Part shown: positions 1 to 64,000 of the stretch, one piece after another
Layout of the letters: each line of letters opens with the position of its first letter
How positions within the stretch are numbered: the first letter of the stretch is position 1
From: Kocuria rhizophila DC2201
GTDB lineage: Bacteria > Actinomycetota > Actinomycetes > Actinomycetales > Micrococcaceae
DNA length: 64,000 nt
Direction of reading: 5' to 3'
Assembly: GCF_000010285.1 (NCBI RefSeq)
Contig: NC_010617.1
Location: forward strand, 434,001-498,000
Notes under the pieces: model-generated
The model's input: the letters and a program-made list of their open reading frames with translations, nothing else
What the model was told of the DNA's origin: nothing
The model's database searches: none
Program-made: the position numbers and the translations under genes

Positions 1-69
1 CTCGTGCTGGTGCTCGCCGGGGTGGGCATCCGCACCCTCACGGACTCGCGGGACACCGCGGAGCACTGA
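1..69 (+). CDS. C-terminal end of an unidentified protein (partial)
   Basis: Frame 1 is open from the window edge to a TGA at 67-69 and encodes 22 residues. They begin with a hydrophobic run (LVLVLAGVGI) and end in a charged tail (DSRDTAEH). This looks like the last membrane segment and cytoplasmic tail of a membrane protein, but the piece is too short to assign a family. The strong hairpin at 88-123 directly after the stop supports a real gene end. The rest of the gene lies outside the window. Confidence 0.5.
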   Translation, partial: LVLVLAGVGIRTLTDSRDTAEH

Positions 70-87
70 CGCGACCGGTCGAACGGA

Positions 88-123
88 CAACGGGGTGCAC
101 GTCCGCGGACGTGCACCCCGTTG
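88..123. terminator. Bidirectional terminator hairpin (36-bp perfect palindrome)
   Basis: Positions 88-123 form a perfect 36-bp palindrome whose arms begin CAACGGGGTGCACG. It lies between two converging genes, the partial plus-strand gene ending at 69 and the BCCT gene ending at 160 on the minus strand, so it could end transcription from both sides. There is no long T-run. Confidence 0.75.
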
Positions 124-159
124 CGTGGTGCGGCTCAGGTGGGTGCCGCCCCCCCCTGG

Positions 160-2151
160 CTACTTCTGGTTGGCGTTGTGGGGAGTGGTCTGGTCCCAGG
201 GCGCCTCGCCCTCGGGGGTCTGCTCCACGATGTCGTCCACCGCGGAGGAGACCCAGCGGGACTTGTACTGGAAGTCCGTCTCGTCCCCGTTCTCGTCCGT
301 CTGGCGGTACCACTCGGTGATCGCCGGGTCGTGGGAGTCGAACGAGTCGCCGGCGGCGCGGTAGCCCTCGGCGTGCTCCACCTGCAAGGCGAAGTTGTCG
401 CCGTGCTCGGCCAGACCCGTGGACACGGCCTTCTCCACCGCAGACAGCGCGAAGCGCGTGCGCAGGGTGGCGGGGTCGTTGCGCAGGTCCCGGTAGAGCG
501 CCACCATCATGAACGCCATGATCACGGCGAACGGCAGCGCGGAGACGATCACCAGGTTCTGCATCCCGGCCAGGGCGTCGTCGCCGCCCACGAGCAGCAT
601 CACGATCGCAATGCCGGACAGGCACACGCCCCAGAAGACCACGATCCACTTGCTCGGGTCCGGACGCCCGCGCTGGGTCATGGTGCCCATGACCACGGAG
701 GCGGAGTCGGCGCTCGTGATGAAGAAGATGCCGATCACCACCATCGCGAGCACGGAGGTGACCCCGGTCAGGGGCAGCTGGTCGAACAGGCTGAACAGCA
801 TGGACTCGGCGCCGTCCTCGACCGAGAGGTTCGCACCGTTCTTGGAGAACCACATGGCGGAGCCGCCGAAGACGATGAACCACAGCACGCACACGGAGGC
901 CGGGACCACCAGCACCACGGTCACGAACTGGCGGATGGTGCGCCCGCGGGAGATCTTGGCGATGAACATGCCCACGAAGGGGGACCAGGACAGCCACCAG
1001 GCCCAGTAGTACACGGTCCAGGTGTTGGAGAACTTGGCGCTCTCCGGGCCCCAGGCGGCGGACTGGCCGGTCATGAACAGGTACTGGGACACGTACGTGG
1101 AGAACGTGGAGGGAATCAGGGTCAGCAGGAAGACCGTGGGGCCCACGAAGAACACGAACAGTGCGAGCACGAACGCCAGCGTCAGGTTGATGTTCGAGAG
1201 GTAGCGGATGCCGCGGGAGACGCCCGAGACCGCTGAGATGATGAAGCCCACGGAGAGCACGGCGATCAGCAGGATGAGCACGTTGTTGCCCAGCTCGCCC
1301 AGGCCGCTCACGATCGAGATGCCGGAGCCGATCTGCAGGGCGCCCATGCCCAGGGAGGCCGCGGTGCCGAAGAGGGTCGCGAAGATCGCGAACACGTCGA
1401 TCAGCTTGCCCAGCGGACCGTCCACGCGCTTGTGCCCGAGCAGGGCGGTGAACACGCGGGAGATCAGCGGTGCGCGACCGCGCCGGTAGGCGCCGTAGGC
1501 CACGGACACGCCCACCACCGCGTACACGGCCCACGGGTTCAGGGCCCAGTGGAACGCGGACTGCACGAGGGCGTAGACCGCCATGGAGTCGCTGCCGGCC
1601 TCGGCCATGTGCGAGAAGCCGGGGATCCCGCCCTCGAAGTAGCTCATGGGCTCGAACGCCCCGTAGAACATGAGCCCGATGCCCATGCCGGCCGCGAAGA
1701 GCATCGCGAGCCAGGAGAAGAAGGAGTACTCGGGCTTCTCGTCGTCACGGCCGAGCTTGATGCGCCCGGTGCGCGTGAAGCCGATGAAGAGCATGAAGAA
1801 CACGGCCGCGGTGGACAGCAGGATGAAGAACCACCCGGTGTTCGCGGTGACCCAGGCCAGGGCGGTGGAGGAGACGGAGGACAGGCTCTCCGTGCCCAGC
1901 ACGCCCCAGGCGATGAACCCCACGATCAGCAGCGCGGTCACGGTGAACACCGTCTTGTCCGTGTTGAAGCGGACCTTGCGGTCCTCGACACCCACGCCGG
2001 GGACCAGCGCGGGGTGGATGCCGTGGGGGTAGGTCAGCTCGTCGATGATCTGCCGCGGGCGGCTGCGGGCGCTGGATCCGGAGGTGGAGCCGTGCTCGAC
2101 GGCGGGGGTCTCCTGCGGGTCTCGTGGCGAGGAGGGCGGTGGCGTGCTCAA
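160..2151 (-). CDS. BCCT-family betaine/carnitine/choline transporter
   Basis: Encodes 663 residues if it starts at the TTG at 2149-2151, which follows an AGGAG sequence with a 7-base gap; the open frame continues upstream to 2313 but without such a site. After about 70 hydrophilic residues there are about 12 hydrophobic segments. The region with W-A-W-W-L-S-W-S-P-F-V-G-M (around positions 975-1015) is the aromatic signature of the BCCT family, which takes up glycine betaine, choline or related quaternary ammonium compounds, usually driven by sodium. A hydrophilic tail of about 110 residues follows, as in BCCT proteins whose tails sense osmotic stress. The exact substrate cannot be read from sequence. 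It runs divergently from dnaK. A decayed relative lies at 27239-27675. Confidence 0.9.
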   Translation of the reverse strand: MSTPPPSSPRDPQETPAVEHGSTSGSSARSRPRQIIDELTYPHGIHPALVPGVGVEDRKVRFNTDKTVFTVTALLIVGFIAWGVLGTESLSSVSSTALAWVTANTGWFFILLSTAAVFFMLFIGFTRTGRIKLGRDDEKPEYSFFSWLAMLFAAGMGIGLMFYGAFEPMSYFEGGIPGFSHMAEAGSDSMAVYALVQSAFHWALNPWAVYAVVGVSVAYGAYRRGRAPLISRVFTALLGHKRVDGPLGKLIDVFAIFATLFGTAASLGMGALQIGSGISIVSGLGELGNNVLILLIAVLSVGFIISAVSGVSRGIRYLSNINLTLAFVLALFVFFVGPTVFLLTLIPSTFSTYVSQYLFMTGQSAAWGPESAKFSNTWTVYYWAWWLSWSPFVGMFIAKISRGRTIRQFVTVVLVVPASVCVLWFIVFGGSAMWFSKNGANLSVEDGAESMLFSLFDQLPLTGVTSVLAMVVIGIFFITSADSASVVMGTMTQRGRPDPSKWIVVFWGVCLSGIAIVMLLVGGDDALAGMQNLVIVSALPFAVIMAFMMVALYRDLRNDPATLRTRFALSAVEKAVSTGLAEHGDNFALQVEHAEGYRAAGDSFDSHDPAITEWYRQTDENGDETDFQYKSRWVSSAVDDIVEQTPEGEAPWDQTTPHNANQK

Positions 2152-2335
2152 GACAGTTCTCCTGACTGTGGCGGGGCAGTGATGTGTGGCCTGAAGGGTG
2201 TGCGTCTCCCATGGACGTGGTGGGTGGTACCAGGGCGACACCATGTTTCGCCCCGGGCGTGCAAACTCACGATTGTAACGCGCAACGGGTAGGCGGCCTA
2301 ACTCGCCGCGCATCCTGCCAGATCGGGCGGCCAGT

Positions 2336-4349
<2,014 letters not shown>

Positions 4350-4351
4350 GC

Positions 4352-4975
4352 ATGAGCGATTCCGAGAACACCCAGGGCCACGGCCAGTCCGTGCCGGAGG
4401 ATCCGGAACAGCCCGCTCGCACCGGTCAGGACGGCACCGAGGGACAGGAGGGGCTCACCGTGGACGACATCCTCGGCACCCCCCAGTCCCAGGAGGCCGG
4501 GTCCGCGGACGCGGCGTCGTCGTCCGGCGACGCCGCCCCGGCGGGCGGCTCCGAGGCCCAGAAGCTGGCCGACGAGCGGCTCGAGGACCTGCGGCGGCTG
4601 CAGGCGGAGTTCGTGAACTTCAAGAACCGCACGGCGCGGGAGAAGGACCAGCTGCGGGACTTCGTCTCGGGTGAGCTGATCTCCGCGCTGCTGCCGGTGC
4701 TGGACGACGTCGACGCCGCCCGCAAGGCGGGCGACCTCACGGACGGCCCGTTCGCGGCGATCGCCACCAAGCTCGAGGACGCCCTGGGCAAGAAGGGACT
4801 CACCCGCATCGGTGAGGTGGGGGAGAGCTTCGACCCCAACGTCCACGAAGCCGTGATGCAGCAGCCCACCGACGAGGTGGAGCCGGACCACGTGTCCATG
4901 GTGCTGCGTTCGGGCTTCAAGGTGGGCAACCGGGTGGTCCGGGCGGCCCAGGTGGCCGTGGCGGCGCAGCCGTAG
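4352..4975 (+). CDS. grpE: Nucleotide exchange factor GrpE
   Basis: Encodes 207 residues. The ATG at 4352 lies two bases after the dnaK stop. The first 70 residues are acidic and low in complexity and include a DAASSSGDAA stretch written by one copy of the dispersed word (4511-4520). The GrpE core follows: a long coiled coil from about LADERLEDLRRLQAEFVNF and the beta domain with FDPNVHEAVMQ and SGFKVGNRVVRAAQVAV. GrpE releases ADP from DnaK. It is co-transcribed with dnaK; a hairpin at 4989-5024 separates it from dnaJ. Confidence 0.96.
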   Translation: MSDSENTQGHGQSVPEDPEQPARTGQDGTEGQEGLTVDDILGTPQSQEAGSADAASSSGDAAPAGGSEAQKLADERLEDLRRLQAEFVNFKNRTAREKDQLRDFVSGELISALLPVLDDVDAARKAGDLTDGPFAAIATKLEDALGKKGLTRIGEVGESFDPNVHEAVMQQPTDEVEPDHVSMVLRSGFKVGNRVVRAAQVAVAAQP

Positions 4976-4988
4976 CGCACACCAACAC

Positions 4989-5024
4989 CTCGGGGCGGGT
5001 CCACATGACGGGACCCGCCCCGAG
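4989..5024 (+). terminator. Hairpin between grpE and dnaJ (attenuator or partial terminator)
   Basis: CTCGGGGCGGGTCC (4989-5002) pairs perfectly with GGACCCGCCCCGAG (5011-5024) around an 8-base loop. There is no T-run. Inside an operon it could lower expression of dnaJ-hspR relative to dnaK-grpE or protect the 3' end of the dnaK-grpE message; this role is inferred. Confidence 0.6.
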
Positions 5025-5059
5025 TCCTACTGAGGAAGATTTCACAGGAAGGAGGCGTC

Positions 5060-6091
5060 ATGGCCAGTCAGGACTGGATCGACAAGGATTTCTACAGCGT
5101 CCTGGGCGTCTCCAAGGACGCATCCCCGGAAGACGTCAAGAAGGCGTACCGCAAACTGGCCCGCAAGTACCACCCGGACCAGAATCCGGGGGACGCGGCT
5201 GCGGAGAAGAAGTTCAAGGACATCACCGAGGCGAACTCCGTGCTCTCCGACCCGGAGGAGCGTGAGCAGTACGACGCCATCCGGGCCATGGGCTCGGGTG
5301 CGCGCTTCACGGCCGGCGGGCCCGCGGGAGCGGGCGGCACCGGCGGCGCGGGCTTCGAGGACATCTTCGGGGACCTGTTCAACGGCGGTGGCGGCGGCCG
5401 CAGGCGCTACACCACGTCCAGCGGCGGCGGCGGGTTCGAGGACCTGTTCGCGCAGTTCGGCGGTGCCCAGGGCGGGGACACCCGTTTCAGCACTGGTGGC
5501 GGCTTCGGCGGCCAGGGTGGGTTCGGCGGCTATCAGGCCCCGCCCACCAAGGGCGAGGACATTCACACGACCACCACCATTCCGCTGCGCTCCGCGTACC
5601 ACGGCACCACCGTGAAGCTGCGCCGGGGCAACGGGCAGACCACCACGGTGCGCGTGCCCAAGGGCGTGAAGGACGGCCAACGGCTCAAGATCGCCGGCAA
5701 GGGCCACACCGGCCCGGGCGGCAACGGGGACCTGTTCGTGACCGTCAAGGTCAAGGAGCACCCGTTCTTCACCCGGGAGGGCCAGGACGTCCACGTCACG
5801 GTCCCGGTGACCGTGAGTGAGGCCGGTCTGGGGGCCACCGTGCAGGTGCCCACCCTGGACGGGGGCCACGTGAGCGTGAAGGTTCCCGCGGGGACATCGT
5901 CCGGGCGCCGGATGCGCGTCAGGGGCAAGGGCTTCACCACGGGATCCAGCACGGGCAACATGATCGTCACCGTGCAGATCCAGCTGCCCGCCGACCTCGA
6001 CGACGCCGCCAAGGAGGCCCTGCGCACGTTCGCCGAGGCCACGGGGGACTTTGATCCCCGTGCGTCCTTGACCGAGGAGGCCGCGGTCTGA
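5060..6091 (+). CDS. dnaJ: DnaJ-type co-chaperone lacking the zinc finger
   Basis: Encodes 343 residues after AGGAAGGAGGCGTC, a strong ribosome site. The J domain spans about 9-75 with the HPD triad at 38-40, which stimulates DnaK ATPase. A long Gly/Phe-rich region (about 80-165) and two beta-rich substrate-binding domains follow. The protein has no cysteine at all, so the CxxCxGxG zinc region of classical DnaJ is absent; by architecture it is a class B (CbpA-like) J protein. Position between grpE and hspR leaves little doubt that it is the operon's DnaJ. Confidence 0.93.
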
Positions 6092-6092
6092 G

Positions 6093-6599
6093 ATGTCCAT
6101 CGACTTCGCCCAGCCCGTCTTCGTGATCTCAGTCGCGGCCGAGCTCGCGGACATGCACCCGCAGACGCTGCGCCAGTACGACCGCCTGGGCCTGGTGACC
6201 CCGTCCCGGGCCTCCGGGCGGGCGCGCCGCTACTCCCAGATGGACGTGCAGAAGCTGCGCCAGATCCAGGAGCTCTCCCAGGATGGGGTGTCCCTGGAGG
6301 GCATCAAGCGGATCATGCAGCTGGAGAACCAGGTACAGGCGCTGCAGTCCCGGGTCACGGAACTCTCCGAGGAGCTGGAGCAGGAGCGGGAGGCCCGGCG
6401 CGAGCGGGACATGATCTTCACGGCGGGTTCCGAAGGGGACGTCGTGAGGATCGCCCGCGGCTCGCTTCGGGCGCCGCGCAAGGTCTCGCAGGCGCTCATG
6501 CTCTACCGCCCGGCCCGGCCGGAGCACGGTGGCCGCGACACCGGCGCCGCCGATGCCCCGACCGCACGCGGGATGAAGCGCGGCCGTAGCGCGTCCTGA
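6093..6599 (+). CDS. hspR: Heat-shock repressor HspR (MerR family)
   Basis: Encodes 168 residues; its ATG lies one base after the dnaJ stop, so it is probably translationally coupled. A MerR-type helix-turn-helix occupies about 10-80 (HPQTLRQYDRLGLVTPSR, then SGRARRYSQMDVQKLRQIQ), followed by a coiled coil (LENQVQALQSRVTELSEEL) and a basic tail. HspR represses the dnaK operon and, in many actinobacteria, clpB, by binding HAIR repeats with DnaK as co-repressor. Three HAIR sites are visible in this window, two before dnaK and one before clpB. Confidence 0.95.
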   Translation: MSIDFAQPVFVISVAAELADMHPQTLRQYDRLGLVTPSRASGRARRYSQMDVQKLRQIQELSQDGVSLEGIKRIMQLENQVQALQSRVTELSEELEQEREARRERDMIFTAGSEGDVVRIARGSLRAPRKVSQALMLYRPARPEHGGRDTGAADAPTARGMKRGRSAS

Positions 6600-6613
6600 G
6601 CGCACCTCGGCAT

Positions 6614-6652
6614 GCAGGGACCCCGCACCACCTCGTGGTGCGGGGTCCCTGC
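6614..6652 (+). terminator. Terminator of the dnaK operon
   Basis: GCAGGGACCCCGCACCAC (6614-6631) pairs perfectly over 18 bp with 6635-6652 around a 3-base loop, 14 bases after the hspR stop. There is no T-run, as is common in GC-rich actinobacteria. Confidence 0.8.
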
Positions 6653-6708
6653 GCATCTGCCCACTCCGTGGCGTCCAGAACGGGGGGGCGCGGGGTCACA
6701 TCCGTGGT

Positions 6709-6740
6709 CTCAGCGACCGAACTGCTCAGCGACCGAACTG
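6709..6740 (+). repeat. Tandem 16-bp duplication
   Basis: CTCAGCGACCGAACTG occurs twice, head to tail, at 6709-6724 and 6725-6740 in the gap between hspR and trmB. It is an exact duplication and looks recent. No function is evident. Confidence 0.9.
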
Positions 6741-6769
6741 CCCCGGCCGGGATCCCTGTGGCCGCAGGG

Positions 6770-7747
6770 TCAGCGATGCCGGTAGGTCAGATCCCGGGGC
6801 ACGCGGCCGGCCTCCGTGGCCTTGCGCTCGAAGCTCGTGAGGACCCGCCCGTCCCAGCGCGGTGCCCACCCCGTCTCGGGGTGCTCGTCGTCGGCCACGG
6901 GCCCGGGGTGGAGGTTCTCGAAGTCGGCGTCCGCGGCGTCGAGCACCTCGCGCATCACCACGGCGTACTCCTGCCAGTCCGTGGCCAGGCGCCACAGCCC
7001 GCCCGGCTCGAGTACGCGCGCGGCGAGCTCGGCGAAGCGGGGGGAGACCAGGCGGCGCTTGTGGTGGCGGGTCTTGTGCCACGGATCGGGGAAGAACACC
7101 CACAGCTCGCGCACGGATGCCGGTTCGAGCATGTGCTCGAGCACCTCGGGGGCATTGGCCTGGGCGACCCGCACGTTCTCCACCCCGGCCTGCGCGGCCT
7201 TCATGAGCAGGTCCGCGATCCCGGGCTTGTAGACCTCCACCGCGAGGTGGTCCAGCTCGGGGTGCGCGGCGGCGTGCGCCACGATCGCCTCGCCCAGCCC
7301 GGAGCCGATCTCCACCACGAGCGGCGCGGTGCGGCCGAACACGGCCTCCCGGTCCAGGTGGTAGGAGGGGTCCACGGAGGTGTCAGTGCGCACGCGGGGG
7401 ATCTCCAGGACCCACTGCCCGGCATGCTCTTCCCACGCCTTCTGCCGCTTGGGGGAGAGCCGGTCCCCGCGGCGCACGAACGAGAACGGCTGCCGGTGGA
7501 ACGCCGCGGGGGTCGCCCCGGGGCCGTCGGTGCCGGGCTCGCCACCCACCGCGTCCCCGGACGACGACGCCGCCGCGCCGCCCCCGCCGTCCCGCGGTGC
7601 GGCGGCCCGCTCGCCGTGCTCGGCGTCCGAGTGCTGGGCGGTGGTCGCCGGCGCGGTGGCCGGGGTGCCCGGGGCGGACGAGTCCGGCAGGGCGGCGTCG
7701 TCCCCGGAGGGGAGGGCGGAGGACTGGGTGCGATCGCTGGATTCCAT
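6770..7747 (-). CDS. trmB: tRNA (guanine-N7-)-methyltransferase TrmB
   Basis: Encodes 325 residues from the ATG at 7747, the first ATG downstream of a weak AGGA. It transfers a methyl group from S-adenosylmethionine to G46 of tRNA. The SAM site VVEIGSGLGEAIV and the family hallmark FFPDPWHKTRHHKRRLV are both present, and the C-terminal half is complete. The first 85 residues or so are an Ala/Ser/Asp-rich extension absent from typical TrmB of about 230 residues; it contains AAASSSGDAVG, written by the dispersed word at 7564-7573. Confidence 0.93.
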   Translation of the reverse strand: MESSDRTQSSALPSGDDAALPDSSAPGTPATAPATTAQHSDAEHGERAAAPRDGGGGAAASSSGDAVGGEPGTDGPGATPAAFHRQPFSFVRRGDRLSPKRQKAWEEHAGQWVLEIPRVRTDTSVDPSYHLDREAVFGRTAPLVVEIGSGLGEAIVAHAAAHPELDHLAVEVYKPGIADLLMKAAQAGVENVRVAQANAPEVLEHMLEPASVRELWVFFPDPWHKTRHHKRRLVSPRFAELAARVLEPGGLWRLATDWQEYAVVMREVLDAADADFENLHPGPVADDEHPETGWAPRWDGRVLTSFERKATEAGRVPRDLTYRHR

Positions 7748-7847
7748 CGTGGAACATCCTAGGCGGGCCGTCACGGGAGGTCACGGCGCGGCGGGCGGAC
7801 CCTACGATTGAGGCCCACCCGCCGCCCGCGCCGCGCAGGAGACTCGC

Positions 7848-9227
7848 ATGCCCCAGGACCACGAGCCGCCCGAGTCCCCGCCCGGCGACCCCCGGAAGCG
7901 CGATCCCGACGAGCGGGACGCCCGGGAGCGGGACTCCGACGAGCGGGACCCCCACGAGCGCGACCCCCGGAAGGGGGATCCCGACGAGCAGGGCCCCGCG
8001 ATGCAGGATCCCGGGCCGCGCGATCTGCTGCGCAGCCGGCTGGGGCTGCGGCCGCGGGGGGACGCGGTGGTGCTCGTGGGATCCCTGGGCGTGCTCTCCG
8101 CCGTGAGTCCCATGGCCACGGACATGTACCTGGCCTCCATGCCGGAGATGGCGCAGTGGTTCGGCGCCCCGGCCAGCGTGATCCAGCTGAGCCTGACCGC
8201 CTACATGGTCGGGATGGCCCTCGGGCAGTTCCTGCTGGGGCCGCTCTCGGACGTCCTCGGGCGCCGTCGGCTGGTGCTCGGGGGAAACCTGGTGTTCCTC
8301 TTGAGCTCCGCGGCGATCATCGTGGCCCCGCACATCGGGCTCGTGCTTGGGCTGCGGCTGCTGCAGGGCGCCGCCGGGGCCGCCGGGGTGGTGATCGCGC
8401 GCGCCGTGGTCTCGGACATCGCCCGCGGGCACCGGGCCGCGCAGCTGTACTCCGTGCTGTCCCTCATCACGTCCCTCGCGCCCGTGGTGGCACCGCTCGC
8501 GGGCGGGGTGATCGCCACCGTGGCGGACTGGCGCACGGCGTTCGCGGTGCTCACCGTCTTCGGCGCCGTGATGCTCGGGTGCTCGCTGCTCGTGATCCCC
8601 GAGACCCTGCCGCCCGAGGCCCGCTCGCGGGGCGGCATCGGGCGCATCCTCCGCAACGCCCGCGCGGTGCTCGGGGACCGGCGGTTCACGCTGCACGCCC
8701 TGAGCTTCGCGTTCGCGTTCGGGGCCCTGTTCTCCTACATCTCCGCGTCCCCGTTCGTGATCCAGGACGTGCTGGGCTTCAGCGCGCTCGGGTACTCGGT
8801 GGTCTTCGCGCTCAACGCGTGCGGGTCGATCGCCACCGGCGTGGTCAACACCCGGATCGTGGGCTCCCGTGCGCCGGAGTCGCTGCTGCTGGCCGGGGTC
8901 ACGGGGCTCGCCGCGACCTCCGTGCTCAACCTCGTGCTCGCGCTGCTGGGTGTGGTGGGCCCCGCCACGCTCGTGCTGATCTTCCTCTCCCAGTCCTGCA
9001 TGGGTTTCGTGCTCGGCAACGCGGTGGCCCTCGCCCAGCGACGCGCCCAGGCCCGAGGCCTCGCCGGGACCGGCGCCGCGGTGGTGGGCACCGCGCAGTT
9101 CGTGATGGCCGGGGTGGTCACCCCGCTCACCGGACTGGCGGGCGAGTCCACCGCCGTGCCCATGCTCGCGTGCATGGCCTCGTGCGCGGTGGTCTCCGTG
9201 GCCCTCGTGCTCGCCGCGCGCCGCTAG
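7848..9227 (+). CDS. Bcr/CflA-type MFS drug exporter
   Basis: Encodes 459 residues; the ATG at 7848 follows CAGGAGACTCGC. About 60 hydrophilic residues precede twelve membrane segments. Features typical of the Bcr/CflA group are ATDMYLASMPEM early in helix 1, GQFLLGPLSDVLGRRR in loop 2-3 and ARAVVSDIARGHRAA. Such proteins export drugs or metabolites by proton antiport. The hydrophilic start holds seven copies of a five-residue repeat, D-x-x-x-R/G/Q, encoded by seven 15-bp units at 7887-7991. Substrate unknown. Confidence 0.88.
   Translation: MPQDHEPPESPPGDPRKRDPDERDARERDSDERDPHERDPRKGDPDEQGPAMQDPGPRDLLRSRLGLRPRGDAVVLVGSLGVLSAVSPMATDMYLASMPEMAQWFGAPASVIQLSLTAYMVGMALGQFLLGPLSDVLGRRRLVLGGNLVFLLSSAAIIVAPHIGLVLGLRLLQGAAGAAGVVIARAVVSDIARGHRAAQLYSVLSLITSLAPVVAPLAGGVIATVADWRTAFAVLTVFGAVMLGCSLLVIPETLPPEARSRGGIGRILRNARAVLGDRRFTLHALSFAFAFGALFSYISASPFVIQDVLGFSALGYSVVFALNACGSIATGVVNTRIVGSRAPESLLLAGVTGLAATSVLNLVLALLGVVGPATLVLIFLSQSCMGFVLGNAVALAQRRAQARGLAGTGAAVVGTAQFVMAGVVTPLTGLAGESTAVPMLACMASCAVVSVALVLAARR
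7887..7991 (+). repeat. Seven tandem 15-bp units encoding a pentapeptide repeat
   Basis: Seven consecutive 15-bp units, exactly in frame, encode DPRKR, DPDER, DARER, DSDER, DPHER, DPRKG and DPDEQ. The units are diverged, with typical members GATCCCGACGAGCGG and GACTCCGACGAGCGG, so the array is not brand new. It forms a highly charged cytoplasmic N-terminus on the MFS exporter. Copy number may vary between strains. Confidence 0.9.
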
Positions 9228-9527
9228 CGCACGACGCCGCCCGCGCCCCCAGCGCGCTCCCGCACCCCGGCGCGCGCTCGGGCGGCGGGCCCCTCGGCCG
9301 CGGCGCCGCAGGGACCCGTACCCGGCGGGTCGAGCGTGCAGGGGTCTCGTCATCCCCTCGTGCACGGGTGCTCCGGCACCCCGGTGACCCGGCACCCGGG
9401 TGCGCAGGGCACCGGGGCGGCCGCGCGGCGTCGTCGTGCCCGAGGACCGGCGGGGCTGGCAACACCGCCGCGCCACGCGGCGGATGGGCCGGGAGCCGCG
9501 GCGCCGATGTGGTTCACTGTGCCAAAC
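9228..9527. other. Non-coding stretch with hairpins between the MFS and AGCS genes
   Basis: I see no convincing gene here. The stretch holds two copies of the dispersed word (9231-9240 directly after the MFS stop, and 9425-9434), an imperfect hairpin around 9334-9362 (CGTGCAGGGG facing CCCCTCGTGCACG), and CCCCGGTG/CACCGGGG arms near 9378-9418. Either hairpin could end transcription of the MFS gene. Confidence 0.5.
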
Positions 9528-9543
9528 GGTGACGTGATTCACA
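9528..9543. promoter_or_regulatory. Candidate Crp/GlxR binding site upstream of the AGCS symporter
   Basis: GGTGACGTGATTCACA differs at only one arm position from the Crp/GlxR consensus TGTGA-N6-TCACA. It lies 46 bases before the start codon at 9590. A Crp-family regulator is encoded in the same window (60752-61429). Found by eye; no scan of background frequency was possible. Confidence 0.5.
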
Positions 9544-9589
9544 GTTGATCCACGGCTTCGCGCCTCCAGCACGAACGAGAGACACTTCC

Positions 9590-11056
9590 ATGCTCGATGC
9601 GATCCAGAACCTCCTCGACGCCGTGGACGGCGTCGTCTGGGGGCCCTTCATCCTCATGCCGCTGCTGCTCGGCACCGGCATCTACCTCACCGCCCGACTC
9701 GCCGGGCTGCAGGTCACCAAGCTGATCCCCGCGCTGCGGCTCGCGCTGTTCGAGCGCAAGGACAAGGACGCCCCCGGCGGGGACGTCTCCCAGTTCCAGG
9801 CCCTGACCACCGCGCTCGCCGCGACCGTGGGCACCGGCAACATCGTGGGCGTGGCCACCGCCATCTCCGTGGGCGGGCCCGGCGCCCTGTTCTGGATGTG
9901 GGTCACCGGCATCCTCGGCATGGCCTCCAAGTACTCGGAGGCGTTCCTGGGCGTGCGCTTCCGCGCGCGGGACGCCAAGGGCGAGATCTCGGGCGGCCCG
10001 CAGTACTACCTGTTCCGCGGCATCCCCAACGGCTTCGGCAAGTTCCTGTCCCTGTTCTTCGCCGTGGCTGCCGTGCTGGCCTCGTTCGGCATCGGGAACA
10101 TGACCCAGGGCAACTCCATCTCCGCCAACGTGGAGTCCTCGTTCGGCGTGCCCGTGTGGGTCACCGGCCTGGTGCTCGCCGTGCTGACCCTGCTGGTGCT
10201 CGTGGGCGGCATCAAGTCCATCGGCAAGGTCACCTCCGCGCTCGTGCCCGTGATGATCATCTTCTACGTGCTCGGCGCGCTGTTCATCCTGGTGGTCAAC
10301 CTCGACGCCGTCCCGGCGGCCTTCGCCACCATCTTCACCACCGCGTTCACCGGCCACGCGGCCGTGGGCGGCTTCGCGGGCTCGGCCATCATCATCGTGG
10401 TGCAGATGGGTGTGGCCCGCGGGATCTTCTCCAACGAGTCCGGCATGGGCTCCGCGGCCATCGCCGCCGCCGCGGCCCAGACCACCCACCCGGTGCGCCA
10501 GGGGCTCGTGTCCATGACGCAGACGTTCATCGACACCATCATCGTGGTGACCTGCACGGGCCTGGTGATCGTCACCACCGGCGTGTGGGAGCAGGGCAAG
10601 GACTTCGCCGCCACCATGACCGGTGACGCCTTCAGCCACGGCCTGCCCGGCGGCTGGGGCCACCTGATCGTGACCGTGGGCCTGGTGCTCTTCGCGTACT
10701 CCACCATCCTGGGCTGGGCGTACTATGGCGAGCGCTGCATGGAGCGGCTCTTCGGTCGCGGGGCCGTGATGCCCTACCGCGTGTTCTTCTCCGCGGTGGT
10801 GTTCGTGGGCTGCAGCGTGCCGCTGGCCATCGTGTGGTCTTTCGCGGACCTCATGAACGGGCTCATGGCCATCCCGAACCTGATCGGGCTGCTGATCCTC
10901 TCCGGGCTCGTGGCCCGGGAGACCAAGCACTACCTGCGCAACGACCCCCACCTGCGGGCGGACAAGCTGCAGATCGACGGGTTCATGGACGGCCGCCCCG
11001 GTGCGATCGACAGCTACGTGCTGCCGCAGAGCGCGGCATCGGGCGGCGTGCGCTGA
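9590..11056 (+). CDS. Alanine/glycine:cation symporter (AGCS family)
   Basis: Encodes 488 residues from the ATG at 9590, preceded by ACGAGAGACACTTCC; an in-frame upstream start at 9545 would overlap the candidate Crp site. It has about ten membrane segments and AGCS signatures: TALAATVGTGNIVGVA, GPGALFWMW, FSNESGMGSAAIAAAAAQT and VRQGLVSMTQTFIDTIIV. Members take up alanine, glycine or related small amino acids with Na+ or H+. A paralogue lies at 13772-15298 on the other strand, and a CycA-like permease follows, so the region is rich in small amino acid transport. Confidence 0.92.
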   Translation: MLDAIQNLLDAVDGVVWGPFILMPLLLGTGIYLTARLAGLQVTKLIPALRLALFERKDKDAPGGDVSQFQALTTALAATVGTGNIVGVATAISVGGPGALFWMWVTGILGMASKYSEAFLGVRFRARDAKGEISGGPQYYLFRGIPNGFGKFLSLFFAVAAVLASFGIGNMTQGNSISANVESSFGVPVWVTGLVLAVLTLLVLVGGIKSIGKVTSALVPVMIIFYVLGALFILVVNLDAVPAAFATIFTTAFTGHAAVGGFAGSAIIIVVQMGVARGIFSNESGMGSAAIAAAAAQTTHPVRQGLVSMTQTFIDTIIVVTCTGLVIVTTGVWEQGKDFAATMTGDAFSHGLPGGWGHLIVTVGLVLFAYSTILGWAYYGERCMERLFGRGAVMPYRVFFSAVVFVGCSVPLAIVWSFADLMNGLMAIPNLIGLLILSGLVARETKHYLRNDPHLRADKLQIDGFMDGRPGAIDSYVLPQSAASGGVR

Positions 11057-11363
11057 GCCCGCCCGCGGCGGGTGCCCGCCCCGGCGGGCCCTGGGGTGAT
11101 CCACCCCGGCCCCCGCGCCGCCTGTTCACGACAGTGCGACGCGGGGGCCGCGTCGTGCCCGGAGCACCCTCGAAGGCGTTCCCGGCACCTGACGGGCACG
11201 GTCCCCAGCATCACGCCGGCACGGCCCCCGGGGCGAGGTCGACGTGATGCCGGAGTGGTCCCCGGGTGGGGCCCACGCCTCGCCGGCCCGGTTCCCGGAC
11301 GACCCGCGCAGGGGTGTGGTCCAGGCCACGGCCACGCGCGGTGGCGGTGTACCCTCGGGAGCC
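11057..11363. other. Non-coding gap between the AGCS and CycA-like genes
   Basis: No gene is supported in these 307 bases. An imperfect hairpin at about 11086-11113 (GGCCCTGGGGTG, then ATC, then CACCCCGGCCC) lies after the AGCS stop and may act as a terminator. The rest is GC-rich without clear promoter boxes. Confidence 0.45.
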
Positions 11364-12824
11364 ATGACCAACAGCTCCACCGCGGTGTCGCCGCCCCACG
11401 CACACTCCGGCCCCACCCGTGGCCTGAGCAACCGTCACATCCAGCTGATCGCGATCGGCGGTGCGATCGGCACCGGGCTGTTCATGGGCTCGGGCCGCAC
11501 CATCTCCCTGGCCGGTCCGGCCGTGGTCCTGGTGTACATGGCCATCGGCTTCGTCCTGTTCTTCGTGATGCGCGCGATGGGCGAGATCCTGCTGTCCAAC
11601 CTGCACTACAAGACCTTCGCGGACTTCGCGGCGGACCTGATCGGGCCGTGGGCCGGGTTCTTCGTGGGCTGGTCCTACTGGTTCTGCTGGATCGTCACCG
11701 CGATCGCGGAGCTCGTGGCCATCACCGGGTACGTGCAGTTCTGGTGGCCCTCGGTGCCCCTGTGGCTGCCCACCGTGGCCGTGCTCGTGGTCGTGTTCCT
11801 GCTCAACGCGGTGAGCGTGAAGAGCTTCGGGGAGATGGAGTTCTGGTTCGCGCTCATCAAGATCGTGGCCATCCTGGCGCTGATCGTGGTGGGCGCGGTC
11901 ATGGCCGTCACGCACTTCACGTCCCCGGACGGCAACGTGGCCCAGGTGTCCAACCTGTGGAACGACGGCGGCTGGTTCCCCCACGGGGCCATGGGAGTCG
12001 TCGCGGGGTTCCAGATCGCGGTGTTCGCCTTCGTGGGTGTGGAGCTCGTGGGCACCACGGCGGCCGAGGCGCGGGACCCCCGCACCACGCTGCCCCGCGC
12101 CATCAACTCCGTGCCGCTGCGCATCCTGATCTTCTACGTGGGCTCCCTGCTGGCCATCCTGGTGGTCACCCCGTGGCGCTCGATCAACCCGGAGCAGTCC
12201 CCGTTCGTGGCCATGTTCTCCCTCGCGGGCCTCGGGGCGGCCGCCTCCGTGGTGAACTTCGTGGTGCTGACCTCGGCGATGTCCTCCTCCAACTCGGGCG
12301 TGTACTCCACCTCCCGCATGCTGTTCGGGCTCTCTGCGGAGGGCAGCGCACCCCGGCTGTTCAAGGGGCTCAACCGTGTGGGAGTTCCCGTGCGGGCCCT
12401 GTTCTTCACCGCCCTGGTGCTGCTGCTGACCATCCCGGTGCTCTACGCCGGGGCCTCGATCATCGAGGCGTTCACGCTCATCACGTCCGTGGCGTCCATG
12501 CTGTTCATCTTCGTGTGGTCCATGATCCTGGTGTCATACATGTGCTTCCGCCGCAAGCACCCGGAGCGCCACGCGGCCTCCGAGTACAAGATGCCGGGCG
12601 GGCTTCTCATGTGCGTGGTGGTGCTGCTGTTCTTCGCGTTCGTGGTGTGGACGCTGACCACCGAGGTGGAGACGGCGACGGCACTCGTGGCCCTTCCCGT
12701 GTGGCTCGTGCTGCTGGGGATCTCCTGGGCCTTCGTCCGCCGCTCGGAGTCCCACCGGCAGGCCTTCGAGTGGTTCAAGCAGGAGGTCGCGCACCCGGAG
12801 TCCGCGGAGCACGCGGACTCGTAA
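11364..12824 (+). CDS. Amino acid permease, CycA-like (D-Ser/D-Ala/Gly type)
   Basis: Encodes 486 residues. The ATG at 11364 follows GGGAGCC; the longer open frame has no better start. Twelve membrane segments of the APC superfamily are visible, with IQLIAIGGAIGTGLFMGSG in helix 1 and GVELVGTTAAEARDPRTTLP around helix 6. Overall it resembles CycA-type permeases for D-serine, D-alanine, glycine and L-alanine, but related permeases of the same family look alike, so the substrate is a moderate-confidence guess. The adjacent AGCS symporters carry overlapping substrates. Confidence 0.85.
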   Translation: MTNSSTAVSPPHAHSGPTRGLSNRHIQLIAIGGAIGTGLFMGSGRTISLAGPAVVLVYMAIGFVLFFVMRAMGEILLSNLHYKTFADFAADLIGPWAGFFVGWSYWFCWIVTAIAELVAITGYVQFWWPSVPLWLPTVAVLVVVFLLNAVSVKSFGEMEFWFALIKIVAILALIVVGAVMAVTHFTSPDGNVAQVSNLWNDGGWFPHGAMGVVAGFQIAVFAFVGVELVGTTAAEARDPRTTLPRAINSVPLRILIFYVGSLLAILVVTPWRSINPEQSPFVAMFSLAGLGAAASVVNFVVLTSAMSSSNSGVYSTSRMLFGLSAEGSAPRLFKGLNRVGVPVRALFFTALVLLLTIPVLYAGASIIEAFTLITSVASMLFIFVWSMILVSYMCFRRKHPERHAASEYKMPGGLLMCVVVLLFFAFVVWTLTTEVETATALVALPVWLVLLGISWAFVRRSESHRQAFEWFKQEVAHPESAEHADS

Positions 12825-12886
12825 CCCAGCAGTAACCTGCCGTGGTGCTCCCCGGCGCAGGCCGGGGAGCGTGCTTAGGTGGGGGT

Positions 12887-13747
12887 ATGACACGACTGCC
12901 CGAACCCCTGACCCTGTCGGGCCCCCACGGCACCGGCGCCGTGCTGAGCTACGGCGCCCACGCGGTCTCCTGGGCCCCGGAGGGGCACGAGCCCGTCCTG
13001 TGGATGTCCTCGCGGGCCTACAGCGAGACCGGCCGGGCGCTGCGCGGCGGGGTGCCCCTGTGCTTCCCGTGGTTCGGCCCCGGGCGCACGGGGGAGATGG
13101 AACCCGCCCACGGCTTCGCGCGGATCACCGAGTGGGCGCTCACGGAGCAGGGCGAGGACCAGCACGGTGACCCCTTCGCGGAGTTCACCCTCACGCCCGA
13201 GGACGTCTCCGACGAGCTGCGCGCACCGTTCCCCCACGAGTTCGCCGCCCGGTTCCGGATGACCGCGGGGCGCAGGCTGCGCCTGGAGCTCACGGTCACG
13301 AACACGGGCTCCGATACCTTCGAGGTCGAGGAGGCCCTGCACACCTACCTGCACGTGGGGGACGCCACCCGGATCACGCTCTCCGGACTGGACGGCGTGT
13401 CCTACTACGACAAGGTGGCCAAGGAGCAGCGCACCCAGGTGGGCGGGCTGCGCCTCACGGGCGAGACCGACGCCGTGTTCGCCCACCGCGGCGAGGTGCA
13501 CGTGGACGACCCCGCCCTGGACCGCGTGCTGGTGCTCGGCAAGGAGGGCTCGGACAGCACCGTGGTGTGGAACCCGTGGGCGGACAAGGCCGTGGGGATC
13601 AGCGACTTCGGGGACGACGAGTGGCGGACCATGGTGTGCGTCGAGGCCGGCAACGTGATGGGCTCCCCGGTGCGCCTGGCGGCGGGGGAGTCCCACACGA
13701 TCGCCCAGACCGTCGAGGTGCGGGCTCGGGACTCCGGGCAGGCCTGA
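12887..13747 (+). CDS. D-hexose-6-phosphate mutarotase (YeaD-like aldose 1-epimerase)
   Basis: Encodes 286 residues. The ATG at 12887 has AGGTGGGGGT directly upstream. The beta-sandwich protein carries typical YeaD motifs: LRGGVPLCFPWFGPG, HGFAR (active-site region), HTYLHVGD and a C-terminal VCVEAGNV. Members interconvert alpha and beta anomers of hexose 6-phosphates. It is probably monocistronic; it ends 24 bases before the convergent AGCS gene. Confidence 0.88.
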   Translation: MTRLPEPLTLSGPHGTGAVLSYGAHAVSWAPEGHEPVLWMSSRAYSETGRALRGGVPLCFPWFGPGRTGEMEPAHGFARITEWALTEQGEDQHGDPFAEFTLTPEDVSDELRAPFPHEFAARFRMTAGRRLRLELTVTNTGSDTFEVEEALHTYLHVGDATRITLSGLDGVSYYDKVAKEQRTQVGGLRLTGETDAVFAHRGEVHVDDPALDRVLVLGKEGSDSTVVWNPWADKAVGISDFGDDEWRTMVCVEAGNVMGSPVRLAAGESHTIAQTVEVRARDSGQA

Positions 13748-13771
13748 GCGGGCAGCCCGGGGACCCGGGGC

Positions 13772-15298
13772 TCAGGAGCGCGCGGCGGCGTCGTTGCCCG
13801 TGATGGCCGGGGGCGTGGGCGCGGAACCCGTCTCCGAGAGGGCGGGCGTGGGCGAGGTGAGGTCCACCTCGTGGCCGATCTGCGCGTCCAGGGCGCCGGG
13901 GTGGCTGCCCATGAACGCGTTGATCTCCTCGGTGGTGGCGGTGAACTTGGGGTCGTGGTCCAGGTAGAGCCTGGTCTCCCGGACCACCAGCCCGGAGAGC
14001 ATCACCAGCCCGATCAGGTTGGGGATGGCCATGAGGCCGTTCATGATGTCCGAGAACGTCCACACGAGCGCCAGGGGGGCCAGCGCCCCGAGACCGGCGG
14101 CGACCGAGAAGACCACGCGGTACACGATGGCCGCCCGCGCCCCCGCCAGGCGCTCCACGTTGCGCTCGCCGTAGTACGCCCAGCCCAGCACGGTGGAGTA
14201 GCCCAGCAGCACCAGGCAGATGGTCACGATGGTGCCGCCCCACTCACCCGGCAGCCCGGTGGCGAAGGCCCGGGAGGTCATGGTGGCGGTGTCGCCCTGG
14301 GTCCACATGCCGGTGGTGAGGATCACGAAGCCCGTGATGGAGATGACCACCAGGGTGTCCACGAACGTCTGGGTCATGGACACGAGCCCCTGGCGCACGG
14401 GGTGGCTGGTCTGGGCGATGGACGCCGCGATTGAGGCGGTGCCCATGCCGGACTCGTTGGAGAACAGCGAGCGCGCCGCGCCCATGCGCATGGCCACGAG
14501 CACCGTGGAGCCCACGAAGCCGCCCGTGGCGCCCATGGGGGTGAACGCACCTGTGAAGATCAGCCGCAGGGCCTCGGGGATGCCCTCGTAGTTCACGCCG
14601 ATGATGTAGAGACCGGAGCCGATGTAGAGCACGATCATCAGCGGCACCATGTAGGTGGTCACCTTGGCGATGGACTGGATGCCGCCCACCAGGGCCAGCC
14701 CGGTGCCCATCGCGAGCACCACGGCGGTCAGCACGGGCGGCACGCTGAAGGAGTGCTCCAGGTTGGACGCGATCGCGTTGCCCTGGGTCATGTTGCCGAT
14801 CCCAAACGTGGCCACCACGCAGCCCACCGCGAAGACCACGGACAGGGCCCGGCCGAACTTGTTGGGGATCCCGCGGGCCAGGTACACCTGCGGTCCGCCC
14901 GTGAGCTGCCCGGCGGTGTCCCGGGTGCGGAAGCGCACGCCCAGGAAGCACTCCGCGTACTTGGATGCCATGCCGAACAGCGCCGTGATCCACATCCAGA
15001 ACAGCGCGCCCGGCCCGCCGATGGAGATCGCGGCGGCCACGCCCACGATGTTGCCGGTGCCCACGGTCGCGGCCAGCGCGGTGGACATGGCCGCGAAGGA
15101 GGAGATGTCCCCCTTCTCGCCCTTGGCGCGCGAGCGGCGCCCGAAGCCCAGGCTCATGGCCTTGGTGAACAGGCGGAACTGGATCCCGCGCAGGCGGAAC
15201 GTGAGGAAGACGCCCGTGCCGAAGAGCAGGGGCAGGAGCAGCCACGGCCCCCAGATCAGGTCGCGAACGGTGTCCAAGCTGCTTTGCAGGGATTCCAT
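13772..15298 (-). CDS. Alanine/glycine:cation symporter (AGCS family), second copy
   Basis: Encodes 508 residues from the ATG at 15298; the ribosome site is weak (GGAAAGCTCC, about 8 to 14 bases away). It shares with the protein at 9590-11056 the motifs STALAATVGTGNIVGVA, GPGALFWMW, LFSNESGMGTASIAAS and VRQGLVSMTQTF. Ten or so membrane segments are visible. The C-terminal tail after residue 450 is low in complexity and ends GNDAAARS, written by a copy of the dispersed word at 13785-13794. Substrate probably alanine or glycine. Confidence 0.92.
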   Translation of the reverse strand: MESLQSSLDTVRDLIWGPWLLLPLLFGTGVFLTFRLRGIQFRLFTKAMSLGFGRRSRAKGEKGDISSFAAMSTALAATVGTGNIVGVAAAISIGGPGALFWMWITALFGMASKYAECFLGVRFRTRDTAGQLTGGPQVYLARGIPNKFGRALSVVFAVGCVVATFGIGNMTQGNAIASNLEHSFSVPPVLTAVVLAMGTGLALVGGIQSIAKVTTYMVPLMIVLYIGSGLYIIGVNYEGIPEALRLIFTGAFTPMGATGGFVGSTVLVAMRMGAARSLFSNESGMGTASIAASIAQTSHPVRQGLVSMTQTFVDTLVVISITGFVILTTGMWTQGDTATMTSRAFATGLPGEWGGTIVTICLVLLGYSTVLGWAYYGERNVERLAGARAAIVYRVVFSVAAGLGALAPLALVWTFSDIMNGLMAIPNLIGLVMLSGLVVRETRLYLDHDPKFTATTEEINAFMGSHPGALDAQIGHEVDLTSPTPALSETGSAPTPPAITGNDAAARS

Positions 15299-15400
15299 GG
15301 GGGACGGAGCTTTCCATGAGGGATGGTGCGGATTGCTGACCAACCTAGCAGTACCCCTTGGGGTGCAGTGCCCCGCCTTTTGTGCCCGGGGCGGAAAAGG

Positions 15401-15434
15401 CGACGACGCCGCAGGGTGGCCTGCGGCGTCGTCG
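15401..15434 (-). terminator. Terminator of the DoxX gene built from an inverted pair of the dispersed word
   Basis: CGACGACGCCGCAGG (15401-15415), loop GTGG, then the exact complement at 15420-15434: a perfect 15-bp stem. On the minus strand it is followed by CCTTTT, giving the standard terminator form, 21 bases past the DoxX stop. Each arm contains one full copy of the 10-bp word (15403-15412 and 15423-15432). Confidence 0.85.
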
Positions 15435-15455
15435 TGACCGGATGCGTGTGAGGCG

Positions 15456-15851
15456 CTACTTCTGCACCATGAGGGCCGCGCCGATCGTGGCGAGGAAGGC
15501 GTCCTTGGAGAGCTGGATGCCCTGCTCGGACGGGCGGATGCCGTCCTCCTGGGTCATCTCCGGGTTGCGGAAGTACATGGTGAGCAGCCCGGCGCTGAAC
15601 GCGAGCAGGCCCGCGCCGGCCAGTCGCCTGGACACGAACGGCGTGACCAGGGCGGCTCCCACGGCCAGCTCGGTGCCCGCGATGAACGTGGCGAAGGTCC
15701 GGGAGTCCCACTCGGCGAACTGGGGGACGCCGGTGGCAGCGAACTGCTTGAGGCCCTCGGCCGCCTGGGCGTCCATGCCGAGCTTGCCGTAGCCGGACTG
15801 CAGCAGGTAGGCGCCGGGAATGCCGCGGAGGATGGCGTTGGAGATGCGCAT
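15456..15851 (-). CDS. DoxX-family membrane protein
   Basis: Encodes 131 residues; the ATG at 15851 follows GAAAGGCTCTTCCC. Four hydrophobic segments and the N-terminal RGIPGAYLLQSGYGKLG fit the DoxX family of small membrane proteins, some of which take part in redox or oxidative stress processes. No specific activity can be given. It is divergent from the DJ-1/PfpI gene and ends in a strong terminator. Confidence 0.8.
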   Translation of the reverse strand: MRISNAILRGIPGAYLLQSGYGKLGMDAQAAEGLKQFAATGVPQFAEWDSRTFATFIAGTELAVGAALVTPFVSRRLAGAGLLAFSAGLLTMYFRNPEMTQEDGIRPSEQGIQLSKDAFLATIGAALMVQK

Positions 15852-16057
15852 GGGAAGAGCCTTTCGTTGTGGTGGGACGGGGCCGCGCGGGGGTCGGAGC
15901 ACCCCGCCGGGGATCGCTGCTCATGCTAACAGCGGGTTCCCGCACCATTCCGGCGGCGCCGGGCACGCCCACAGCGAACGTCCCGGACCCGGGGCTGCGG
16001 CGCTTGTCTAGGGTGGTGCCACGCCGCGCGCGCCGCGCGCTCACGAAAGGAGACCCC

Positions 16058-16840
16058 ATGGACATCACCACCATGAAGAAGATCCTCCTGGTCCTGACCA
16101 GCCAGGACACCCTCGGGGACACGGGTGAGGCCACGGGCTACAACGTGGCCGAGGCCGCGCACCCCTGGAAGGTGTTCCGGGACGCCGGCTACTTCGTGGA
16201 CTTCGCGTCCATCGCGGGCGGGCAGCCCCCGCAGGACGCCGTGCAGCAGGACGATCCCGTGCAGGTGGAGTTCACGCAGGACGAGACCGCCAAGGCCTCC
16301 CTCTACAACACCCCCAAGGTCTCGGTGGTGGACCCGGCCCAGTACGACGCCGTGTACCTGGTGGGCGGGCACGGCACCATGTGGGACTTCACGGGCAACC
16401 GGGACCTCCAGAAGCTCGTGGCCGCCGTCTACGACGCCGGCGGTGTGGTGGGCGCGGTGTGCCACGGCCCGTCCGGGCTGGTGGACGTGGAGCTGGCCAA
16501 CGGCGTGAACCTGCTCTCCGGGCGGAAGGTGGCGGCCTTCACCACCGCCGAGGAGGAGGAAGTGGGCAAGAAGGACACGGTGCCCTACCTGCTGCAGGAG
16601 CGGCTCGAGGAGCAGGGGGCCACGGTCAAGGTCGCGGAGAACTGGGAGGAGAACGTCCAGGTGGACGAGCGCCTCGTCACCGGGCAGAACCCGCAGTCCG
16701 CGGCCGGCGTGGCCAAGGAGATGACCAAGCTGCTCACCGAGGTGGTCCGCGAGCAGAAGGCGCAGGAGGAGCAGTCGGCCCAGGAGCTGCGCGCGGAACA
16801 CGACGCGGAGAAGGCCGCAGACGAGGAGGAGCAATCGTGA
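16058..16840 (+). CDS. DJ-1/PfpI-superfamily protein (class I glutamine amidotransferase-like)
   Basis: Encodes 260 residues; the ATG at 16058 follows GAAAGGAGACCCC. Motifs are YLVGGHGTMWDF and the nucleophile elbow GAVCHGPSGLV, as in Hsp31-like chaperone/deglycase proteins. After about residue 225 a charged helical tail (QKAQEEQSAQELRAEHDAEK) extends beyond the usual domain. Its stop overlaps the start of the next SDR gene (GTGA), so the two are translated together. Possibly a carbonyl-stress function; the biochemical activity of this group is debated. Confidence 0.85.
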   Translation: MDITTMKKILLVLTSQDTLGDTGEATGYNVAEAAHPWKVFRDAGYFVDFASIAGGQPPQDAVQQDDPVQVEFTQDETAKASLYNTPKVSVVDPAQYDAVYLVGGHGTMWDFTGNRDLQKLVAAVYDAGGVVGAVCHGPSGLVDVELANGVNLLSGRKVAAFTTAEEEEVGKKDTVPYLLQERLEEQGATVKVAENWEENVQVDERLVTGQNPQSAAGVAKEMTKLLTEVVREQKAQEEQSAQELRAEHDAEKAADEEEQS

Positions 16841-17634
16841 CGTCCTTGGCGCTCGTCACCGGCGCATCATCCGGAATCGGGTTCGAGATGGCGTCGCAGC
16901 TCGTGGCCCACGGGTACGACATCCTGGGCGTGGGCTCGAGCGAGCGGATCGAGTCCCTGCCGCAGAAGTTGCAGGAGGCTGCGGGCGATTCCGCTCCGAC
17001 GGTCAATGTCATCCCCGTGCGCGCGGACCTCAGCACCGCGGAGGGAGTGGCGCTGCTCTGGGCCCGCTACGAAGAACTTGCCATGCCCCTGGACGTGGCG
17101 GTCCTCAACGCAGGCAAGAGCCTGGGTGGTTCGTTCGTGGACACGGACCTCGAGGACGAGCTGCACATGTTGGATCTCAACGTCGCGGGCCAGGTGCGGC
17201 TCGCCAAGCGCGTGGTGCGCACTATGGCGCGGCAGCGTTCGGGCAGGATCCTGATCACCGCGTCCCTCTCCGCGCTGACTCCCACTCCCTACGAATCCAT
17301 CTACGGGCCCACGCGCGCCTTCGCATACGCCTTCGCGCAGGGGCTGCATGAGGAGATGAAGGAGTGCGGGGTGTCCGTGACAGCCCTGCTTCCCGGCGCC
17401 ACGGCCACACAGTTCCACCACACCGCGGGGATGGACAACACGGTCTTCGGCTCGAACGACTGGAAGAACGACCCGGCCGAGGTCGCCCGCCAGGGTGTGG
17501 AGGCCATGTTCGCGGGCAAGGACCACGTCATCGGCGGGGACCGGGCCACACGCCGCGCTGCCCTGCTCAACACGGTCCTGCCCGAGCGGGTCAAGGCGCG
17601 TCGCTTCGCGAGGGACAGCAGACCGCAGGCGTGA
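16837..17634 (+). CDS. Short-chain dehydrogenase/reductase with altered catalytic lysine
   Basis: Encodes 265 residues from the GTG at 16837, overlapping the previous stop as GTGA and preceded by GAGGAG. The Rossmann motif TGASSGIG is at about 8-15 and the NAG motif at about 88-90. In the catalytic region the usual Tyr-x-x-x-Lys reads Y-G-P-T-R, so arginine replaces lysine; the serine about 13 residues upstream is present. It may be a low-activity or divergent reductase. Substrate unknown. Confidence 0.85.
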   Translation: MTSLALVTGASSGIGFEMASQLVAHGYDILGVGSSERIESLPQKLQEAAGDSAPTVNVIPVRADLSTAEGVALLWARYEELAMPLDVAVLNAGKSLGGSFVDTDLEDELHMLDLNVAGQVRLAKRVVRTMARQRSGRILITASLSALTPTPYESIYGPTRAFAYAFAQGLHEEMKECGVSVTALLPGATATQFHHTAGMDNTVFGSNDWKNDPAEVARQGVEAMFAGKDHVIGGDRATRRAALLNTVLPERVKARRFARDSRPQA

Positions 17635-17694
17635 CGCCGTGGAACGGCCGGCTTCGTTCTCCCGCGTGGCTGGTCTCGTCGTGCATGAGGATCC

Positions 17695-17737
17695 CGGTGG
17701 GAACGCCGCAGTCCACGAACCGCGGGTGTTCCCACCG
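17695..17737 (+). terminator. Possible terminator hairpin after the DJ-1/SDR pair
   Basis: CGGTGGGAAC (17695-17704) and GTTCCCACCG (17728-17737) are perfect 10-bp arms with a 23-base loop. Weaker matches outside (CATGAG and CTCATG) extend the repeat. It lies between two plus-strand SDR genes. The loop is long and there is no T-run. Confidence 0.4.
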
Positions 17738-17822
17738 TCTCATGTGCGCAACACCTGGCCGTGGCGTGTCCCGCCGGTAAGACTGGAGGGGTTCACACCG
17801 ACATCGACACCCAGGAGTCCCC

Positions 17823-18575
17823 ATGTCAGAGTTCACATCCCGAGTAGCACTGGTCACCGGAGCGGCTTCGGGGATCGGCGCGGCGATCGCGAAGGATCTG
17901 GCGCGCCGCGGCGCCAAGGTGGTGGTCACGGACATCGATGCCACGGGCGTCGACGACGTGGTGCAGGCCATCATGGCCGCCGGTGGTGATGCCGCGGGCA
18001 TTCGCCAGGACGTCGCCAGCAGGGACGACGCGCAGGCCGCCGTGGACTTCGCGGTCCAGACATACGGCGGGCTGCACTACGCCGTGAACAATGCTGGTGT
18101 GGGCGGGCAGGCCGAGGCGCTGGGGGAGACCGACATCGCCGCCTGGGAGCGCACGGTGGCCATCGACCTCAACGGGGTGGCCTACGGGATGCACGCCCAG
18201 CTGCCGGTGATCGAGCAGCACGGGGGTGGGGCCGTCGTGAACGTGGGCTCCATCCACTCCACCGTGGCCACCATGATGGGCAACTCCGCCTACACCACCG
18301 CCAAGCACGGCCTGGTGGGTCTCACCAGGCAGACCGGTGTGGACTACGCCCAGCGGGGGATCCGCGTGAACGCCGTGGGCCCCGCGTACATCGACACCCC
18401 GCTGCTGGAGAACCTGCCGCCGCAGGTACTTGCGGAGCTGATTGCCAAGCACCCCATGGGGCGGCTGGGCACCCCCGAGGAGGTCGCGCAGCTGACCGCG
18501 TTCCTGCTCTCGGACGCCGCATCCTTCATCACCGGGTCCTACTACCTGGTGGACGGCGGGTACACCGCCGTCTGA
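17823..18575 (+). CDS. Short-chain dehydrogenase/reductase
   Basis: Encodes 250 residues; the ATG at 17823 follows CAGGAGTCCCC. It is a classical [11 protein letters not shown] cofactor motif (about 12-19), NNAGVGG (about 89-95), catalytic serine in NVGSIHS and Y-T-T-A-K, and the C-terminal [17 protein letters not shown]. An Asp-Ile-Asp at the end of strand 2 (VTDIDATG) suggests NAD rather than NADP. Substrate unknown. Stem arms at 18590-18599 and 18622-18631 follow the stop. Confidence 0.88.
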
Positions 18576-18589
18576 TTCCTGGCGCCCGG

Positions 18590-18631
18590 GCGGGGTGCCT
18601 GCACCCCCACCGGGCTGCGCGGGCACCCCGC
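18590..18631 (+). terminator. Possible terminator after the SDR gene
   Basis: GCGGGGTGCC (18590-18599) and GGCACCCCGC (18622-18631) are perfect 10-bp arms with a 22-base loop that can fold further. It starts 14 bases after the stop codon. No T-run. Confidence 0.45.
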
Positions 18632-18855
18632 CGGTGCGGCGCGCAACCTGCCCGCGCGAGCCGACGGCGTCGGGCTGGGACGAACTCCTCTGAGCCACCC
18701 GGTTCGTGGCGCCACACATACTGCGTGTAGACTTGCCCAGTTCCCCCGCACCGAGTGCGGGGTCGAAGCGCGCCGGTCCGAGGCGCGCAGGCCGCGTCCC
18801 ATGAGGCGCGAGCGCGCGGAATCGTTTCGCGTGGACCAATTCTGAAAGACGTTCC

Positions 18856-20463
18856 TTGTCTCATTCTTTCGAAGACCTCGGTGTGCCCGAGGCGCTTTCC
18901 GCCGATCTCGCCCGCGTGGGCATCACGGAAGCTTTCCCCATCCAAGAGAAGACCCTCCCCGACTCGCTGGCCGGTCGGGACGTGCTCGGCCGCGGCCGCA
19001 CGGGCTCCGGCAAGACGGTGGCGTTCGCGCTGCCGCTCGTGGCGCGGCTCGCCGGCATGGCCCCGGGTGCGTCCCGCGCGTCCCGCCGCGCGCACCGCCC
19101 CACCGGCCTGGTGCTGGCTCCCACGCGCGAGCTCGCCACGCAGATTGACCGCACCGTGGCCCCGCTGGCCAAGGCCGCCGGGCTGAACACCACCGTGATC
19201 TTCGGCGGTGTGTCCCAGAAGCGCCAGGAGAAGGCGCTCGCGGACGGCGTGGACATCGTGGTGGCCTGCCCCGGTCGTCTCGAGGACCTCATCAAGCAGG
19301 GCCTGCTCACACTTGACGACGTCCGCGTCACCGTGCTGGACGAGGCCGACCACATGGCGGACATGGGCTTCCTGCCCGTGGTCACCCGGATCCTCGCCAA
19401 GACCCCCAAGGGCTCGCAGCGGCTGCTGTTCTCCGCCACGCTGGACAACGGAGTGGACGTGCTGGTCAAGAAGTTCCTCCAGGACCCCGTCCTGCACTCG
19501 GCGGACAACGCCCAGGCCGCGGTGACCACCATGGACCACCAGGTCCTGGTCACCCACGCGGACGACAAGCAGGCCCTGATCGAGGCGCTCGCCTCCGGCA
19601 CCGGGCGGCGCATGATGTTCACGCGCACCAAGTACCGCGCGAAGAAGATGGCCAAGAAGCTCAGCCAGGCCGGCATCCCCGCCGTGGATCTGCAGGGCAA
19701 CCTCTCCCAGGGCGCGCGTGACCGCAACCTGGGCGCGTTCTCCGACGGCGACGTCCGGGTCCTCGTTGCCACGGACGTCGCCGCGCGCGGCGTGCACGTG
19801 GACGACGTCGAGCTGGTCGTGCACATCGACCCGCCCGCCGAGCACAAGTCCTACCTCCACCGCTCCGGGCGCACCGCCCGCGCTGGTGCTTCCGGTGCCG
19901 TGATCACCATCGCGACCACCGAGGAGCGCTCGGACGTGGACAAGCTCATGAAGAAGGCCGGCGTCAAACCCCGCGTGGACGAGGTGCGTCCGGACTCGGA
20001 GGTCGTGAAGGAGCTCGTGGGTGAGCGTGCCGAGCGCGTGGCACCCACCGCGGCCCCCGCGGTCACCCAGCCCGGCGGCGGCCGCGGATCCGGCGGGCGC
20101 TCGGGTGGTCGTTCCTCGGGTGGCCGCTCCGGTGGCCAGCGCCAGGGCGGGTCCCGTCAGAGCGGTGGACGTTCCGGCTCGGCCGGGCGCTCCGGCAAGG
20201 GTGGCGGCCAGCAGGGCCAGGGCTCCGGCCGTCCCTCTGGCGGCCGCTCCGGTACGAACCGCTCCGACGCCGGGCGCGGTGGCAACGGCGGCCGGTCCGC
20301 CACCACCCGCCGCTCGGGTGGCGACGCCGCCGGGCCCGGTGCCGCGCGCAGCTCCTCCCCGCGAGGCGCGCGCGGCGGCGCCGCGGACCGGGTGCCGGAT
20401 CGCGCCATGGCGGCGGCGCAGCGTCGTCGTGAGAGCAACCGCTCGGGGCAGTCGGCGCGCTGA
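18856..20463 (+). CDS. DEAD-box RNA helicase with Arg/Gly-rich tail
   Basis: Encodes 535 residues from a TTG at 18856, with GAAAG eight bases upstream; this gives the common N-terminus SHSFEDLGVPEAL, the Q-motif region. Motif I (GRGRTGSGKT), LDEADHMADMGF (DEAD), LFSATL and HRSGRTAR are all present, covering both RecA-like domains (to about 365). The last 140 residues are a Gly/Arg/Ser/Gln-rich RNA-binding tail. It resembles RhlE-type helicases of actinobacteria, acting in ribosome assembly, cold adaptation or RNA decay. A leader of more than 100 bases without a gene precedes it. Confidence 0.92.
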   Translation: MSHSFEDLGVPEALSADLARVGITEAFPIQEKTLPDSLAGRDVLGRGRTGSGKTVAFALPLVARLAGMAPGASRASRRAHRPTGLVLAPTRELATQIDRTVAPLAKAAGLNTTVIFGGVSQKRQEKALADGVDIVVACPGRLEDLIKQGLLTLDDVRVTVLDEADHMADMGFLPVVTRILAKTPKGSQRLLFSATLDNGVDVLVKKFLQDPVLHSADNAQAAVTTMDHQVLVTHADDKQALIEALASGTGRRMMFTRTKYRAKKMAKKLSQAGIPAVDLQGNLSQGARDRNLGAFSDGDVRVLVATDVAARGVHVDDVELVVHIDPPAEHKSYLHRSGRTARAGASGAVITIATTEERSDVDKLMKKAGVKPRVDEVRPDSEVVKELVGERAERVAPTAAPAVTQPGGGRGSGGRSGGRSSGGRSGGQRQGGSRQSGGRSGSAGRSGKGGGQQGQGSGRPSGGRSGTNRSDAGRGGNGGRSATTRRSGGDAAGPGAARSSSPRGARGGAADRVPDRAMAAAQRRRESNRSGQSAR

Positions 20464-20499
20464 CCCCTGAGGCGACCGGGTCGACCCCCGGACGCACGA

Positions 20500-20546
20500 C
20501 ACGAAGGACCCCCGGCCCGAGAGCATCGAGCCGGGGGTCTTTCGTG
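20500..20546 (+). terminator. Terminator of the DEAD-box helicase gene
   Basis: CACGAAGGACCCCCGGC (20500-20516) pairs with GCCGGGGGTCTTTCGTG (20530-20546) with one mismatch, followed by a GC-rich tail. Strong stem 36 bases after the stop, placed before the convergent HAD gene; could act in both directions. Confidence 0.8.
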
Positions 20547-20590
20547 CGCGGGTGGGCAAGTGCAGGCGCAGGCGGGCGCGGTGCGGCCCG

Positions 20591-21241
20591 TCAGGCCGGC
20601 GGGGTGAGGGAGCGCAGGAAGTCCAGGGTGACGTCCTCGTGCGCGGTCACGAACACGCGGTGTGGCCCCTCCGGGACGGGCTTGTCCCCGGGGACCACCA
20701 CCACGGTCATGCCCGCGGCCACGGCGCTGCGCACGCCGGGCTCGGAGTCCTCCACGGCCACGCAGTCGCGGGGCGCCACGCCGAGCAGCTCGGCACCGCG
20801 CAGGTACGGCTCGGGATCGGGCTTGGCGTGGGTGACGTCGTCGTGGGAGACGATGCGTGTGAGGACCTCCGGGGCGCCGGCCGCGGTGTGCCGCGCCACC
20901 GAGGTCAGGGCATTGGTCACGATGGCTGCGGGGATGCCGGCGTCCGCCAGCTCCCGCAGCAGGGAGCGGATGCCCGGGAGGAACGGGATCTCCTCGTCCA
21001 TGCTCCCGATCACGTGCTCGGCCAGCTGCCGGGTGATGTCCTCCACCGAGTCCGGGGCGCCCCGGTCCACGAACGTGCGCGCGGCGTCCTGGACGGTGCC
21101 GCCCAGGGTGGCGTGGTCGTCCGCGACGCTCCAGCTCTGGCCGTAGCGTTCGGCGACCTTCCGTTTGGCCACCGCCCACTGGGGCTCGGTGTTCACCAGG
21201 GTGCCGTCGTGGTCGAAGAGCACGGCGAGGGGATAGCTCAT
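20591..21241 (-). CDS. HAD-superfamily phosphatase (beta-phosphoglucomutase-like), copy A
   Basis: Encodes 216 residues; the ATG at 21241 follows GAAAGGCGGAC. HAD motifs are complete: FDHDGTLVNTEP (nucleophile Asp), IVTNA (motif II), HAKPDPEPYL (motif III lysine) and VAVEDSEPGVRSA (motif IV acidic pair). The cap position and DGTL-NTEP resemble beta-phosphoglucomutase/sugar phosphatase types. It lies directly downstream of a close paralogue on the same strand, evidently a tandem duplication. Substrate unknown. Confidence 0.88.
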   Translation of the reverse strand: MSYPLAVLFDHDGTLVNTEPQWAVAKRKVAERYGQSWSVADDHATLGGTVQDAARTFVDRGAPDSVEDITRQLAEHVIGSMDEEIPFLPGIRSLLRELADAGIPAAIVTNALTSVARHTAAGAPEVLTRIVSHDDVTHAKPDPEPYLRGAELLGVAPRDCVAVEDSEPGVRSAVAAGMTVVVVPGDKPVPEGPHRVFVTAHEDVTLDFLRSLTPPA

Positions 21242-21359
21242 GTCCGCCTTTCGGGAGCAGCCGCGAGGGGTGCGCGGTGGGTAAGCGCCGGTGGTCGTCG
21301 GAGCGGTGCACCGGGATGGGGACAGTGTAGTGGTGGACCGCCGGCGGCCGCGCGGCTGC

Positions 21360-22034
21360 TCAGTCGCGGGGGTCGAGGGAGCGCAGCAGGTCGAGGGTCA
21401 CGGCGGAGTGCTCCGGGACGTGCACGACCCCCGGCCCCTCCGGGACCTGCTGAACCCCGGGAACCACCACGGTGACGATGCCCGCGGCCACTCCCGCGGC
21501 GGCGCCGGACGGGGAGTCCTCGACCACCACGCAGGCGCGGGGGTCCACGCCCAGGCGCCTGGCCGCTTCCAGGTACGCGTCCGGGTCCGGTTTGGGGGTG
21601 ACGCCCTGCGCCACCTCCTCGTCCCCGATGATCACCCGGAACAGGTTGTCCGGGGCCAGCCCGGCGGTGTAGCGCGCCACCTCCGAGGTGGCGTTCGTGA
21701 CGATGGCCGCCGGGATGCCGGCCCGGTCCAGGTCCGCCAGCAGCGGCCGGATGCCGGGGATGAACGTGGGAGGGTTCTTCGCGAGGACGTCCTCCAGCAC
21801 CTCGTAGAACTCGCGGAAGACCTCCTCCGGCGAGCCGGGGACGCCCAGCTCGGACAGCCGCTGCACCGTGGCGGCCAGGGGCTCGCCCAGGGTGTCCCAG
21901 GTGTCCCGGTCGGTCCACTCGCCGCCGTGGGCGGCCACGATCCGCTGCTTGCCGGTCTCCCACAGGGGCTCGGTGTCCACGAGGGTGCCGTCGTGGTCGA
22001 ACAGGACGGCTCGGGGGAAGTCTGCGGCGCTCAT
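21360..22034 (-). CDS. HAD-superfamily phosphatase (beta-phosphoglucomutase-like), copy B
   Basis: Encodes 224 residues. Motifs parallel those of the neighbour at 20591-21241: FDHDGTLVDTEPLW, IVTNATS, TPKPDPDAYL and VVVEDSPSGAAAG; both proteins end in a similar LDLLRSLDP or LDFLRSLTP. The two proteins are clearly paralogous but already quite diverged. Probably both are sugar-phosphate phosphatases or phosphomutases with different substrates. Confidence 0.88.
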   Translation of the reverse strand: MSAADFPRAVLFDHDGTLVDTEPLWETGKQRIVAAHGGEWTDRDTWDTLGEPLAATVQRLSELGVPGSPEEVFREFYEVLEDVLAKNPPTFIPGIRPLLADLDRAGIPAAIVTNATSEVARYTAGLAPDNLFRVIIGDEEVAQGVTPKPDPDAYLEAARRLGVDPRACVVVEDSPSGAAAGVAAGIVTVVVPGVQQVPEGPGVVHVPEHSAVTLDLLRSLDPRD

Positions 22035-22087
22035 GACTCCACGGTACGTGCCCGCCCCGACACGTCCCAGCGCCCTACCATGGGCAC

Positions 22088-22687
22088 ATGAGTTCCCAGG
22101 ACCGTGAGCCCGCAGCCCTCTCGAGACCGGGATCGGCGCTGTCCCGCAGCTTCCCCGCGGTCATGGTGGTGGTGGCGCTGCTGCTGGCCCTGTGGGTCGG
22201 CTTCGGCCGTGCCCTGGCGGGTGTGCTGGGCGGTCTCACACCGGTGTACGCCGTGGCGATCGCCCTGCCCGTCCTGGTGCTCCACGTGATTGCGGCGGCG
22301 CTGTTCCGCCGGGACGCCCTGAACTACCCGTCCCACGCCGTGAGTCGGCGGGCCGTGCTCACCGCGGTGGGCGCCTGGCTCGTGACGCTGGGGTTCGGCT
22401 TCTTCCTCCCGGACGCCACCGCCCAGGGCATGCAGTCCGTGTTCACGCGTGTGGCGGGAGCGGGGTACCTGGAGCTCGGCTACGGGTTCGTGAACATCTT
22501 GGGCGTGCTGTCCGTGGCCATGGCGGTGGCCCTGGTGCTGCTGGCGGTCACGGAGCTGCGGGTCACCGCGCGGCGGCTGCGCGGCGAGCCGCTCACTGAG
22601 GACAAGCGCCTGGACCGGCTGGAGGCCCAGCGGGAGGACGACGCCGCACGTCCGGGCACCGCGGCGTCGACCGGGGGCCGCTCGTGA
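22088..22687 (+). CDS. Membrane protein of unknown function, four helices
   Basis: Encodes 199 residues. Four hydrophobic segments are visible (about 24-46, 53-75, 95-113 and 135-162), with a charged, low-complexity C-terminus that includes REDDAARPGTAAS, written by a copy of the dispersed word (22638-22647). I do not recognise the family. Its stop overlaps the next start as GTGA, so it is coupled to the GNAT gene. Confidence 0.75.
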   Translation: MSSQDREPAALSRPGSALSRSFPAVMVVVALLLALWVGFGRALAGVLGGLTPVYAVAIALPVLVLHVIAAALFRRDALNYPSHAVSRRAVLTAVGAWLVTLGFGFFLPDATAQGMQSVFTRVAGAGYLELGYGFVNILGVLSVAMAVALVLLAVTELRVTARRLRGEPLTEDKRLDRLEAQREDDAARPGTAASTGGRS

Positions 22688-23310
22688 CGGTTCCCCTGCG
22701 CACCTCGCGCCTGCAGCTGCGGGCCTACGACGCCGCCGCGGACGCTCCGTTCGCGCGCGATCTCTACTCCCGAGCGGAGGTGCAGCGGTGGCTTGGAGAC
22801 GGCACCCAGCGCGTGCGGACCCTCGCGGCGGCGGGGCAGAAGATCGAGCGCTGGAACGAGCTGCACGGCAGCCACCCCGTGCACGGGGTGTGGCTCGTGA
22901 GCACCCGCGCGGGCGAGCCGCTGGGAACCCTGCTGCTCAAGCCCATTCCGGACTCGGGCGCGGCCACCGCCCACGACATCGAGATCGGGTGGCACTTCCA
23001 CCCGCCCGCCTGGGGACACGGCTACGCGACCGAAGCCGCGCACGCGGTGCTGGCCCACGCCTTCGCGGCGGGCCTGACCCGCGTGGTGGCCGTGACGCAC
23101 CCCGCCAACGAGGCGTCCCAGGTGGTGTGCCTGCGGCTGGGCATGACCCCGCGGGGCCTCAGCCGCGCCTACTACGACGCCGAGTGCGCCCTCTTCGAGC
23201 GCACGGCGCCCGCCGCCGCCCCGAGCGGGACGTGCGGCGAGGCACCGCTGACGGGAGCGGCCTCGTCGGCCGCGGCCACGGGGCAGAAGGGGACGAACGA
23301 CCATGGGTGA
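22684..23310 (+). CDS. GNAT-family N-acetyltransferase
   Basis: Encodes 208 residues from the GTG at 22684, overlapping the upstream stop. The N-terminus TSRLQLRAY and the acetyl-CoA binding region GWHFHPPAWGHGYATEAAHAVL fit the RimJ/RimL-like GNAT subgroup that acetylates protein N-termini or small amines; VVAVTHPANEASQVVCLRLGM follows as usual. The last 30 residues are low in complexity. The stop overlaps the ATG of the glycosylase gene by eight bases. Confidence 0.85.
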   Translation: MTVPLRTSRLQLRAYDAAADAPFARDLYSRAEVQRWLGDGTQRVRTLAAAGQKIERWNELHGSHPVHGVWLVSTRAGEPLGTLLLKPIPDSGAATAHDIEIGWHFHPPAWGHGYATEAAHAVLAHAFAAGLTRVVAVTHPANEASQVVCLRLGMTPRGLSRAYYDAECALFERTAPAAAPSGTCGEAPLTGAASSAAATGQKGTNDHG

Positions 23311-23995
23311 GAACCCGGACCTGGTGGTCGGCTCGGACGGCCTGGCCCGCCCGGTGTGGGCCGCGAGCGATCCGCTGCTGCGCGAGTACTACGACACCGA
23401 GTGGGGCATGCCCGTGCGGGACGAGACAGGGCTGCTCGAGCGGATCGTGCTCGAGGGGTTCCAGGCAGGACTCTCGTGGCGCACGGTGCTGGCCAAACGA
23501 ACGGCGCTGCGCGAGGTGTTCCACGGTTTCGATCCGGACGCGGTGGCCGCCATGACGGACGCGGACGTCCAGCGGCTCATGGCCGACGCCCGCATCATCC
23601 GCAACGAGCGCAAGATCCGCGCCGCCCTGACCAATGCCCGCGCGACCGTGGCGCTGCGGGAGTACGAGGGACTGGTGGAGCTGGTGTGGTCCTTCCGACC
23701 CTCCGAGACCCCCGAGCCGGTGCGGTTCGCGGAGGTGCCCACGGCCTCGCCCGAGAGCGCGGCGCTGTCCGCGGAACTCAAGCGCCGCGGCTTCGCCTTC
23801 GTGGGGCCCACCACCATGTACGCCCTCATGGAGGCGATCGGCATGGTGGACACGCACCTGGTGGGCAGCCATCGCCGCGGCAGCTCGGGTCTCTGGGCGT
23901 GCGGGCGGGCCGACGGTGCAGTAACGGGTGGCGGCGCCGCTCGGTCGGGGCCGATGGCGCGTGGTAGGGCTCAGCCCTCGCGGCGGCGCAGGTAA
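23303..23995 (+). CDS. tag: DNA-3-methyladenine glycosylase I, zinc ligands missing
   Basis: Encodes 230 residues from the ATG at 23303. It removes 3-methyladenine from DNA. The core matches Tag: YYDTEWGMPVRDE, LEGFQAGLSWRTVLAKR with the catalytic-region Glu, and FVGPTTMYALMEAIGMVDTHLVG. In well-studied Tag proteins a zinc ion is held by Cys near the start, His before DTEWG, and His and Cys near the end. Here these positions read P-V-W-A (no Cys), Tyr, His and Ser, so three of four ligands are gone. A 38-residue low-complexity tail follows and runs 25 bases into the convergent gene. Confidence 0.88.
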   Translation: MGENPDLVVGSDGLARPVWAASDPLLREYYDTEWGMPVRDETGLLERIVLEGFQAGLSWRTVLAKRTALREVFHGFDPDAVAAMTDADVQRLMADARIIRNERKIRAALTNARATVALREYEGLVELVWSFRPSETPEPVRFAEVPTASPESAALSAELKRRGFAFVGPTTMYALMEAIGMVDTHLVGSHRRGSSGLWACGRADGAVTGGGAARSGPMARGRAQPSRRRR

Positions 23996-24195
23996 CTCTG
24001 GCCGTGAGCGTCCTTGACCAGCTCGTACTCCGACTGCAGGTTGTCGTACCACTGCTGCGTCTGCTCGTTCATCCGCTCCTTGCCCCTGAGATCCACGGGG
24101 CTGCGGTCGGCGGGCCCGACGAACTTCATCACGAAGTCGTCGAAGCGCCGGAAGAGACTGCGGCGCGGTGGATCGGCGTCGTGGCTGCGGGGCAT
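23971..24195 (-). CDS. Small conserved-looking protein of unknown function
   Basis: Encodes 74 residues; the ATG at 24195 follows GGAAGGACCAGCC, a good ribosome site. The sequence is hydrophilic and compositionally normal, unlike shadow frames: FDDFVMKFVGPADRSPVDL, then ERMNEQTQQWYDNLQSEYEL. No membrane segment or known motif. Its end overlaps the 3' end of tag by 25 bases in convergent orientation. Family not recognised. Confidence 0.65.
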   Translation of the reverse strand: MPRSHDADPPRRSLFRRFDDFVMKFVGPADRSPVDLRGKERMNEQTQQWYDNLQSEYELVKDAHGQSYLRRREG

Positions 24196-24314
24196 GGCTG
24201 GTCCTTCCCACGGGGCGGGCGGGGCGGTCTCGCCTCAACAACTAATGCATTAAGCATAGCCGGTGCAACGAAGCGGTTCCCGAAGTCCCCAAGGCTCCGG
24301 CCTTCCCAATGCGA

Positions 24315-24335
24315 CTTGAGCGGGGTAGACTCAAG
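24315..24335. promoter_or_regulatory. HspR operator (HAIR) upstream of clpB
   Basis: CTTGAGC (24315-24321), seven bases, ACTCAAG (24329-24335) matches the HAIR consensus at 13 of 14 arm positions. It lies 38 bases before the clpB start codon and overlaps a likely -10 box TAGACT (24326-24331). It predicts HspR control of clpB together with the dnaK operon. Confidence 0.85.
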
Positions 24336-24373
24336 GCAACTGATAAAACGTCGATCAAGTACGAGGAGATGCC

Positions 24374-27037
<2,664 letters not shown>

Positions 27038-27090
27038 CCTCCGCGTGAGACGAGGGCGTGGGGAACCCGTGTCCTCGTGCACCGGAGACA

Positions 27091-27132
27091 GAAGCGCCGG
27101 GCCGGATTCCTGGGAGTCCGGCCCGGCGCTTC
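27091..27132 (+). terminator. Terminator of clpB
   Basis: GAAGCGCCGGGCCGGA (27091-27106) pairs perfectly over 16 bp with 27117-27132 around a 10-base loop, 54 bases after the clpB stop. No T-run, but a very stable stem. Confidence 0.8.
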
Positions 27133-27238
27133 GTCGCGCGTTCCGGTTCCCTGCCGGGCAGGTCGCCGACGGGGCACCGAGCGGGGACCGTGTGCGGCGG
27201 TGCAGCGGGCGCGCGAGGCGGGCGGGCAGCGTCATGCC

Positions 27239-27675
27239 TCAGTAGTGCTCGGGCGAATCCGGCTCCACGCAGCTGTCCCGGGCGTAGTCGCAGGTCACGG
27301 GGCGGCCGTCCGCGTCCGTGCGCCGGTCCCACGAGCTCATCCGCTCGCCGGTGAAGTCCACGTCGGGGCCCGCAGCCGCGGGCCCCGACGTGTGGCGCAC
27401 CTGCAGGGCGACGTCATCGCCGTGCTCGCCCACGCCCTGGCGAACGGCGTTCTCCAGCGCGGTGCGGGCGTAGCGGTGACGCAGACTGATGGGATCGGTG
27501 GAGACCGCCCCCTCACCACGAAGCCGATGACCAGCGCACCGGCCATGCCGAAGGTGATGCGGTTGGTGCGAGCGCACCCGCTGCTCCTCCACGGACACCC
27601 CGGGCACCAGACCGGAATGGGCGTCGTGCGGGCAGCGACTTCCGGCGGGCGGGTCCTGGCAGGGGGGAGCTCATG
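27239..27675 (-). pseudogene. Remnant of a second BCCT transporter (internal deletion plus frameshifts)
   Basis: Translating the minus strand piecewise recovers both ends of a BCCT protein like the intact one at 160-2151. Near 27560-27625 the frames give PHDAHSGLVPGVSVEEQRVR, matching PHGIHPALVPGVGVEDRKVR of the intact protein; a one-base shift then gives TNRITFGMAGALVIGFVV, the first helix. Directly after, another frame gives DPISLRHRYARTALENAV and GEHGDDVALQVRH, matching the intact C-terminal tail (DPATLRTRFALSAVEKAV and AEHGDNFALQVEH). Roughly 500 codons of membrane domain between these parts are missing. The gene is dead; the tail frame ends at 27239. Confidence 0.85.
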
Positions 27676-27840
27676 GGAACCTGCGTTCCGGGGTGGCGGA
27701 GCGCGGGTCGGGGCGCCCGGGCCGCCCCACTGTACCGGCGCGGCTCCACGCCCTGGCAGCCCCCGATCGGCCGGGGGTGAACGCAACGGGCACTGGTGCG
27801 CGGGAAGCGTTCAAAACATGTACCCTGGACTCACGAAAAA

Positions 27841-27868
27841 CTGACAAGACACTCCGGGGCCGTACTGT
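27841..27868 (+). promoter_or_regulatory. Possible promoter of the DUF3073 gene
   Basis: CTGACA (27841-27846), a 16-base spacer and TACTGT (27863-27868) lie 53 bases before the start codon at 27921. Plausible but unverified. Confidence 0.35.
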
Positions 27869-27920
27869 GTGTTCAACACGGCACCGCCCACCGGACACGA
27901 GACGCAGAGGGGGTCACGCC

Positions 27921-28121
27921 ATGGGGCGCGGCCGTCAAAAGGCGAAGGCGACACGACAGGCGCGGGAGATCAAGTACTTCAGCCCGCAGACCGACTACTC
28001 GGCCCTGCAACGTGAGTTGCGAGGCACGACACCGTCCTCCCGAGCCGTGGACCACGAGGAACGACCCGAGGACGAGGACGACTACTCGACCTACGCGGAG
28101 AAGTACTCGGACTACGACTGA
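27921..28121 (+). CDS. DUF3073 small protein
   Basis: Encodes 66 residues from the ATG at 27921, preceded by GAGGGGGTCACGCC. The basic start MGRGRQKAKATRQAREIKY followed by FSPQTDYSALQRELRG and an acidic, Tyr-rich end (EDDYSTYAEKYSDYD) is diagnostic of DUF3073, a small actinobacterial family of unknown function commonly found beside purM, as here. The charge split, basic start and acidic end, suggests a nucleic-acid or ribosome partner, but nothing is established. Confidence 0.9.
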   Translation: MGRGRQKAKATRQAREIKYFSPQTDYSALQRELRGTTPSSRAVDHEERPEDEDDYSTYAEKYSDYD

Positions 28122-28268
28122 CCCCGCGCCCGGCGCGGTGAGCGCGCCGCTCGACACCAGTTCGGCATCGGACCGTGGCGCAGCCTGGCACCCAGCGCAG
28201 TCCTGACCGCAGCGAAGCTGCGGGAGGAGAGTCTCCGCGAACCGAGCGCCCCTCGAGCACAGTGCAGC

Positions 28269-28303
28269 AAGAACCGCCCACACGACCGTGTGGGCGGTTC
28301 TTT
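28269..28303. terminator. Bidirectional terminator between DUF3073 and purM
   Basis: AAGAACCGCCCACACG (28269-28284) and CGTGTGGGCGGTTCTT (28287-28302) form a nearly continuous palindrome followed by TTT on the plus strand and preceded by AA. It lies between two convergent genes and has the form of an intrinsic terminator. Confidence 0.85.
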
Positions 28304-28329
28304 GCGTGTCGTGGGCCGGGCCCCCGTGC

Positions 28330-29487
28330 TCAGTGCGCGTAGGAGCCGGTCATCAGCACTCCGCCGCCGGACACACCCTTGGCGCCCTGCACCCAGTCGC
28401 TGCCGTGGTGCGCGGCGTCCGGGTCCACCGGCCCCACCCCGCCCATGACCCACGAGGGCACTCCGCGCGCGTTCAGGTGGGCCACGGCGGCGTCGGCCAC
28501 CGCGGGGTCCACGATCGCCACCATGCCCACCCCGAGGTTCAGGGTGCGCTCGAGGTCCGGCTGCGGCACGCCGCCGAGCTCGGACACCAGGCGGAACACG
28601 GGGGGCAGGGACCACGTGGAGCGGTCCACGGTGGCCTGCAGCTCCGGCGGCAGCACGCGGGCGAGGTTCGCGGCGAGCCCGCCACCGGTCACGTGGGAGA
28701 AGCCGCGCACACCGTGGCCCGTGGCGCCGTCGTCCCCGTTGACGGGAAAGGCTCGGGCGAGGCCCAGCACGTCCGCGGCGTAGACGCGGGTGGGCTCCAG
28801 CAGCTCCTCGCCCAGGGTGCGGCCCAGCTCGCTGACCTGGCGGTCCAGCTGCCAGCCCGCCATGTTGATCACGCGACGCACCAGGGAGTATCCGTTGGAG
28901 TGCAGACCGGAGGACGCCATGCCGATGACGACGTCCCCGTCCCGCACGCGCTGGGGGCCGAGCAGCTCGTTGGCCTCGACCACGCCCGTGGCTGCCCCGG
29001 CGACGTCGTACTCGTCCACCGCCAGCAGGCCGGGGTGCTCGGCGGTCTCCCCGCCCACGAGAGCGGTCCCGGCGGCCTCGCAGGCCGCGGCGATCCCGCG
29101 CACGATGTCCGCGACGCGCTCGGGCACCACCTTGCCGGTGGCGATGTAGTCGGTCATGAACAGGGGCGTGGCGCCCACCACCACGATGTCGTCCACGACC
29201 ATGCCCACGAGGTCCCATCCAATGGTGTCGTGGATGTCCAGGGACTGCGCGATGGCCACCTTGGTGCCCACCCCGTCCGTGGAGGTGGCCAGGTACGGCC
29301 GGCGGTACGCGGTCAGCTCGGAGACGTCGAAGAGTCCGGCGAAGCCGCCGACGCCGCCCACCACGCCCGGCGTGTGGGTTGCCCTGACCGCGGCCTTCAT
29401 GAGTTCGACGGCGCGGTCCCCGGCCTCGACGTCCACACCCGCGCTCGCGTAGGTGACGGACCTGTCCTGCTGGGGCTGCTGGCTCAT
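28330..29487 (-). CDS. purM: Phosphoribosylformylglycinamidine cyclo-ligase (AIR synthetase)
   Basis: Encodes 385 residues; the ATG at 29487 follows CAGGAGACCCGCGC and overlaps the purF stop as ATGA. It makes aminoimidazole ribotide in step five of purine synthesis. Typical sequences are SYASAGVD-like TYASAGVDVEAGD at the start, STDGVGTKV, GWDLVGMVVDDI, ALVGGETAEHPG and GMASSGLHSNGYSLVR, then HVTGGGLAANLARVLP. Length is slightly above the family norm because of a loop near residue 230. Coupled to purF. Confidence 0.96.
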   Translation of the reverse strand: MSQQPQQDRSVTYASAGVDVEAGDRAVELMKAAVRATHTPGVVGGVGGFAGLFDVSELTAYRRPYLATSTDGVGTKVAIAQSLDIHDTIGWDLVGMVVDDIVVVGATPLFMTDYIATGKVVPERVADIVRGIAAACEAAGTALVGGETAEHPGLLAVDEYDVAGAATGVVEANELLGPQRVRDGDVVIGMASSGLHSNGYSLVRRVINMAGWQLDRQVSELGRTLGEELLEPTRVYAADVLGLARAFPVNGDDGATGHGVRGFSHVTGGGLAANLARVLPPELQATVDRSTWSLPPVFRLVSELGGVPQPDLERTLNLGVGMVAIVDPAVADAAVAHLNARGVPSWVMGGVGPVDPDAAHHGSDWVQGAKGVSGGGVLMTGSYAH

Positions 29488-31031
29488 GCGCGGGTCTCCT
29501 GGGTGGCGGCGTCGTCGGGTCGGTCGGTGAGGGGCTCCACGAGGTCCGCGGAGGGCTCCGCGTGGGCGCCGGGTGCTTCGAGCACGGCCTTGCCGAGGCG
29601 GTCCGCCTTGGGCAGGGCCGTGGGGTACTCGCCGGAGAAGCACGCCGTGCACAGGTTGCCGCGAGACTGGGCGGTGGCCTCGATCATGGCGTCCTCGGAG
29701 ATGTAGCCGAGGGAGTCCGCGCCCAGGGACGCCCGGACGTCCTCCACGGTGATCCCGTTGGCGATCAGCTCGGCGGGGGAGGCGAAGTCGATGCCGTAGA
29801 AGCACGGCCACTTGATGGGCGGGGAGGAGATCCGCACGTGGATCTCCGCGGCTCCCGCTTCGCGCAGCATCCGCACCAGGGCCCGCTGGGTGTTGCCGCG
29901 CACGATGGAGTCGTCCACGACCACCAGGCGCTTGCCCGCCACGATCGAGCGCAGGGGGTTGAGCTTGAGCCGGATGCCGAGCTGGCGGATGGTGTCCGAG
30001 GGCTCGATGAACGTGCGCCCCACGTAGGAGTTCTTCACGAGTCCGTGGCCGAAGGGGATCCCGGCGGCCTCGGCGTAGCCGATCGCGGCCGGGGTGCCGG
30101 ACTCGGGGGTGGGCATCACGAGGTCCGCGTCCACGGCGTGCTCGTGCGCCAGGCGGCGGCCCATCTCCACGCGGGACTCGTACACCGAGCGGCCGTTGAT
30201 GGTGGTGTCCGGGCGCGCGAGGTACACGTACTCGAACACGCACCCGGCCGGGGTGGGCTCCGCGAAGCGGCTCGAGCGCAGCCCGTTCTCGTCGATGGCG
30301 ATGAACTCCCCGGGTTCGACCTCGCGCACCAGGGAGGCGCCCACGATGTCCAGCGCGGCGGTCTCGGAGGCCACCACCCAGCCGCGCTCCAGCCGTCCCA
30401 GCACGAGCGGGCGCACCCCCAGGGGGTCGCGGGCCGCGTAGAGCGTGCTCTCGTCCATGAACGTGAGGCAGAACGAGCCCACCAGCTGGGGGAGCAGCTT
30501 CATGGCCGCCTCCTCGAGCGAGTTCAGCGGGTGCTCGGCCAGCAGTGCGGTGATCAGAGCGGTGTCCGTGGTGTTGCCGCGGGCCATCTCGCCGCGGGAC
30601 GGGAAGCCGGACTTGTCCAGCAGCAGGTCGTAGAGCTCCGCGGAGTTGGTGAGGTTGCCGTTGTGCGCGAGCGCCAGGGTGCCGTGCGGGGTTGCGCCCA
30701 GCGTGGGCTGCGCGTTGGCCCAGTGGGAGGCACCCGTGGTGGAGTACCGGGCGTGGCCCACGGCCAGGTGGCCCTTGAGGGTGTTGAGCGTGGTCTCGTC
30801 GAAGACCTGGGACACGAGCCCCATGTCCTTGTAGACCGAGATCCGCTCGCCGTCCGAGGTGGCGATGCCCGCGGACTCCTGCCCGCGGTGCTGCAGCGCG
30901 TAGAGACCGTAGTAGGTCAGCTTGGCCACGTCCTCCCCGGGGGCCCACACGCCGAACACGCCGCACGCGTCCTGGGGGCCTTTTTCGCCGGGAAGAAGGT
31001 CGTGAGAGAGTTTTCCGTCAGCTCGAACCAC
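29484..31031 (-). CDS. purF: Amidophosphoribosyltransferase (glutamine PRPP amidotransferase)
   Basis: Encodes 515 residues from a GTG at 31031. It catalyses the first committed step of purine synthesis. Residues before Cys23 (DACGVFG) form a short propeptide that is normally removed so that the Cys becomes the N-terminal nucleophile. GHARYSTTG, AHNGNLTN and the PRPP motif LVVVDDSIVRGNT are present. Cysteines in AGCVFEY, WPCFYG and LCTACFSGEYP fit the 4Fe-4S cluster of the Bacillus-type enzyme. The C-terminal tail holds DRPDDAATQ, written by the dispersed word (29506-29515). Confidence 0.96.
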   Translation of the reverse strand: MVRADGKLSHDLLPGEKGPQDACGVFGVWAPGEDVAKLTYYGLYALQHRGQESAGIATSDGERISVYKDMGLVSQVFDETTLNTLKGHLAVGHARYSTTGASHWANAQPTLGATPHGTLALAHNGNLTNSAELYDLLLDKSGFPSRGEMARGNTTDTALITALLAEHPLNSLEEAAMKLLPQLVGSFCLTFMDESTLYAARDPLGVRPLVLGRLERGWVVASETAALDIVGASLVREVEPGEFIAIDENGLRSSRFAEPTPAGCVFEYVYLARPDTTINGRSVYESRVEMGRRLAHEHAVDADLVMPTPESGTPAAIGYAEAAGIPFGHGLVKNSYVGRTFIEPSDTIRQLGIRLKLNPLRSIVAGKRLVVVDDSIVRGNTQRALVRMLREAGAAEIHVRISSPPIKWPCFYGIDFASPAELIANGITVEDVRASLGADSLGYISEDAMIEATAQSRGNLCTACFSGEYPTALPKADRLGKAVLEAPGAHAEPSADLVEPLTDRPDDAATQETRA

Positions 31032-31043
31032 GCTGACAGTGTC

Positions 31044-31385
31044 TCATGCGCCGGACTCGGGCTCCGCTTCGTGAACGTCGCTGACCTCCGCGGAGACCTG
31101 GCGGGAGCGCCGCAGGGAGATCCGGTCCAGCAGCAGCCCCACCACGGCCCCGAGGGCCGCGCCGAGGATCAGGAACGCCATGAGGAAGAAGCCGAGGATG
31201 GCCGCCCGGGTGTAGGCCAGGGCTCCCGGGCCCAGTGCTCCCACGAGCAGCCCCGCGATGGCGCCCACCCCGGCGCCCGCGGCCACGAACGCCACGAGGT
31301 TGGGTGCGCGGCGCACGGTCATCCGCTGGGTCTCGGACGTGGTCTGCGCTGCGCGGTCTGGGGTCTCGGGGCTCGCGGAACTCAT
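31044..31385 (-). CDS. Small membrane protein of unknown function upstream of purF
   Basis: Encodes 113 residues from the ATG at 31385 (GGAG four bases upstream). Two hydrophobic hairpin segments (about 32-54 and 58-88), rich in Gly and Ala, are followed by a charged tail. It ends 12 bases before purF, so the two are probably one transcript. I do not recognise a named family. Confidence 0.75.
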   Translation of the reverse strand: MSSASPETPDRAAQTTSETQRMTVRRAPNLVAFVAAGAGVGAIAGLLVGALGPGALAYTRAAILGFFLMAFLILGAALGAVVGLLLDRISLRRSRQVSAEVSDVHEAEPESGA

Positions 31386-31465
31386 GGTCTCCAGGTTATC
31401 GCGGCCGCGCGCTCCCGCGCTCCGTGCGGGCTGTGGGTGCTCTTGCGGTCCGCTGGGAGTTCGCG

Positions 31466-31828
31466 TCACCCGAACAGGGGCAGCCACGGGCTGAGGTCCG
31501 TGCGCGTTCCCGACGCCGCCACGGTGCCGCGCCCGACGGCGCCCGCCCACGTCTCGGTGCCTGTGGCCAGCGCGAGCCATGTGGCGGCGTCCGTCTCCAC
31601 CACGTTGGGCGGGGTGCCGCGGGTGTGTCGCGGTCCCGGAACGCACTGGGTCACGCCGAACGGGGGCACGCGCACCTCCACGGAGTTCCCCTCGGCCCGT
31701 GAGCCGAGCTCCTCGAGGCAGTAGCGCACCGCGGTGGCGGTGGTCCTGCGGTCCGCGGCCGCGGGGTCCCGGCGCCAGCGCGCGAGCGCGAGGGAGCCGT
31801 CGGCGGGGTCGATCCTGCGTCGCACCAC
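31466..31828 (-). CDS. Sterol-carrier-type family protein
   Basis: Encodes 120 residues from tandem GTG codons at 31828 or 31825, preceded by GAGGGCGG and lying 10 bases after the asparaginase stop. SVEVRVPPFGVTQCVPGP, HTRGTPPNVVETDAATWLALATG and the terminal SASGTR-like AASGTRTDLSPWLPL match the short SCP2-like proteins often found before purF in actinobacteria. A hydrophobic ligand is likely but unknown. Confidence 0.82.
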   Translation of the reverse strand: MVRRRIDPADGSLALARWRRDPAAADRRTTATAVRYCLEELGSRAEGNSVEVRVPPFGVTQCVPGPRHTRGTPPNVVETDAATWLALATGTETWAGAVGRGTVAASGTRTDLSPWLPLFG

Positions 31829-31838
31829 GGAGCCGCCC

Positions 31839-32840
31839 TCAGTCCACGAGGTCGAGCAGCGGCTGGGCGAGCTCGATGGCGCCCACGGGCTTCCCGGCCC
31901 CCGTGATGGGGTGTGTGACGCGCGCGAGGACACGGTCGGCGTCGGCCCGGGAGATCGCCCCCGCGTGCGCGAGCAGGGTGAGGCCCACGAGCGAGTTGGC
32001 ACGCGAGGAGCCGTCGAGCATCTTGATGGCCACGGACCAGCCCGAGCGGGTGCCGAGGCCCAGCACGCCCTCTGCGCCGAGCTTGGTGATCACGTCCAGC
32101 TCCTCCATGATCACGGTGTTGGAGCGGCCCGGCCCCTGGACGTACTCGGGGTAGTCGAGCATGGAGGTGGCCACGGTGGCGGCGCGGGCGTCCGCCTGGA
32201 TGTTGCGCGCGGCACGGCCCAGGGTGGAGTACATCCGCGCCAGACCCGTGAGGGTGACGGCCGCGAGGGGCGCACCGCAGCCGTCCACGCCCAGGTGCGC
32301 CGCGCGCTCGCCGGAGAACTCCTCGATGGTCTCCACCACAAGCTGCTGCAGCGGGTGGGAGGGGTCCAGGTACGAGTCCGTGGGCCAGCCGTTGGTCACG
32401 CACGCGAGCAGGAACGCCGCGTGCTTGCCGGAGCAGTTCATGCACATCCGGTTCTTCCCGCGCTCGGTGCGGATCAGCCACGCGCGGGTGTCCTCGTCCT
32501 CGGGCCAGTCCGGCGGGCACTGCAGTGCCTCGGGGCCCAGCTCCGCGGCCTTCAGGATGGAGCTCACGGCGTCCAGATGGTCGAACGTGCCGGTGTGCGA
32601 CGCCGCCGCGATCGCCACCTGCTCGCCGCGCAGCGCGGCCCCGGCCTTCATGGAGGCGATGGCCTGGAACGGCTTGAGCGTGGAGCGGGGGAACACCGGG
32701 ACGTCCGGGGCCCCCAGGGACAGGGCCACGGAGCCGTCCGGGGCCAGCACCACGGCGGAGCCGCGGTGGCGCGACTCCACGAAGCCGCTGCGCTGCACCA
32801 CGGCGAGGTCCACGGCCTGATCCGAGCTGAAAGTCTGCAT
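31839..32840 (-). CDS. L-asparaginase (asparaginase II / Rhizobium-type family)
   Basis: Encodes 333 residues. The motifs KPFQAIASMKAGA, AAASHTG, MNCSGKHAAFLLAC, LGVDGCGAP and GTRSGWSVAIKMLDGSSRA define the asparaginase family known from Rhizobium etli AnsA, unrelated to the common bacterial type I/II enzymes. It should hydrolyse asparagine to aspartate, which feeds purine synthesis through purC; its neighbours are purine genes. The ATG at 32840 has only a weak upstream CTGGGG. It heads the minus-strand run asparaginase, SCP protein, membrane protein, purF and purM, and is divergent from purD. Confidence 0.87.
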   Translation of the reverse strand: MQTFSSDQAVDLAVVQRSGFVESRHRGSAVVLAPDGSVALSLGAPDVPVFPRSTLKPFQAIASMKAGAALRGEQVAIAAASHTGTFDHLDAVSSILKAAELGPEALQCPPDWPEDEDTRAWLIRTERGKNRMCMNCSGKHAAFLLACVTNGWPTDSYLDPSHPLQQLVVETIEEFSGERAAHLGVDGCGAPLAAVTLTGLARMYSTLGRAARNIQADARAATVATSMLDYPEYVQGPGRSNTVIMEELDVITKLGAEGVLGLGTRSGWSVAIKMLDGSSRANSLVGLTLLAHAGAISRADADRVLARVTHPITGAGKPVGAIELAQPLLDLVD

Positions 32841-32910
32841 GGCCCCAGTATGTCAGCGCACCGCGCGGCGTCGTTGCCCCGGCGGGGGCCCCGGCCGATA
32901 CGCTGAGCGC

Positions 32911-34274
32911 GTGAAGGTATTGGTGGTGGGCCCAGGCGGCCGCGAGCACGCGATGATCATGTCCCTGCTGCGGGACCCGCACGTGAGCGAGGTCCACGCG
33001 GCCCCCGGCAACGCCGGGATCGCCCGTGACGTCCCCGTGCACCCGCTCAACGCCCAGGACCCGGACGCCGTGGTGGCCCTGGCCCGCGAGCTCGCGGTGG
33101 ACCTCGTGGTGGTGGGTCCGGAGGCGCCGCTCGTCGCGGGCGTCGCCGACGCCCTCACGGAGGCCGGGATCCCCGTGTTCGGCCCGTCCCGCGAGGCCGC
33201 CCGGATCGAGGGCTCCAAGGCGTTCGCCAAGGAGGTCATGGCCGCAGCGGATGTTCCGACCGCGCGGGCCGTGGCCACCTCGGACCTGGCGCAGGTGCGC
33301 GAGGCGTTCGAGCAGTTCGGCGCGCCCTACGTGGTCAAGGACGACGGTCTGGCCGCGGGCAAGGGCGTGGTGGTCACGGACGACCGCGAGCGCGCCGAGG
33401 CCCACGCCCGCGAGTGCCTCGACGCCGGGGGCTCGGTGCTCGTGGAGGAGTTCCTGGACGGTCCCGAGGTCTCCCTGTTCGTGCTCAGCGACGGCACGCA
33501 CGTGGTGCCGCTGCAGCCGGCGCAGGACTTCAAGCGCGTGCGGGACGGGGACCGGGGCCCCAACACGGGCGGCATGGGGGCCTACACGCCGCTGGACTGG
33601 CTCCCCGAGGGCTTCGCCGGGGAGGTCGTCGAGCGGGTGGCCCGGCCCGTGGTGGACGAGCTGCGACGCCGCGGCACCCCGTTCACGGGCGTGCTCTTCT
33701 GCGGGCTGGCCGTCACGTCCCAGGGCATGCGGGTGATCGAGTTCAACGCGCGCTTCGGGGACCCCGAGACCCAGTCCGTGCTGGCGGTGCTGGAGACGCC
33801 GCTCGGGCAGCTGCTGCTCGACGCCGCCACGGGACGGCTGTCCGAGGAGCAGCCCCTCGAGTGGGAGCCCGGTGCGGCCGTGACGATCGTGCTCGCGGCG
33901 CACAACTATCCCGGGGCCCCGCGTACGGGGGACGTGATCACCGGGCTCGAGGACGCCGCCCGTGAGGAGGACACGTGGGTGGTCCACGCCGGCACGGCCC
34001 GCGACGCCGCAGGGAACCTGGTCTCGGCTGGCGGGCGGGTGCTCGCGGTCGTGGCCCGGGGCGCTGATCTGGGGGAGGCGCGCGAGCGCGGCTATCGTGG
34101 CATGGAGCACATCACCCTGGACGGATCGCACCACCGCACGGACATTGCCCTGGACGCCGCGCACGGCCGCGTGGCGCTGCCCGGGGTGGGGGCGGCGTCG
34201 TCGTCCCCGGCGGACCCGGACGGCGGAACCGGTGCGGACGCCCCGCCCACGGCGCGCACGGCAGAGGAGCAGGC

Positions 34275-34278
<4 letters not shown>
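32911..34278 (+). CDS. purD: Phosphoribosylamine--glycine ligase
   Basis: Encodes 455 residues from the GTG at 32911 ([14 protein letters not shown]); the ATG at 32839 would overlap the divergent asparaginase gene and adds a foreign-looking stretch. GARS makes glycinamide ribotide. ATP-grasp signatures are complete: [41 protein letters not shown] and [12 protein letters not shown]. After about residue 425 the tail [13 protein letters not shown] is written by the dispersed word (34192-34201). Overlaps purC as ATGA. Confidence 0.96.
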
Positions 34279-35223
<945 letters not shown>

Positions 35224-35246
<23 letters not shown>

Positions 35247-35589
35247 GCGCCCCGCCCGGTCCGGCCCAGCGGGCGCGGGCCATGTCCACCCGGACCCAGT
35301 GCGCCGCGGTCTCGAGCAGGGGCGTGCCCTCCCGCTCGTAGTGCTCCCGAGCGCCGATCTGCAGCCGGTCCGGCAGGGTGCCGTCCGCACGCACTACGCG
35401 CCACCACGGAATGTCCTCACCAGCCTGGCCCAGGGCCATGATGCGCGCGGCCAGCCGCGGGGTGCCCAGCCCGGCGAGCTCCGCGACGTCCCCGTAGGAC
35501 AGCACCGCGGCGGGCGGGACGGCCAGCACGACGCCGCGCACCGCCTCGACCGCGTCCGCCCCGGTGCGGGTGCCGCGCCCCTCGCTCAC
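35224..35589 (-). CDS. Alkyltransferase-like protein (ATL), MGMT family without the active cysteine
   Basis: Encodes 121 residues from a GTG at 35589 that overlaps the histidine kinase stop as GTGA. The winged-helix fold of O6-alkylguanine methyltransferase is recognisable in LSYGDVAELAGLGTPRLAARIMA and IPWWRVVRADGTLPDRL. The methyl acceptor motif PCHRV reads P-W-W-R-V, so the reactive Cys is replaced by Trp, as in ATL proteins that mark O6-alkylguanine for nucleotide excision repair. Translational coupling to a sensor kinase is unusual for this family. Confidence 0.85.
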
Positions 35590-36794
35590 GAGAACGGGAT
35601 CCGCACGTCCAGGTGCCACACGTGGTTGCGGGGCCCGTAGGCCACCTCCCCGTCGAGCAGCGCAACCCGCTCGTGGATGCCCCGCAGCCCGAAACCGGAG
35701 GCCAGCTCCCGGTGGTCGAGCTCCACGGCCCGGTGCGGGATCCGGTTCTCCGTGTGGATGTGCAGCGTGGAACCGCGCACGCTCATCCGCACCAGGCACC
35801 GGGAGCCGGTGGGGGCGTACTTGATCATGTTCGTCACGGCCTCCTGCATCACCCGTGCGGCGGTGCCGCGGATGGAGGTCGGGAGGTCGTCCACGCCCTC
35901 ACCCAGCTCGAAGCGGGGCAGCAGACCGGCGCGCTCCAGGCTCCCCTCGAGCGCCTGGGCCACGCCGTGCAGGGACCCGGTGGTCAGCCCGGACGCGTTG
36001 CCGCGCTCCTCGGGTCCGTCCGGGTCGGGGTCCGTGTCCGAGGAGCCGGGGGAGTCCCGCAGGATGTGCAGCAGGGTCCGCAGCTCGGTGAGTCCGGAGC
36101 GCGCGGCGGTGTCCATGGTGTCGATCGTGCGGTGCAGCTCCTCGGGGTCGCTCTGGCGCTGCGAGCCCGCGGCCTGCATGGTCACGAGGGTGAGCTCGTG
36201 GGCCACCACGTCGTGCAGGTCCCGGGCCAGGGCCAGCCGCTCCTGCTCGCGCAGCCGCTGGTGGGTGGCCTCCATGGCGGCGAGCCGGCGCGTGCTGAGG
36301 CGGTACTGGCCCAGGAAGAAGCGCACCGCCACGCCGATCAGCGCCGCGATGCCCAGGGGCAGCCCCAGGGCCCAGAGGAAGTCGGTGCTCTCGAGCACCC
36401 ACGCGGTGACGGCGATCCACACGGCGGTCACCGCCAGGTGGACGAGCATGGCCGTGCGTTCGAGCATCGCGAGCGCGGCCACCATCACCACGCACCCGCA
36501 CAGCAGGGTGATGGAGTACTCGTCGAGCACGAGGCACAGCGCGTAGGACAGGGCGATGGCCGCCGCTCCCGCCACGGCGGACCACGCGAGCAGGGCCACC
36601 GCGCCGTAGCTGAGCACGATCCAGGCCGAGGTCAGCACCCTCTGCCCGGGGGACAGGGCGGGCCAGTCCAGGGCGTGGAGGTCGTCGAAAAGTGCCACGG
36701 CGGCAAAAAGCACCAGCACGATGCGCAGCCAACTGGGCATCGTGCTGGTGCGTGCGGTGGGATCCCCGTCCGTGACGGCGGGGGCCGAACTCAC
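35586..36794 (-). CDS. Sensor histidine kinase, HisKA_3 type with six membrane helices
   Basis: Encodes 402 residues from the GTG at 36794, which overlaps the stop of the small secreted peptide (GTGA). About six membrane helices (to about residue 175) with short loops and no large outer domain come first. The dimerisation and phospho-acceptor helix reads LARDLHDVVAHELTLVTMQA with the His. The ATPase part has EAVTNMIKYAP (N box) and GFGLRGIHERV (G box). This NarL/DesK-type layout pairs with LuxR-type regulators, one of which is divergently encoded at 37018. A sensor with helices only is expected to detect a small, hydrophobic or membrane-bound signal. Confidence 0.92.
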   Translation of the reverse strand: MSSAPAVTDGDPTARTSTMPSWLRIVLVLFAAVALFDDLHALDWPALSPGQRVLTSAWIVLSYGAVALLAWSAVAGAAAIALSYALCLVLDEYSITLLCGCVVMVAALAMLERTAMLVHLAVTAVWIAVTAWVLESTDFLWALGLPLGIAALIGVAVRFFLGQYRLSTRRLAAMEATHQRLREQERLALARDLHDVVAHELTLVTMQAAGSQRQSDPEELHRTIDTMDTAARSGLTELRTLLHILRDSPGSSDTDPDPDGPEERGNASGLTTGSLHGVAQALEGSLERAGLLPRFELGEGVDDLPTSIRGTAARVMQEAVTNMIKYAPTGSRCLVRMSVRGSTLHIHTENRIPHRAVELDHRELASGFGLRGIHERVALLDGEVAYGPRNHVWHLDVRIPFS

Positions 36795-36994
36795 CGGGGG
36801 TTGCAGTAAATGGGGAAGAAGCGGCACAGGGCGCTGCCCGGGCCGCGCACCGAGGCGTCGTCGGGCAGGGCCATGGCGGGTGCCGCCGAGGCGAAGAGCA
36901 TGGAGAACACGAGGGTGGCGGCCGCGGCCGCGCGCAGAAGGGTCACGTTGCGAGTGGGGGCGGCGGTGCCGGAGCCCTGAGAAGTGTGAGTCAT
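36791..36994 (-). CDS. Small secreted peptide with Cys-x6-Cys loop; candidate signal of the adjacent kinase
   Basis: Encodes 67 residues. A 21-residue polar/basic start is followed by a hydrophobic core (AAAAATLVFSMLFASAA) and the cleavage site A-M-A at 40-42. The predicted mature peptide is 25 residues (43-67): it starts LPDDASVRGPGS and ends ALCRFFPIYCNPR, with Cys57 and Cys64 placed to form a small disulfide ring over R-F-F-P-I-Y. The stop overlaps the kinase start. No ribosome site is clear; a TAAACT box ends seven bases before the ATG, so a leaderless message is possible. Function is inferred from position only; it could also be a cell-wall or bacteriocin-like peptide. Confidence 0.72.
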   Translation of the reverse strand: MTHTSQGSGTAAPTRNVTLLRAAAAATLVFSMLFASAAPAMALPDDASVRGPGSALCRFFPIYCNPR

Positions 36995-37017
36995 GCACCC
37001 AGTTTATGATCAAGATC

Positions 37018-37764
37018 ATGGATTTGTGCAGGCTCATTCTCGTGGACGACCACCCCCTCATGCGTGATGCCCTGGCCAACCTGTTCCGCGCGGAGCCGGG
37101 TTTCGAGGTGGTGGGCGAGGCCTCCGAGGGCGCGGGGGCGGTGGCCGCGTGCCTGGACCTGTCCCCCGACGTGGTGCTCATGGACATCCGCATGCCGGGG
37201 ATGGACGGCATCGAGGCCACCGCGCAGATCGTCGCGCAGTGCCCGGACACCAAGGTGCTGGCCCTCACCACGTTCTCCACGCTCGAGTACGTGGTCCCGG
37301 CCCTGCGCGCCGGCGCCTCGGGGTACCTGGTCAAGGACGCGCGGCACCACGAGATCGTCTCCGCGGTGAGCCTGATCCGGGAGGACGAGCTCGCACTGTC
37401 CCCGTCCGTGGCCAACTCCCTGGCCAACAACGTGCTGGGGGACGTGCCCGTGCCGTCCGTGCGGCGCGGGCGCCAGCGCGGCGCGATGACCCAGGCGGCG
37501 ATGTCCCCGCCACCGGGCCCGCACCCCGGTGCTCCCAAGCTCACCGACTGCGAGCAGGAGACGCTGCAGTGGATCGCCAAGGGGCTCAACAACGCCGAGA
37601 TCGCGGAGCGGATGTCCGTGTCCCACGGCAGCGTGAAGTCCTACGTGTCCCACCTGTGCGAGAAGCTGGCCGTGCGGGACCGCGTGCAGGTGCTGATCTC
37701 CGGCATCCAGTGGGGCCTCGTGCACCCCGAACTGGAGCCGGAGGGCACCCTCGGCCCGCGCTGA
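37018..37764 (+). CDS. LuxR-type two-component response regulator
   Basis: Encodes 248 residues from the ATG at 37018; an alternative in-frame ATG at 37006 adds four residues. The receiver domain (about 4-120) has the acidic pair in LILVDDHPL, the phosphorylated Asp in VVLMDIRMPGMDG and the Lys in YLVKDA. A Pro/Gly/Arg-rich linker (about 150-180) leads to the LuxR helix-turn-helix LTDCEQETLQWIAKGLNNAE then IAERMSVSHGSVKSYVSHLC. Partner of the kinase at 35586-36794. Only 11-23 bases separate its start from that of the divergent peptide gene, so promoters must overlap the coding ends or messages are leaderless. Confidence 0.93.
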   Translation: MDLCRLILVDDHPLMRDALANLFRAEPGFEVVGEASEGAGAVAACLDLSPDVVLMDIRMPGMDGIEATAQIVAQCPDTKVLALTTFSTLEYVVPALRAGASGYLVKDARHHEIVSAVSLIREDELALSPSVANSLANNVLGDVPVPSVRRGRQRGAMTQAAMSPPPGPHPGAPKLTDCEQETLQWIAKGLNNAEIAERMSVSHGSVKSYVSHLCEKLAVRDRVQVLISGIQWGLVHPELEPEGTLGPR

Positions 37765-38120
37765 CTCCCAGTCCCCGCCCAGCTTCGGGGCGCAACTCTG
37801 GCCGTTCGGCCATGGTGGGCGCGGCACCCCGTGCGGCAGAGTAGGTGGCGGACACCCCGAGAGGTGTCCCCACGCTCCACCGGGGCGGGCGGATGTACGG
37901 CGTCCGTCCCGCGCAGGAGCGGATCGCTGAACTCGCAGCGGGGGTCCTCGTGCCCCTGGTGTTACCGGATGAGTACCGTGAGGCCTGGATCACCTCACGC
38001 GAAGCTCCGGGACCTCCGCTGCGTCAGCGGTCCAGGGCAGAGACAGGCCTGGCCCCGGCGTCCTCCGACCAGTGGGCGCCGGGGTTCCTCTGTTCCCGGA
38101 CCCGGCGGCACCCGCGGCAC
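37765..38120. other. Non-coding gap between the response regulator and GntR genes
   Basis: No gene is supported in these 356 bases. A small hairpin GGACACC/GGTGTCC at 37850-37869 and an 8-bp stem CCCCGGCG/CGCCGGGG at 38053-38084, followed by TTCCTCTGTTC, may serve as terminators for the two converging genes. Short frames across the middle do not look like proteins with recognisable features. Confidence 0.5.
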
Positions 38121-38843
38121 CTACTCCCGGTGGCGAGGCGCGTCCGGTGCGTGGCCGTAGAACCACATGATGTGCTCGCGCAGCAGCCGGGCGGCCAGAG
38201 CGCCGTCGCGGGCCTCGGTGGCCCGGTGGATCGCGTGGTGCTGCTCCTGCAGGCGGGCGCGGATCGCGGGCCAGTCGGAGGTTCCCGCCACGGTCTCCTG
38301 GACGTAGCCGATGGTGGCCTCCCGCAGGGACGCCATGATGGTCTCGAGCACCACGTTGCCGCCCAGCGAGGCCAGGTGCAGGTGGAACTGCGCGTCCAGG
38401 ATGTGGAACTGCTCGTCGTCCACCGCAGGGTCGTCCATGCGGTCGAGCATCTGCGCGGCCTGCTCCAAGATTTCCTCGCGCTCGGGGCATGTCGACGATG
38501 CCGCGTCCAGGCTCGACTGCGTCTCCAGAAGCACACGGGCGCTCACCACGTCCGCGACCGGCAGGGACCGGGTGGCGATGTGCATCCGCAGCGCCCAGCC
38601 CAGGGCGGCGGAGGGGTCCGAGATGACCGTGGCCCCGGACTGCGGGCCGGACCCCGTGGCCGAGCGCACCAGGCCCATGGCCGCGAGGATCCGCACGGCC
38701 TCCCGCACCGAGGCGCGGGAGATCCCGAAGTCCTCGGCCAGCGTGCGCTCCGCGGGCAGCTTGTCGCCCACGCGCAGCGCTCCCGAACGCAGCTGCCGTT
38801 CGAGCCAGTCCAGCACCACCGTGTAGGCGGGTGCAGCGCTCAT
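38121..38843 (-). CDS. GntR/FadR-family regulator, probable lactate-responsive LldR
   Basis: Encodes 240 residues; the ATG at 38843 follows GGAGGAAGC. The winged helix is at about 10-75 (LPAERTLAEDFGISRASVRE, AVRILAAMGLVR), followed by an all-helical FCD ligand domain with the metal-binding histidines typical of the FadR group (QFHILDAQFHLHLA, HHAIHRATEARD, LLREHI). It lies 84 bases downstream of the lactate permease gene, and two perfect FadR-type operators (TGGT-N3-ACCA) lie between permease and lutA. This makes it the likely local lactate regulator, by analogy with LldR of Corynebacterium. Confidence 0.87.
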   Translation of the reverse strand: MSAAPAYTVVLDWLERQLRSGALRVGDKLPAERTLAEDFGISRASVREAVRILAAMGLVRSATGSGPQSGATVISDPSAALGWALRMHIATRSLPVADVVSARVLLETQSSLDAASSTCPEREEILEQAAQMLDRMDDPAVDDEQFHILDAQFHLHLASLGGNVVLETIMASLREATIGYVQETVAGTSDWPAIRARLQEQHHAIHRATEARDGALAARLLREHIMWFYGHAPDAPRHRE

Positions 38844-38927
38844 GCTTCCTCCAGGGTCCTCACGTGCAGTGGCCCGCCGTCGCGCGCGGCGACGACGGGC
38901 CATGGGTGCTCACCGTTCTCGGGCGGC

Positions 38928-40598
38928 TCAGGCCGCCGGGAGCATCCAGGAGAGCACGTTGGACTGCAGGAACACCAGGCAGCACAGCACCAGCAGCATG
39001 CCCAGGGACCACGGAACCACGGAGCGGAAGATCTGAGACTCCTTGCCCTGCATGCCCACCGCTGAGGACGCGATGGCCAGTGACTGCGGCGAGATCATCT
39101 TGCCCACCACACCGCCGGACGTGTTCGCGGCGGTCATCAGGTGCGGGTCCAGCCCGGACCCCAGGGCCGCGGTCTTCTGCAGGTTGGCGAACAGTGCGTT
39201 GGCGGAGGTGTCCGAACCGGTGACCGCGGTGCCCACCCAGCCCAGCACGGGGGAGAAGAACGCGAACGCCGCGCCGAGACCGGCCACGAACGTGCCGATC
39301 GCCAGGGTCTGGCCGGAGAAGTTCATCACGTACGCCAGTGCCAGCACGGACATGATGGTCAGGGCGGAGAAACGCATCTTCCAGAAGCTGCGTCCGATTT
39401 CGGCAAGGGCGTCCGCGATCGAGAGCCGGAACATCCCGTGGTGGGTGAACAGAGCGTAGATCACGGCCACCAGCAGCCCGGTGATGAGCAGCAGCGTGCC
39501 GGGGCTCGAGAGCCACTGGAAGGAGTAGACCGTGCCCGAGATGGCCTCGCCCTTGGCGTTGAGCAGGTGGCCGTTAAGGCCGGGCCACGGGATCTTGACG
39601 TCCGTGGACGCGAGTGCCTTGGGCACATTGATTCCGGCGGTCCAGAGCTTGGCGATGCCGAAGACGACCACCACCAGCAGGTAGGGCAGCACCGCCATCC
39701 ACACGCGTCCGGGCGTGAGGACGGCCGCGTTCTCCGGGCGGGCAATGCCGAGGTCCGCGCGCACGGCCTCGGCGCCCTTGGGCCGCCAGAAGCGCATGAG
39801 GATCACCACGCCGGCGAGTCCGGCCAGGGACGCGACCACGTCGGTGAGCTCGTACGAGAAGTGCGTGGCGCACCACCACTGGGCGATCGCGAAGCTGCCA
39901 CCCACCACGAGGGCGGCGGGCCAGGCCTGCTTGAGGCCGCGGGCGCCGTCGACGATCAGCAGCAGGAAGAAGGGGACCACGAATGCGAAGAACGGGGCCT
40001 GGTGCCCCACCACGGCACCGATGTGGGCGGGGTCCAGATCCGTGAGCGTGCCCGCGGTGGTGATGGGGATGGCGATCGCGCCGAACGCCACCGGGGCGGT
40101 GTTGGCGATCAGCACCAGGGTGGCCGTCTTGAGCGGCTTGAGGCCGAGGGCCAGGATCATCGTGGCGGTGATTGCCACGGGGGCACCGAAGCCCGCCAGC
40201 GCCTCCAGCAGGCCGCCGAAGCAGAATGCGATGAGCATGGCCTGGATGCGCAGGTCACCGCCGCCGATGGTGTCGAAGATGGTGCGCAGGTCCTCGAAGC
40301 GCCCCGAGAGCACGGTCACCTGGTAGAACCACAGGGCCATGACCACGATCCACACGATCGGGAACAGTCCGTAGACGGCGCCCTGGGTGGCGGTCAGCGC
40401 GGCGAGGTGGGCCGGCATGCCGAAGCCCAGGATGGCCACCAGCAGGGCCACGGCGAGGGACGTCAGCCCCGCCACGTAGGCGCTGGCCTTGAAGGCCAGC
40501 AGCATCACGAAGAAGGTCAGCAGGGGCAGGCAGCCGACCAGGGCGGACAGCCCGACGCTGCCGCCCACGGCGTCGGTCGCGGCGGTAAAGGTGTTCAC
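38928..40598 (-). CDS. lctP: L-lactate permease
   Basis: Encodes 556 residues from a GTG at 40598 preceded by TTGGAGAACGC. It has about 13-14 membrane segments and matches the LctP/LldP family throughout: LEALAGFGAPVAITATMIL, NTAPVAFGAIAIPI, VLGWVGTAVTGSDTSANALF and NTSGGVVGKMISPQSLAIA. It imports lactate (and glycolate) with protons. Divergent from lutABC across a shared control region with LldR-type operators. The gene order permease then regulator on one strand and lutABC on the other is a coherent lactate module. Confidence 0.95.
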   Translation of the reverse strand: MNTFTAATDAVGGSVGLSALVGCLPLLTFFVMLLAFKASAYVAGLTSLAVALLVAILGFGMPAHLAALTATQGAVYGLFPIVWIVVMALWFYQVTVLSGRFEDLRTIFDTIGGGDLRIQAMLIAFCFGGLLEALAGFGAPVAITATMILALGLKPLKTATLVLIANTAPVAFGAIAIPITTAGTLTDLDPAHIGAVVGHQAPFFAFVVPFFLLLIVDGARGLKQAWPAALVVGGSFAIAQWWCATHFSYELTDVVASLAGLAGVVILMRFWRPKGAEAVRADLGIARPENAAVLTPGRVWMAVLPYLLVVVVFGIAKLWTAGINVPKALASTDVKIPWPGLNGHLLNAKGEAISGTVYSFQWLSSPGTLLLITGLLVAVIYALFTHHGMFRLSIADALAEIGRSFWKMRFSALTIMSVLALAYVMNFSGQTLAIGTFVAGLGAAFAFFSPVLGWVGTAVTGSDTSANALFANLQKTAALGSGLDPHLMTAANTSGGVVGKMISPQSLAIASSAVGMQGKESQIFRSVVPWSLGMLLVLCCLVFLQSNVLSWMLPAA

Positions 40599-40703
40599 GC
40601 GTTCTCCAAGGGGTGGGGCCGGATCGGAACCGTGGTTCCCGGGTCGAGAGGATGGTCCCGGCGGGGCGGTGTGCTCCGTGTCCGGGACCGGTCGTACGAT
40701 AAG

Positions 40704-40728
40704 TGGTCAGACCACAGTGGTCCGACCA
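40704..40728. promoter_or_regulatory. Two tandem LldR/FadR-type operators
   Basis: TGGTCAGACCA (40704-40714) and TGGTCCGACCA (40718-40728) are perfect matches to the FadR-group consensus T-G-G-T-N3-A-C-C-A, each inside a 13-bp palindrome, with starts 14 bp apart. They lie 106 bases upstream of the lctP start and about 100 bases upstream of the lutA promoter. The GntR regulator at 38121-38843 is the obvious ligand. Confidence 0.82.
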
Positions 40729-40829
40729 CACAGCGTACATGATCCAGGTCACACGGTGAAGATCTCGCGCCCGGCGGCGGGGAGCCCGTGTGCGGGCCTC
40801 CATGCACATCCCCGATGCCGAGCGGTGCG

Positions 40830-40859
40830 TTGTTGTGACCGGACTCACGGGCGTAGCCT
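40830..40859 (+). promoter_or_regulatory. Promoter of lutABC
   Basis: TTGTTG (40830-40835) and TAGCCT (40854-40859) are separated by 18 bases, 66 bases before the lutA start codon. The candidate Crp site fills the spacer and the third LldR-like site starts at the end of the -10 box. Confidence 0.5.
40834..40849. promoter_or_regulatory. Candidate Crp/GlxR binding site at the lutA promoter
   Basis: TGTGACCGGACTCACG differs by one base from TGTGA-N6-TCACA. It overlaps the -35 box and spacer, a position suited to repression or competition with polymerase. The Crp gene is at 60752-61429. Confidence 0.5.
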
Positions 40860-40869
40860 GGTCTGGCCA
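40859..40869. promoter_or_regulatory. Imperfect third LldR-type operator near the lutA transcription start
   Basis: TGGTCTGGCCA matches TGGT-N3-ACCA with one mismatch and sits where transcription of lutA should start. Together with the two perfect sites 130 bases upstream it could allow looping or graded repression. Confidence 0.45.
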
Positions 40870-40924
40870 CAGAGATGGACCGGGGCACAGCATGACCGGG
40901 GCAGACGGTTAGGAGACCACACCC

Positions 40925-41767
40925 ATGAAAATCGCGCTCTTCGCCACATGCATTGTGGATGCCATGTATCCCAAGGTGGCGCTGGCCACCGTGCGGATCC
41001 TCGAGCGGCTGGGACACGAGGTCGTGTTTCCCCAGGGGCAGGGCTGCTGTTCCCAGATGCACGTCAACAGCGGGTACTTCCAGGACGCCGTGCCGGTGAT
41101 CCGCAACCACGTGCGCGCGTTCACCAGCGTGGACTACGACGTCGCCGTGGCCCCCTCCGGCTCTTGTGTGGCCTCCCTGGGGCACCAGCAGCCGATGGTT
41201 GCGCGCCAGTGCGGCGAGGACGCCCTGGCCGAGGATGCCGCCATGGTGGCCGAGAACACCTACGAGCTCTCCGAGCTGCTCGTGGACGTGCTGGGCGTGA
41301 CGGACGCCGCCGAGCAGCTCGGCTCCTGGTTCCCGCACCCGGTGACCTACCACCCCTCGTGCCACGGCATGCGCCTGCTGGGACTCGGGGATCGCCAGAA
41401 GGACCTCGTGCGCTCCGTGGCGGACATCGAGTTCCATGAGCTACCCGACGCCGAGGAGTGCTGCGGCTTCGGCGGCACGTTCTCCTTCAAGAATCCGGAC
41501 GTCTCCGGTGCCATGGCGGACGCCAAGCTCAACAACATCCGCAGCTCGGGCGCCTCGCTGTGCACCGGCGGGGATGCCTCGTGCCTGCTGCACCTGGGCG
41601 GAGCCGCGTCCAAGCGGAACGTGGACGTCCAGACCGTCCACTTCGCGGAAATCCTCGCCTCAACCCGGGCCAACCCGCTGCAGGTAGAGGGCCCCGTTGA
41701 ACTGTCCATCTCCCAACCCGGCCGTCGCGCGGCGAGCCCGGCCACCACCGCAGGAGCAACTCGATGA
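40925..41767 (+). CDS. lutA: Lactate oxidation protein LutA (Fe-S, CCG domains)
   Basis: Encodes 280 residues; the ATG at 40925 follows TTAGGAGACCACACCC. Two cysteine-rich CCG (DUF224) domains are visible, with GQGCCSQMHVNSGY (about 39-52) and EECCGFGGTFSFK (about 178-190). LutA, LutB and LutC together oxidise L-lactate to pyruvate in Bacillus. The last 30 residues are low in complexity. Stop overlaps the lutB start as ATGA. Confidence 0.93.
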   Translation: MKIALFATCIVDAMYPKVALATVRILERLGHEVVFPQGQGCCSQMHVNSGYFQDAVPVIRNHVRAFTSVDYDVAVAPSGSCVASLGHQQPMVARQCGEDALAEDAAMVAENTYELSELLVDVLGVTDAAEQLGSWFPHPVTYHPSCHGMRLLGLGDRQKDLVRSVADIEFHELPDAEECCGFGGTFSFKNPDVSGAMADAKLNNIRSSGASLCTGGDASCLLHLGGAASKRNVDVQTVHFAEILASTRANPLQVEGPVELSISQPGRRAASPATTAGATR

Positions 41768-43755
41768 GCGTCACGTCCCTCGGCATGCCCGCCGTGCGTC
41801 CCGTGCACGGGCAGGGCAACCTGCACGCGCAGGTCGCCTTCCCCAAGGCCGCCAAGAAGGAGCTGCAGAACAAGCAGATGCGCGCCAACATCCGGCACGC
41901 CACCCACACCATCCGCGCCAAGCGCGCCGGCGTGGTGGGGGAGGTCCCGGACTGGAGCGAGCTGCGCGACGCCGGTTCCGCCATCAAGGAGACCGTGATG
42001 GCGGGGCTGCCCGAGCTGCTCGAGCTGTTCGAGGCGAACGTGACGGCGCGCGGCGGCGTCGTCCACTGGGCCCGGGACGCGGACGAGGCGAACGCCATCG
42101 TGACCCGTCTGGTCCAGGAGCAGGACACCACGGACGTGATCAAGGTGAAGTCCATGGCCACTCAGGAGATCGGGCTGGACGAGCACCTCTCCGAGCACGG
42201 GATCACCGCCACGGAGACGGACCTCGCCGAGCTCATCGTGCAGCTGGGGCGGGACAAGCCCTCCCACATCCTGGTGCCCGCGATCCACAAGAACCGCGAG
42301 GAGATCCGCGAGATCTTCAGCCGCGAGATGCCCGGCGTCACCGAGGAGCTCACGAGCGAGCCCCGAGTGCTCGCGGAGGCCGCGCGGCAGCACCTGCGGG
42401 AGAAGTTCCTCACCTCCAAGGTGGCCATCAGCGGCGCGAACTTCGGCATCGCGGATACCGGCACCCTGTCCGTGGTGGAGTCCGAGGGCAACGGGCGCAT
42501 GTGCCTGACCCTGCCCGAGACCCTGATCACCGTGATGGGCATCGAGAAACTGTTGCCCACCTACCAGGACCTCGAGGTGTTCTTCCAGCTCCTGCCGCGC
42601 TCCTCCACTGGCGAACGCATGAACCCGTACACCTCCCTGTGGACCGGCGTGACGCCCGGGGACGGCCCCAAGAACTTCCACGTGGTGCTCCTGGACAACG
42701 GGCGCTCCGCGGTGCTCGCGGACCCGCAGGGTCGCTCCGCACTGCACTGCATCCGGTGTTCCGCGTGCCTGAACGTGTGCCCCGTGTACGAGCACGCGGG
42801 CGGGCACTCCTACGGCTCCACCTACCCCGGTCCCATCGGGGCGATCCTCTCGCCGCAGCTCACGGGCATCACGTCCGAGGAGAATGCCTCCCTGCCGTAC
42901 GCGTCCTCCCTGTGCGGGGCGTGCTACCAGGTGTGTCCCGTGAAGATCAACATCCCCGAGATCCTCGTGCATCTGCGGGACGAGGACATCCGCGCCCAGC
43001 ACGGGAAACGCGCGGACCACGCCAACCCAGCACCGGTCTCCAAGGACCCCGCGGTGGGCGGGGACGACAACTGGCGCGAGGAGAAGTCCCTGACCGCGGA
43101 CGAGGGCCGGGGTGGGCAGGACACTGCCCCCCAGGAGGGCACCCTCCAGGAGCTCGGTTCTCGGGCGCGTCGCGCAGGACGCCGCATCCGAGGAGCCGTG
43201 CCTTCCCGCGGTGTGCCCACGCAGATGGACGCCATGATGAAGGGCGCCTCCTTCGTGATGTCGTCGGGCCAGCGGATGTCCTTGGCGGAGCGCGGGCTAC
43301 CCATGGGCCGTGTAATCGCCGGCCGCGACCGCGCCATCGGCTGGCTGCCCGGCATGGTGGGCGGCTGGACCGCCGAGCGCGACATCCCCGAGCCCCCCAA
43401 GGAGTCCTTCCGCAACTGGTGGAAGAAGCACGAGGGGGAGACCGACGAGCGGCTCGAGCGCGACGGCGTCACCGCGGCGTCGGGAACCGCGCGCACCGGT
43501 GCGGGGCCCGCGCAGGGCCACCCGGCGGCGTCGTCCCCCGGGGAGGCGAGCCCCGCGGGTGCGCACGGCGAGTCCAAGGCCGCCCGGACCGAGGAGACCG
43601 CCGCGGGCACCGGCAAGGACGCCGCCACCCCGGGTGCCGGCGCGGACGCCGTGGCCGGAGCGGACAGTGCCGCCACGGGCGACCCCCAGAAGGACAACAT
43701 CGCACCCCGCAACGGCCACGCAGGCCGCGGGAACCAGGACGGAGAGCGGGCATGA
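41764..43755 (+). CDS. lutB: Lactate oxidation Fe-S protein LutB with long C-terminal extension
   Basis: Encodes 663 residues, against about 475 in Bacillus LutB. The core contains an N-terminal LUD-like region (VAISGANFGIADTGTL, RMCLTLPETLI) and two 4Fe-4S motifs, CIRCSACLNVCPVY (about 329) and CGACYQVCPVKI (about 385). From about residue 435 a basic linker and a conserved-looking segment (FRNWWKKHEGETDERLERD) are followed by about 100 Ala/Gly/Thr-rich residues including HPAASSPGEAS, written by the dispersed word (43525-43534). Coupled to lutA and lutC by ATGA overlaps. Confidence 0.93.
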   Translation: MSVTSLGMPAVRPVHGQGNLHAQVAFPKAAKKELQNKQMRANIRHATHTIRAKRAGVVGEVPDWSELRDAGSAIKETVMAGLPELLELFEANVTARGGVVHWARDADEANAIVTRLVQEQDTTDVIKVKSMATQEIGLDEHLSEHGITATETDLAELIVQLGRDKPSHILVPAIHKNREEIREIFSREMPGVTEELTSEPRVLAEAARQHLREKFLTSKVAISGANFGIADTGTLSVVESEGNGRMCLTLPETLITVMGIEKLLPTYQDLEVFFQLLPRSSTGERMNPYTSLWTGVTPGDGPKNFHVVLLDNGRSAVLADPQGRSALHCIRCSACLNVCPVYEHAGGHSYGSTYPGPIGAILSPQLTGITSEENASLPYASSLCGACYQVCPVKINIPEILVHLRDEDIRAQHGKRADHANPAPVSKDPAVGGDDNWREEKSLTADEGRGGQDTAPQEGTLQELGSRARRAGRRIRGAVPSRGVPTQMDAMMKGASFVMSSGQRMSLAERGLPMGRVIAGRDRAIGWLPGMVGGWTAERDIPEPPKESFRNWWKKHEGETDERLERDGVTAASGTARTGAGPAQGHPAASSPGEASPAGAHGESKAARTEETAAGTGKDAATPGAGADAVAGADSAATGDPQKDNIAPRNGHAGRGNQDGERA

Positions 43756-44396
43756 GCGCCGACGCCAAGACCGAAATCCTCGAGCGGCTCAACGGCGCCC
43801 TCGCGGACCACCCGCGGGCTCCCCACGTGCCTCGCGACTACCGGCACACCTCGGACCTCGGGCGGAACGAGATCATCGACATGCTCGAGGACCGGCTGCT
43901 CGACTACAAGGCCAACGTGTACCGGGAGACCGCGCAGACCGTGGCGCAGCGCGTCGCCACCCAGCTTGGGACCTCCGCGCGCTACGTGATCCCCGAGGGC
44001 CTCGACACCGCGTGGCTGCCCGAGGAGACCGCCGCGCGCCGGGCCATCGTGGACCCCAACGACGCCCGCAAGGCCTCCGCGCTCACCGTGCGGGACCTCA
44101 ACCAGGTGGACGCCGTGGTGACCTCCTCCACGGTCTCGTGCGCGCAGACGGGCACCATCTTCCTGTCCGGGCGCCCGGACGAGGGGCGGCGCGCCATCAC
44201 CCTGGTGCCGGACCACCACATCTGCATCGTGCCGCTGGACTCCGTGGTGGAGCTAATCCCCGAGGCCATGGCCCGCGTGGAGCCCACCGCGCCCACCACC
44301 ATGATCTCGGGCCCGTCCGCCACGTCGGACATCGAGCTCGAGCGCGTGGAGGGCGTCCACGGTCCGCGCACGCTGGACGTCATCCTGCTGGGCTGA
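43752..44396 (+). CDS. lutC: Lactate utilization protein LutC (LUD domain)
   Basis: Encodes 214 residues, starting at the ATG at 43752 that overlaps the lutB stop. The LUD domain is recognisable in QVDAVVTSSTVSCAQTGTI, FLSGRPDEGRRAITLVPDHHIC and ISGPSATSDIELERVEGVHG, with the terminal DVILL. Third subunit of the lactate oxidation complex. A strong terminator with six T residues follows 40 bases later. Confidence 0.95.
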   Translation: MSADAKTEILERLNGALADHPRAPHVPRDYRHTSDLGRNEIIDMLEDRLLDYKANVYRETAQTVAQRVATQLGTSARYVIPEGLDTAWLPEETAARRAIVDPNDARKASALTVRDLNQVDAVVTSSTVSCAQTGTIFLSGRPDEGRRAITLVPDHHICIVPLDSVVELIPEAMARVEPTAPTTMISGPSATSDIELERVEGVHGPRTLDVILLG

Positions 44397-44436
44397 CTGT
44401 CCGACGGGCTGATGCCGAGGCTCACCCCGCGGGATT

Positions 44437-44490
44437 AAGTGCAGATATTGCTATCTACCAAGCGGTAGATAACAATATCTGCACTTTTTT
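44437..44490 (+). terminator. AT-rich terminator of lutABC
   Basis: AAGTGCAGATATTG (44437-44450), one mismatch, TATCTACC (44452-44459), loop AAGC, then GGTAGATA (44464-44471) and CAATATCTGCACTT (44473-44486), followed by TTTT. The stem has 22 pairs with one C-A mismatch and ends in a run of six T. It is a textbook intrinsic terminator, but its base composition is far lower in GC than anything else in the window. Confidence 0.88.
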
Positions 44491-44548
44491 CTGGGTCAGG
44501 AGGGTGCGCGGTTGAGGTGCGCTCGCGGCGCGTGGCCTCTTGCGCTGC

Positions 44549-47377
<2,829 letters not shown>

Positions 47378-47381
<4 letters not shown>

Positions 47382-48649
47382 GCGAGTCCTCCCGAGAAGT
47401 CAGGGGTGTCGTGCGGGTCGTCGTTGCGGGGGCTGTGCCGGCCCGGGTCGGTTGCTGCCAGGAACTGCGCGTCCTGCGCGTGGTCCACCGCCGGGTCCAG
47501 GACCCCGGTGACGAGTTCCGCGGCCAGCCGCGAGGCCACCGGGGTGAGCAGGATGCCGTGGCGGAAGTGCCCGGTGCTGATCACGAGTCCGGGCACGGAG
47601 GTGGCGCCGAGGTAGGGGAGGTCGTCCGGGGTGCCCGGCCGTGCGCGGGCCATCATCTCCAGGACGTCGCAGTCGTCGATCGCGGGGACCACGGCTCGGG
47701 CGTCCCGCAGCAGCTGGTGCACCCCGCCGGCCAGCACGGACTCGCGGCCGTCCTCACGGCTGGTGGCACCCACCACCAGGGTGCGGTCCACGCGGGGGAC
47801 CATGTAGACGGGCCGCCCCATCACCTGGGCGCGCACGGTACGGGTGAGCAGGTGGTCCTCACCGGGGGCCAGGGCGGCGTCGGGAACGCGCAGCCGCAGG
47901 ATGTCCCCGAACACGGGACGCAGGCGCAGCTCGAGGTCCTCGGGCAGTCCGCCCACGGTGTTGGCGGTGAGCCCCGAGGCCACCACCACGGCGTCCGCGG
48001 GCAGGCGCTCGCCGTCGTCCAGCAGTACGCCCTCGGCGCGGCGGGGGCCCCTGCGGGGGACCTGCACGGAGTCCACGCGGCGGGTGCGCCACAGGGCGGG
48101 CCCGGCGTCGGGCACCCCGGCGAGCGTCTCGGTGTGCGGGGCTTTGAGGGCCTCGACCATGGCCGCGGCCAGCATGCGGGGGTCCACCTGGCGGTCGGAG
48201 ACGATGCGCACGGCGCCCGCGAGGCGGGGGGCGAGCGCGGGCTCCATGGCGCGGGCCTCGCCCGTGGAGATCTCCTCGACGTCCATGCCGGAGGCGATCT
48301 GGTGGGAGGCGAGGTCAGAGAGGGAATGGGCGTCCGCGGCGTCGGCGGCGACCACCAGGGTCTCCTCCGTGCGGTAGCCCGTGGGCAGCCCGGTGGCCGC
48401 GCCGATGCGCTCCACGAACCGGGGGTACTCCTCCGCAGAGGCGCGCATGAGGGGGTACAGCCGCTCTTGGCCGTACTGGGTCTCCGCGACCGGTGCGAGC
48501 ATGCCCGCAGCGGCTCGGGTGGCGCCCCACGCGGGCTGGGGGTCCACGACCGTGACGGCGGCGCCGCGGCGTCGCAGCTCGACCGCGGTGGCGAGCCCGA
48601 TCAGACCCGCCCCGGCCACGACGACGTGCACGGGTGCGTTCTCGGACAT
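47378..48649 (-). CDS. thiO: Glycine oxidase ThiO
   Basis: Encodes 423 residues from the ATG at 48649; the ATG at 48655 is possible but lies only four bases from the GGAGG. FAD-dependent oxidase with the dinucleotide motif VVAGAGLIGLATAVELRRRG, GATRAAAGMLAP, and C-terminal TSVPGLVISTGHFRHGILLTP. It supplies dehydroglycine for the thiazole ring. First gene of the thiO-thiS-thiG-thiF operon, whose ribosome site is part of a TPP riboswitch. Confidence 0.94.
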
Positions 48650-48656
48650 CCTCATC

Positions 48657-48757
48657 CTTCCTCCGGCGGCATGATCCGCATCAGGTGACCGGTCGGCGTC
48701 TCACGCCCTCTCAGCCGGATGCGGTGGTCGGTGACGTGTGCGGGCTCCCGTGGACCT
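48657..48757 (-). ncRNA. TPP riboswitch (THI element) controlling thiO-thiS-thiG-thiF
   Basis: On the minus strand the conserved THI elements appear in order: CACGGGAGCCCG, then GGCTGAGAGGGCGTGAGAC, CCGACCGG and ACCTGATGCGGATCATGCCG, closing with CCGGAGGAAGGA. The last segment contains the ribosome site of thiO, so binding of thiamine pyrophosphate should hide it and stop translation. No separate terminator is seen between switch and gene. Confidence 0.93.
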
Positions 48758-48768
48758 CGTCGCGCGGT

Positions 48769-48795
48769 GCGGCGTCGGCAACCGGACGACGCCGC
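48769..48795. repeat. Inverted pair of the dispersed word between thiO and thiE
   Basis: GCGGCGTCG (48769-48777) and CGACGCCGC (48787-48795) are 9-bp inverted arms with a 9-base loop. The right arm is part of a full copy of the word (48786-48795). It lies in the divergent gap, between a possible -10 box of the thi operon and the riboswitch, so it would be transcribed as a 5' hairpin of the thi leader. Confidence 0.7.
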
Positions 48796-48796
48796 C

Positions 48797-48802
48797 AGTC
48801 TA
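48797..48802 (-). promoter_or_regulatory. Possible -10 box of the thiOSGF operon
   Basis: TAGACT on the minus strand (plus AGTCTA) lies about 40 bases upstream of the riboswitch. No good -35 box is visible. Confidence 0.3.
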
Positions 48803-48892
48803 GTCCTCCTTGCCGGTCGCTTCCCCTGGGGATTCGCGGCCGGCTGAGCGCGCGCTGCACCCCCGGTGCGCTGTTCGTGCCACCATGGCGGC

Positions 48893-49555
48893 ATGGAACG
48901 GAGCGAGGACCAGGGACGACGACGACGCCGACAGCTGCGGGACGCGCGGCTCTACGTGTGCGTGACCGCTCGGCGGGAGCGCGGTGACCTGCGGGATTTC
49001 CTGCACACCGCGTACGAGGGCGGGGTGGACATCATCCAGCTGCGGGACAAGACGCTCGAGGCGGCCGCGGAGATCGAGGCCATCCAGGTGCTCGCGGAGG
49101 TCGCCCGTGAGCACGGCAAACTCTTCGCCGTCAATGACCGCGCGGACGTGGCCCTGCTGACCGGTGCGGACGTGTTCCACGTGGGCCAGGGAGATCTCAC
49201 CACGCGGCAGGCACGCACTGTGCTGGGCCCGGACGTGGTGCTGGGCCGCTCGTGCCACTCGCCCGCGCAGGTGGACGCCGCGCTCGCGGACCCCGGGCTC
49301 GACTACTTCTGCACCGGGCCGGTCTGGGAGACCCCCACCAAGCCCGGCCGCGCGGCCGTGGGGCTCGAGCTGCCCCGCTACGCCGCCGAGCACGCGGGCA
49401 CCACCCCGTTCTTCGCCATCGGGGGTGTCGACGCCGCCCGGCTGCCCGCCGTGCTCGGCACCGGTGCCACGCGCATCGTGGTGGTCCGCGCCGTCACCGA
49501 GGCGCGGGACGTCACCGCCGCCGCGCGGGAGCTGCGCAGCGCGCTGCCCGCCTGA
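48893..49555 (+). CDS. thiE: Thiamine-phosphate synthase
   Basis: Encodes 220 residues from the ATG at 48893; an earlier in-frame start at 48866 would add nine residues. It joins thiazole phosphate and HMP pyrophosphate to thiamine phosphate. Motifs are [44 protein letters not shown]-like [11 protein letters not shown], and [14 protein letters not shown]. It is divergent from the thiO operon, and no riboswitch is visible in front of it. Confidence 0.95.
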
Positions 49556-49661
49556 CCAGGGCGGCGACGCAACGCGTTGTCGTCCGGGGTGGTCCCCCCC
49601 CGGCGTCTCCGGCGGGGAAGCTGGTGCGGGGGCTGTGCGCGAGGCGGGGCAGAACCGGAGG

Positions 49662-50234
49662 TCAGGCATCCCCGGCGCACTGCCCGGGGTGCTCCTCGCA
49701 CCACGGGGTGACCCCCGGGAAGCGGCCCCGGTGGGTGGCCACCCAGCGGTAGACGGCCTCCTGGGTGCGGCCCACCAGTGGCAGGCCGTGGAACGCGCCG
49801 AAGCAGCGTGTGCCCAGGGCGGTGTCGAGGATCGCCGCGACTGCTCGGGCGCCGCTCACCGCCTGCCTCCTCGTGGCCTGCGGGCCTCCGCGCCCCGACC
49901 CGAGGCCTCCGATCCCAGACCCGAGGTCACCGGATCCGGACTCCGGAGCGTCCGGCGGCGCAGCTCCAGGCTGCGGACCGTCGCAGGCACTGCCCGAGGC
50001 TCCGCCCCCGCGGGGGCGCTGCGCGGCGATCACGGTGCTCTCCCCGGCCTGGGGCACCGCCCACACCGAGGCGTCGCACTCCTGCGGGGTCAGGCCAAAC
50101 CGTTCCGGGACGTCCGGCTGCTGCCACGCGTGCAGCTCGACCCGCCCGTGCCGGTCCAGGCGCCGCACCCAGCCCACGGCGCGGGTGCAGAAACCGCACC
50201 GGCCGTCGAAGACCACGTGCAGCCGTGCGCTCAC
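49662..50234 (-). CDS. DCC-family thiol-disulfide oxidoreductase-like protein (DUF393) with internal repeat
   Basis: Encodes 190 residues from a GTG at 50234 that overlaps the PhzF-like stop (GTGA). The DUF393 signature FDGRCGFCTRAVGWV is at about 8-22 and the family's second half (AVAAILDTALGTRCFGAFHG, YRWVATHRGRFPG) follows. Between them lies about 50 residues of foreign, Gly/Ser/Pro-rich sequence with a repeat GSGDLGS, GIGGLGS, GRGGPQA encoded by 21-bp units. Members are predicted redox proteins of unknown partner. Confidence 0.8.
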   Translation of the reverse strand: MSARLHVVFDGRCGFCTRAVGWVRRLDRHGRVELHAWQQPDVPERFGLTPQECDASVWAVPQAGESTVIAAQRPRGGGASGSACDGPQPGAAPPDAPESGSGDLGSGIGGLGSGRGGPQATRRQAVSGARAVAAILDTALGTRCFGAFHGLPLVGRTQEAVYRWVATHRGRFPGVTPWCEEHPGQCAGDA

Positions 50235-51097
50235 AGCTCCACGCTCCCGGTGATGCGCACCGCGCACTCGCCGCCCACCAGCACGGCGCCCTGCCGGTCC
50301 GAGATCACGTGCACGAGTCCGTGCCGGCCCACGCGGGTGCCCTGCCGTGCCGTGTACTCGCCGGGTGCACGCCCGGTGCGGATCAGCCACTGCGCGAGGG
50401 CCGCGTTGAGGCTGCCCGTCACGGGGTCCTCGTAGCCGCGGGCCCCGGGCACGAAGGCCCGCACCTCGAAGCGGTGCCCGGCCCCGTCCGGCGCCGGGCC
50501 CACCACGCCCACCTTCCGGTCCCCGAGCGCGGCGTAGTCGGGCTCGACGCCCAGCACGTCCTCGGCGGAGGCGAGCAGCAGCGCGGCCCACCCGGGGCCG
50601 TTGTCCACCCACTGGTGGTCGCGCACCTGCCCCTCGGCCAGCCCGAGCGCCACGGTGACCGCCCGCAGGTCCCCGGGGTCCAGCCCGCCCGAGCGGAGGA
50701 TGGGTGGGGCCTCGAAACGCAGCGCGGCGGCGTCGTCGTCCGGGGACGGGACGTGGATGCGGACGAGACCCGCCGCGCACTCCTGGACCACCCTGCCGGG
50801 GGCGCGCGGGGCGTGGCCCGCCGCGAGCCACGCGCGGGCCGAACCCAGGGTGGGGTGCCCGGCGAAGGGCAGTTCGCGGTCCGGGGTGAAGATGCGCAGC
50901 CGGTAGTCGGCCGCGGGGTCGGTGGGCGGCAGCACGAACGTGGTCTCGGAGAGGTTGGTCCAGGTGGCGAACCGTGCCATCTGCTCTTCCGAGAGGCCCG
51001 TGCCGTCCAGGACCACGGCCACGGGGTTGCCCTGGCAGGGCTCGGCGGAGAAGACGTCCACCTGGGCGAACGGGCGGGAGCGGGGTGCGGAGGTCAT
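50231..51097 (-). CDS. PhzF-family epimerase/isomerase-like protein
   Basis: Encodes 288 residues from the ATG at 51097. FAQVDVFSAEPCQGNPVAVV at the start, ETTFVLPP, LRIFTPDRELPFAGHPTLGSA and the C-terminal PVTGSLNAALAQWL match the PhzF superfamily of cofactor-free isomerases with a diaminopimelate-epimerase fold. Function is unknown here; there are no phenazine genes nearby. The insert SPDDDAAALRF is written by the dispersed word (50727-50736). Confidence 0.87.
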   Translation of the reverse strand: MTSAPRSRPFAQVDVFSAEPCQGNPVAVVLDGTGLSEEQMARFATWTNLSETTFVLPPTDPAADYRLRIFTPDRELPFAGHPTLGSARAWLAAGHAPRAPGRVVQECAAGLVRIHVPSPDDDAAALRFEAPPILRSGGLDPGDLRAVTVALGLAEGQVRDHQWVDNGPGWAALLLASAEDVLGVEPDYAALGDRKVGVVGPAPDGAGHRFEVRAFVPGARGYEDPVTGSLNAALAQWLIRTGRAPGEYTARQGTRVGRHGLVHVISDRQGAVLVGGECAVRITGSVEL

Positions 51098-51143
51098 GCC
51101 ACGATTCCACCACGGAGCCCCGACGCCCGGGGCGGGCATGAAA

Positions 51144-51182
51144 AAATCCCCTTGCTCCGGTTGCGGAGGAGCAAGGGGATTT
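51144..51182 (-). terminator. Terminator of tRNA-Pro
   Basis: AAATCCCCTTGCTCC (51144-51158) and GGAGCAAGGGGATTT (51168-51182) form a perfect 15-bp stem with a 9-base loop; on the minus strand it ends in a run of six T (51146-51141). It starts four bases after the tRNA. It may also shield PhzF-like mRNA from tRNA readthrough. Confidence 0.92.
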
Positions 51183-51185
51183 CGG

Positions 51186-51259
51186 TCGGGATGACAGGAT
51201 TTGAACCTGCGACCTCGTCGTCCCGAACGACGCGCGCTACCAAGCTGCGCCACATCCCG
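51186..51259 (-). tRNA. tRNA-Pro (anticodon CGG)
   Basis: On the minus strand the 74 bases fold as a cloverleaf: acceptor CGGGATG/CATCCCG, D loop AGCTTGGTAGCGC, anticodon stem CGTCG/CGACG around loop TTCGGGA (anticodon CGG), and T loop GGTTCAAATCC. The discriminator base is A and CCA is not encoded. CGG reads the proline codon CCG, abundant in this genome. Confidence 0.95.
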
Positions 51260-51357
51260 GAAGTTGCACGGGCGGACCCGCGAACAACTGCTTCAGCATA
51301 GCGTCAGGCTCCGGGGAATGCGAAATCACCGGGGCGGGCACCGGTACGCTCGCCCAT

Positions 51358-52605
51358 ATGGAGAATCCCGCCATGACGGCCGCCGCCCCGCGCACGTGGT
51401 GGCGGGTGGGCGCGGCCATGTTCACCGTGGGGTTCGGGGCCAACCTGTTCGCCCCCATGCTCGAGGTCTACCGCTCGCAGGACGGGCTCAGCGAGTCCTT
51501 CGTGACCGGGATGCTGGGGATCTACGCCGCCGGGCTGGTGCCCGCGCTGCTCGTGTTCGGGCCGGTGTCCGACCACCGGGGGCGGCGCGCCGTGATGCGC
51601 CCGGCGCTCGTCGTGGTGATCGCGGCCTCCCTGGTGCTCGCCGCGGCGTCCCACACCTCGGACTGGCTGCTGTACGCGGGCCGCTGGGTCATGGGCTTCG
51701 GGGTGGGCATGGCCATGGCCTCGGGCTCCGCGTGGGTCAAGCAGCTCAGCACGGACCGCCCCGGCTCCGGACCCCGACGCGCCACCGTGGTGCTCTCCGC
51801 GGGATTCGGCGGGGGCCCGCTCGCCGCCGGACTGCTCGCCCAGTTCCTGCCCGCACCGCAGGTCACGCCGTTCCTGCTGCACGTGCTGCTCGCGGGTTGC
51901 GCTGCGGTGCTGGTGTGGCGCGTGCCCGAGACCCAGCCGCCCGCGAGCGGCCCGCGCCCGTCCCGGCCGCTCGTGCCCGCCGTGGCGCGCACGGGCCGGT
52001 TCTTCTGGGTGGTGGCCGCGTGGGCGCCGTGGGTGTTCGGCACGGCCACGATCGCGTTCGCGAGCATCCCGTCCTTCCTGCTCACCACGGTGCGCTTCCC
52101 CGTGGCCTACCTCGGCGCGGTGGCCGCCACGGTGATGTTCACCGGGGTGCTCGTGCAGCCCCTGGCGGCCCGGCTCGCGCGCAGCGGGTGGCTCCCCCTG
52201 TCCGTCACGGGGCTCGGTGCCGCGAGCGCGGGCCTGGTCCTCGGGGCCCTGACCGTCACGTGGCACCTGAGCTGGCTCGCGTTCCCCACAGCCGTGATGC
52301 TGGGCGTGAGCTACGGGTTCATGATGGTTGCCGGGCTGCGCGAGGTGGAGCTCATGGCCCGCCCGCACGAGCTCGGGGCGCTGATCGGGGTGTTCTACAC
52401 CCTCACCTACACGGGTTTCGCGGTGCCGTTCGTGCTGTCCCTGGTGGCCCCGGCCGTGGCGCGCTGGGCCGGGGTGGAGCCCACCACGGGCTTCGTGTGG
52501 TGCCTGCTTTTCGGCGTGCTGGTGTGCGCGGCCTCCGCGGTCCCTGTGGCACGCGCCGCGGCACGCGGCGTTCCGGATCCGGGTACGACGACGCCGCAGG
52601 GCTGA
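51358..52605 (+). CDS. MFS transporter
   Basis: Encodes 415 residues (a second ATG at 51373 is possible). Twelve membrane segments with the MFS loop GPVSDHRGRRAVMRPALVV between helices 2 and 3, GRWVMGFGVGMAMASGSAW, and a helix 7 pattern typical of small-molecule exporters. Substrate unknown. The end GTTTPQG comes from a copy of the dispersed word read in the Thr/Pro frame (52588-52597). Confidence 0.87.
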   Translation: MENPAMTAAAPRTWWRVGAAMFTVGFGANLFAPMLEVYRSQDGLSESFVTGMLGIYAAGLVPALLVFGPVSDHRGRRAVMRPALVVVIAASLVLAAASHTSDWLLYAGRWVMGFGVGMAMASGSAWVKQLSTDRPGSGPRRATVVLSAGFGGGPLAAGLLAQFLPAPQVTPFLLHVLLAGCAAVLVWRVPETQPPASGPRPSRPLVPAVARTGRFFWVVAAWAPWVFGTATIAFASIPSFLLTTVRFPVAYLGAVAATVMFTGVLVQPLAARLARSGWLPLSVTGLGAASAGLVLGALTVTWHLSWLAFPTAVMLGVSYGFMMVAGLREVELMARPHELGALIGVFYTLTYTGFAVPFVLSLVAPAVARWAGVEPTTGFVWCLLFGVLVCAASAVPVARAAARGVPDPGTTTPQG

Positions 52606-52664
52606 GGCGCGCCCGCCCCGGTGCGTCGGCCGCTCGCACGTGGCGCGGTGGCCTGTCCGGCCGT

Positions 52665-52701
52665 CGCCGGCGGTGGGTCCGCGCTGAGCCCACCGCCGGC
52701 G
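52665..52701. terminator. Bidirectional terminator between the MFS and FAD/Fe-S genes
   Basis: CGCCGGCGGTGGG (52665-52677) pairs perfectly with CCCACCGCCGGCG (52689-52701) around an 11-base loop. It lies 60 bases after the MFS stop and 18 bases after the end of the convergent dehydrogenase gene. Confidence 0.8.
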
Positions 52702-52718
52702 TCAGGTGGCGCACGCGC

Positions 52719-55700
52719 TCAGCGGGTGACCCGCTCCAGGACCTGCAGCACGTGCTCGTAGGGCCGGCCCGTGGCCTCCGTGAGGGCCTGCTCGCACGTC
52801 CGATTCAACGATGCATACGCATCGAAATCTCCGGCAACGACCTCCGCGGCCTCGCGCCGGGTGGCGGACGCCGTGAGCTCCGGGTGCAGCATCCCGCGGT
52901 CCCCCGCGTAGCCGCAGCAGCCCCAGTCCACGGGCACGGTGACCTCCCCGGCGCACGCGTGGGCCACGCGCAGCAGGTCCTCGGTGGCGCCCAGGTGCAC
53001 GGACGAGCACGTGGGGTGCACGGCCAGGGTCTCCAGGGGTGCTCCCCGGTCCAGCCCGGGCAGCACGTGCTCGGCGGTGAACGTCACGGCGTCCACGAAG
53101 CGCAGGTCACGGTACACGGGGTGCTCCGTAGCCAGCTCCCGCATGGTCTCGAGCCCCTCCGTGCAGGACGCCGCATCGCACACGACCGGCAGCCGCCCGT
53201 GCTCGGACGCCTCCCAGAGCATCCCGAGGGTCCGCTCGCTCATCGTGGCGTAGCCGGTGGGCAGTCCCTTGGACTTCCACGGGGTGCCGCAGCAGGCCGC
53301 GTCGATGCCCTCCGGGATCCGCACGGCCACCCCGGCGCGCTCGCACAGCCGCAGGAACGCCTCGGACGCCGAGGGGCCCTCACCGGAGACCGTGCCGAAC
53401 ATCGCCCCGATGCACGCGGGGAAGAACACGGCCCGGACGGGGCGGTGCTCGGCGGAGGTCGACGCCGCGGCGTCACCGCGGGGAGCCGCCGCCCTCACTC
53501 CTGCGGCACTCGTGCCCTGGGCGCTCGTGCCCGGGGCGCCCGCAGCCCCTCGGACCGGTTGCCCGGCAGGGGAGTGCGCGGGCGGCGTCGTCAACCGGGA
53601 GCGGGTGCCGCCGCCCGCCGGGAGCGTGGCGTTGTAGCGGGGGACCGTGTCTGCGCCGAGCACCGCGCGGGCCGCGCGGGTGGCGGAGACCGGAAGCACC
53701 GCGGGCATGTGCGAGGCCATGGTGAGGGCGAAGGCCGCCCCGGCGGAGGTCGCGGCCCACGAGCGCGCGGCGGCTCCCCACGCGAGGTCCGCGACCGTGG
53801 AGTGGTTCTCCGCGCGCAGCCGCCGCACCAGGTCGCCCGTGTTGATGTGCACGGGGCAGGCCGTGACGCACATGCCGTCCACGGCGCACGTCTGCAGCCC
53901 GGCGTAGTCGTACTCGCGGCGCAGCCGTGCGGCCAGGGCGGTGTCCCCGCGCTCCTCGGCCTGGGCGATCTCCCGGCGTCCCACGATGCGCTGGCGCGGG
54001 GTGAGGGTGAGGTCCTGGGACGGGCACACCGGCTCGCAGTAGCCGCACTCCACGCAGCGGTCCACCTCGGACTCCACGGGCGGGGCGGTCTTGAGGTCCC
54101 GCAGGTACGCGCGCGGGTCCTCGGTGAGGATCACCCCGGGGTTGAAGCGGTTGCCGGGATCGATCAGGGCCTTCAGCTCCACCATCACCGAGTACAGCTC
54201 GTCCCCGTACTGCCGCCGCACGAACGGGGCCATGATCCGCCCGGTGCCGTGCTCGGCCTTCAGGGACCCACCGCGGCCGAGCACCAGATCCACCATCTCC
54301 TCGGTGAAGCGCTCGTAGCGCTCCAGCTGGGCGGGATCGTCGAACTGCTCGTTGAGCATGAAGTGGACGTTGCCGTCCTTGGCATGGCCGAAGATCACGG
54401 AGTCCCGGTAGCCGTGGGCGTCGAAGAGTCCGGTGAGCTCCTCGCACGCGCCGCCCAGCTGGTCCACCGGCACCACCACGTCTTCGAGCAGCGCGTTGGT
54501 GCCCTGCGGTCGGTTGCCCGCCACGGTGGTGTAGAGCCCCTTGCGCACGGTCCACAGGCTCGCGCGCTCGCGGGGGTCGGTGGTCAGGGCCACCGGCCCG
54601 GCCAGCTCGAGCGCATCGAAGGTGGACGCCGCCGCCTCCGCCAGCTCCCGCACACCTGCCGCGGTGTCGTGCTGGTACTCCACGAGCAGTGCGGCCTGCT
54701 GGCCCACCGGGATGTCCATGATCGCGGGCGGCGCGAGTCCGGTGCGCTGCGAGACCGCCAGGGACGTGGCGTCCATCAGCTCCAGGGTGGCGCACTGCGA
54801 GCCCACCAGCTCCGGAACGGCACTCGTGGCGGCCACCACGGTGGGGAACACCAGCAGGCCGGTGGCCACGTGCGGGTGCACGGGCACGGTGCGCAGGGTC
54901 GCGCTCGCCACGAACCCCAGGGTGCCCTCCGAGCCGATCATGAGGTGCTCCAGGACGGCCACGGGGTCCTCGTGGTCCAGGAACGAGTTCAGCCCATAGC
55001 CCATGGTGTTCTTCATGGCGAACAGCCGCTCAATGGTCCGCACGGACTCCGGATTGCCCCGCACGCGGTCCCGCAGCCGGAGCAGGCCCTCGAACAGGTC
55101 GGGCTCTCGGGCCCGCAGCTGCTCACCAGCATCCGGGGCGGCGGTGTCCAGCACCGTGCCGGAGGGCAGCACGAGCACCATGGACTCCAGGGTGCGGTAC
55201 GTGTTGAACTCGGTGCCGCACGCCATCCCGGAGGAGTTGTCGGCCACCACTCCGCCCAGCGTGCACGCGGACTCGCTGGCCGGATCCGGGCCCAGCGCCC
55301 GCCCGTGCGGAGCCAGCCGCGCATTGACCTGGCGCACGGTGACCCCCGGTTGCACGCGCACGCGGGCACCCCGATCCAGGACCTCCACGCTCTTGAAGTG
55401 GCGGCGGACGTCCACGAGGATCTGGTCCGTGACGGACTGCCCCGACAGGGACGTGCCGCCCGAGCGCAGGGTCAGGCCCGCGTCCGTGTCCGCGGCCGCG
55501 GCGAAGATCTGCCCCACCTCGTGCGTGTCTCGCGGGCGCAGCACCGCGCGCGGCTGCATCAGGTAGTGGGAGGCGTCGTGGGCCACCGCGCGCCGCTCCA
55601 GCTCCCCGGTGACGACGACGCCGCTGCCGCACTCCCGCTCGATCCTCGCCACCGCGTGGTCCAACGGAGAGTCGAGGGGAGCCGGGGCGTCGTCGGGCCG

Positions 55701-55733
55701 GCGCGTGGGGAGGGGGAGTCGGATCGGTGCCAT
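52719..55733 (-). CDS. FAD-linked, Fe-S 2-hydroxyacid dehydrogenase (D-lactate / D-2-hydroxyglutarate type)
   Basis: Encodes 1004 residues in one chain: an FAD-binding domain (about 45-230; RSGGTSLSGQSV, ADNSSGMACGTEFNTYRTL), an FAD oxidase C-terminal domain (to about 540; KNTMGYGLNSF, EHGTGRIMAPFV), a double 4Fe-4S domain (CVECGYCEPVCP, CAVDGMCVTACPV, about 550-620) and two CCG cysteine domains near the end (AACCGTPWKSKG, WGCCGYAG). This GlcD-GlcF-like fusion occurs in D-lactate dehydrogenases (Dld-II) and in YdiJ, a D-2-hydroxyglutarate dehydrogenase. D-lactate would complement LutABC, but the substrate is not settled. A Pro/Ala/Gly linker at about 710-755 contains a copy of the dispersed word (53582-53591). 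Confidence 0.87.
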   Translation of the reverse strand: MAPIRLPLPTRRPDDAPAPLDSPLDHAVARIERECGSGVVVTGELERRAVAHDASHYLMQPRAVLRPRDTHEVGQIFAAAADTDAGLTLRSGGTSLSGQSVTDQILVDVRRHFKSVEVLDRGARVRVQPGVTVRQVNARLAPHGRALGPDPASESACTLGGVVADNSSGMACGTEFNTYRTLESMVLVLPSGTVLDTAAPDAGEQLRAREPDLFEGLLRLRDRVRGNPESVRTIERLFAMKNTMGYGLNSFLDHEDPVAVLEHLMIGSEGTLGFVASATLRTVPVHPHVATGLLVFPTVVAATSAVPELVGSQCATLELMDATSLAVSQRTGLAPPAIMDIPVGQQAALLVEYQHDTAAGVRELAEAAASTFDALELAGPVALTTDPRERASLWTVRKGLYTTVAGNRPQGTNALLEDVVVPVDQLGGACEELTGLFDAHGYRDSVIFGHAKDGNVHFMLNEQFDDPAQLERYERFTEEMVDLVLGRGGSLKAEHGTGRIMAPFVRRQYGDELYSVMVELKALIDPGNRFNPGVILTEDPRAYLRDLKTAPPVESEVDRCVECGYCEPVCPSQDLTLTPRQRIVGRREIAQAEERGDTALAARLRREYDYAGLQTCAVDGMCVTACPVHINTGDLVRRLRAENHSTVADLAWGAAARSWAATSAGAAFALTMASHMPAVLPVSATRAARAVLGADTVPRYNATLPAGGGTRSRLTTPPAHSPAGQPVRGAAGAPGTSAQGTSAAGVRAAAPRGDAAASTSAEHRPVRAVFFPACIGAMFGTVSGEGPSASEAFLRLCERAGVAVRIPEGIDAACCGTPWKSKGLPTGYATMSERTLGMLWEASEHGRLPVVCDAASCTEGLETMRELATEHPVYRDLRFVDAVTFTAEHVLPGLDRGAPLETLAVHPTCSSVHLGATEDLLRVAHACAGEVTVPVDWGCCGYAGDRGMLHPELTASATRREAAEVVAGDFDAYASLNRTCEQALTEATGRPYEHVLQVLERVTR

Positions 55734-55743
55734 GGGAAGAACT

Positions 55744-56673
55744 TTAGTCCGTGAGCGTGACCAGAACGGCCTGTGGTGGGCAGAAGAGCCGCACCGGGGC
55801 GAAGCGGGACTCGCCCAGGCCCTGGGAGATGTTCACCGGGACGCCGCGGTGATCGATGAGTCCCTTGCAGATCGCGGGGTCCAGGTCGCAGTTGCTGACC
55901 AGGGCCCGGCCCCCGGGCAGGCACACCTGGCCGCCGTGGGTGTGGCCCGCGAAGACGATGTCCGCCCGGTCCGCGGCGAAGCGGTCCAGGGTGCGCAGGT
56001 ACGGGGCGTGGGCCACCCCGATCCGGACGTCCGCCGGGGTCGGCTGGCCCTCGGGGAAACCGGGGTGGCGGTCGTAGTTCAGGTGCGGGTCGTCCACGCC
56101 CGAGAAGTCCACGACCGTCCCGGCCACCTCCAGGCGCAGCGCGCGGTTCACGAGTCCCTGCCAGCCGTGGGACTCGAACGCGCGGTGCATCTGCTCGGTG
56201 GGCAGCCGGGGCGCCTCGCCCGAGGACTTCTCGCCCGCGGTGGTGCGCCACAGGTAGCGCGTGGGGTTCTTGGGCTGCGGCGCGAAGTAGCAGTTGGAGC
56301 CCGGCACGTAGACGCCCGGGAAGCGGAACAGCGGCTCGAGGATCTCCAGCAGGTACGGCACCGCGTGCGGGTGGGAGAGGTTGTCCCCGGTGTCCACCAC
56401 CAGGTCCGGTTCCAGCGCGGCCAGCGAGTGCACGAAGCGCTTCTTGGCCTCCTGGCCCGGAACCGTGTGCAGGTCCGAGAGGTGCAGGATGCGCAACGGC
56501 CGGGACCCGGCGGGCAGCACCCGCACGGTCTCCTGGCGCAGCTGGAACCGGCGGCGCTCCCCGAGCGTGGCCCAGGCCACGGTGGCCGCGCCGGCGGCGA
56601 AGAGCCCCGCCCCGGTCGCGGCGAGGGTGCGCGCGACCGGGGCGGGGCCGGTGCCGGGGGAGGGCGCCGTCAC
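55744..56673 (-). CDS. Calcineurin-like metallophosphoesterase, membrane-anchored
   Basis: Encodes 309 residues from a GTG at 56673 that overlaps the penicillin-binding protein stop (GTGA). A single N-terminal hydrophobic segment (about 12-32) should anchor it. Metal motifs are ILHLSDLHT, VVDTGDNLS, IGVAHAPYL and FAGHTHGGQVCLPG. The central motif usually reading G-N-H-D or, in this subgroup, G-S-N-D reads G-S-N-C-Y-F, so the Asp is a Cys. Pairing with a class A PBP is common in actinobacteria and suggests a role at the cell envelope. Confidence 0.87.
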   Translation of the reverse strand: MTAPSPGTGPAPVARTLAATGAGLFAAGAATVAWATLGERRRFQLRQETVRVLPAGSRPLRILHLSDLHTVPGQEAKKRFVHSLAALEPDLVVDTGDNLSHPHAVPYLLEILEPLFRFPGVYVPGSNCYFAPQPKNPTRYLWRTTAGEKSSGEAPRLPTEQMHRAFESHGWQGLVNRALRLEVAGTVVDFSGVDDPHLNYDRHPGFPEGQPTPADVRIGVAHAPYLRTLDRFAADRADIVFAGHTHGGQVCLPGGRALVSNCDLDPAICKGLIDHRGVPVNISQGLGESRFAPVRLFCPPQAVLVTLTD

Positions 56674-58811
56674 TTGCGGGTGGACAGCACGTTCGAGGGC
56701 GGGTCGGAGAACGGCGCCGTGCTGTAGTTCGGCGCGATCTCCTTCATGTAGTTCTGCCACTGGCTGCCCGCGTACGTGGCGCCGTCCACCCACTCGGTGC
56801 CGGAGCCGCCGCGCTTGCCGCCGATGTTCAGCCCGTTCAGCGAGCGGGAGCCGGACTGGTAGTTGCCCACCCACGAGGCCGTGGACAGACCCTTGGTGTA
56901 GCCGAGCATCCAGGTCTGGGTGGAGTTGTCGGTAGTGCCCGTCTTGGCGGCGGAGGCGTTGGGCAGTCCGATGCCCCGCTGGTACGCGGAGCCCTTCACG
57001 ATCACCTGCTCCAGGACGTAGTTCACGCCCTGCGCGACCTCCTTCTTGATGACCTGCTGGCACTTGTCACCGGGCACCGAGTAGTTCTTGCCGGAACGGT
57101 CCGTGACCCTGGTGATGGAGCGCGGCTCGCACATCATGCCGTCGTTGGCGAACGCGGAGAACGCGCGGGCCATGGTCATGGGGGAGATGTCCGCGGAACC
57201 ACCCAGCAGCGAGGACAGCACCGTGGTGTCCACGGGGTCGCCGGTCTTGCCGTCGTGGATGCCCAGCGCCTTGGTGATCTCGCCGATCTGGCACAGGTCC
57301 AGGTCCGCGGCCATGGCGTACAGGGCGGAGTTGATGGAGTTGTAGATGCCGTAGTCCACGTCCATCACCTTGTTGTAGCCCTCGGTGGCGTTCTGGAACG
57401 AGAGGCCGTTGCCGTCCGTGCCGGGCTCGATCTTGTACCCGTTGGGCAGGCACGAGGCCTTCCACTGGTAGTCCGCGGGGTAGCTCAGCCTGCGGGCGTC
57501 GATGCTGGCCTTCACGCCCTTGCCCGAGTTGATCCACTGGGCCAGGGTGAACGGCTTGAACGTGGAGCCCACCTGGAAGCCGCCGGCCCCGCCCATGGAG
57601 GTGTCCACGTTGAAGTTGTACGTGGTGTTGGACATGCCCTCCGCGGCGGAGTAGTTGGTGTTCTGCGCCATGGACACGATGTGCCCGTTGCCCGGCTCCA
57701 GGGAGATCAGGGACGTGGAGACGCTGTCCGGGTTGTTGTCCTTGGGCTGCGTGGCGTTGACCTGGGTGTCCGCCGCCTTCTGGGCCTTGGGGTCCAGGGT
57801 GGTGCGGATGGTCAGGCCACCGCGCTGCAGCGTGGCCAGCCGCTCCTCCGGGGTGGTGCCGAACGAGTCCGACTGCATGACCTCGTTCTCCACGTAGTCG
57901 CAGAAGTACGGGGCCGTCTTGGCCGCGGAGCACCCCGAGTTGGTGTGGTGGATGTCCAGCTTCATGGGCTCCTTGGCCGCCTGGTCCGCCTGCTGCTGCG
58001 TGATGGACCCGGTCTGGACCATGGTGTCGAGCACCACGTTGCGCCGCTGCGTGGACGCCTCGGGGTTGACCTCGGGATTGTAGTAGTTGGGGGACTGCAC
58101 CATGCCCGCGAGCGTGGCGGACTGGGCGATGCTCAGCTTGGACGCCGGGATGCCCCAGAAGTACTGGGACGCGGCCTCCACGCCGTAGTTGGAGCCGCCG
58201 AAGAGCACGATGTTGAGGTAGCCCTCCAGGATCTCGTCCTTGGACTTCTCCTGCTCCATGGACAGGGCGAGCTTGATCTCCTTGATCTTGTCCACCACGC
58301 CCTTGTCGGCACCGATGGTGCTGGCCTGCTCACCGGCCCGGACCTGCTGGTCGATGATCAGGTTGTTGACGTACTGCTGCGTGATGGTGGAGGCACCCTG
58401 GCGGGTGCTGGGGCGCAGCAGGTTGTTGCCCATGGCGCGCACGATGCCCCACGGGTCCACGCCGCCGTGGTCGTAGAAGTCGCGGTCCTCGATGGACAGC
58501 AGCGCGTTGCGCATGTTCGGGGAGATCTGGTCCAGCGGCACGGGATCACGGTTCTGCGCGAAGAACTTGGCCACCTCGGTGCCGTCCTTGGCCACCACGG
58601 TGGAGGCCTCCGAGACGGGTCCGGACTCCATGTTCGCGGGCAGGGACTTGAACCAGCCCACGGACGCGTTGGCGGCCAGCCCGGCGGCCGCGGCGGGGGG
58701 TACCAGGAGTCCGGCCGCCACCACTCCGGTGACCACGGCGACGGCGATGAACGCGACGACGTTGCCCAGGACCGACGTGGGCTCGGAGCCCGAGTTGTTG
58801 CGTGATGCCAT
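56670..58811 (-). CDS. Class A penicillin-binding protein (transglycosylase/transpeptidase)
   Basis: Encodes 713 residues from the ATG at 58811; a TTG at 58826 is an alternative. One membrane anchor (about 18-45) is followed by the glycosyltransferase domain (SIEDRDFYDHGGVDPWGIVR, RQGASTITQQYVNN, EGYLNIVLFGGSNYGVEAAS) and the transpeptidase domain with GSTFKPF (active Ser), SINSAL and AAKTGTTDNSTQTW. It polymerises and cross-links peptidoglycan. No PASTA domain follows; the protein ends after a Ser/Pro-rich tail. Equivalent to PonA-type proteins; the name is not assigned because several paralogues usually exist. Confidence 0.93.
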   Translation of the reverse strand: MASRNNSGSEPTSVLGNVVAFIAVAVVTGVVAAGLLVPPAAAAGLAANASVGWFKSLPANMESGPVSEASTVVAKDGTEVAKFFAQNRDPVPLDQISPNMRNALLSIEDRDFYDHGGVDPWGIVRAMGNNLLRPSTRQGASTITQQYVNNLIIDQQVRAGEQASTIGADKGVVDKIKEIKLALSMEQEKSKDEILEGYLNIVLFGGSNYGVEAASQYFWGIPASKLSIAQSATLAGMVQSPNYYNPEVNPEASTQRRNVVLDTMVQTGSITQQQADQAAKEPMKLDIHHTNSGCSAAKTAPYFCDYVENEVMQSDSFGTTPEERLATLQRGGLTIRTTLDPKAQKAADTQVNATQPKDNNPDSVSTSLISLEPGNGHIVSMAQNTNYSAAEGMSNTTYNFNVDTSMGGAGGFQVGSTFKPFTLAQWINSGKGVKASIDARRLSYPADYQWKASCLPNGYKIEPGTDGNGLSFQNATEGYNKVMDVDYGIYNSINSALYAMAADLDLCQIGEITKALGIHDGKTGDPVDTTVLSSLLGGSADISPMTMARAFSAFANDGMMCEPRSITRVTDRSGKNYSVPGDKCQQVIKKEVAQGVNYVLEQVIVKGSAYQRGIGLPNASAAKTGTTDNSTQTWMLGYTKGLSTASWVGNYQSGSRSLNGLNIGGKRGGSGTEWVDGATYAGSQWQNYMKEIAPNYSTAPFSDPPSNVLSTRK

Positions 58812-58928
58812 TGCGCCAGTGTACAAGCCGGGGCGGGGTGGACCGGGCGGGCGCGGGAGGGGTCACACTGTGTTCTCCCGGGGTGCGCGCACGCGCCTGA
58901 CAGTGTCGTGGCAAGTAGTGTGGAGGCC

Positions 58929-59123
58929 ATGACCACTTGGGAATATGCAACCGTTCCGCTCATGATCCACGCCACCAAGCAGATCCTCGACAACTGGGGG
59001 GAGGACGGCTGGGAGCTCGTGACCGTCCTGCCGGGCACCCAGGCCGCGGACACGCCGGCCGGGAACATGAACGCGCCCGTCCAGAACAACCCGATCGCCT
59101 ACTTCAAGCGCCCCAAGCCCTGA
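58929..59123 (+). CDS. DUF4177-like small protein
   Basis: Encodes 64 residues starting MTTWEYATVPLMIHATKQIL and continuing WGEDGWELVTVLPG, ending in AYFKRPKP. This matches small actinobacterial DUF4177-type proteins of unknown role that sit next to a RidA gene. Start chosen at the ATG at 58929; GGAGG lies only two bases upstream, so the message may be leaderless or a start at 58908 (GTG) may be used. Divergent from the PBP gene. Confidence 0.8.
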   Translation: MTTWEYATVPLMIHATKQILDNWGEDGWELVTVLPGTQAADTPAGNMNAPVQNNPIAYFKRPKP

Positions 59124-59142
59124 GCGGCGGGAAGGTCGAACC

Positions 59143-59622
59143 ATGAGTGAGAAGTTCGAGGAGCGCCTGGCGCAGCTGGGGCTCGAGCTGCCGGAGGTGG
59201 CCAAGCCCCTGGCGGCCTATGCACCGGCCGTGGTGAGCGGCACGTACGTGTACACCGCCGGGCAGCTGCCGCTCGTGTCCGGGGCCCTGCCGGAGACCGG
59301 CGTGGTCAGCGACTCCGGCGCCGCCGGCACCGTGTCCCCGGAGCGGGCCGCCGAGCTCGCGGAGCGCTGCGCGCTCAACGCGATTGCCGCCGTGAAGTCC
59401 CAGATCGAGGACCTCAACCGGATCCGCCGCATCGTGAAGGTCACCGGCTTCGTGGCCAGCGCACCGGACTTCCACGGCCAGCCCGCCGTGGTGGACGGTG
59501 CCTCCACCCTGCTGGGCCGGGTGTTCGGGGCCGCGGGCGTGCACGCGCGCTCCGCGGTGGGCGTGAGCGTCCTGCCCCTGAACTCCCCGGTGGAGGTCGA
59601 GCTGATCGTCGAGTTCGGCTGA
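59143..59622 (+). CDS. RidA/YjgF-family protein
   Basis: Encodes 159 residues; the ATG at 59143 follows GGCGGGAAGGTCGAACC. It begins with FEERLAQLGLELPEVAKP and ends with RSAVGVSVLPLNSPVEVELIVEF, where the Arg corresponds to the residue used by imine deaminases of the RidA family. The length, about 30 longer than E. coli RidA, is normal for the actinobacterial clade. It probably removes reactive enamine/imine intermediates. In an apparent operon with the flanking DUF4177 and Nudix-like genes. Confidence 0.9.
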   Translation: MSEKFEERLAQLGLELPEVAKPLAAYAPAVVSGTYVYTAGQLPLVSGALPETGVVSDSGAAGTVSPERAAELAERCALNAIAAVKSQIEDLNRIRRIVKVTGFVASAPDFHGQPAVVDGASTLLGRVFGAAGVHARSAVGVSVLPLNSPVEVELIVEFG

Positions 59623-59624
59623 GC

Positions 59625-60539
59625 ATGGACGCCCCCCGCGGGAGCGAGCGCATCTTCGCGGTGCCCCGCGCGTACTCCAAGGCGGCCCGTGCGTGGCTCG
59701 AGCGCGGGCTCGGCATGCACGGGTCCGCGCCGCGCCACGGTGCGGCCACGGTGTTCGTGCGTGACGGCGAGCACGGGGTCGAGACCCTCATGCTCCACCG
59801 CCCCGGGCGCCAGTCCATGGGTACGCTCTCGTTCCCCGGTGGCATCACCGAGACCAGCGACGACGAGCCCCTGAGCTGGTGCGGGCCGTCCCCCGCCGAG
59901 TGGGCGCACCGGCTGCTCTCGGAGGACATCGGTCTCTCACGACGCCGCGTGGTCGCCGCCGCGCGCAAAACGTTCGTGGAGACCGGGATCCTCTTCGCCG
60001 GGACCCCCATGTACGGGGTCGCGGACACCGTGGAGGGCGTGGACTGGATGCGCTCGCGGGAGCTGCTGGCCACGGAGGACATCTCCTTCGCGGACCTGCT
60101 GGCCAAGCGCAGCATGGCGTTCCACAGCGAGTGCCTGCGCCCGCTGTCCCACTGGGTGACCTCGGACTTCGTGCACCAGCGGGTGGACCTGCAGTTCTTC
60201 GCGGCGGCGGTGCCCGTGGGTCAGCGCCACAGTCCGCTGGCCACCCAGCGCGGGCGCGCGTGGCTCGGGTGGGTGGATGCCCGCACGCTGCTGGAGGACC
60301 CGTGGTCCACGCCGGTTCCCGAGCTGTTCCGGCAGCAGGCCGAGGACTCCGCGCTCACGGACGATCCGAGGCACTTCGAGTTCCACGAGCTCACCACTCC
60401 CGGGGTGCAGTGCGCCGTGGAGGCGGTGGCCGAGGCGTCCTCCGCGGTGGCGTTCCTCGCGGCGCGCCGGGACCTGCGGGTGCGCAGCCCCCGGTTGGAC
60501 CTGCGCGACGGCGAACCCGTCCTCGTGCTCGACGGCTGA
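59625..60539 (+). CDS. Nudix-like hydrolase with degenerate Nudix box
   Basis: Encodes 304 residues, starting two bases after the RidA stop. RHGAATVFVRDGEHGVETLML and GTLSFPGGITETSDD open a Nudix-like fold of the NUDT19 type. The box itself reads G-x(n)-AARKTFVETGILFA instead of R-E-U-x-E-E-x-G-U: the Arg, one Glu and Gly remain while two acidic metal ligands are Lys and Val. It may therefore be inactive or act on an atypical substrate. Often found in this position beside RidA in actinobacteria. Confidence 0.8.
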   Translation: MDAPRGSERIFAVPRAYSKAARAWLERGLGMHGSAPRHGAATVFVRDGEHGVETLMLHRPGRQSMGTLSFPGGITETSDDEPLSWCGPSPAEWAHRLLSEDIGLSRRRVVAAARKTFVETGILFAGTPMYGVADTVEGVDWMRSRELLATEDISFADLLAKRSMAFHSECLRPLSHWVTSDFVHQRVDLQFFAAAVPVGQRHSPLATQRGRAWLGWVDARTLLEDPWSTPVPELFRQQAEDSALTDDPRHFEFHELTTPGVQCAVEAVAEASSAVAFLAARRDLRVRSPRLDLRDGEPVLVLDG

Positions 60540-60697
60540 CACCGGACCTCGCACCCGCCCCGCTGGGATCCGCCGCTGCGGGCGTGCTCAACGGCGGACA
60601 CCCGCACACCCCACCGCGAGCAGCCGCACACCCCACCGCCGGACGACGCCGCCCGGGCCGGTACGCGACGCACGCCACGGTGAGCGCGTGCACAACG

Positions 60698-60733
60698 CGA
60701 CGACGCCCGCGGCAGGTGCCGTGGGCGTCGTCG
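60698..60733 (-). terminator. Terminator of crp, built from variant copies of the dispersed word
   Basis: CGACGACGCCCGCGGC (60698-60713), loop AGGT, then GCCGTGGGCGTCGTCG (60718-60733): a 16-bp stem with one mismatch, 19 bases past the crp stop. Both arms begin or end with a 9-of-10 match to the dispersed word; a full copy lies nearby at 60643-60652. Confidence 0.7.
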
Positions 60734-60751
60734 TGAATGCTGTGACGGGGG

Positions 60752-61429
60752 TCAGCGCGAGCGCTGCTTGAGGCGCTGCAGGTCCAGGATGACCACGGCG
60801 CGCGCCTCGAGGCGGATCCAGCCGCGCTGAACGAACTCGGCGAGGGCCTTGTTGACGGTCTCGCGGGAGGCGCCCACCAGCTGGGCCAGCTCCTCCTGGG
60901 TGAGCTCGTGGGCCACCAGGATGCCGTCCGTGGCGGGGCGCCCGAAGCGGTCCGCGAGGTCCAGCAGGGCCTTGGCGACGCGGCCGGGGACGTCCGAGAA
61001 CACGAGGTCCGCGAGGTTCTCGTTGGTGCGGCGCAGCCGGCGGGCAAGGGCCTGGAGCAGCTGGGCGGAGACCTCGGGGGAGTGCTGGATGACCTTGCGC
61101 AGGTTCTCGTGCTTGAGCCCGGCCAGGCGCGTCTCGGACACCGCGGTCGCGGAGGTGGAACGCGGGCTGGGGTCGAACAGCGCCATCTCACCGAAGATCT
61201 CGCCCGGGCCCATGACGGCCACGAGGTTTTCACGGCCGTCGCTCGCGGTGCGCCCGAGCTTCATCTTGCCGGAGACGATGAAGTAGAGCTGGTCCCCGGG
61301 ATCGCCCTCGTAGAAGAGGGTGGCGCCGCGGGAGAGGTCCACCTCGGTGATCTCCTTGGTCAGAGCCGCGAACGCCTCGTCGTCCAGGGAAGCGAAAAGC
61401 GGAGCGCGGCGCAGGACGTCGGTATCCAA
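60752..61429 (-). CDS. crp: Crp/GlxR-type cAMP-responsive regulator
   Basis: Encodes 225 residues. The TTG at 61429 follows GAGGAGATCTACC at ideal spacing and gives a start (LDTDVLRRAPLF) aligned with known actinobacterial Crp proteins. The cyclic-nucleotide domain has EGDPGDQLYFIVSGKMKLGR and FGEMALFDPSPRSTSATA with the cAMP-contact Arg-Ser/Thr-Ser pattern. The helix-turn-helix is LTQEELAQLVGASRETVNKA. It is a global regulator in this phylum. Candidate target sites in the window are at 9528-9543 and 40834-40849. Confidence 0.95.
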   Translation of the reverse strand: MDTDVLRRAPLFASLDDEAFAALTKEITEVDLSRGATLFYEGDPGDQLYFIVSGKMKLGRTASDGRENLVAVMGPGEIFGEMALFDPSPRSTSATAVSETRLAGLKHENLRKVIQHSPEVSAQLLQALARRLRRTNENLADLVFSDVPGRVAKALLDLADRFGRPATDGILVAHELTQEELAQLVGASRETVNKALAEFVQRGWIRLEARAVVILDLQRLKQRSR

Positions 61430-61477
61430 GGTAGATCTCCTCACGAAGAAGGGTGTGCCCCGGTGGGGCCACGTGCA

Positions 61478-61506
61478 TGATTACGTTACATAGTAACGAG
61501 TTTCAC
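61478..61506 (-). promoter_or_regulatory. Possible promoter of crp with internal inverted repeat
   Basis: On the minus strand GTGAAA (61506-61501) and TAATCA (61483-61478) are spaced by 17 bases, 49 bases before the crp start. The spacer holds the inverted repeat GTTAC-ATA-GTAAC (61485-61497). The stretch is unusually AT-rich for this window, as promoters here tend to be. Confidence 0.45.
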
Positions 61507-61684
61507 ACGGTTCAGGGCCACCCGGGGGTGGGTGCTCCGTGTGGACGTCCAGGAAATTCCCCGGAGGGAGCCCGCGATCCGGGGTGCGGCCGCGGGATTC
61601 GTGTGGCGCCCGGGCACCCACCGTATGCTCGTGCCCACACGCGGTGGATCCCCGCGTGACCCCTCAACTTCCCGAGGACCGTTG

Positions 61685-62869
61685 ATGACCCTGGCCCTGA
61701 ACCTCCTGGACGCCGTGCTGATCGTCGTCCTGCTGGCGTACCTGGTGGCCGGGTTCCGCCGAGGCTTCTTCCGCTCGTTCGCGGCCCTGGTGGGCCTGCT
61801 GCTGGGCGCTGTGCTGGCCTTCTGGGCAAGTCCCGTGGTGGCCGCGTACGTGGACACCCAGTGGCAGATCCCCACCGTGCTGCTCACGGTCCTGGTGCTG
61901 CTGGCCCTCGGCGAGTACCTGGGCGCCGTGCTGGGCAGGGCCCTGTCCGAGCTGCTGGAGAAGTCCGGGGTGGGTCTGCTGGACCGGCTCGGCGGTGCGG
62001 TGCTCAACGTGGTGGTGGCCGGCCTGGTGATGTCCCTGCTGGGCTCCCTGGTGGGGCAGATGGGTCTGCCGGGGCTCTCCCAGCAAGTGGCGTCCTCCCA
62101 GGTGCTGCGCGGGATCGAGCGCATGACCCCGGATCCGGTGCGCCACGCCATGACCCAGACCCGCAACGCGATCAGCGGTGCGCAGGGCATCCGGCAGCTG
62201 GACGAGCTGCTGTTCCCCACGCAGGCCGCCCCCGATCCGAAGGACACCCCGGACTCGCAGACCGTCGCGGACGCCGGGCAGTCCGTGGTGCAGGTCTACG
62301 GCACGGCCGCCAAGTGCGCCCAGAACCAGACGGGCTCCGGCTTCGTGGCCCAGCCCGGCACCGTGGTCACCAACGCTCACGTGGTGGCGGGCGTGGACCA
62401 GCCCGTGGTCGAGACCCGGGACGGCCGCGCCTACCCCGCCCGTACCGTGCAGTACGACGCCGCCTCGGACCTCGCCGTGCTGCGCATCCCGGACCTGCCC
62501 GAGGCCCCGCTGAGCATGGACGGGACCGTGAGCCAGGGCGAGGCCGTGTCCTTCGCGGGCTACCCCCTGGGCGGGCCCTACACCCTGCGGGCGGCCACCG
62601 TGCAGGGCCAGGCCGTGGCCCCCGTGCAGAACGTCACCACGGGGGAGACACAGACCCGCAGCATCATCCAGATCGCGGGCAAGGTGGAGCAGGGCAACTC
62701 GGGCGGGCCGCTGCTCGACGCGGACGGCCACGTGGTGGGCGTGGTCTTCGCCAAGGCCGTGCAGGACCAGGTGGGCTACGCCATTCCCGTGGACCGGGTC
62801 CGCGAGGTGCTCACCGCGGCAGGGGACTCCACGGAGTCCGTGGCCACGGGCGAGTGCGTGGTGCCCTGA
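61685..62869 (+). CDS. marP: MarP-type membrane serine protease (CvpA domain plus trypsin-like domain)
   Basis: Encodes 394 residues from the ATG at 61685 (GAGGACCGTTG upstream). Four CvpA-like membrane helices (to about residue 150) precede a chymotrypsin-fold protease facing outward, with the triad His in TNAHVVAG, Asp in YDAASDLAVLRI and Ser in GNSGGPLL. Two cysteines, in AAKCAQN and ATGECVVP, match the pair that forms the stabilising disulfide in mycobacterial MarP. MarP is needed for acid and oxidative stress resistance there. Next to crp, as in other actinobacteria. Confidence 0.92.
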   Translation: MTLALNLLDAVLIVVLLAYLVAGFRRGFFRSFAALVGLLLGAVLAFWASPVVAAYVDTQWQIPTVLLTVLVLLALGEYLGAVLGRALSELLEKSGVGLLDRLGGAVLNVVVAGLVMSLLGSLVGQMGLPGLSQQVASSQVLRGIERMTPDPVRHAMTQTRNAISGAQGIRQLDELLFPTQAAPDPKDTPDSQTVADAGQSVVQVYGTAAKCAQNQTGSGFVAQPGTVVTNAHVVAGVDQPVVETRDGRAYPARTVQYDAASDLAVLRIPDLPEAPLSMDGTVSQGEAVSFAGYPLGGPYTLRAATVQGQAVAPVQNVTTGETQTRSIIQIAGKVEQGNSGGPLLDADGHVVGVVFAKAVQDQVGYAIPVDRVREVLTAAGDSTESVATGECVVP

Positions 62870-62882
62870 TCCCTGGGGCGAC

Positions 62883-62912
62883 GCTCCTGCCCGGGCCGCT
62901 CCTGCCCGAGCC
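62883..62912 (+). repeat. Tandem 15-bp repeat after marP
   Basis: GCTCCTGCCCGGGCC (62883-62897) is followed directly by GCTCCTGCCCGAGCC (62898-62912), one mismatch. It lies 13 bases after the marP stop in the convergent gap before aroQ. No function evident. Confidence 0.75.
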
Positions 62913-63031
62913 GTGGCTGAGCGGGCCGTGCGTAACGGGGGCGTGGGTGTCCGGTGCAGTTGCGGGACGGCCCGTCCGGGCAGCGGCGCGTCGGTGCCGC
63001 TGCGGCTGCGCCGCCTTGAGGTGCGGTGCGC

Positions 63032-63478
63032 TCAGCCCAGGCCGAGGTTCCGGGCCACCACGTCCACGGCCAGTTCGTAGCCCAGCACCCCGGCCCCGGC
63101 GATCACCGCGGTGGCCTGCGGCGAGACGAAGGACGTGTGGCGGAACGCCTCCCGGCGGTGCACGTTGGAGATGTGCACCTCCACGACCGGCATCTCGCAC
63201 ATCTCCAGCGCGTCGTGGATGGCCACGGAGTAGTGGGTCAGGGCGGCGGGGTTGATCACGATCCCGCACGCCTCGGTGCGCGCGCGCTGGATCCAGTCCA
63301 CGAGCTGGCCCTCCCAGTTGGACTGCTCGAACACGACCTCCAGCCCGTAGCTCTGCGCCCTGGCGCGCACGTCGGCCTCGACGTCCGCCAGGGTGGTGTG
63401 CCCGTAGATCTCGGGCTTGCGCGTGCCCAGCGTGTTCAGGTTCGGGCCGTTGAGGACGTGGATCGGCAGCTCGCTCAT
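63032..63478 (-). CDS. aroQ: Type II 3-dehydroquinate dehydratase
   Basis: Encodes 148 residues from the ATG at 63478, which gives the standard start of the family ([21 protein letters not shown]). Other motifs are [16 protein letters not shown] and [20 protein letters not shown] with the catalytic His, then GYELAVD. The enzyme converts 3-dehydroquinate to 3-dehydroshikimate in aromatic amino acid synthesis. It stands alone here; other shikimate genes are not in the window. Confidence 0.95.
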
Positions 63479-63566
63479 GCCCCCATTCAAGCGCATCGGT
63501 CCCGCCCACTGTGCCGCGGACGCACGACGCCGCGGTGGCCCTCCCGGGTCTCCCGGGCAGATCGCG

Positions 63567-63620
63567 CGGGCCGTTCCTCCGGCGGGCGCCGCCCGGGCCG
63601 TTGCTCTGCTGGGTGCCGCC
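63567..63620 (+). repeat. Degenerate tandem 27-bp repeat
   Basis: Two 27-bp units (63567-63593 and 63594-63620), both starting CGGGCCGTT and ending GCCGCC, agree at 22 of 27 positions. They lie in the 252-base gap between acsA and aroQ, which also holds two copies of the dispersed word (63524-63533 and 63661-63670). Confidence 0.65.
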
Positions 63621-63660
63621 CGGGCGTCTGACGGTCCCCGTCGCGGGGCACTCGCCACGG

Positions 63661-63710
63661 ACGACGCCGCCGCGGTGCCTCCCGTGGGGAAGGCGCCGCG
63701 GCGGCGTCGT
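63661..63710 (-). terminator. Terminator of acsA built from an inverted pair of the dispersed word
   Basis: ACGACGCCGCCGCGG (63661-63675) pairs perfectly with CCGCGGCGGCGTCGT (63696-63710); TGCC (63676-63679) and GGCG (63692-63695) extend the stem to 19 pairs with one G-T. It starts 20 bases after the acsA stop on the minus strand. Each arm holds one full copy of the 10-bp word. Confidence 0.75.
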
Positions 63711-63730
63711 GAACGGAGCGTGCGGGTGGG

Positions 63731-64000
63731 CTACTTGGTGCCGAGCGAGTCCACGATCTGCTGCATGACCGTCTGGTCCGCGAGCGTGGAGACGTCCCCC
63801 ACGGGGCGGTCCTCGGCGACGTCCTTGAGCAGGCGGCGCATGATCTTGCCGGAGCGCGTCTTGGGCAGCTCGGGAACGATCAGCACCTTCTTGGGCTTGG
63901 CGATCGGGGAGATCTCCCGGCCCACGTGCGCGCGGATCTCCTCGGCGAGCTCGGCGGCGTCCCGGTTCTCGGCGGTGGCCTGGTCCGAGAGGATCACGAA
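63731..64000 (-). CDS. acsA: Acetyl-CoA synthetase, C-terminal part
   Basis: The minus-strand frame is open to the window edge and encodes the last 89 residues. EEIRAHVGREISPIAKPKKV, LIVPELPKTRSGKIMRRLLK and the end VMQQIVDSL are the C-terminal domain of AMP-forming acetyl-CoA synthetase; the Lys in RSGKIMRR is the known acetylation-controlled residue. It activates acetate and fits with the lactate genes as part of organic-acid use. The rest of the gene lies beyond the window. Confidence 0.93.
   Translation of the reverse strand, partial: FVILSDQATAENRDAAELAEEIRAHVGREISPIAKPKKVLIVPELPKTRSGKIMRRLLKDVAEDRPVGDVSTLADQTVMQQIVDSLGTK

Follow-up and report, generated by a model that had tools for sequence, protein, structure and literature searches.

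A dispersed ten-base word of Kocuria rhizophila as a candidate DNA uptake sequence

Why does one ten-base word recur throughout a 64-kb stretch of the Kocuria rhizophila DC2201 chromosome (64,000 nucleotides, hereafter the window)? The word, GCGGCGTCGT, is 10 bp long and not identical to its reverse complement, ACGACGCCGC. It is the top-ranked 10-mer in the window, with 30 exact copies (14 on the + strand and 16 on the - strand; 1.0 expected), and in 100 shuffles that preserved dinucleotides it occurred 1.00 times on average and at most 4 times. The initial annotation had put the chance expectation at about one copy on both strands together and had placed its copies correctly, but its count of 27 (12 and 15 by orientation) was too low. 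Across the whole genome (2.70 Mb) we counted 1,124 copies (567 forward and 557 reverse; ∼1 per 2.4 kb), whereas the reversed word, our control, occurred 43 times. The over-representation is real, and it is stronger than first described. For deeper tests we sampled 464 kb (202 copies, ∼17% of the genome), and genes in both the window and the sample were called with a home-made gene caller.

The window holds 20 genic and 10 intergenic copies of GCGGCGTCGT, listed here with the strand of each gene in brackets.

4511..4520, + strand: in gene 4352-4975 (+), reads AASS
6000..6009, - strand: in gene 5060-6091 (+), reads DDAA
7564..7573, - strand: in gene 6770-7747 (-), reads AASS
7692..7701, + strand: in gene 6770-7747 (-), reads DDAA
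9231..9240, - strand: intergenic, 3 bases past MFS transporter gene 7848-9227
9425..9434, + strand: intergenic
13785..13794, + strand: C-terminal end of Na:alanine symporter gene 13772-15277 (-), reads NDAA
15403..15412, - strand: intergenic, left arm of inverted pair with 15423..15432
15423..15432, + strand: intergenic, right arm of inverted pair with 15403..15412
22638..22647, - strand: in gene 22163-22687 (+), reads DDAA
22727..22736, - strand: in gene 22684-23310 (+), reads YDAA
26383..26392, + strand: in Clp/AAA gene 24374-27037 (+), reads VRRR
29506..29515, + strand: C-terminal end of gene 29484-30959 (-), reads DDAA
32865..32874, + strand: intergenic, divergent gap
34192..34201, + strand: in gene 32923-34278 (+), reads AASS
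35528..35537, - strand: in gene 35224-35589 (-), reads RGVV
42053..42062, + strand: in LUD/Fe-S gene 41764-43755 (+), reads GGVV
43525..43534, + strand: in LUD/Fe-S gene 41764-43755 (+), reads AASS
46641..46650, - strand: in ThiG-domain gene 45805-47016 (-), reads AASS
48786..48795, - strand: intergenic, divergent gap
50727..50736, + strand: in PhzC-PhzF family gene 50231-51097 (-), reads DDAA
52588..52597, - strand: end of MFS gene 51373-52605 (+), reads TTPQ
53582..53591, + strand: in FAD-oxidase/Fe-S gene 52719-55652 (-), reads TTPP
55615..55624, - strand: in FAD-oxidase/Fe-S gene 52719-55652 (-), reads SGVV
59939..59948, - strand: in gene 59625-60539 (+), reads SRRR
60643..60652, - strand: intergenic, convergent gap
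62454..62463, - strand: in gene 61685-62869 (+), reads YDAA
63524..63533, - strand: intergenic
63661..63670, - strand: intergenic, left arm of inverted pair with 63701..63710
63701..63710, + strand: intergenic, right arm of inverted pair with 63661..63670

The preference for gaps is marked in the 464-kb sample, where 86 of the 202 copies fall in the 15% of the DNA that is intergenic (Markov expectation, 0.7-1.3), giving 1.23 copies/kb between genes versus 0.29/kb in genes, a difference of ∼4-fold.

We read GCGGCGTCGT as probably a DNA uptake sequence of one Kocuria clade that includes the host, convergent with the DUS of Neisseria and the USS of Haemophilus. This reading is partly supported, by anatomy, phylogeny, and gene content rather than by function, and we rank it best. 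Neither Chi, nor KOPS, nor a HIP1-like word, nor a mobile repeat accounts for the data, as set out below; uptake is also the idea that the tests favor among those first proposed, whereas the Chi, FtsK, and HIP1 options do not stand. In natural transformation, duplex DNA bearing GCGGCGTCGT would be bound at the cell surface by a receptor that is probably linked to the Tad/Flp pilus system; the bound DNA would be passed to ComEA and then, as single strands, through ComEC, and recombination of the incoming strands would be aided by DprA and RecA. Copies born by mutation would spread by recombination in the population because DNA carrying the word is taken up preferentially, and such biased uptake would keep the word dense and restrict transformation to close kin.

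The word is abundant in 12 of the 27 Kocuria genomes (high, 499-1,124 copies; low, 44-237; a cut chosen after the counts were known), and these 12 form one clade in a ComEC tree with support of 100/100, from which G015 (97 copies, 76% complete) was left out for want of a ComEC match. None of 425 other genomes is as dense in the word as the high-word Kocuria, by densities per Mb that use rounded genome sizes and with both the 12 and the 425 tallied by hand. In the high-word relatives, 20 of 43 aligned positions are intact, versus 149 of 647 for 300 permuted words (host reference, 524 kb, made up of the window, the 464-kb sample, and further stretches; a host position counts repeatedly when several relatives cover it), whereas in low-word Kocuria 1 of 11 is intact, versus 21 of 306 for permuted words. 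The intergenic excess is weaker in some high-word relatives, namely G026, with 5 copies per ∼21 kb of intergenic DNA and no contrast between intergenic and genic density, and G018, with 1 intergenic copy in ∼10 kb. Further, the high/low split is not absolute, since a few intergenic copies occur in low-word Kocuria (two in G017, four in G020, and two in G022). Where training data were few, the first-pass gene model was the host's (at least in G018, G019, G020, G022, G052, G079, and G244 and in the smallest samples), an extent judged from inflated intergenic totals; redone gene-model figures are used for G017, G019, G020, G022, G052, and G079.

A search for a replacement word in 12 low-word Kocuria genomes (samples of 36-123 kb) gave no clear candidate, returning local repeats and parS-like sites instead. 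One relative of the word, GCGTCGTCGT, is over-represented in genes of genus g27 (27 copies in G079 versus 4.2±1.7 in shuffles) and exceeds codon shuffles in three Kocuria samples as well (G022, 21 versus 4.9; G020, 11 versus 2.1; G017, 10 versus 4.8), but the enrichment is not sharp, and we do not take GCGTCGTCGT as an established dialect.

Judged by gene presence, the host appears to possess the machinery of natural competence: comEA lies beside comEC, dprA is present, and two Tad/Flp pilus loci encode Flp-, TadE-, and TadF-like proteins. An excerpt of one report calls the competence system of rhizophila 301 incomplete or highly divergent (PMC13388538). Among the 27 Kocuria genomes, ComEC was found in 26 and DprA in all 27. 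Members of the genus without the word have ComEC, DprA, and Tad-type ATPases just as often, so that the known machinery is no guide to where the word occurs. A type IVa retraction ATPase was likewise rejected as a marker of the high-word genomes, as 0 of 27 Kocuria genomes passed the pilT family cut-off, with weaker secretion-ATPase matches in 27 of 27.

That competence genes do not distinguish high-word from low-word genomes speaks for the main rival, which we consider rather unlikely: GCGGCGTCGT would be where a different protein of the clade binds DNA genome-wide (a nucleoid organizer, a condensin loader, a global regulator, or a self-mark for defense or modification), kept since such binding over the full length of the chromosome is of use. 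The restriction of the word to one clade and its conservation in place fit such a protein too, as does its uniform, Poisson-like spread, with 3-13 copies in each of 20 stretches 20 kb long (mean 8.6, variance 7.2). The region 987,001-1,013,000, picked post hoc, spans a Tad locus as well as an island and holds 1 copy versus 10.8 expected (Poisson, 2e-4). The second Tad locus itself sits in a word-free stretch, a point against the uptake reading. A search for tyrosine integrases in connection with islands gave two matches, and two island proteins searched against phages and plasmids gave distant matches only. Against a DNA-binding protein stand (i) the absence of a strand pattern, (ii) the inverted pairs at gene ends, a described signature of uptake sequences, and (iii) the gap densities, which are 1.64/kb in convergent gaps (21 copies), 1.32/kb in tandem gaps (43), and 1.15/kb in divergent gaps (22). 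Divergent gaps, which hold promoters, are thus the least dense, which speaks mildly against a regulator, and a promoter or regulator site was rejected on this ground, though the differences are small.

The inverted pairs also bring in a very improbable reading, a transcription terminator element or a REP-like mobile repeat with the word as its stem. Of the 18 close pairs among the 202 sampled copies, 11 are ordered arm-loop-arm, 2 are inverted the other way round, and 5 are direct; the 11 form hairpins, mostly at gene ends, as this reading would have it. All four inverted pairs that were folded gave z-scores of -5.1 to -7.1, and by these predicted folds the inverted pairs often appear to be terminator-like hairpins. 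Both pairs in the window are of this kind, namely the hairpin at 15395-15440 (pair 15403/15423; -35.8 kcal/mol, z -7.1), closely 3' of gene 15456-15851 (-), and that at 63655-63716 (pair 63661/63701; -52.7 kcal/mol, z -6.9), closely 3' of a (-) gene that starts at 63731 and is truncated by the window end. The uptake reading draws on these pairs too, and on placement near gene ends, since of the 43 copies in tandem gaps 24 occupy the third that adjoins the end of the upstream gene. Against the terminator or repeat reading, single copies predominate, 115 of the 202 lie inside genes, and the conserved sequence ends with the ten bases. In the 464-kb sample, flanking positions carry at most 0.46 bits each, versus 1.5-2.8 bits at positions of the word, and a mobile repeat of the REP/MITE type is rejected on account of such unconserved flanks. 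The extension towards CCGG noted initially survives as a weak flank preference but not as a real extension. All thirty one-mismatch forms together have 83 intergenic copies (a sum added up by hand from tables), of which 18 overlap a perfect copy, versus 86 perfect ones. The word is sharply bounded and lacks conserved flanks.

Over-represented, conserved, and genome-wide, the word resembles a recombination or segregation motif, either a Chi site for a RecBCD/AdnAB-type nuclease or an FtsK-orienting KOPS, a reading to which we give hardly any credence. Chi and KOPS motifs are oriented with replication, whereas 102 of the 202 sampled copies point from origin to midpoint (binomial p 0.94), showing no replichore bias, with the terminus assumed to be the chromosome midpoint; the origin position is probably sound, since the first protein on the contig is one that we take to be DnaA. 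Ten exact bases and an intergenic excess would also be unusual for Chi. A HIP1-like reading, raised initially as well, fails because GCGGCGTCGT differs from its reverse complement and so is non-palindromic.

Codon preference does raise the count, as the initial annotation had said, and shuffles retain roughly one-third of the copies in genes. However, the 115 genic copies in the sample exceed both synonymous-codon shuffles (37.9±4.3, maximum 48, n=100) and dicodon-conditional resampling (47.3±4.7, maximum 56, n=50), and each of the six frames lies above the maximum of 100 shuffles (for instance, 9 versus a mean of 0.1, 6 versus 0.0, and 21 versus 1.7). The favored frame, in which 60 of the 115 copies read xDAA (shuffle, 30.9), accounts for half of the coding excess. 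Between genes, 10-mers that overlap GCGGCGTCGT reach 53 copies, and the best other 10-mer, CCCGCCCCGG, reaches 18, versus 86 for GCGGCGTCGT; neither codon shuffling nor any other intergenic 10-mer in the sample thus matches it, these being the two refutations that the initial annotation had proposed. Codon preference is therefore ruled out as the full cause, and an artefact of composition and codon usage is practically untenable, despite the favored codons GAC-GCC-GCC and GGC-GTC-GTC and the 100-400 copies in many GC-rich relatives, given that six of six frames surpass the shuffles, that 86 intergenic copies stand against ∼1, and that the word is confined to a single clade inside one genus.

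Uptake sequences are typically without strand or replichore bias, and the Kocuria word shares this trait, occurring in both orientations (567/557) with 102 of 202 copies co-oriented. The USS of Haemophilus and other Pasteurellaceae (AAGTGCGGT) has an extended flank consensus, which the Kocuria word lacks, and belongs to another phylum and envelope. The likeness lies in a short exact core repeated genome-wide, with terminators among the USS sites (excerpted in PMC13020248) and terminator-like sites among those of the word. The host carries comEA-comEC and dprA together with two Tad/Flp loci, as does the competent Micrococcus luteus, which is transformed via Flp/Tad pili and ComEA/ComEC. Unlike the host, a genome of genus g14, presumably Micrococcus (G183), shows no excess of GCGGCGTCGT in a 40-kb sample (3 genic copies versus 2.8 shuffled, and 0 intergenic). 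The Flp-, TadE-, and TadF-like proteins of the host resemble, by eye, M. luteus N-termini given in the excerpt of PMC6370729. The excerpts on M. luteus make no mention of an uptake sequence, nor did our literature searches turn up such a tag in this bacterial lineage.

Among the closest likenesses is also the neisserial DUS (GCCGTCTGAA and its dialects), likewise a 10-bp word with hundreds to thousands of copies across a clade, for which excerpts of two reports describe copies at permissive sites between genes, inverted pairing at terminators, and dialects that track phylogeny (PMC3630211), as well as rarity in genomic islands (PMC7371117). The Kocuria word also favors permissive intergenic sites and pairs inversely at terminator-like gene ends. 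It differs in being unrelated in sequence, in its monoderm actinobacterial host with no pilT-family match above the cut-off, and in being sparser, at one per 2.4 kb versus one per 400-1100 bp in the Neisseriaceae (excerpt of PMC7371117). Excerpted accounts describe uptake sequences from the Pasteurellaceae and Neisseriaceae and regard the words as convergent (PMC12616744 and PMC5031613). We lean slightly towards GCGGCGTCGT being the first uptake sequence beyond these two proteobacterial families, arisen independently in a single-membrane actinobacterium and read by a Tad/Flp receptor in place of a type IVa minor pilin such as ComP, perhaps with one-letter dialects such as GCGTCGTCGT in related genera. 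If so, it would suggest a simple guideline for laboratory transformation of Kocuria (put the word on the DNA), an actinobacterial model with a handle on the DNA receptor of Flp/Tad-dependent transformation, and, as a third independent case beside DUS and USS, in a monoderm, which has no outer membrane, a sign that kin-biased transformation evolves repeatedly.

Thirty exact copies of the 10-bp word GCGGCGTCGT, 14 on the plus strand and 16 on the minus strand, are present in the window (positions 434,001-498,000 of the host genome, a single contig of 2,697,540 bases). The initial annotation was right about a dispersed word in both orientations, but its count of 27 (12 and 15) was too low. Dinucleotide-preserving shuffles of the window (n = 100) yielded a mean of 1.00 copies and a maximum of 4, and no 10-mer of the window is commoner. 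The whole host genome contains 567 forward and 557 reverse copies of GCGGCGTCGT, as against 43 copies of a control composed of the same letters read backwards.

To place these copies relative to genes, we used a 464-kb sample of the host genome, namely the window and 20 evenly spaced 20-kb stretches, in which a home-made gene caller delimited 397 genes (85% coding). Of 202 copies in the sample, 86 are intergenic, 115 lie in genes, and 1 lies at a gene edge, corresponding to densities of 1.23/kb between genes versus 0.29/kb within them. The codon-preserving comparison proposed in the initial annotation was performed by permuting synonymous codons inside each gene, which leaves the proteins and the per-gene codon usage unchanged. 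The 115 genic copies far exceeded the shuffled number (37.9±4.3; n = 100, largest 48), as well as that from a model also preserving codon-pair preferences (47.3±4.7), and no coding 10-mer present 12 times or more surpassed GCGGCGTCGT in its excess over the shuffles. The excess extends to all six frames (observed/shuffled mean: 21/1.7, 13/3.0, 9/0.1, 6/0.9, 60/30.9, and 6/0.0), including two Arg-Arg-Arg frames in which shuffles almost never yield the word, and protein or codon preference alone, as the sole source of the word, is thereby ruled out.

Intergenic GCGGCGTCGT is also sharply defined. Its 86 copies compare with 0.7-1.3 expected under Markov models of order 1 to 3, and the refuting case named in the initial annotation, rival 10-mers being just as common, did not arise, with intergenic words unable to overlap GCGGCGTCGT reaching at most 18 copies. 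All thirty one-mismatch variants together account for 83 intergenic occurrences; the commonest, GCGTCGTCGT, occurs 25 times, 18 of them overlapping a perfect GCGGCGTCGT. Information content is 1.5-2.8 bits at the word positions and at most 0.46 bits at the flanking positions, so that the CCGG extension noted earlier amounts to a weak flank preference. Given the few one-mismatch forms and these weak flanks, GCGGCGTCGT is an exact 10-bp word with no longer repeat around it. The perfect word is slightly more frequent than all forms one mutation away from it combined, a balance suggestive of active maintenance.

Along the chromosome, 3 to 13 copies occur per 20 kb (mean 8.6, variance 7.2), as in random placement. 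The first protein of the contig is one that we take to be DnaA, and 102 of 202 copies are oriented from the DnaA end toward the chromosome midpoint (p 0.94); with the midpoint taken as terminus, the sampled copies thus show none of the ori/ter orientation bias for which the initial annotation proposed a test. Gaps between convergent, tandem, and divergent genes contain 1.64, 1.32, and 1.15 copies/kb, respectively. Among the 43 copies in tandem gaps, 22 are co-directional with the genes and 21 opposed, and 24 lie in the third of the gap nearest the upstream gene's end. Eighteen neighboring pairs are separated by no more than 60 bases. Hairpin order (ACGACGCCGC, the reverse complement, followed by GCGGCGTCGT) accounts for 11 of them, the opposite order for 2, and direct repetition for the other 5. 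Two hairpin pairs occur in the window:

15403-15432, hairpin pair just behind a gene end
63661-63710, hairpin pair just behind a gene end

Folding of four hairpins showed all four to be far stabler than their shuffles (z -5.1 to -7.1); they resemble terminators lacking a T run.

Totals of GCGGCGTCGT divide 27 Kocuria genomes into two groups, 12 high-word genomes with 499-1,124 copies and 15 low-word genomes with 44-237. In a ComEC tree of 26 proteins, all 12 high-word genomes lie beyond one branch (support 100/100); the named proteins nearest to the host ComEC come from K. tytonicola, K. rhizophila TA68, K. salsicia, K. varians, and K. tytonis, and the host itself is very probably K. rhizophila. 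Among 437 distinct genomes, judged by eye, the 12 carry ∼172-417 copies per Mb and the other 425 at most ∼156, a value reached by G052 of another genus, g27. In small samples, intergenic copies (1 to 6) exceeded the Markov expectation in 11 of 11 high-word relatives (e.g., 6 versus 0.10 in G025 and 4 versus 0.05 in G008), with some below the host level (5 in ∼21 kb of G026; 1 in ∼10 kb of G018). Samples of the low-word genomes G003, G004, G006, G010, G011, G013, G014, G019, and G021 contained no intergenic copy, and those of G017, G020, and G022 contained 2, 4, and 2, respectively.

At aligned positions in high-word relatives, 20 of 43 host GCGGCGTCGT sites were intact versus 149 of 647 for 300 permuted words (Fisher p 0.0014, the sites being non-independent), while flank conservation was slightly lower for GCGGCGTCGT (0.783) than for permuted words (0.810). 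Hand-picked frequent control words were 0 to 73% intact, over 1 to 31 sites each. The corresponding numbers in low-word Kocuria were 1 of 11 and 21 of 306.

Genus g27 (∼59% GC) is rich in GCGTCGTCGT, one letter off GCGGCGTCGT, with 411 copies in G052 (reversed control 10) and 594 in G079 (25). Genes of G079 contain 27 copies versus 4.2±1.7 after codon shuffling, and those of G052 show a smaller excess (7 versus 2.0). In G079, the flanks favor G at the third base before the word (79%), C at the second before (85%), and T at the third after (76%). GCGTCGTCGT is less sharply defined than GCGGCGTCGT and may be a dialect. Other repeated words were seen elsewhere: GTTTCACGTGAAAC-type words between genes of G019, of the parS type and probably close to the replication origin; GCCGAACCGGCCGA-like words six to seven times within 20 kb of G033, possibly a local repeat; and GGGTGAGCCAGGTGG-like words with eight to nine intergenic occurrences in 43 kb of G014, a possible repeat array.

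Regarding competence machinery, all but one of the 27 Kocuria genomes contain ComEC (the exception is 76% complete) and all 27 contain DprA, with a second DprA-like match in G026 (C1:69006-69617), G001, G008, G017, and G019. The host comEA, encoding SLBB and helix-hairpin-helix domains, adjoins comEC. M. luteus transformation requires tad genes from two loci, according to PMC4322843 and PMC6370729, and the host genome has two Tad/Flp loci:

∼505,980-510,983, Tad/Flp locus 1, ∼8 kb past the window end
1,007,303-1,012,010, Tad/Flp locus 2

The first encodes a DUF4244 protein that resembles Flp pilin and has a long N-terminal extension. None of the 27 Kocuria genomes passed the pilT family cut-off; pilB and pilT are listed for K. 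rhizophila 301 in PMC13388538. Since low-word Kocuria also carry ComEC, DprA, and secretion ATPases, such genes permit, rather than explain, GCGGCGTCGT.

A 26-kb host region (987,001-1,013,000), picked post hoc, contains one copy versus 10.8 expected (Poisson 2e-4). Its first 20 kb are lower in GC, and it encodes a serine recombinase and an AAA protein; two further proteins, one resolvase-like and the other long and tape-measure-like, were read from sequence alone. The region holds an apparent integrated element adjoining the second Tad locus, which is not obviously foreign and likewise lacks the word. Because of this, and because the gap was noticed post hoc, depletion of GCGGCGTCGT in foreign DNA is suggestive only.

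In summary, GCGGCGTCGT is a real, maintained, and clade-specific word. The open-access papers searched showed no such word in actinobacteria, in agreement with the initial annotation, which knew of none in this family; among the matches listed for GCGGCGTCGT, no title concerns Kocuria or DNA uptake. A 2026 terminator survey covers uptake words for Pasteurellaceae and Neisseriaceae, and its main text contains no word starting with Kocuria, Micrococc, or Actinomycet (PMC13020248). Uptake sequences are known from these two families as independent inventions, according to PMC12616744 and PMC5031613. The neisserial DUS, as described in PMC3630211 and PMC7371117, occupies permissive intergenic sites, forms inverted repeats at terminators, has dialects along the phylogeny, and is sparser in genomic islands. 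Set beside these systems, GCGGCGTCGT shares with uptake sequences most of the structural traits open to testing, though depletion in islands is no more than suggestive and a dialect no more than possible, and we infer, with fair though not strong confidence, that it acts in DNA uptake.
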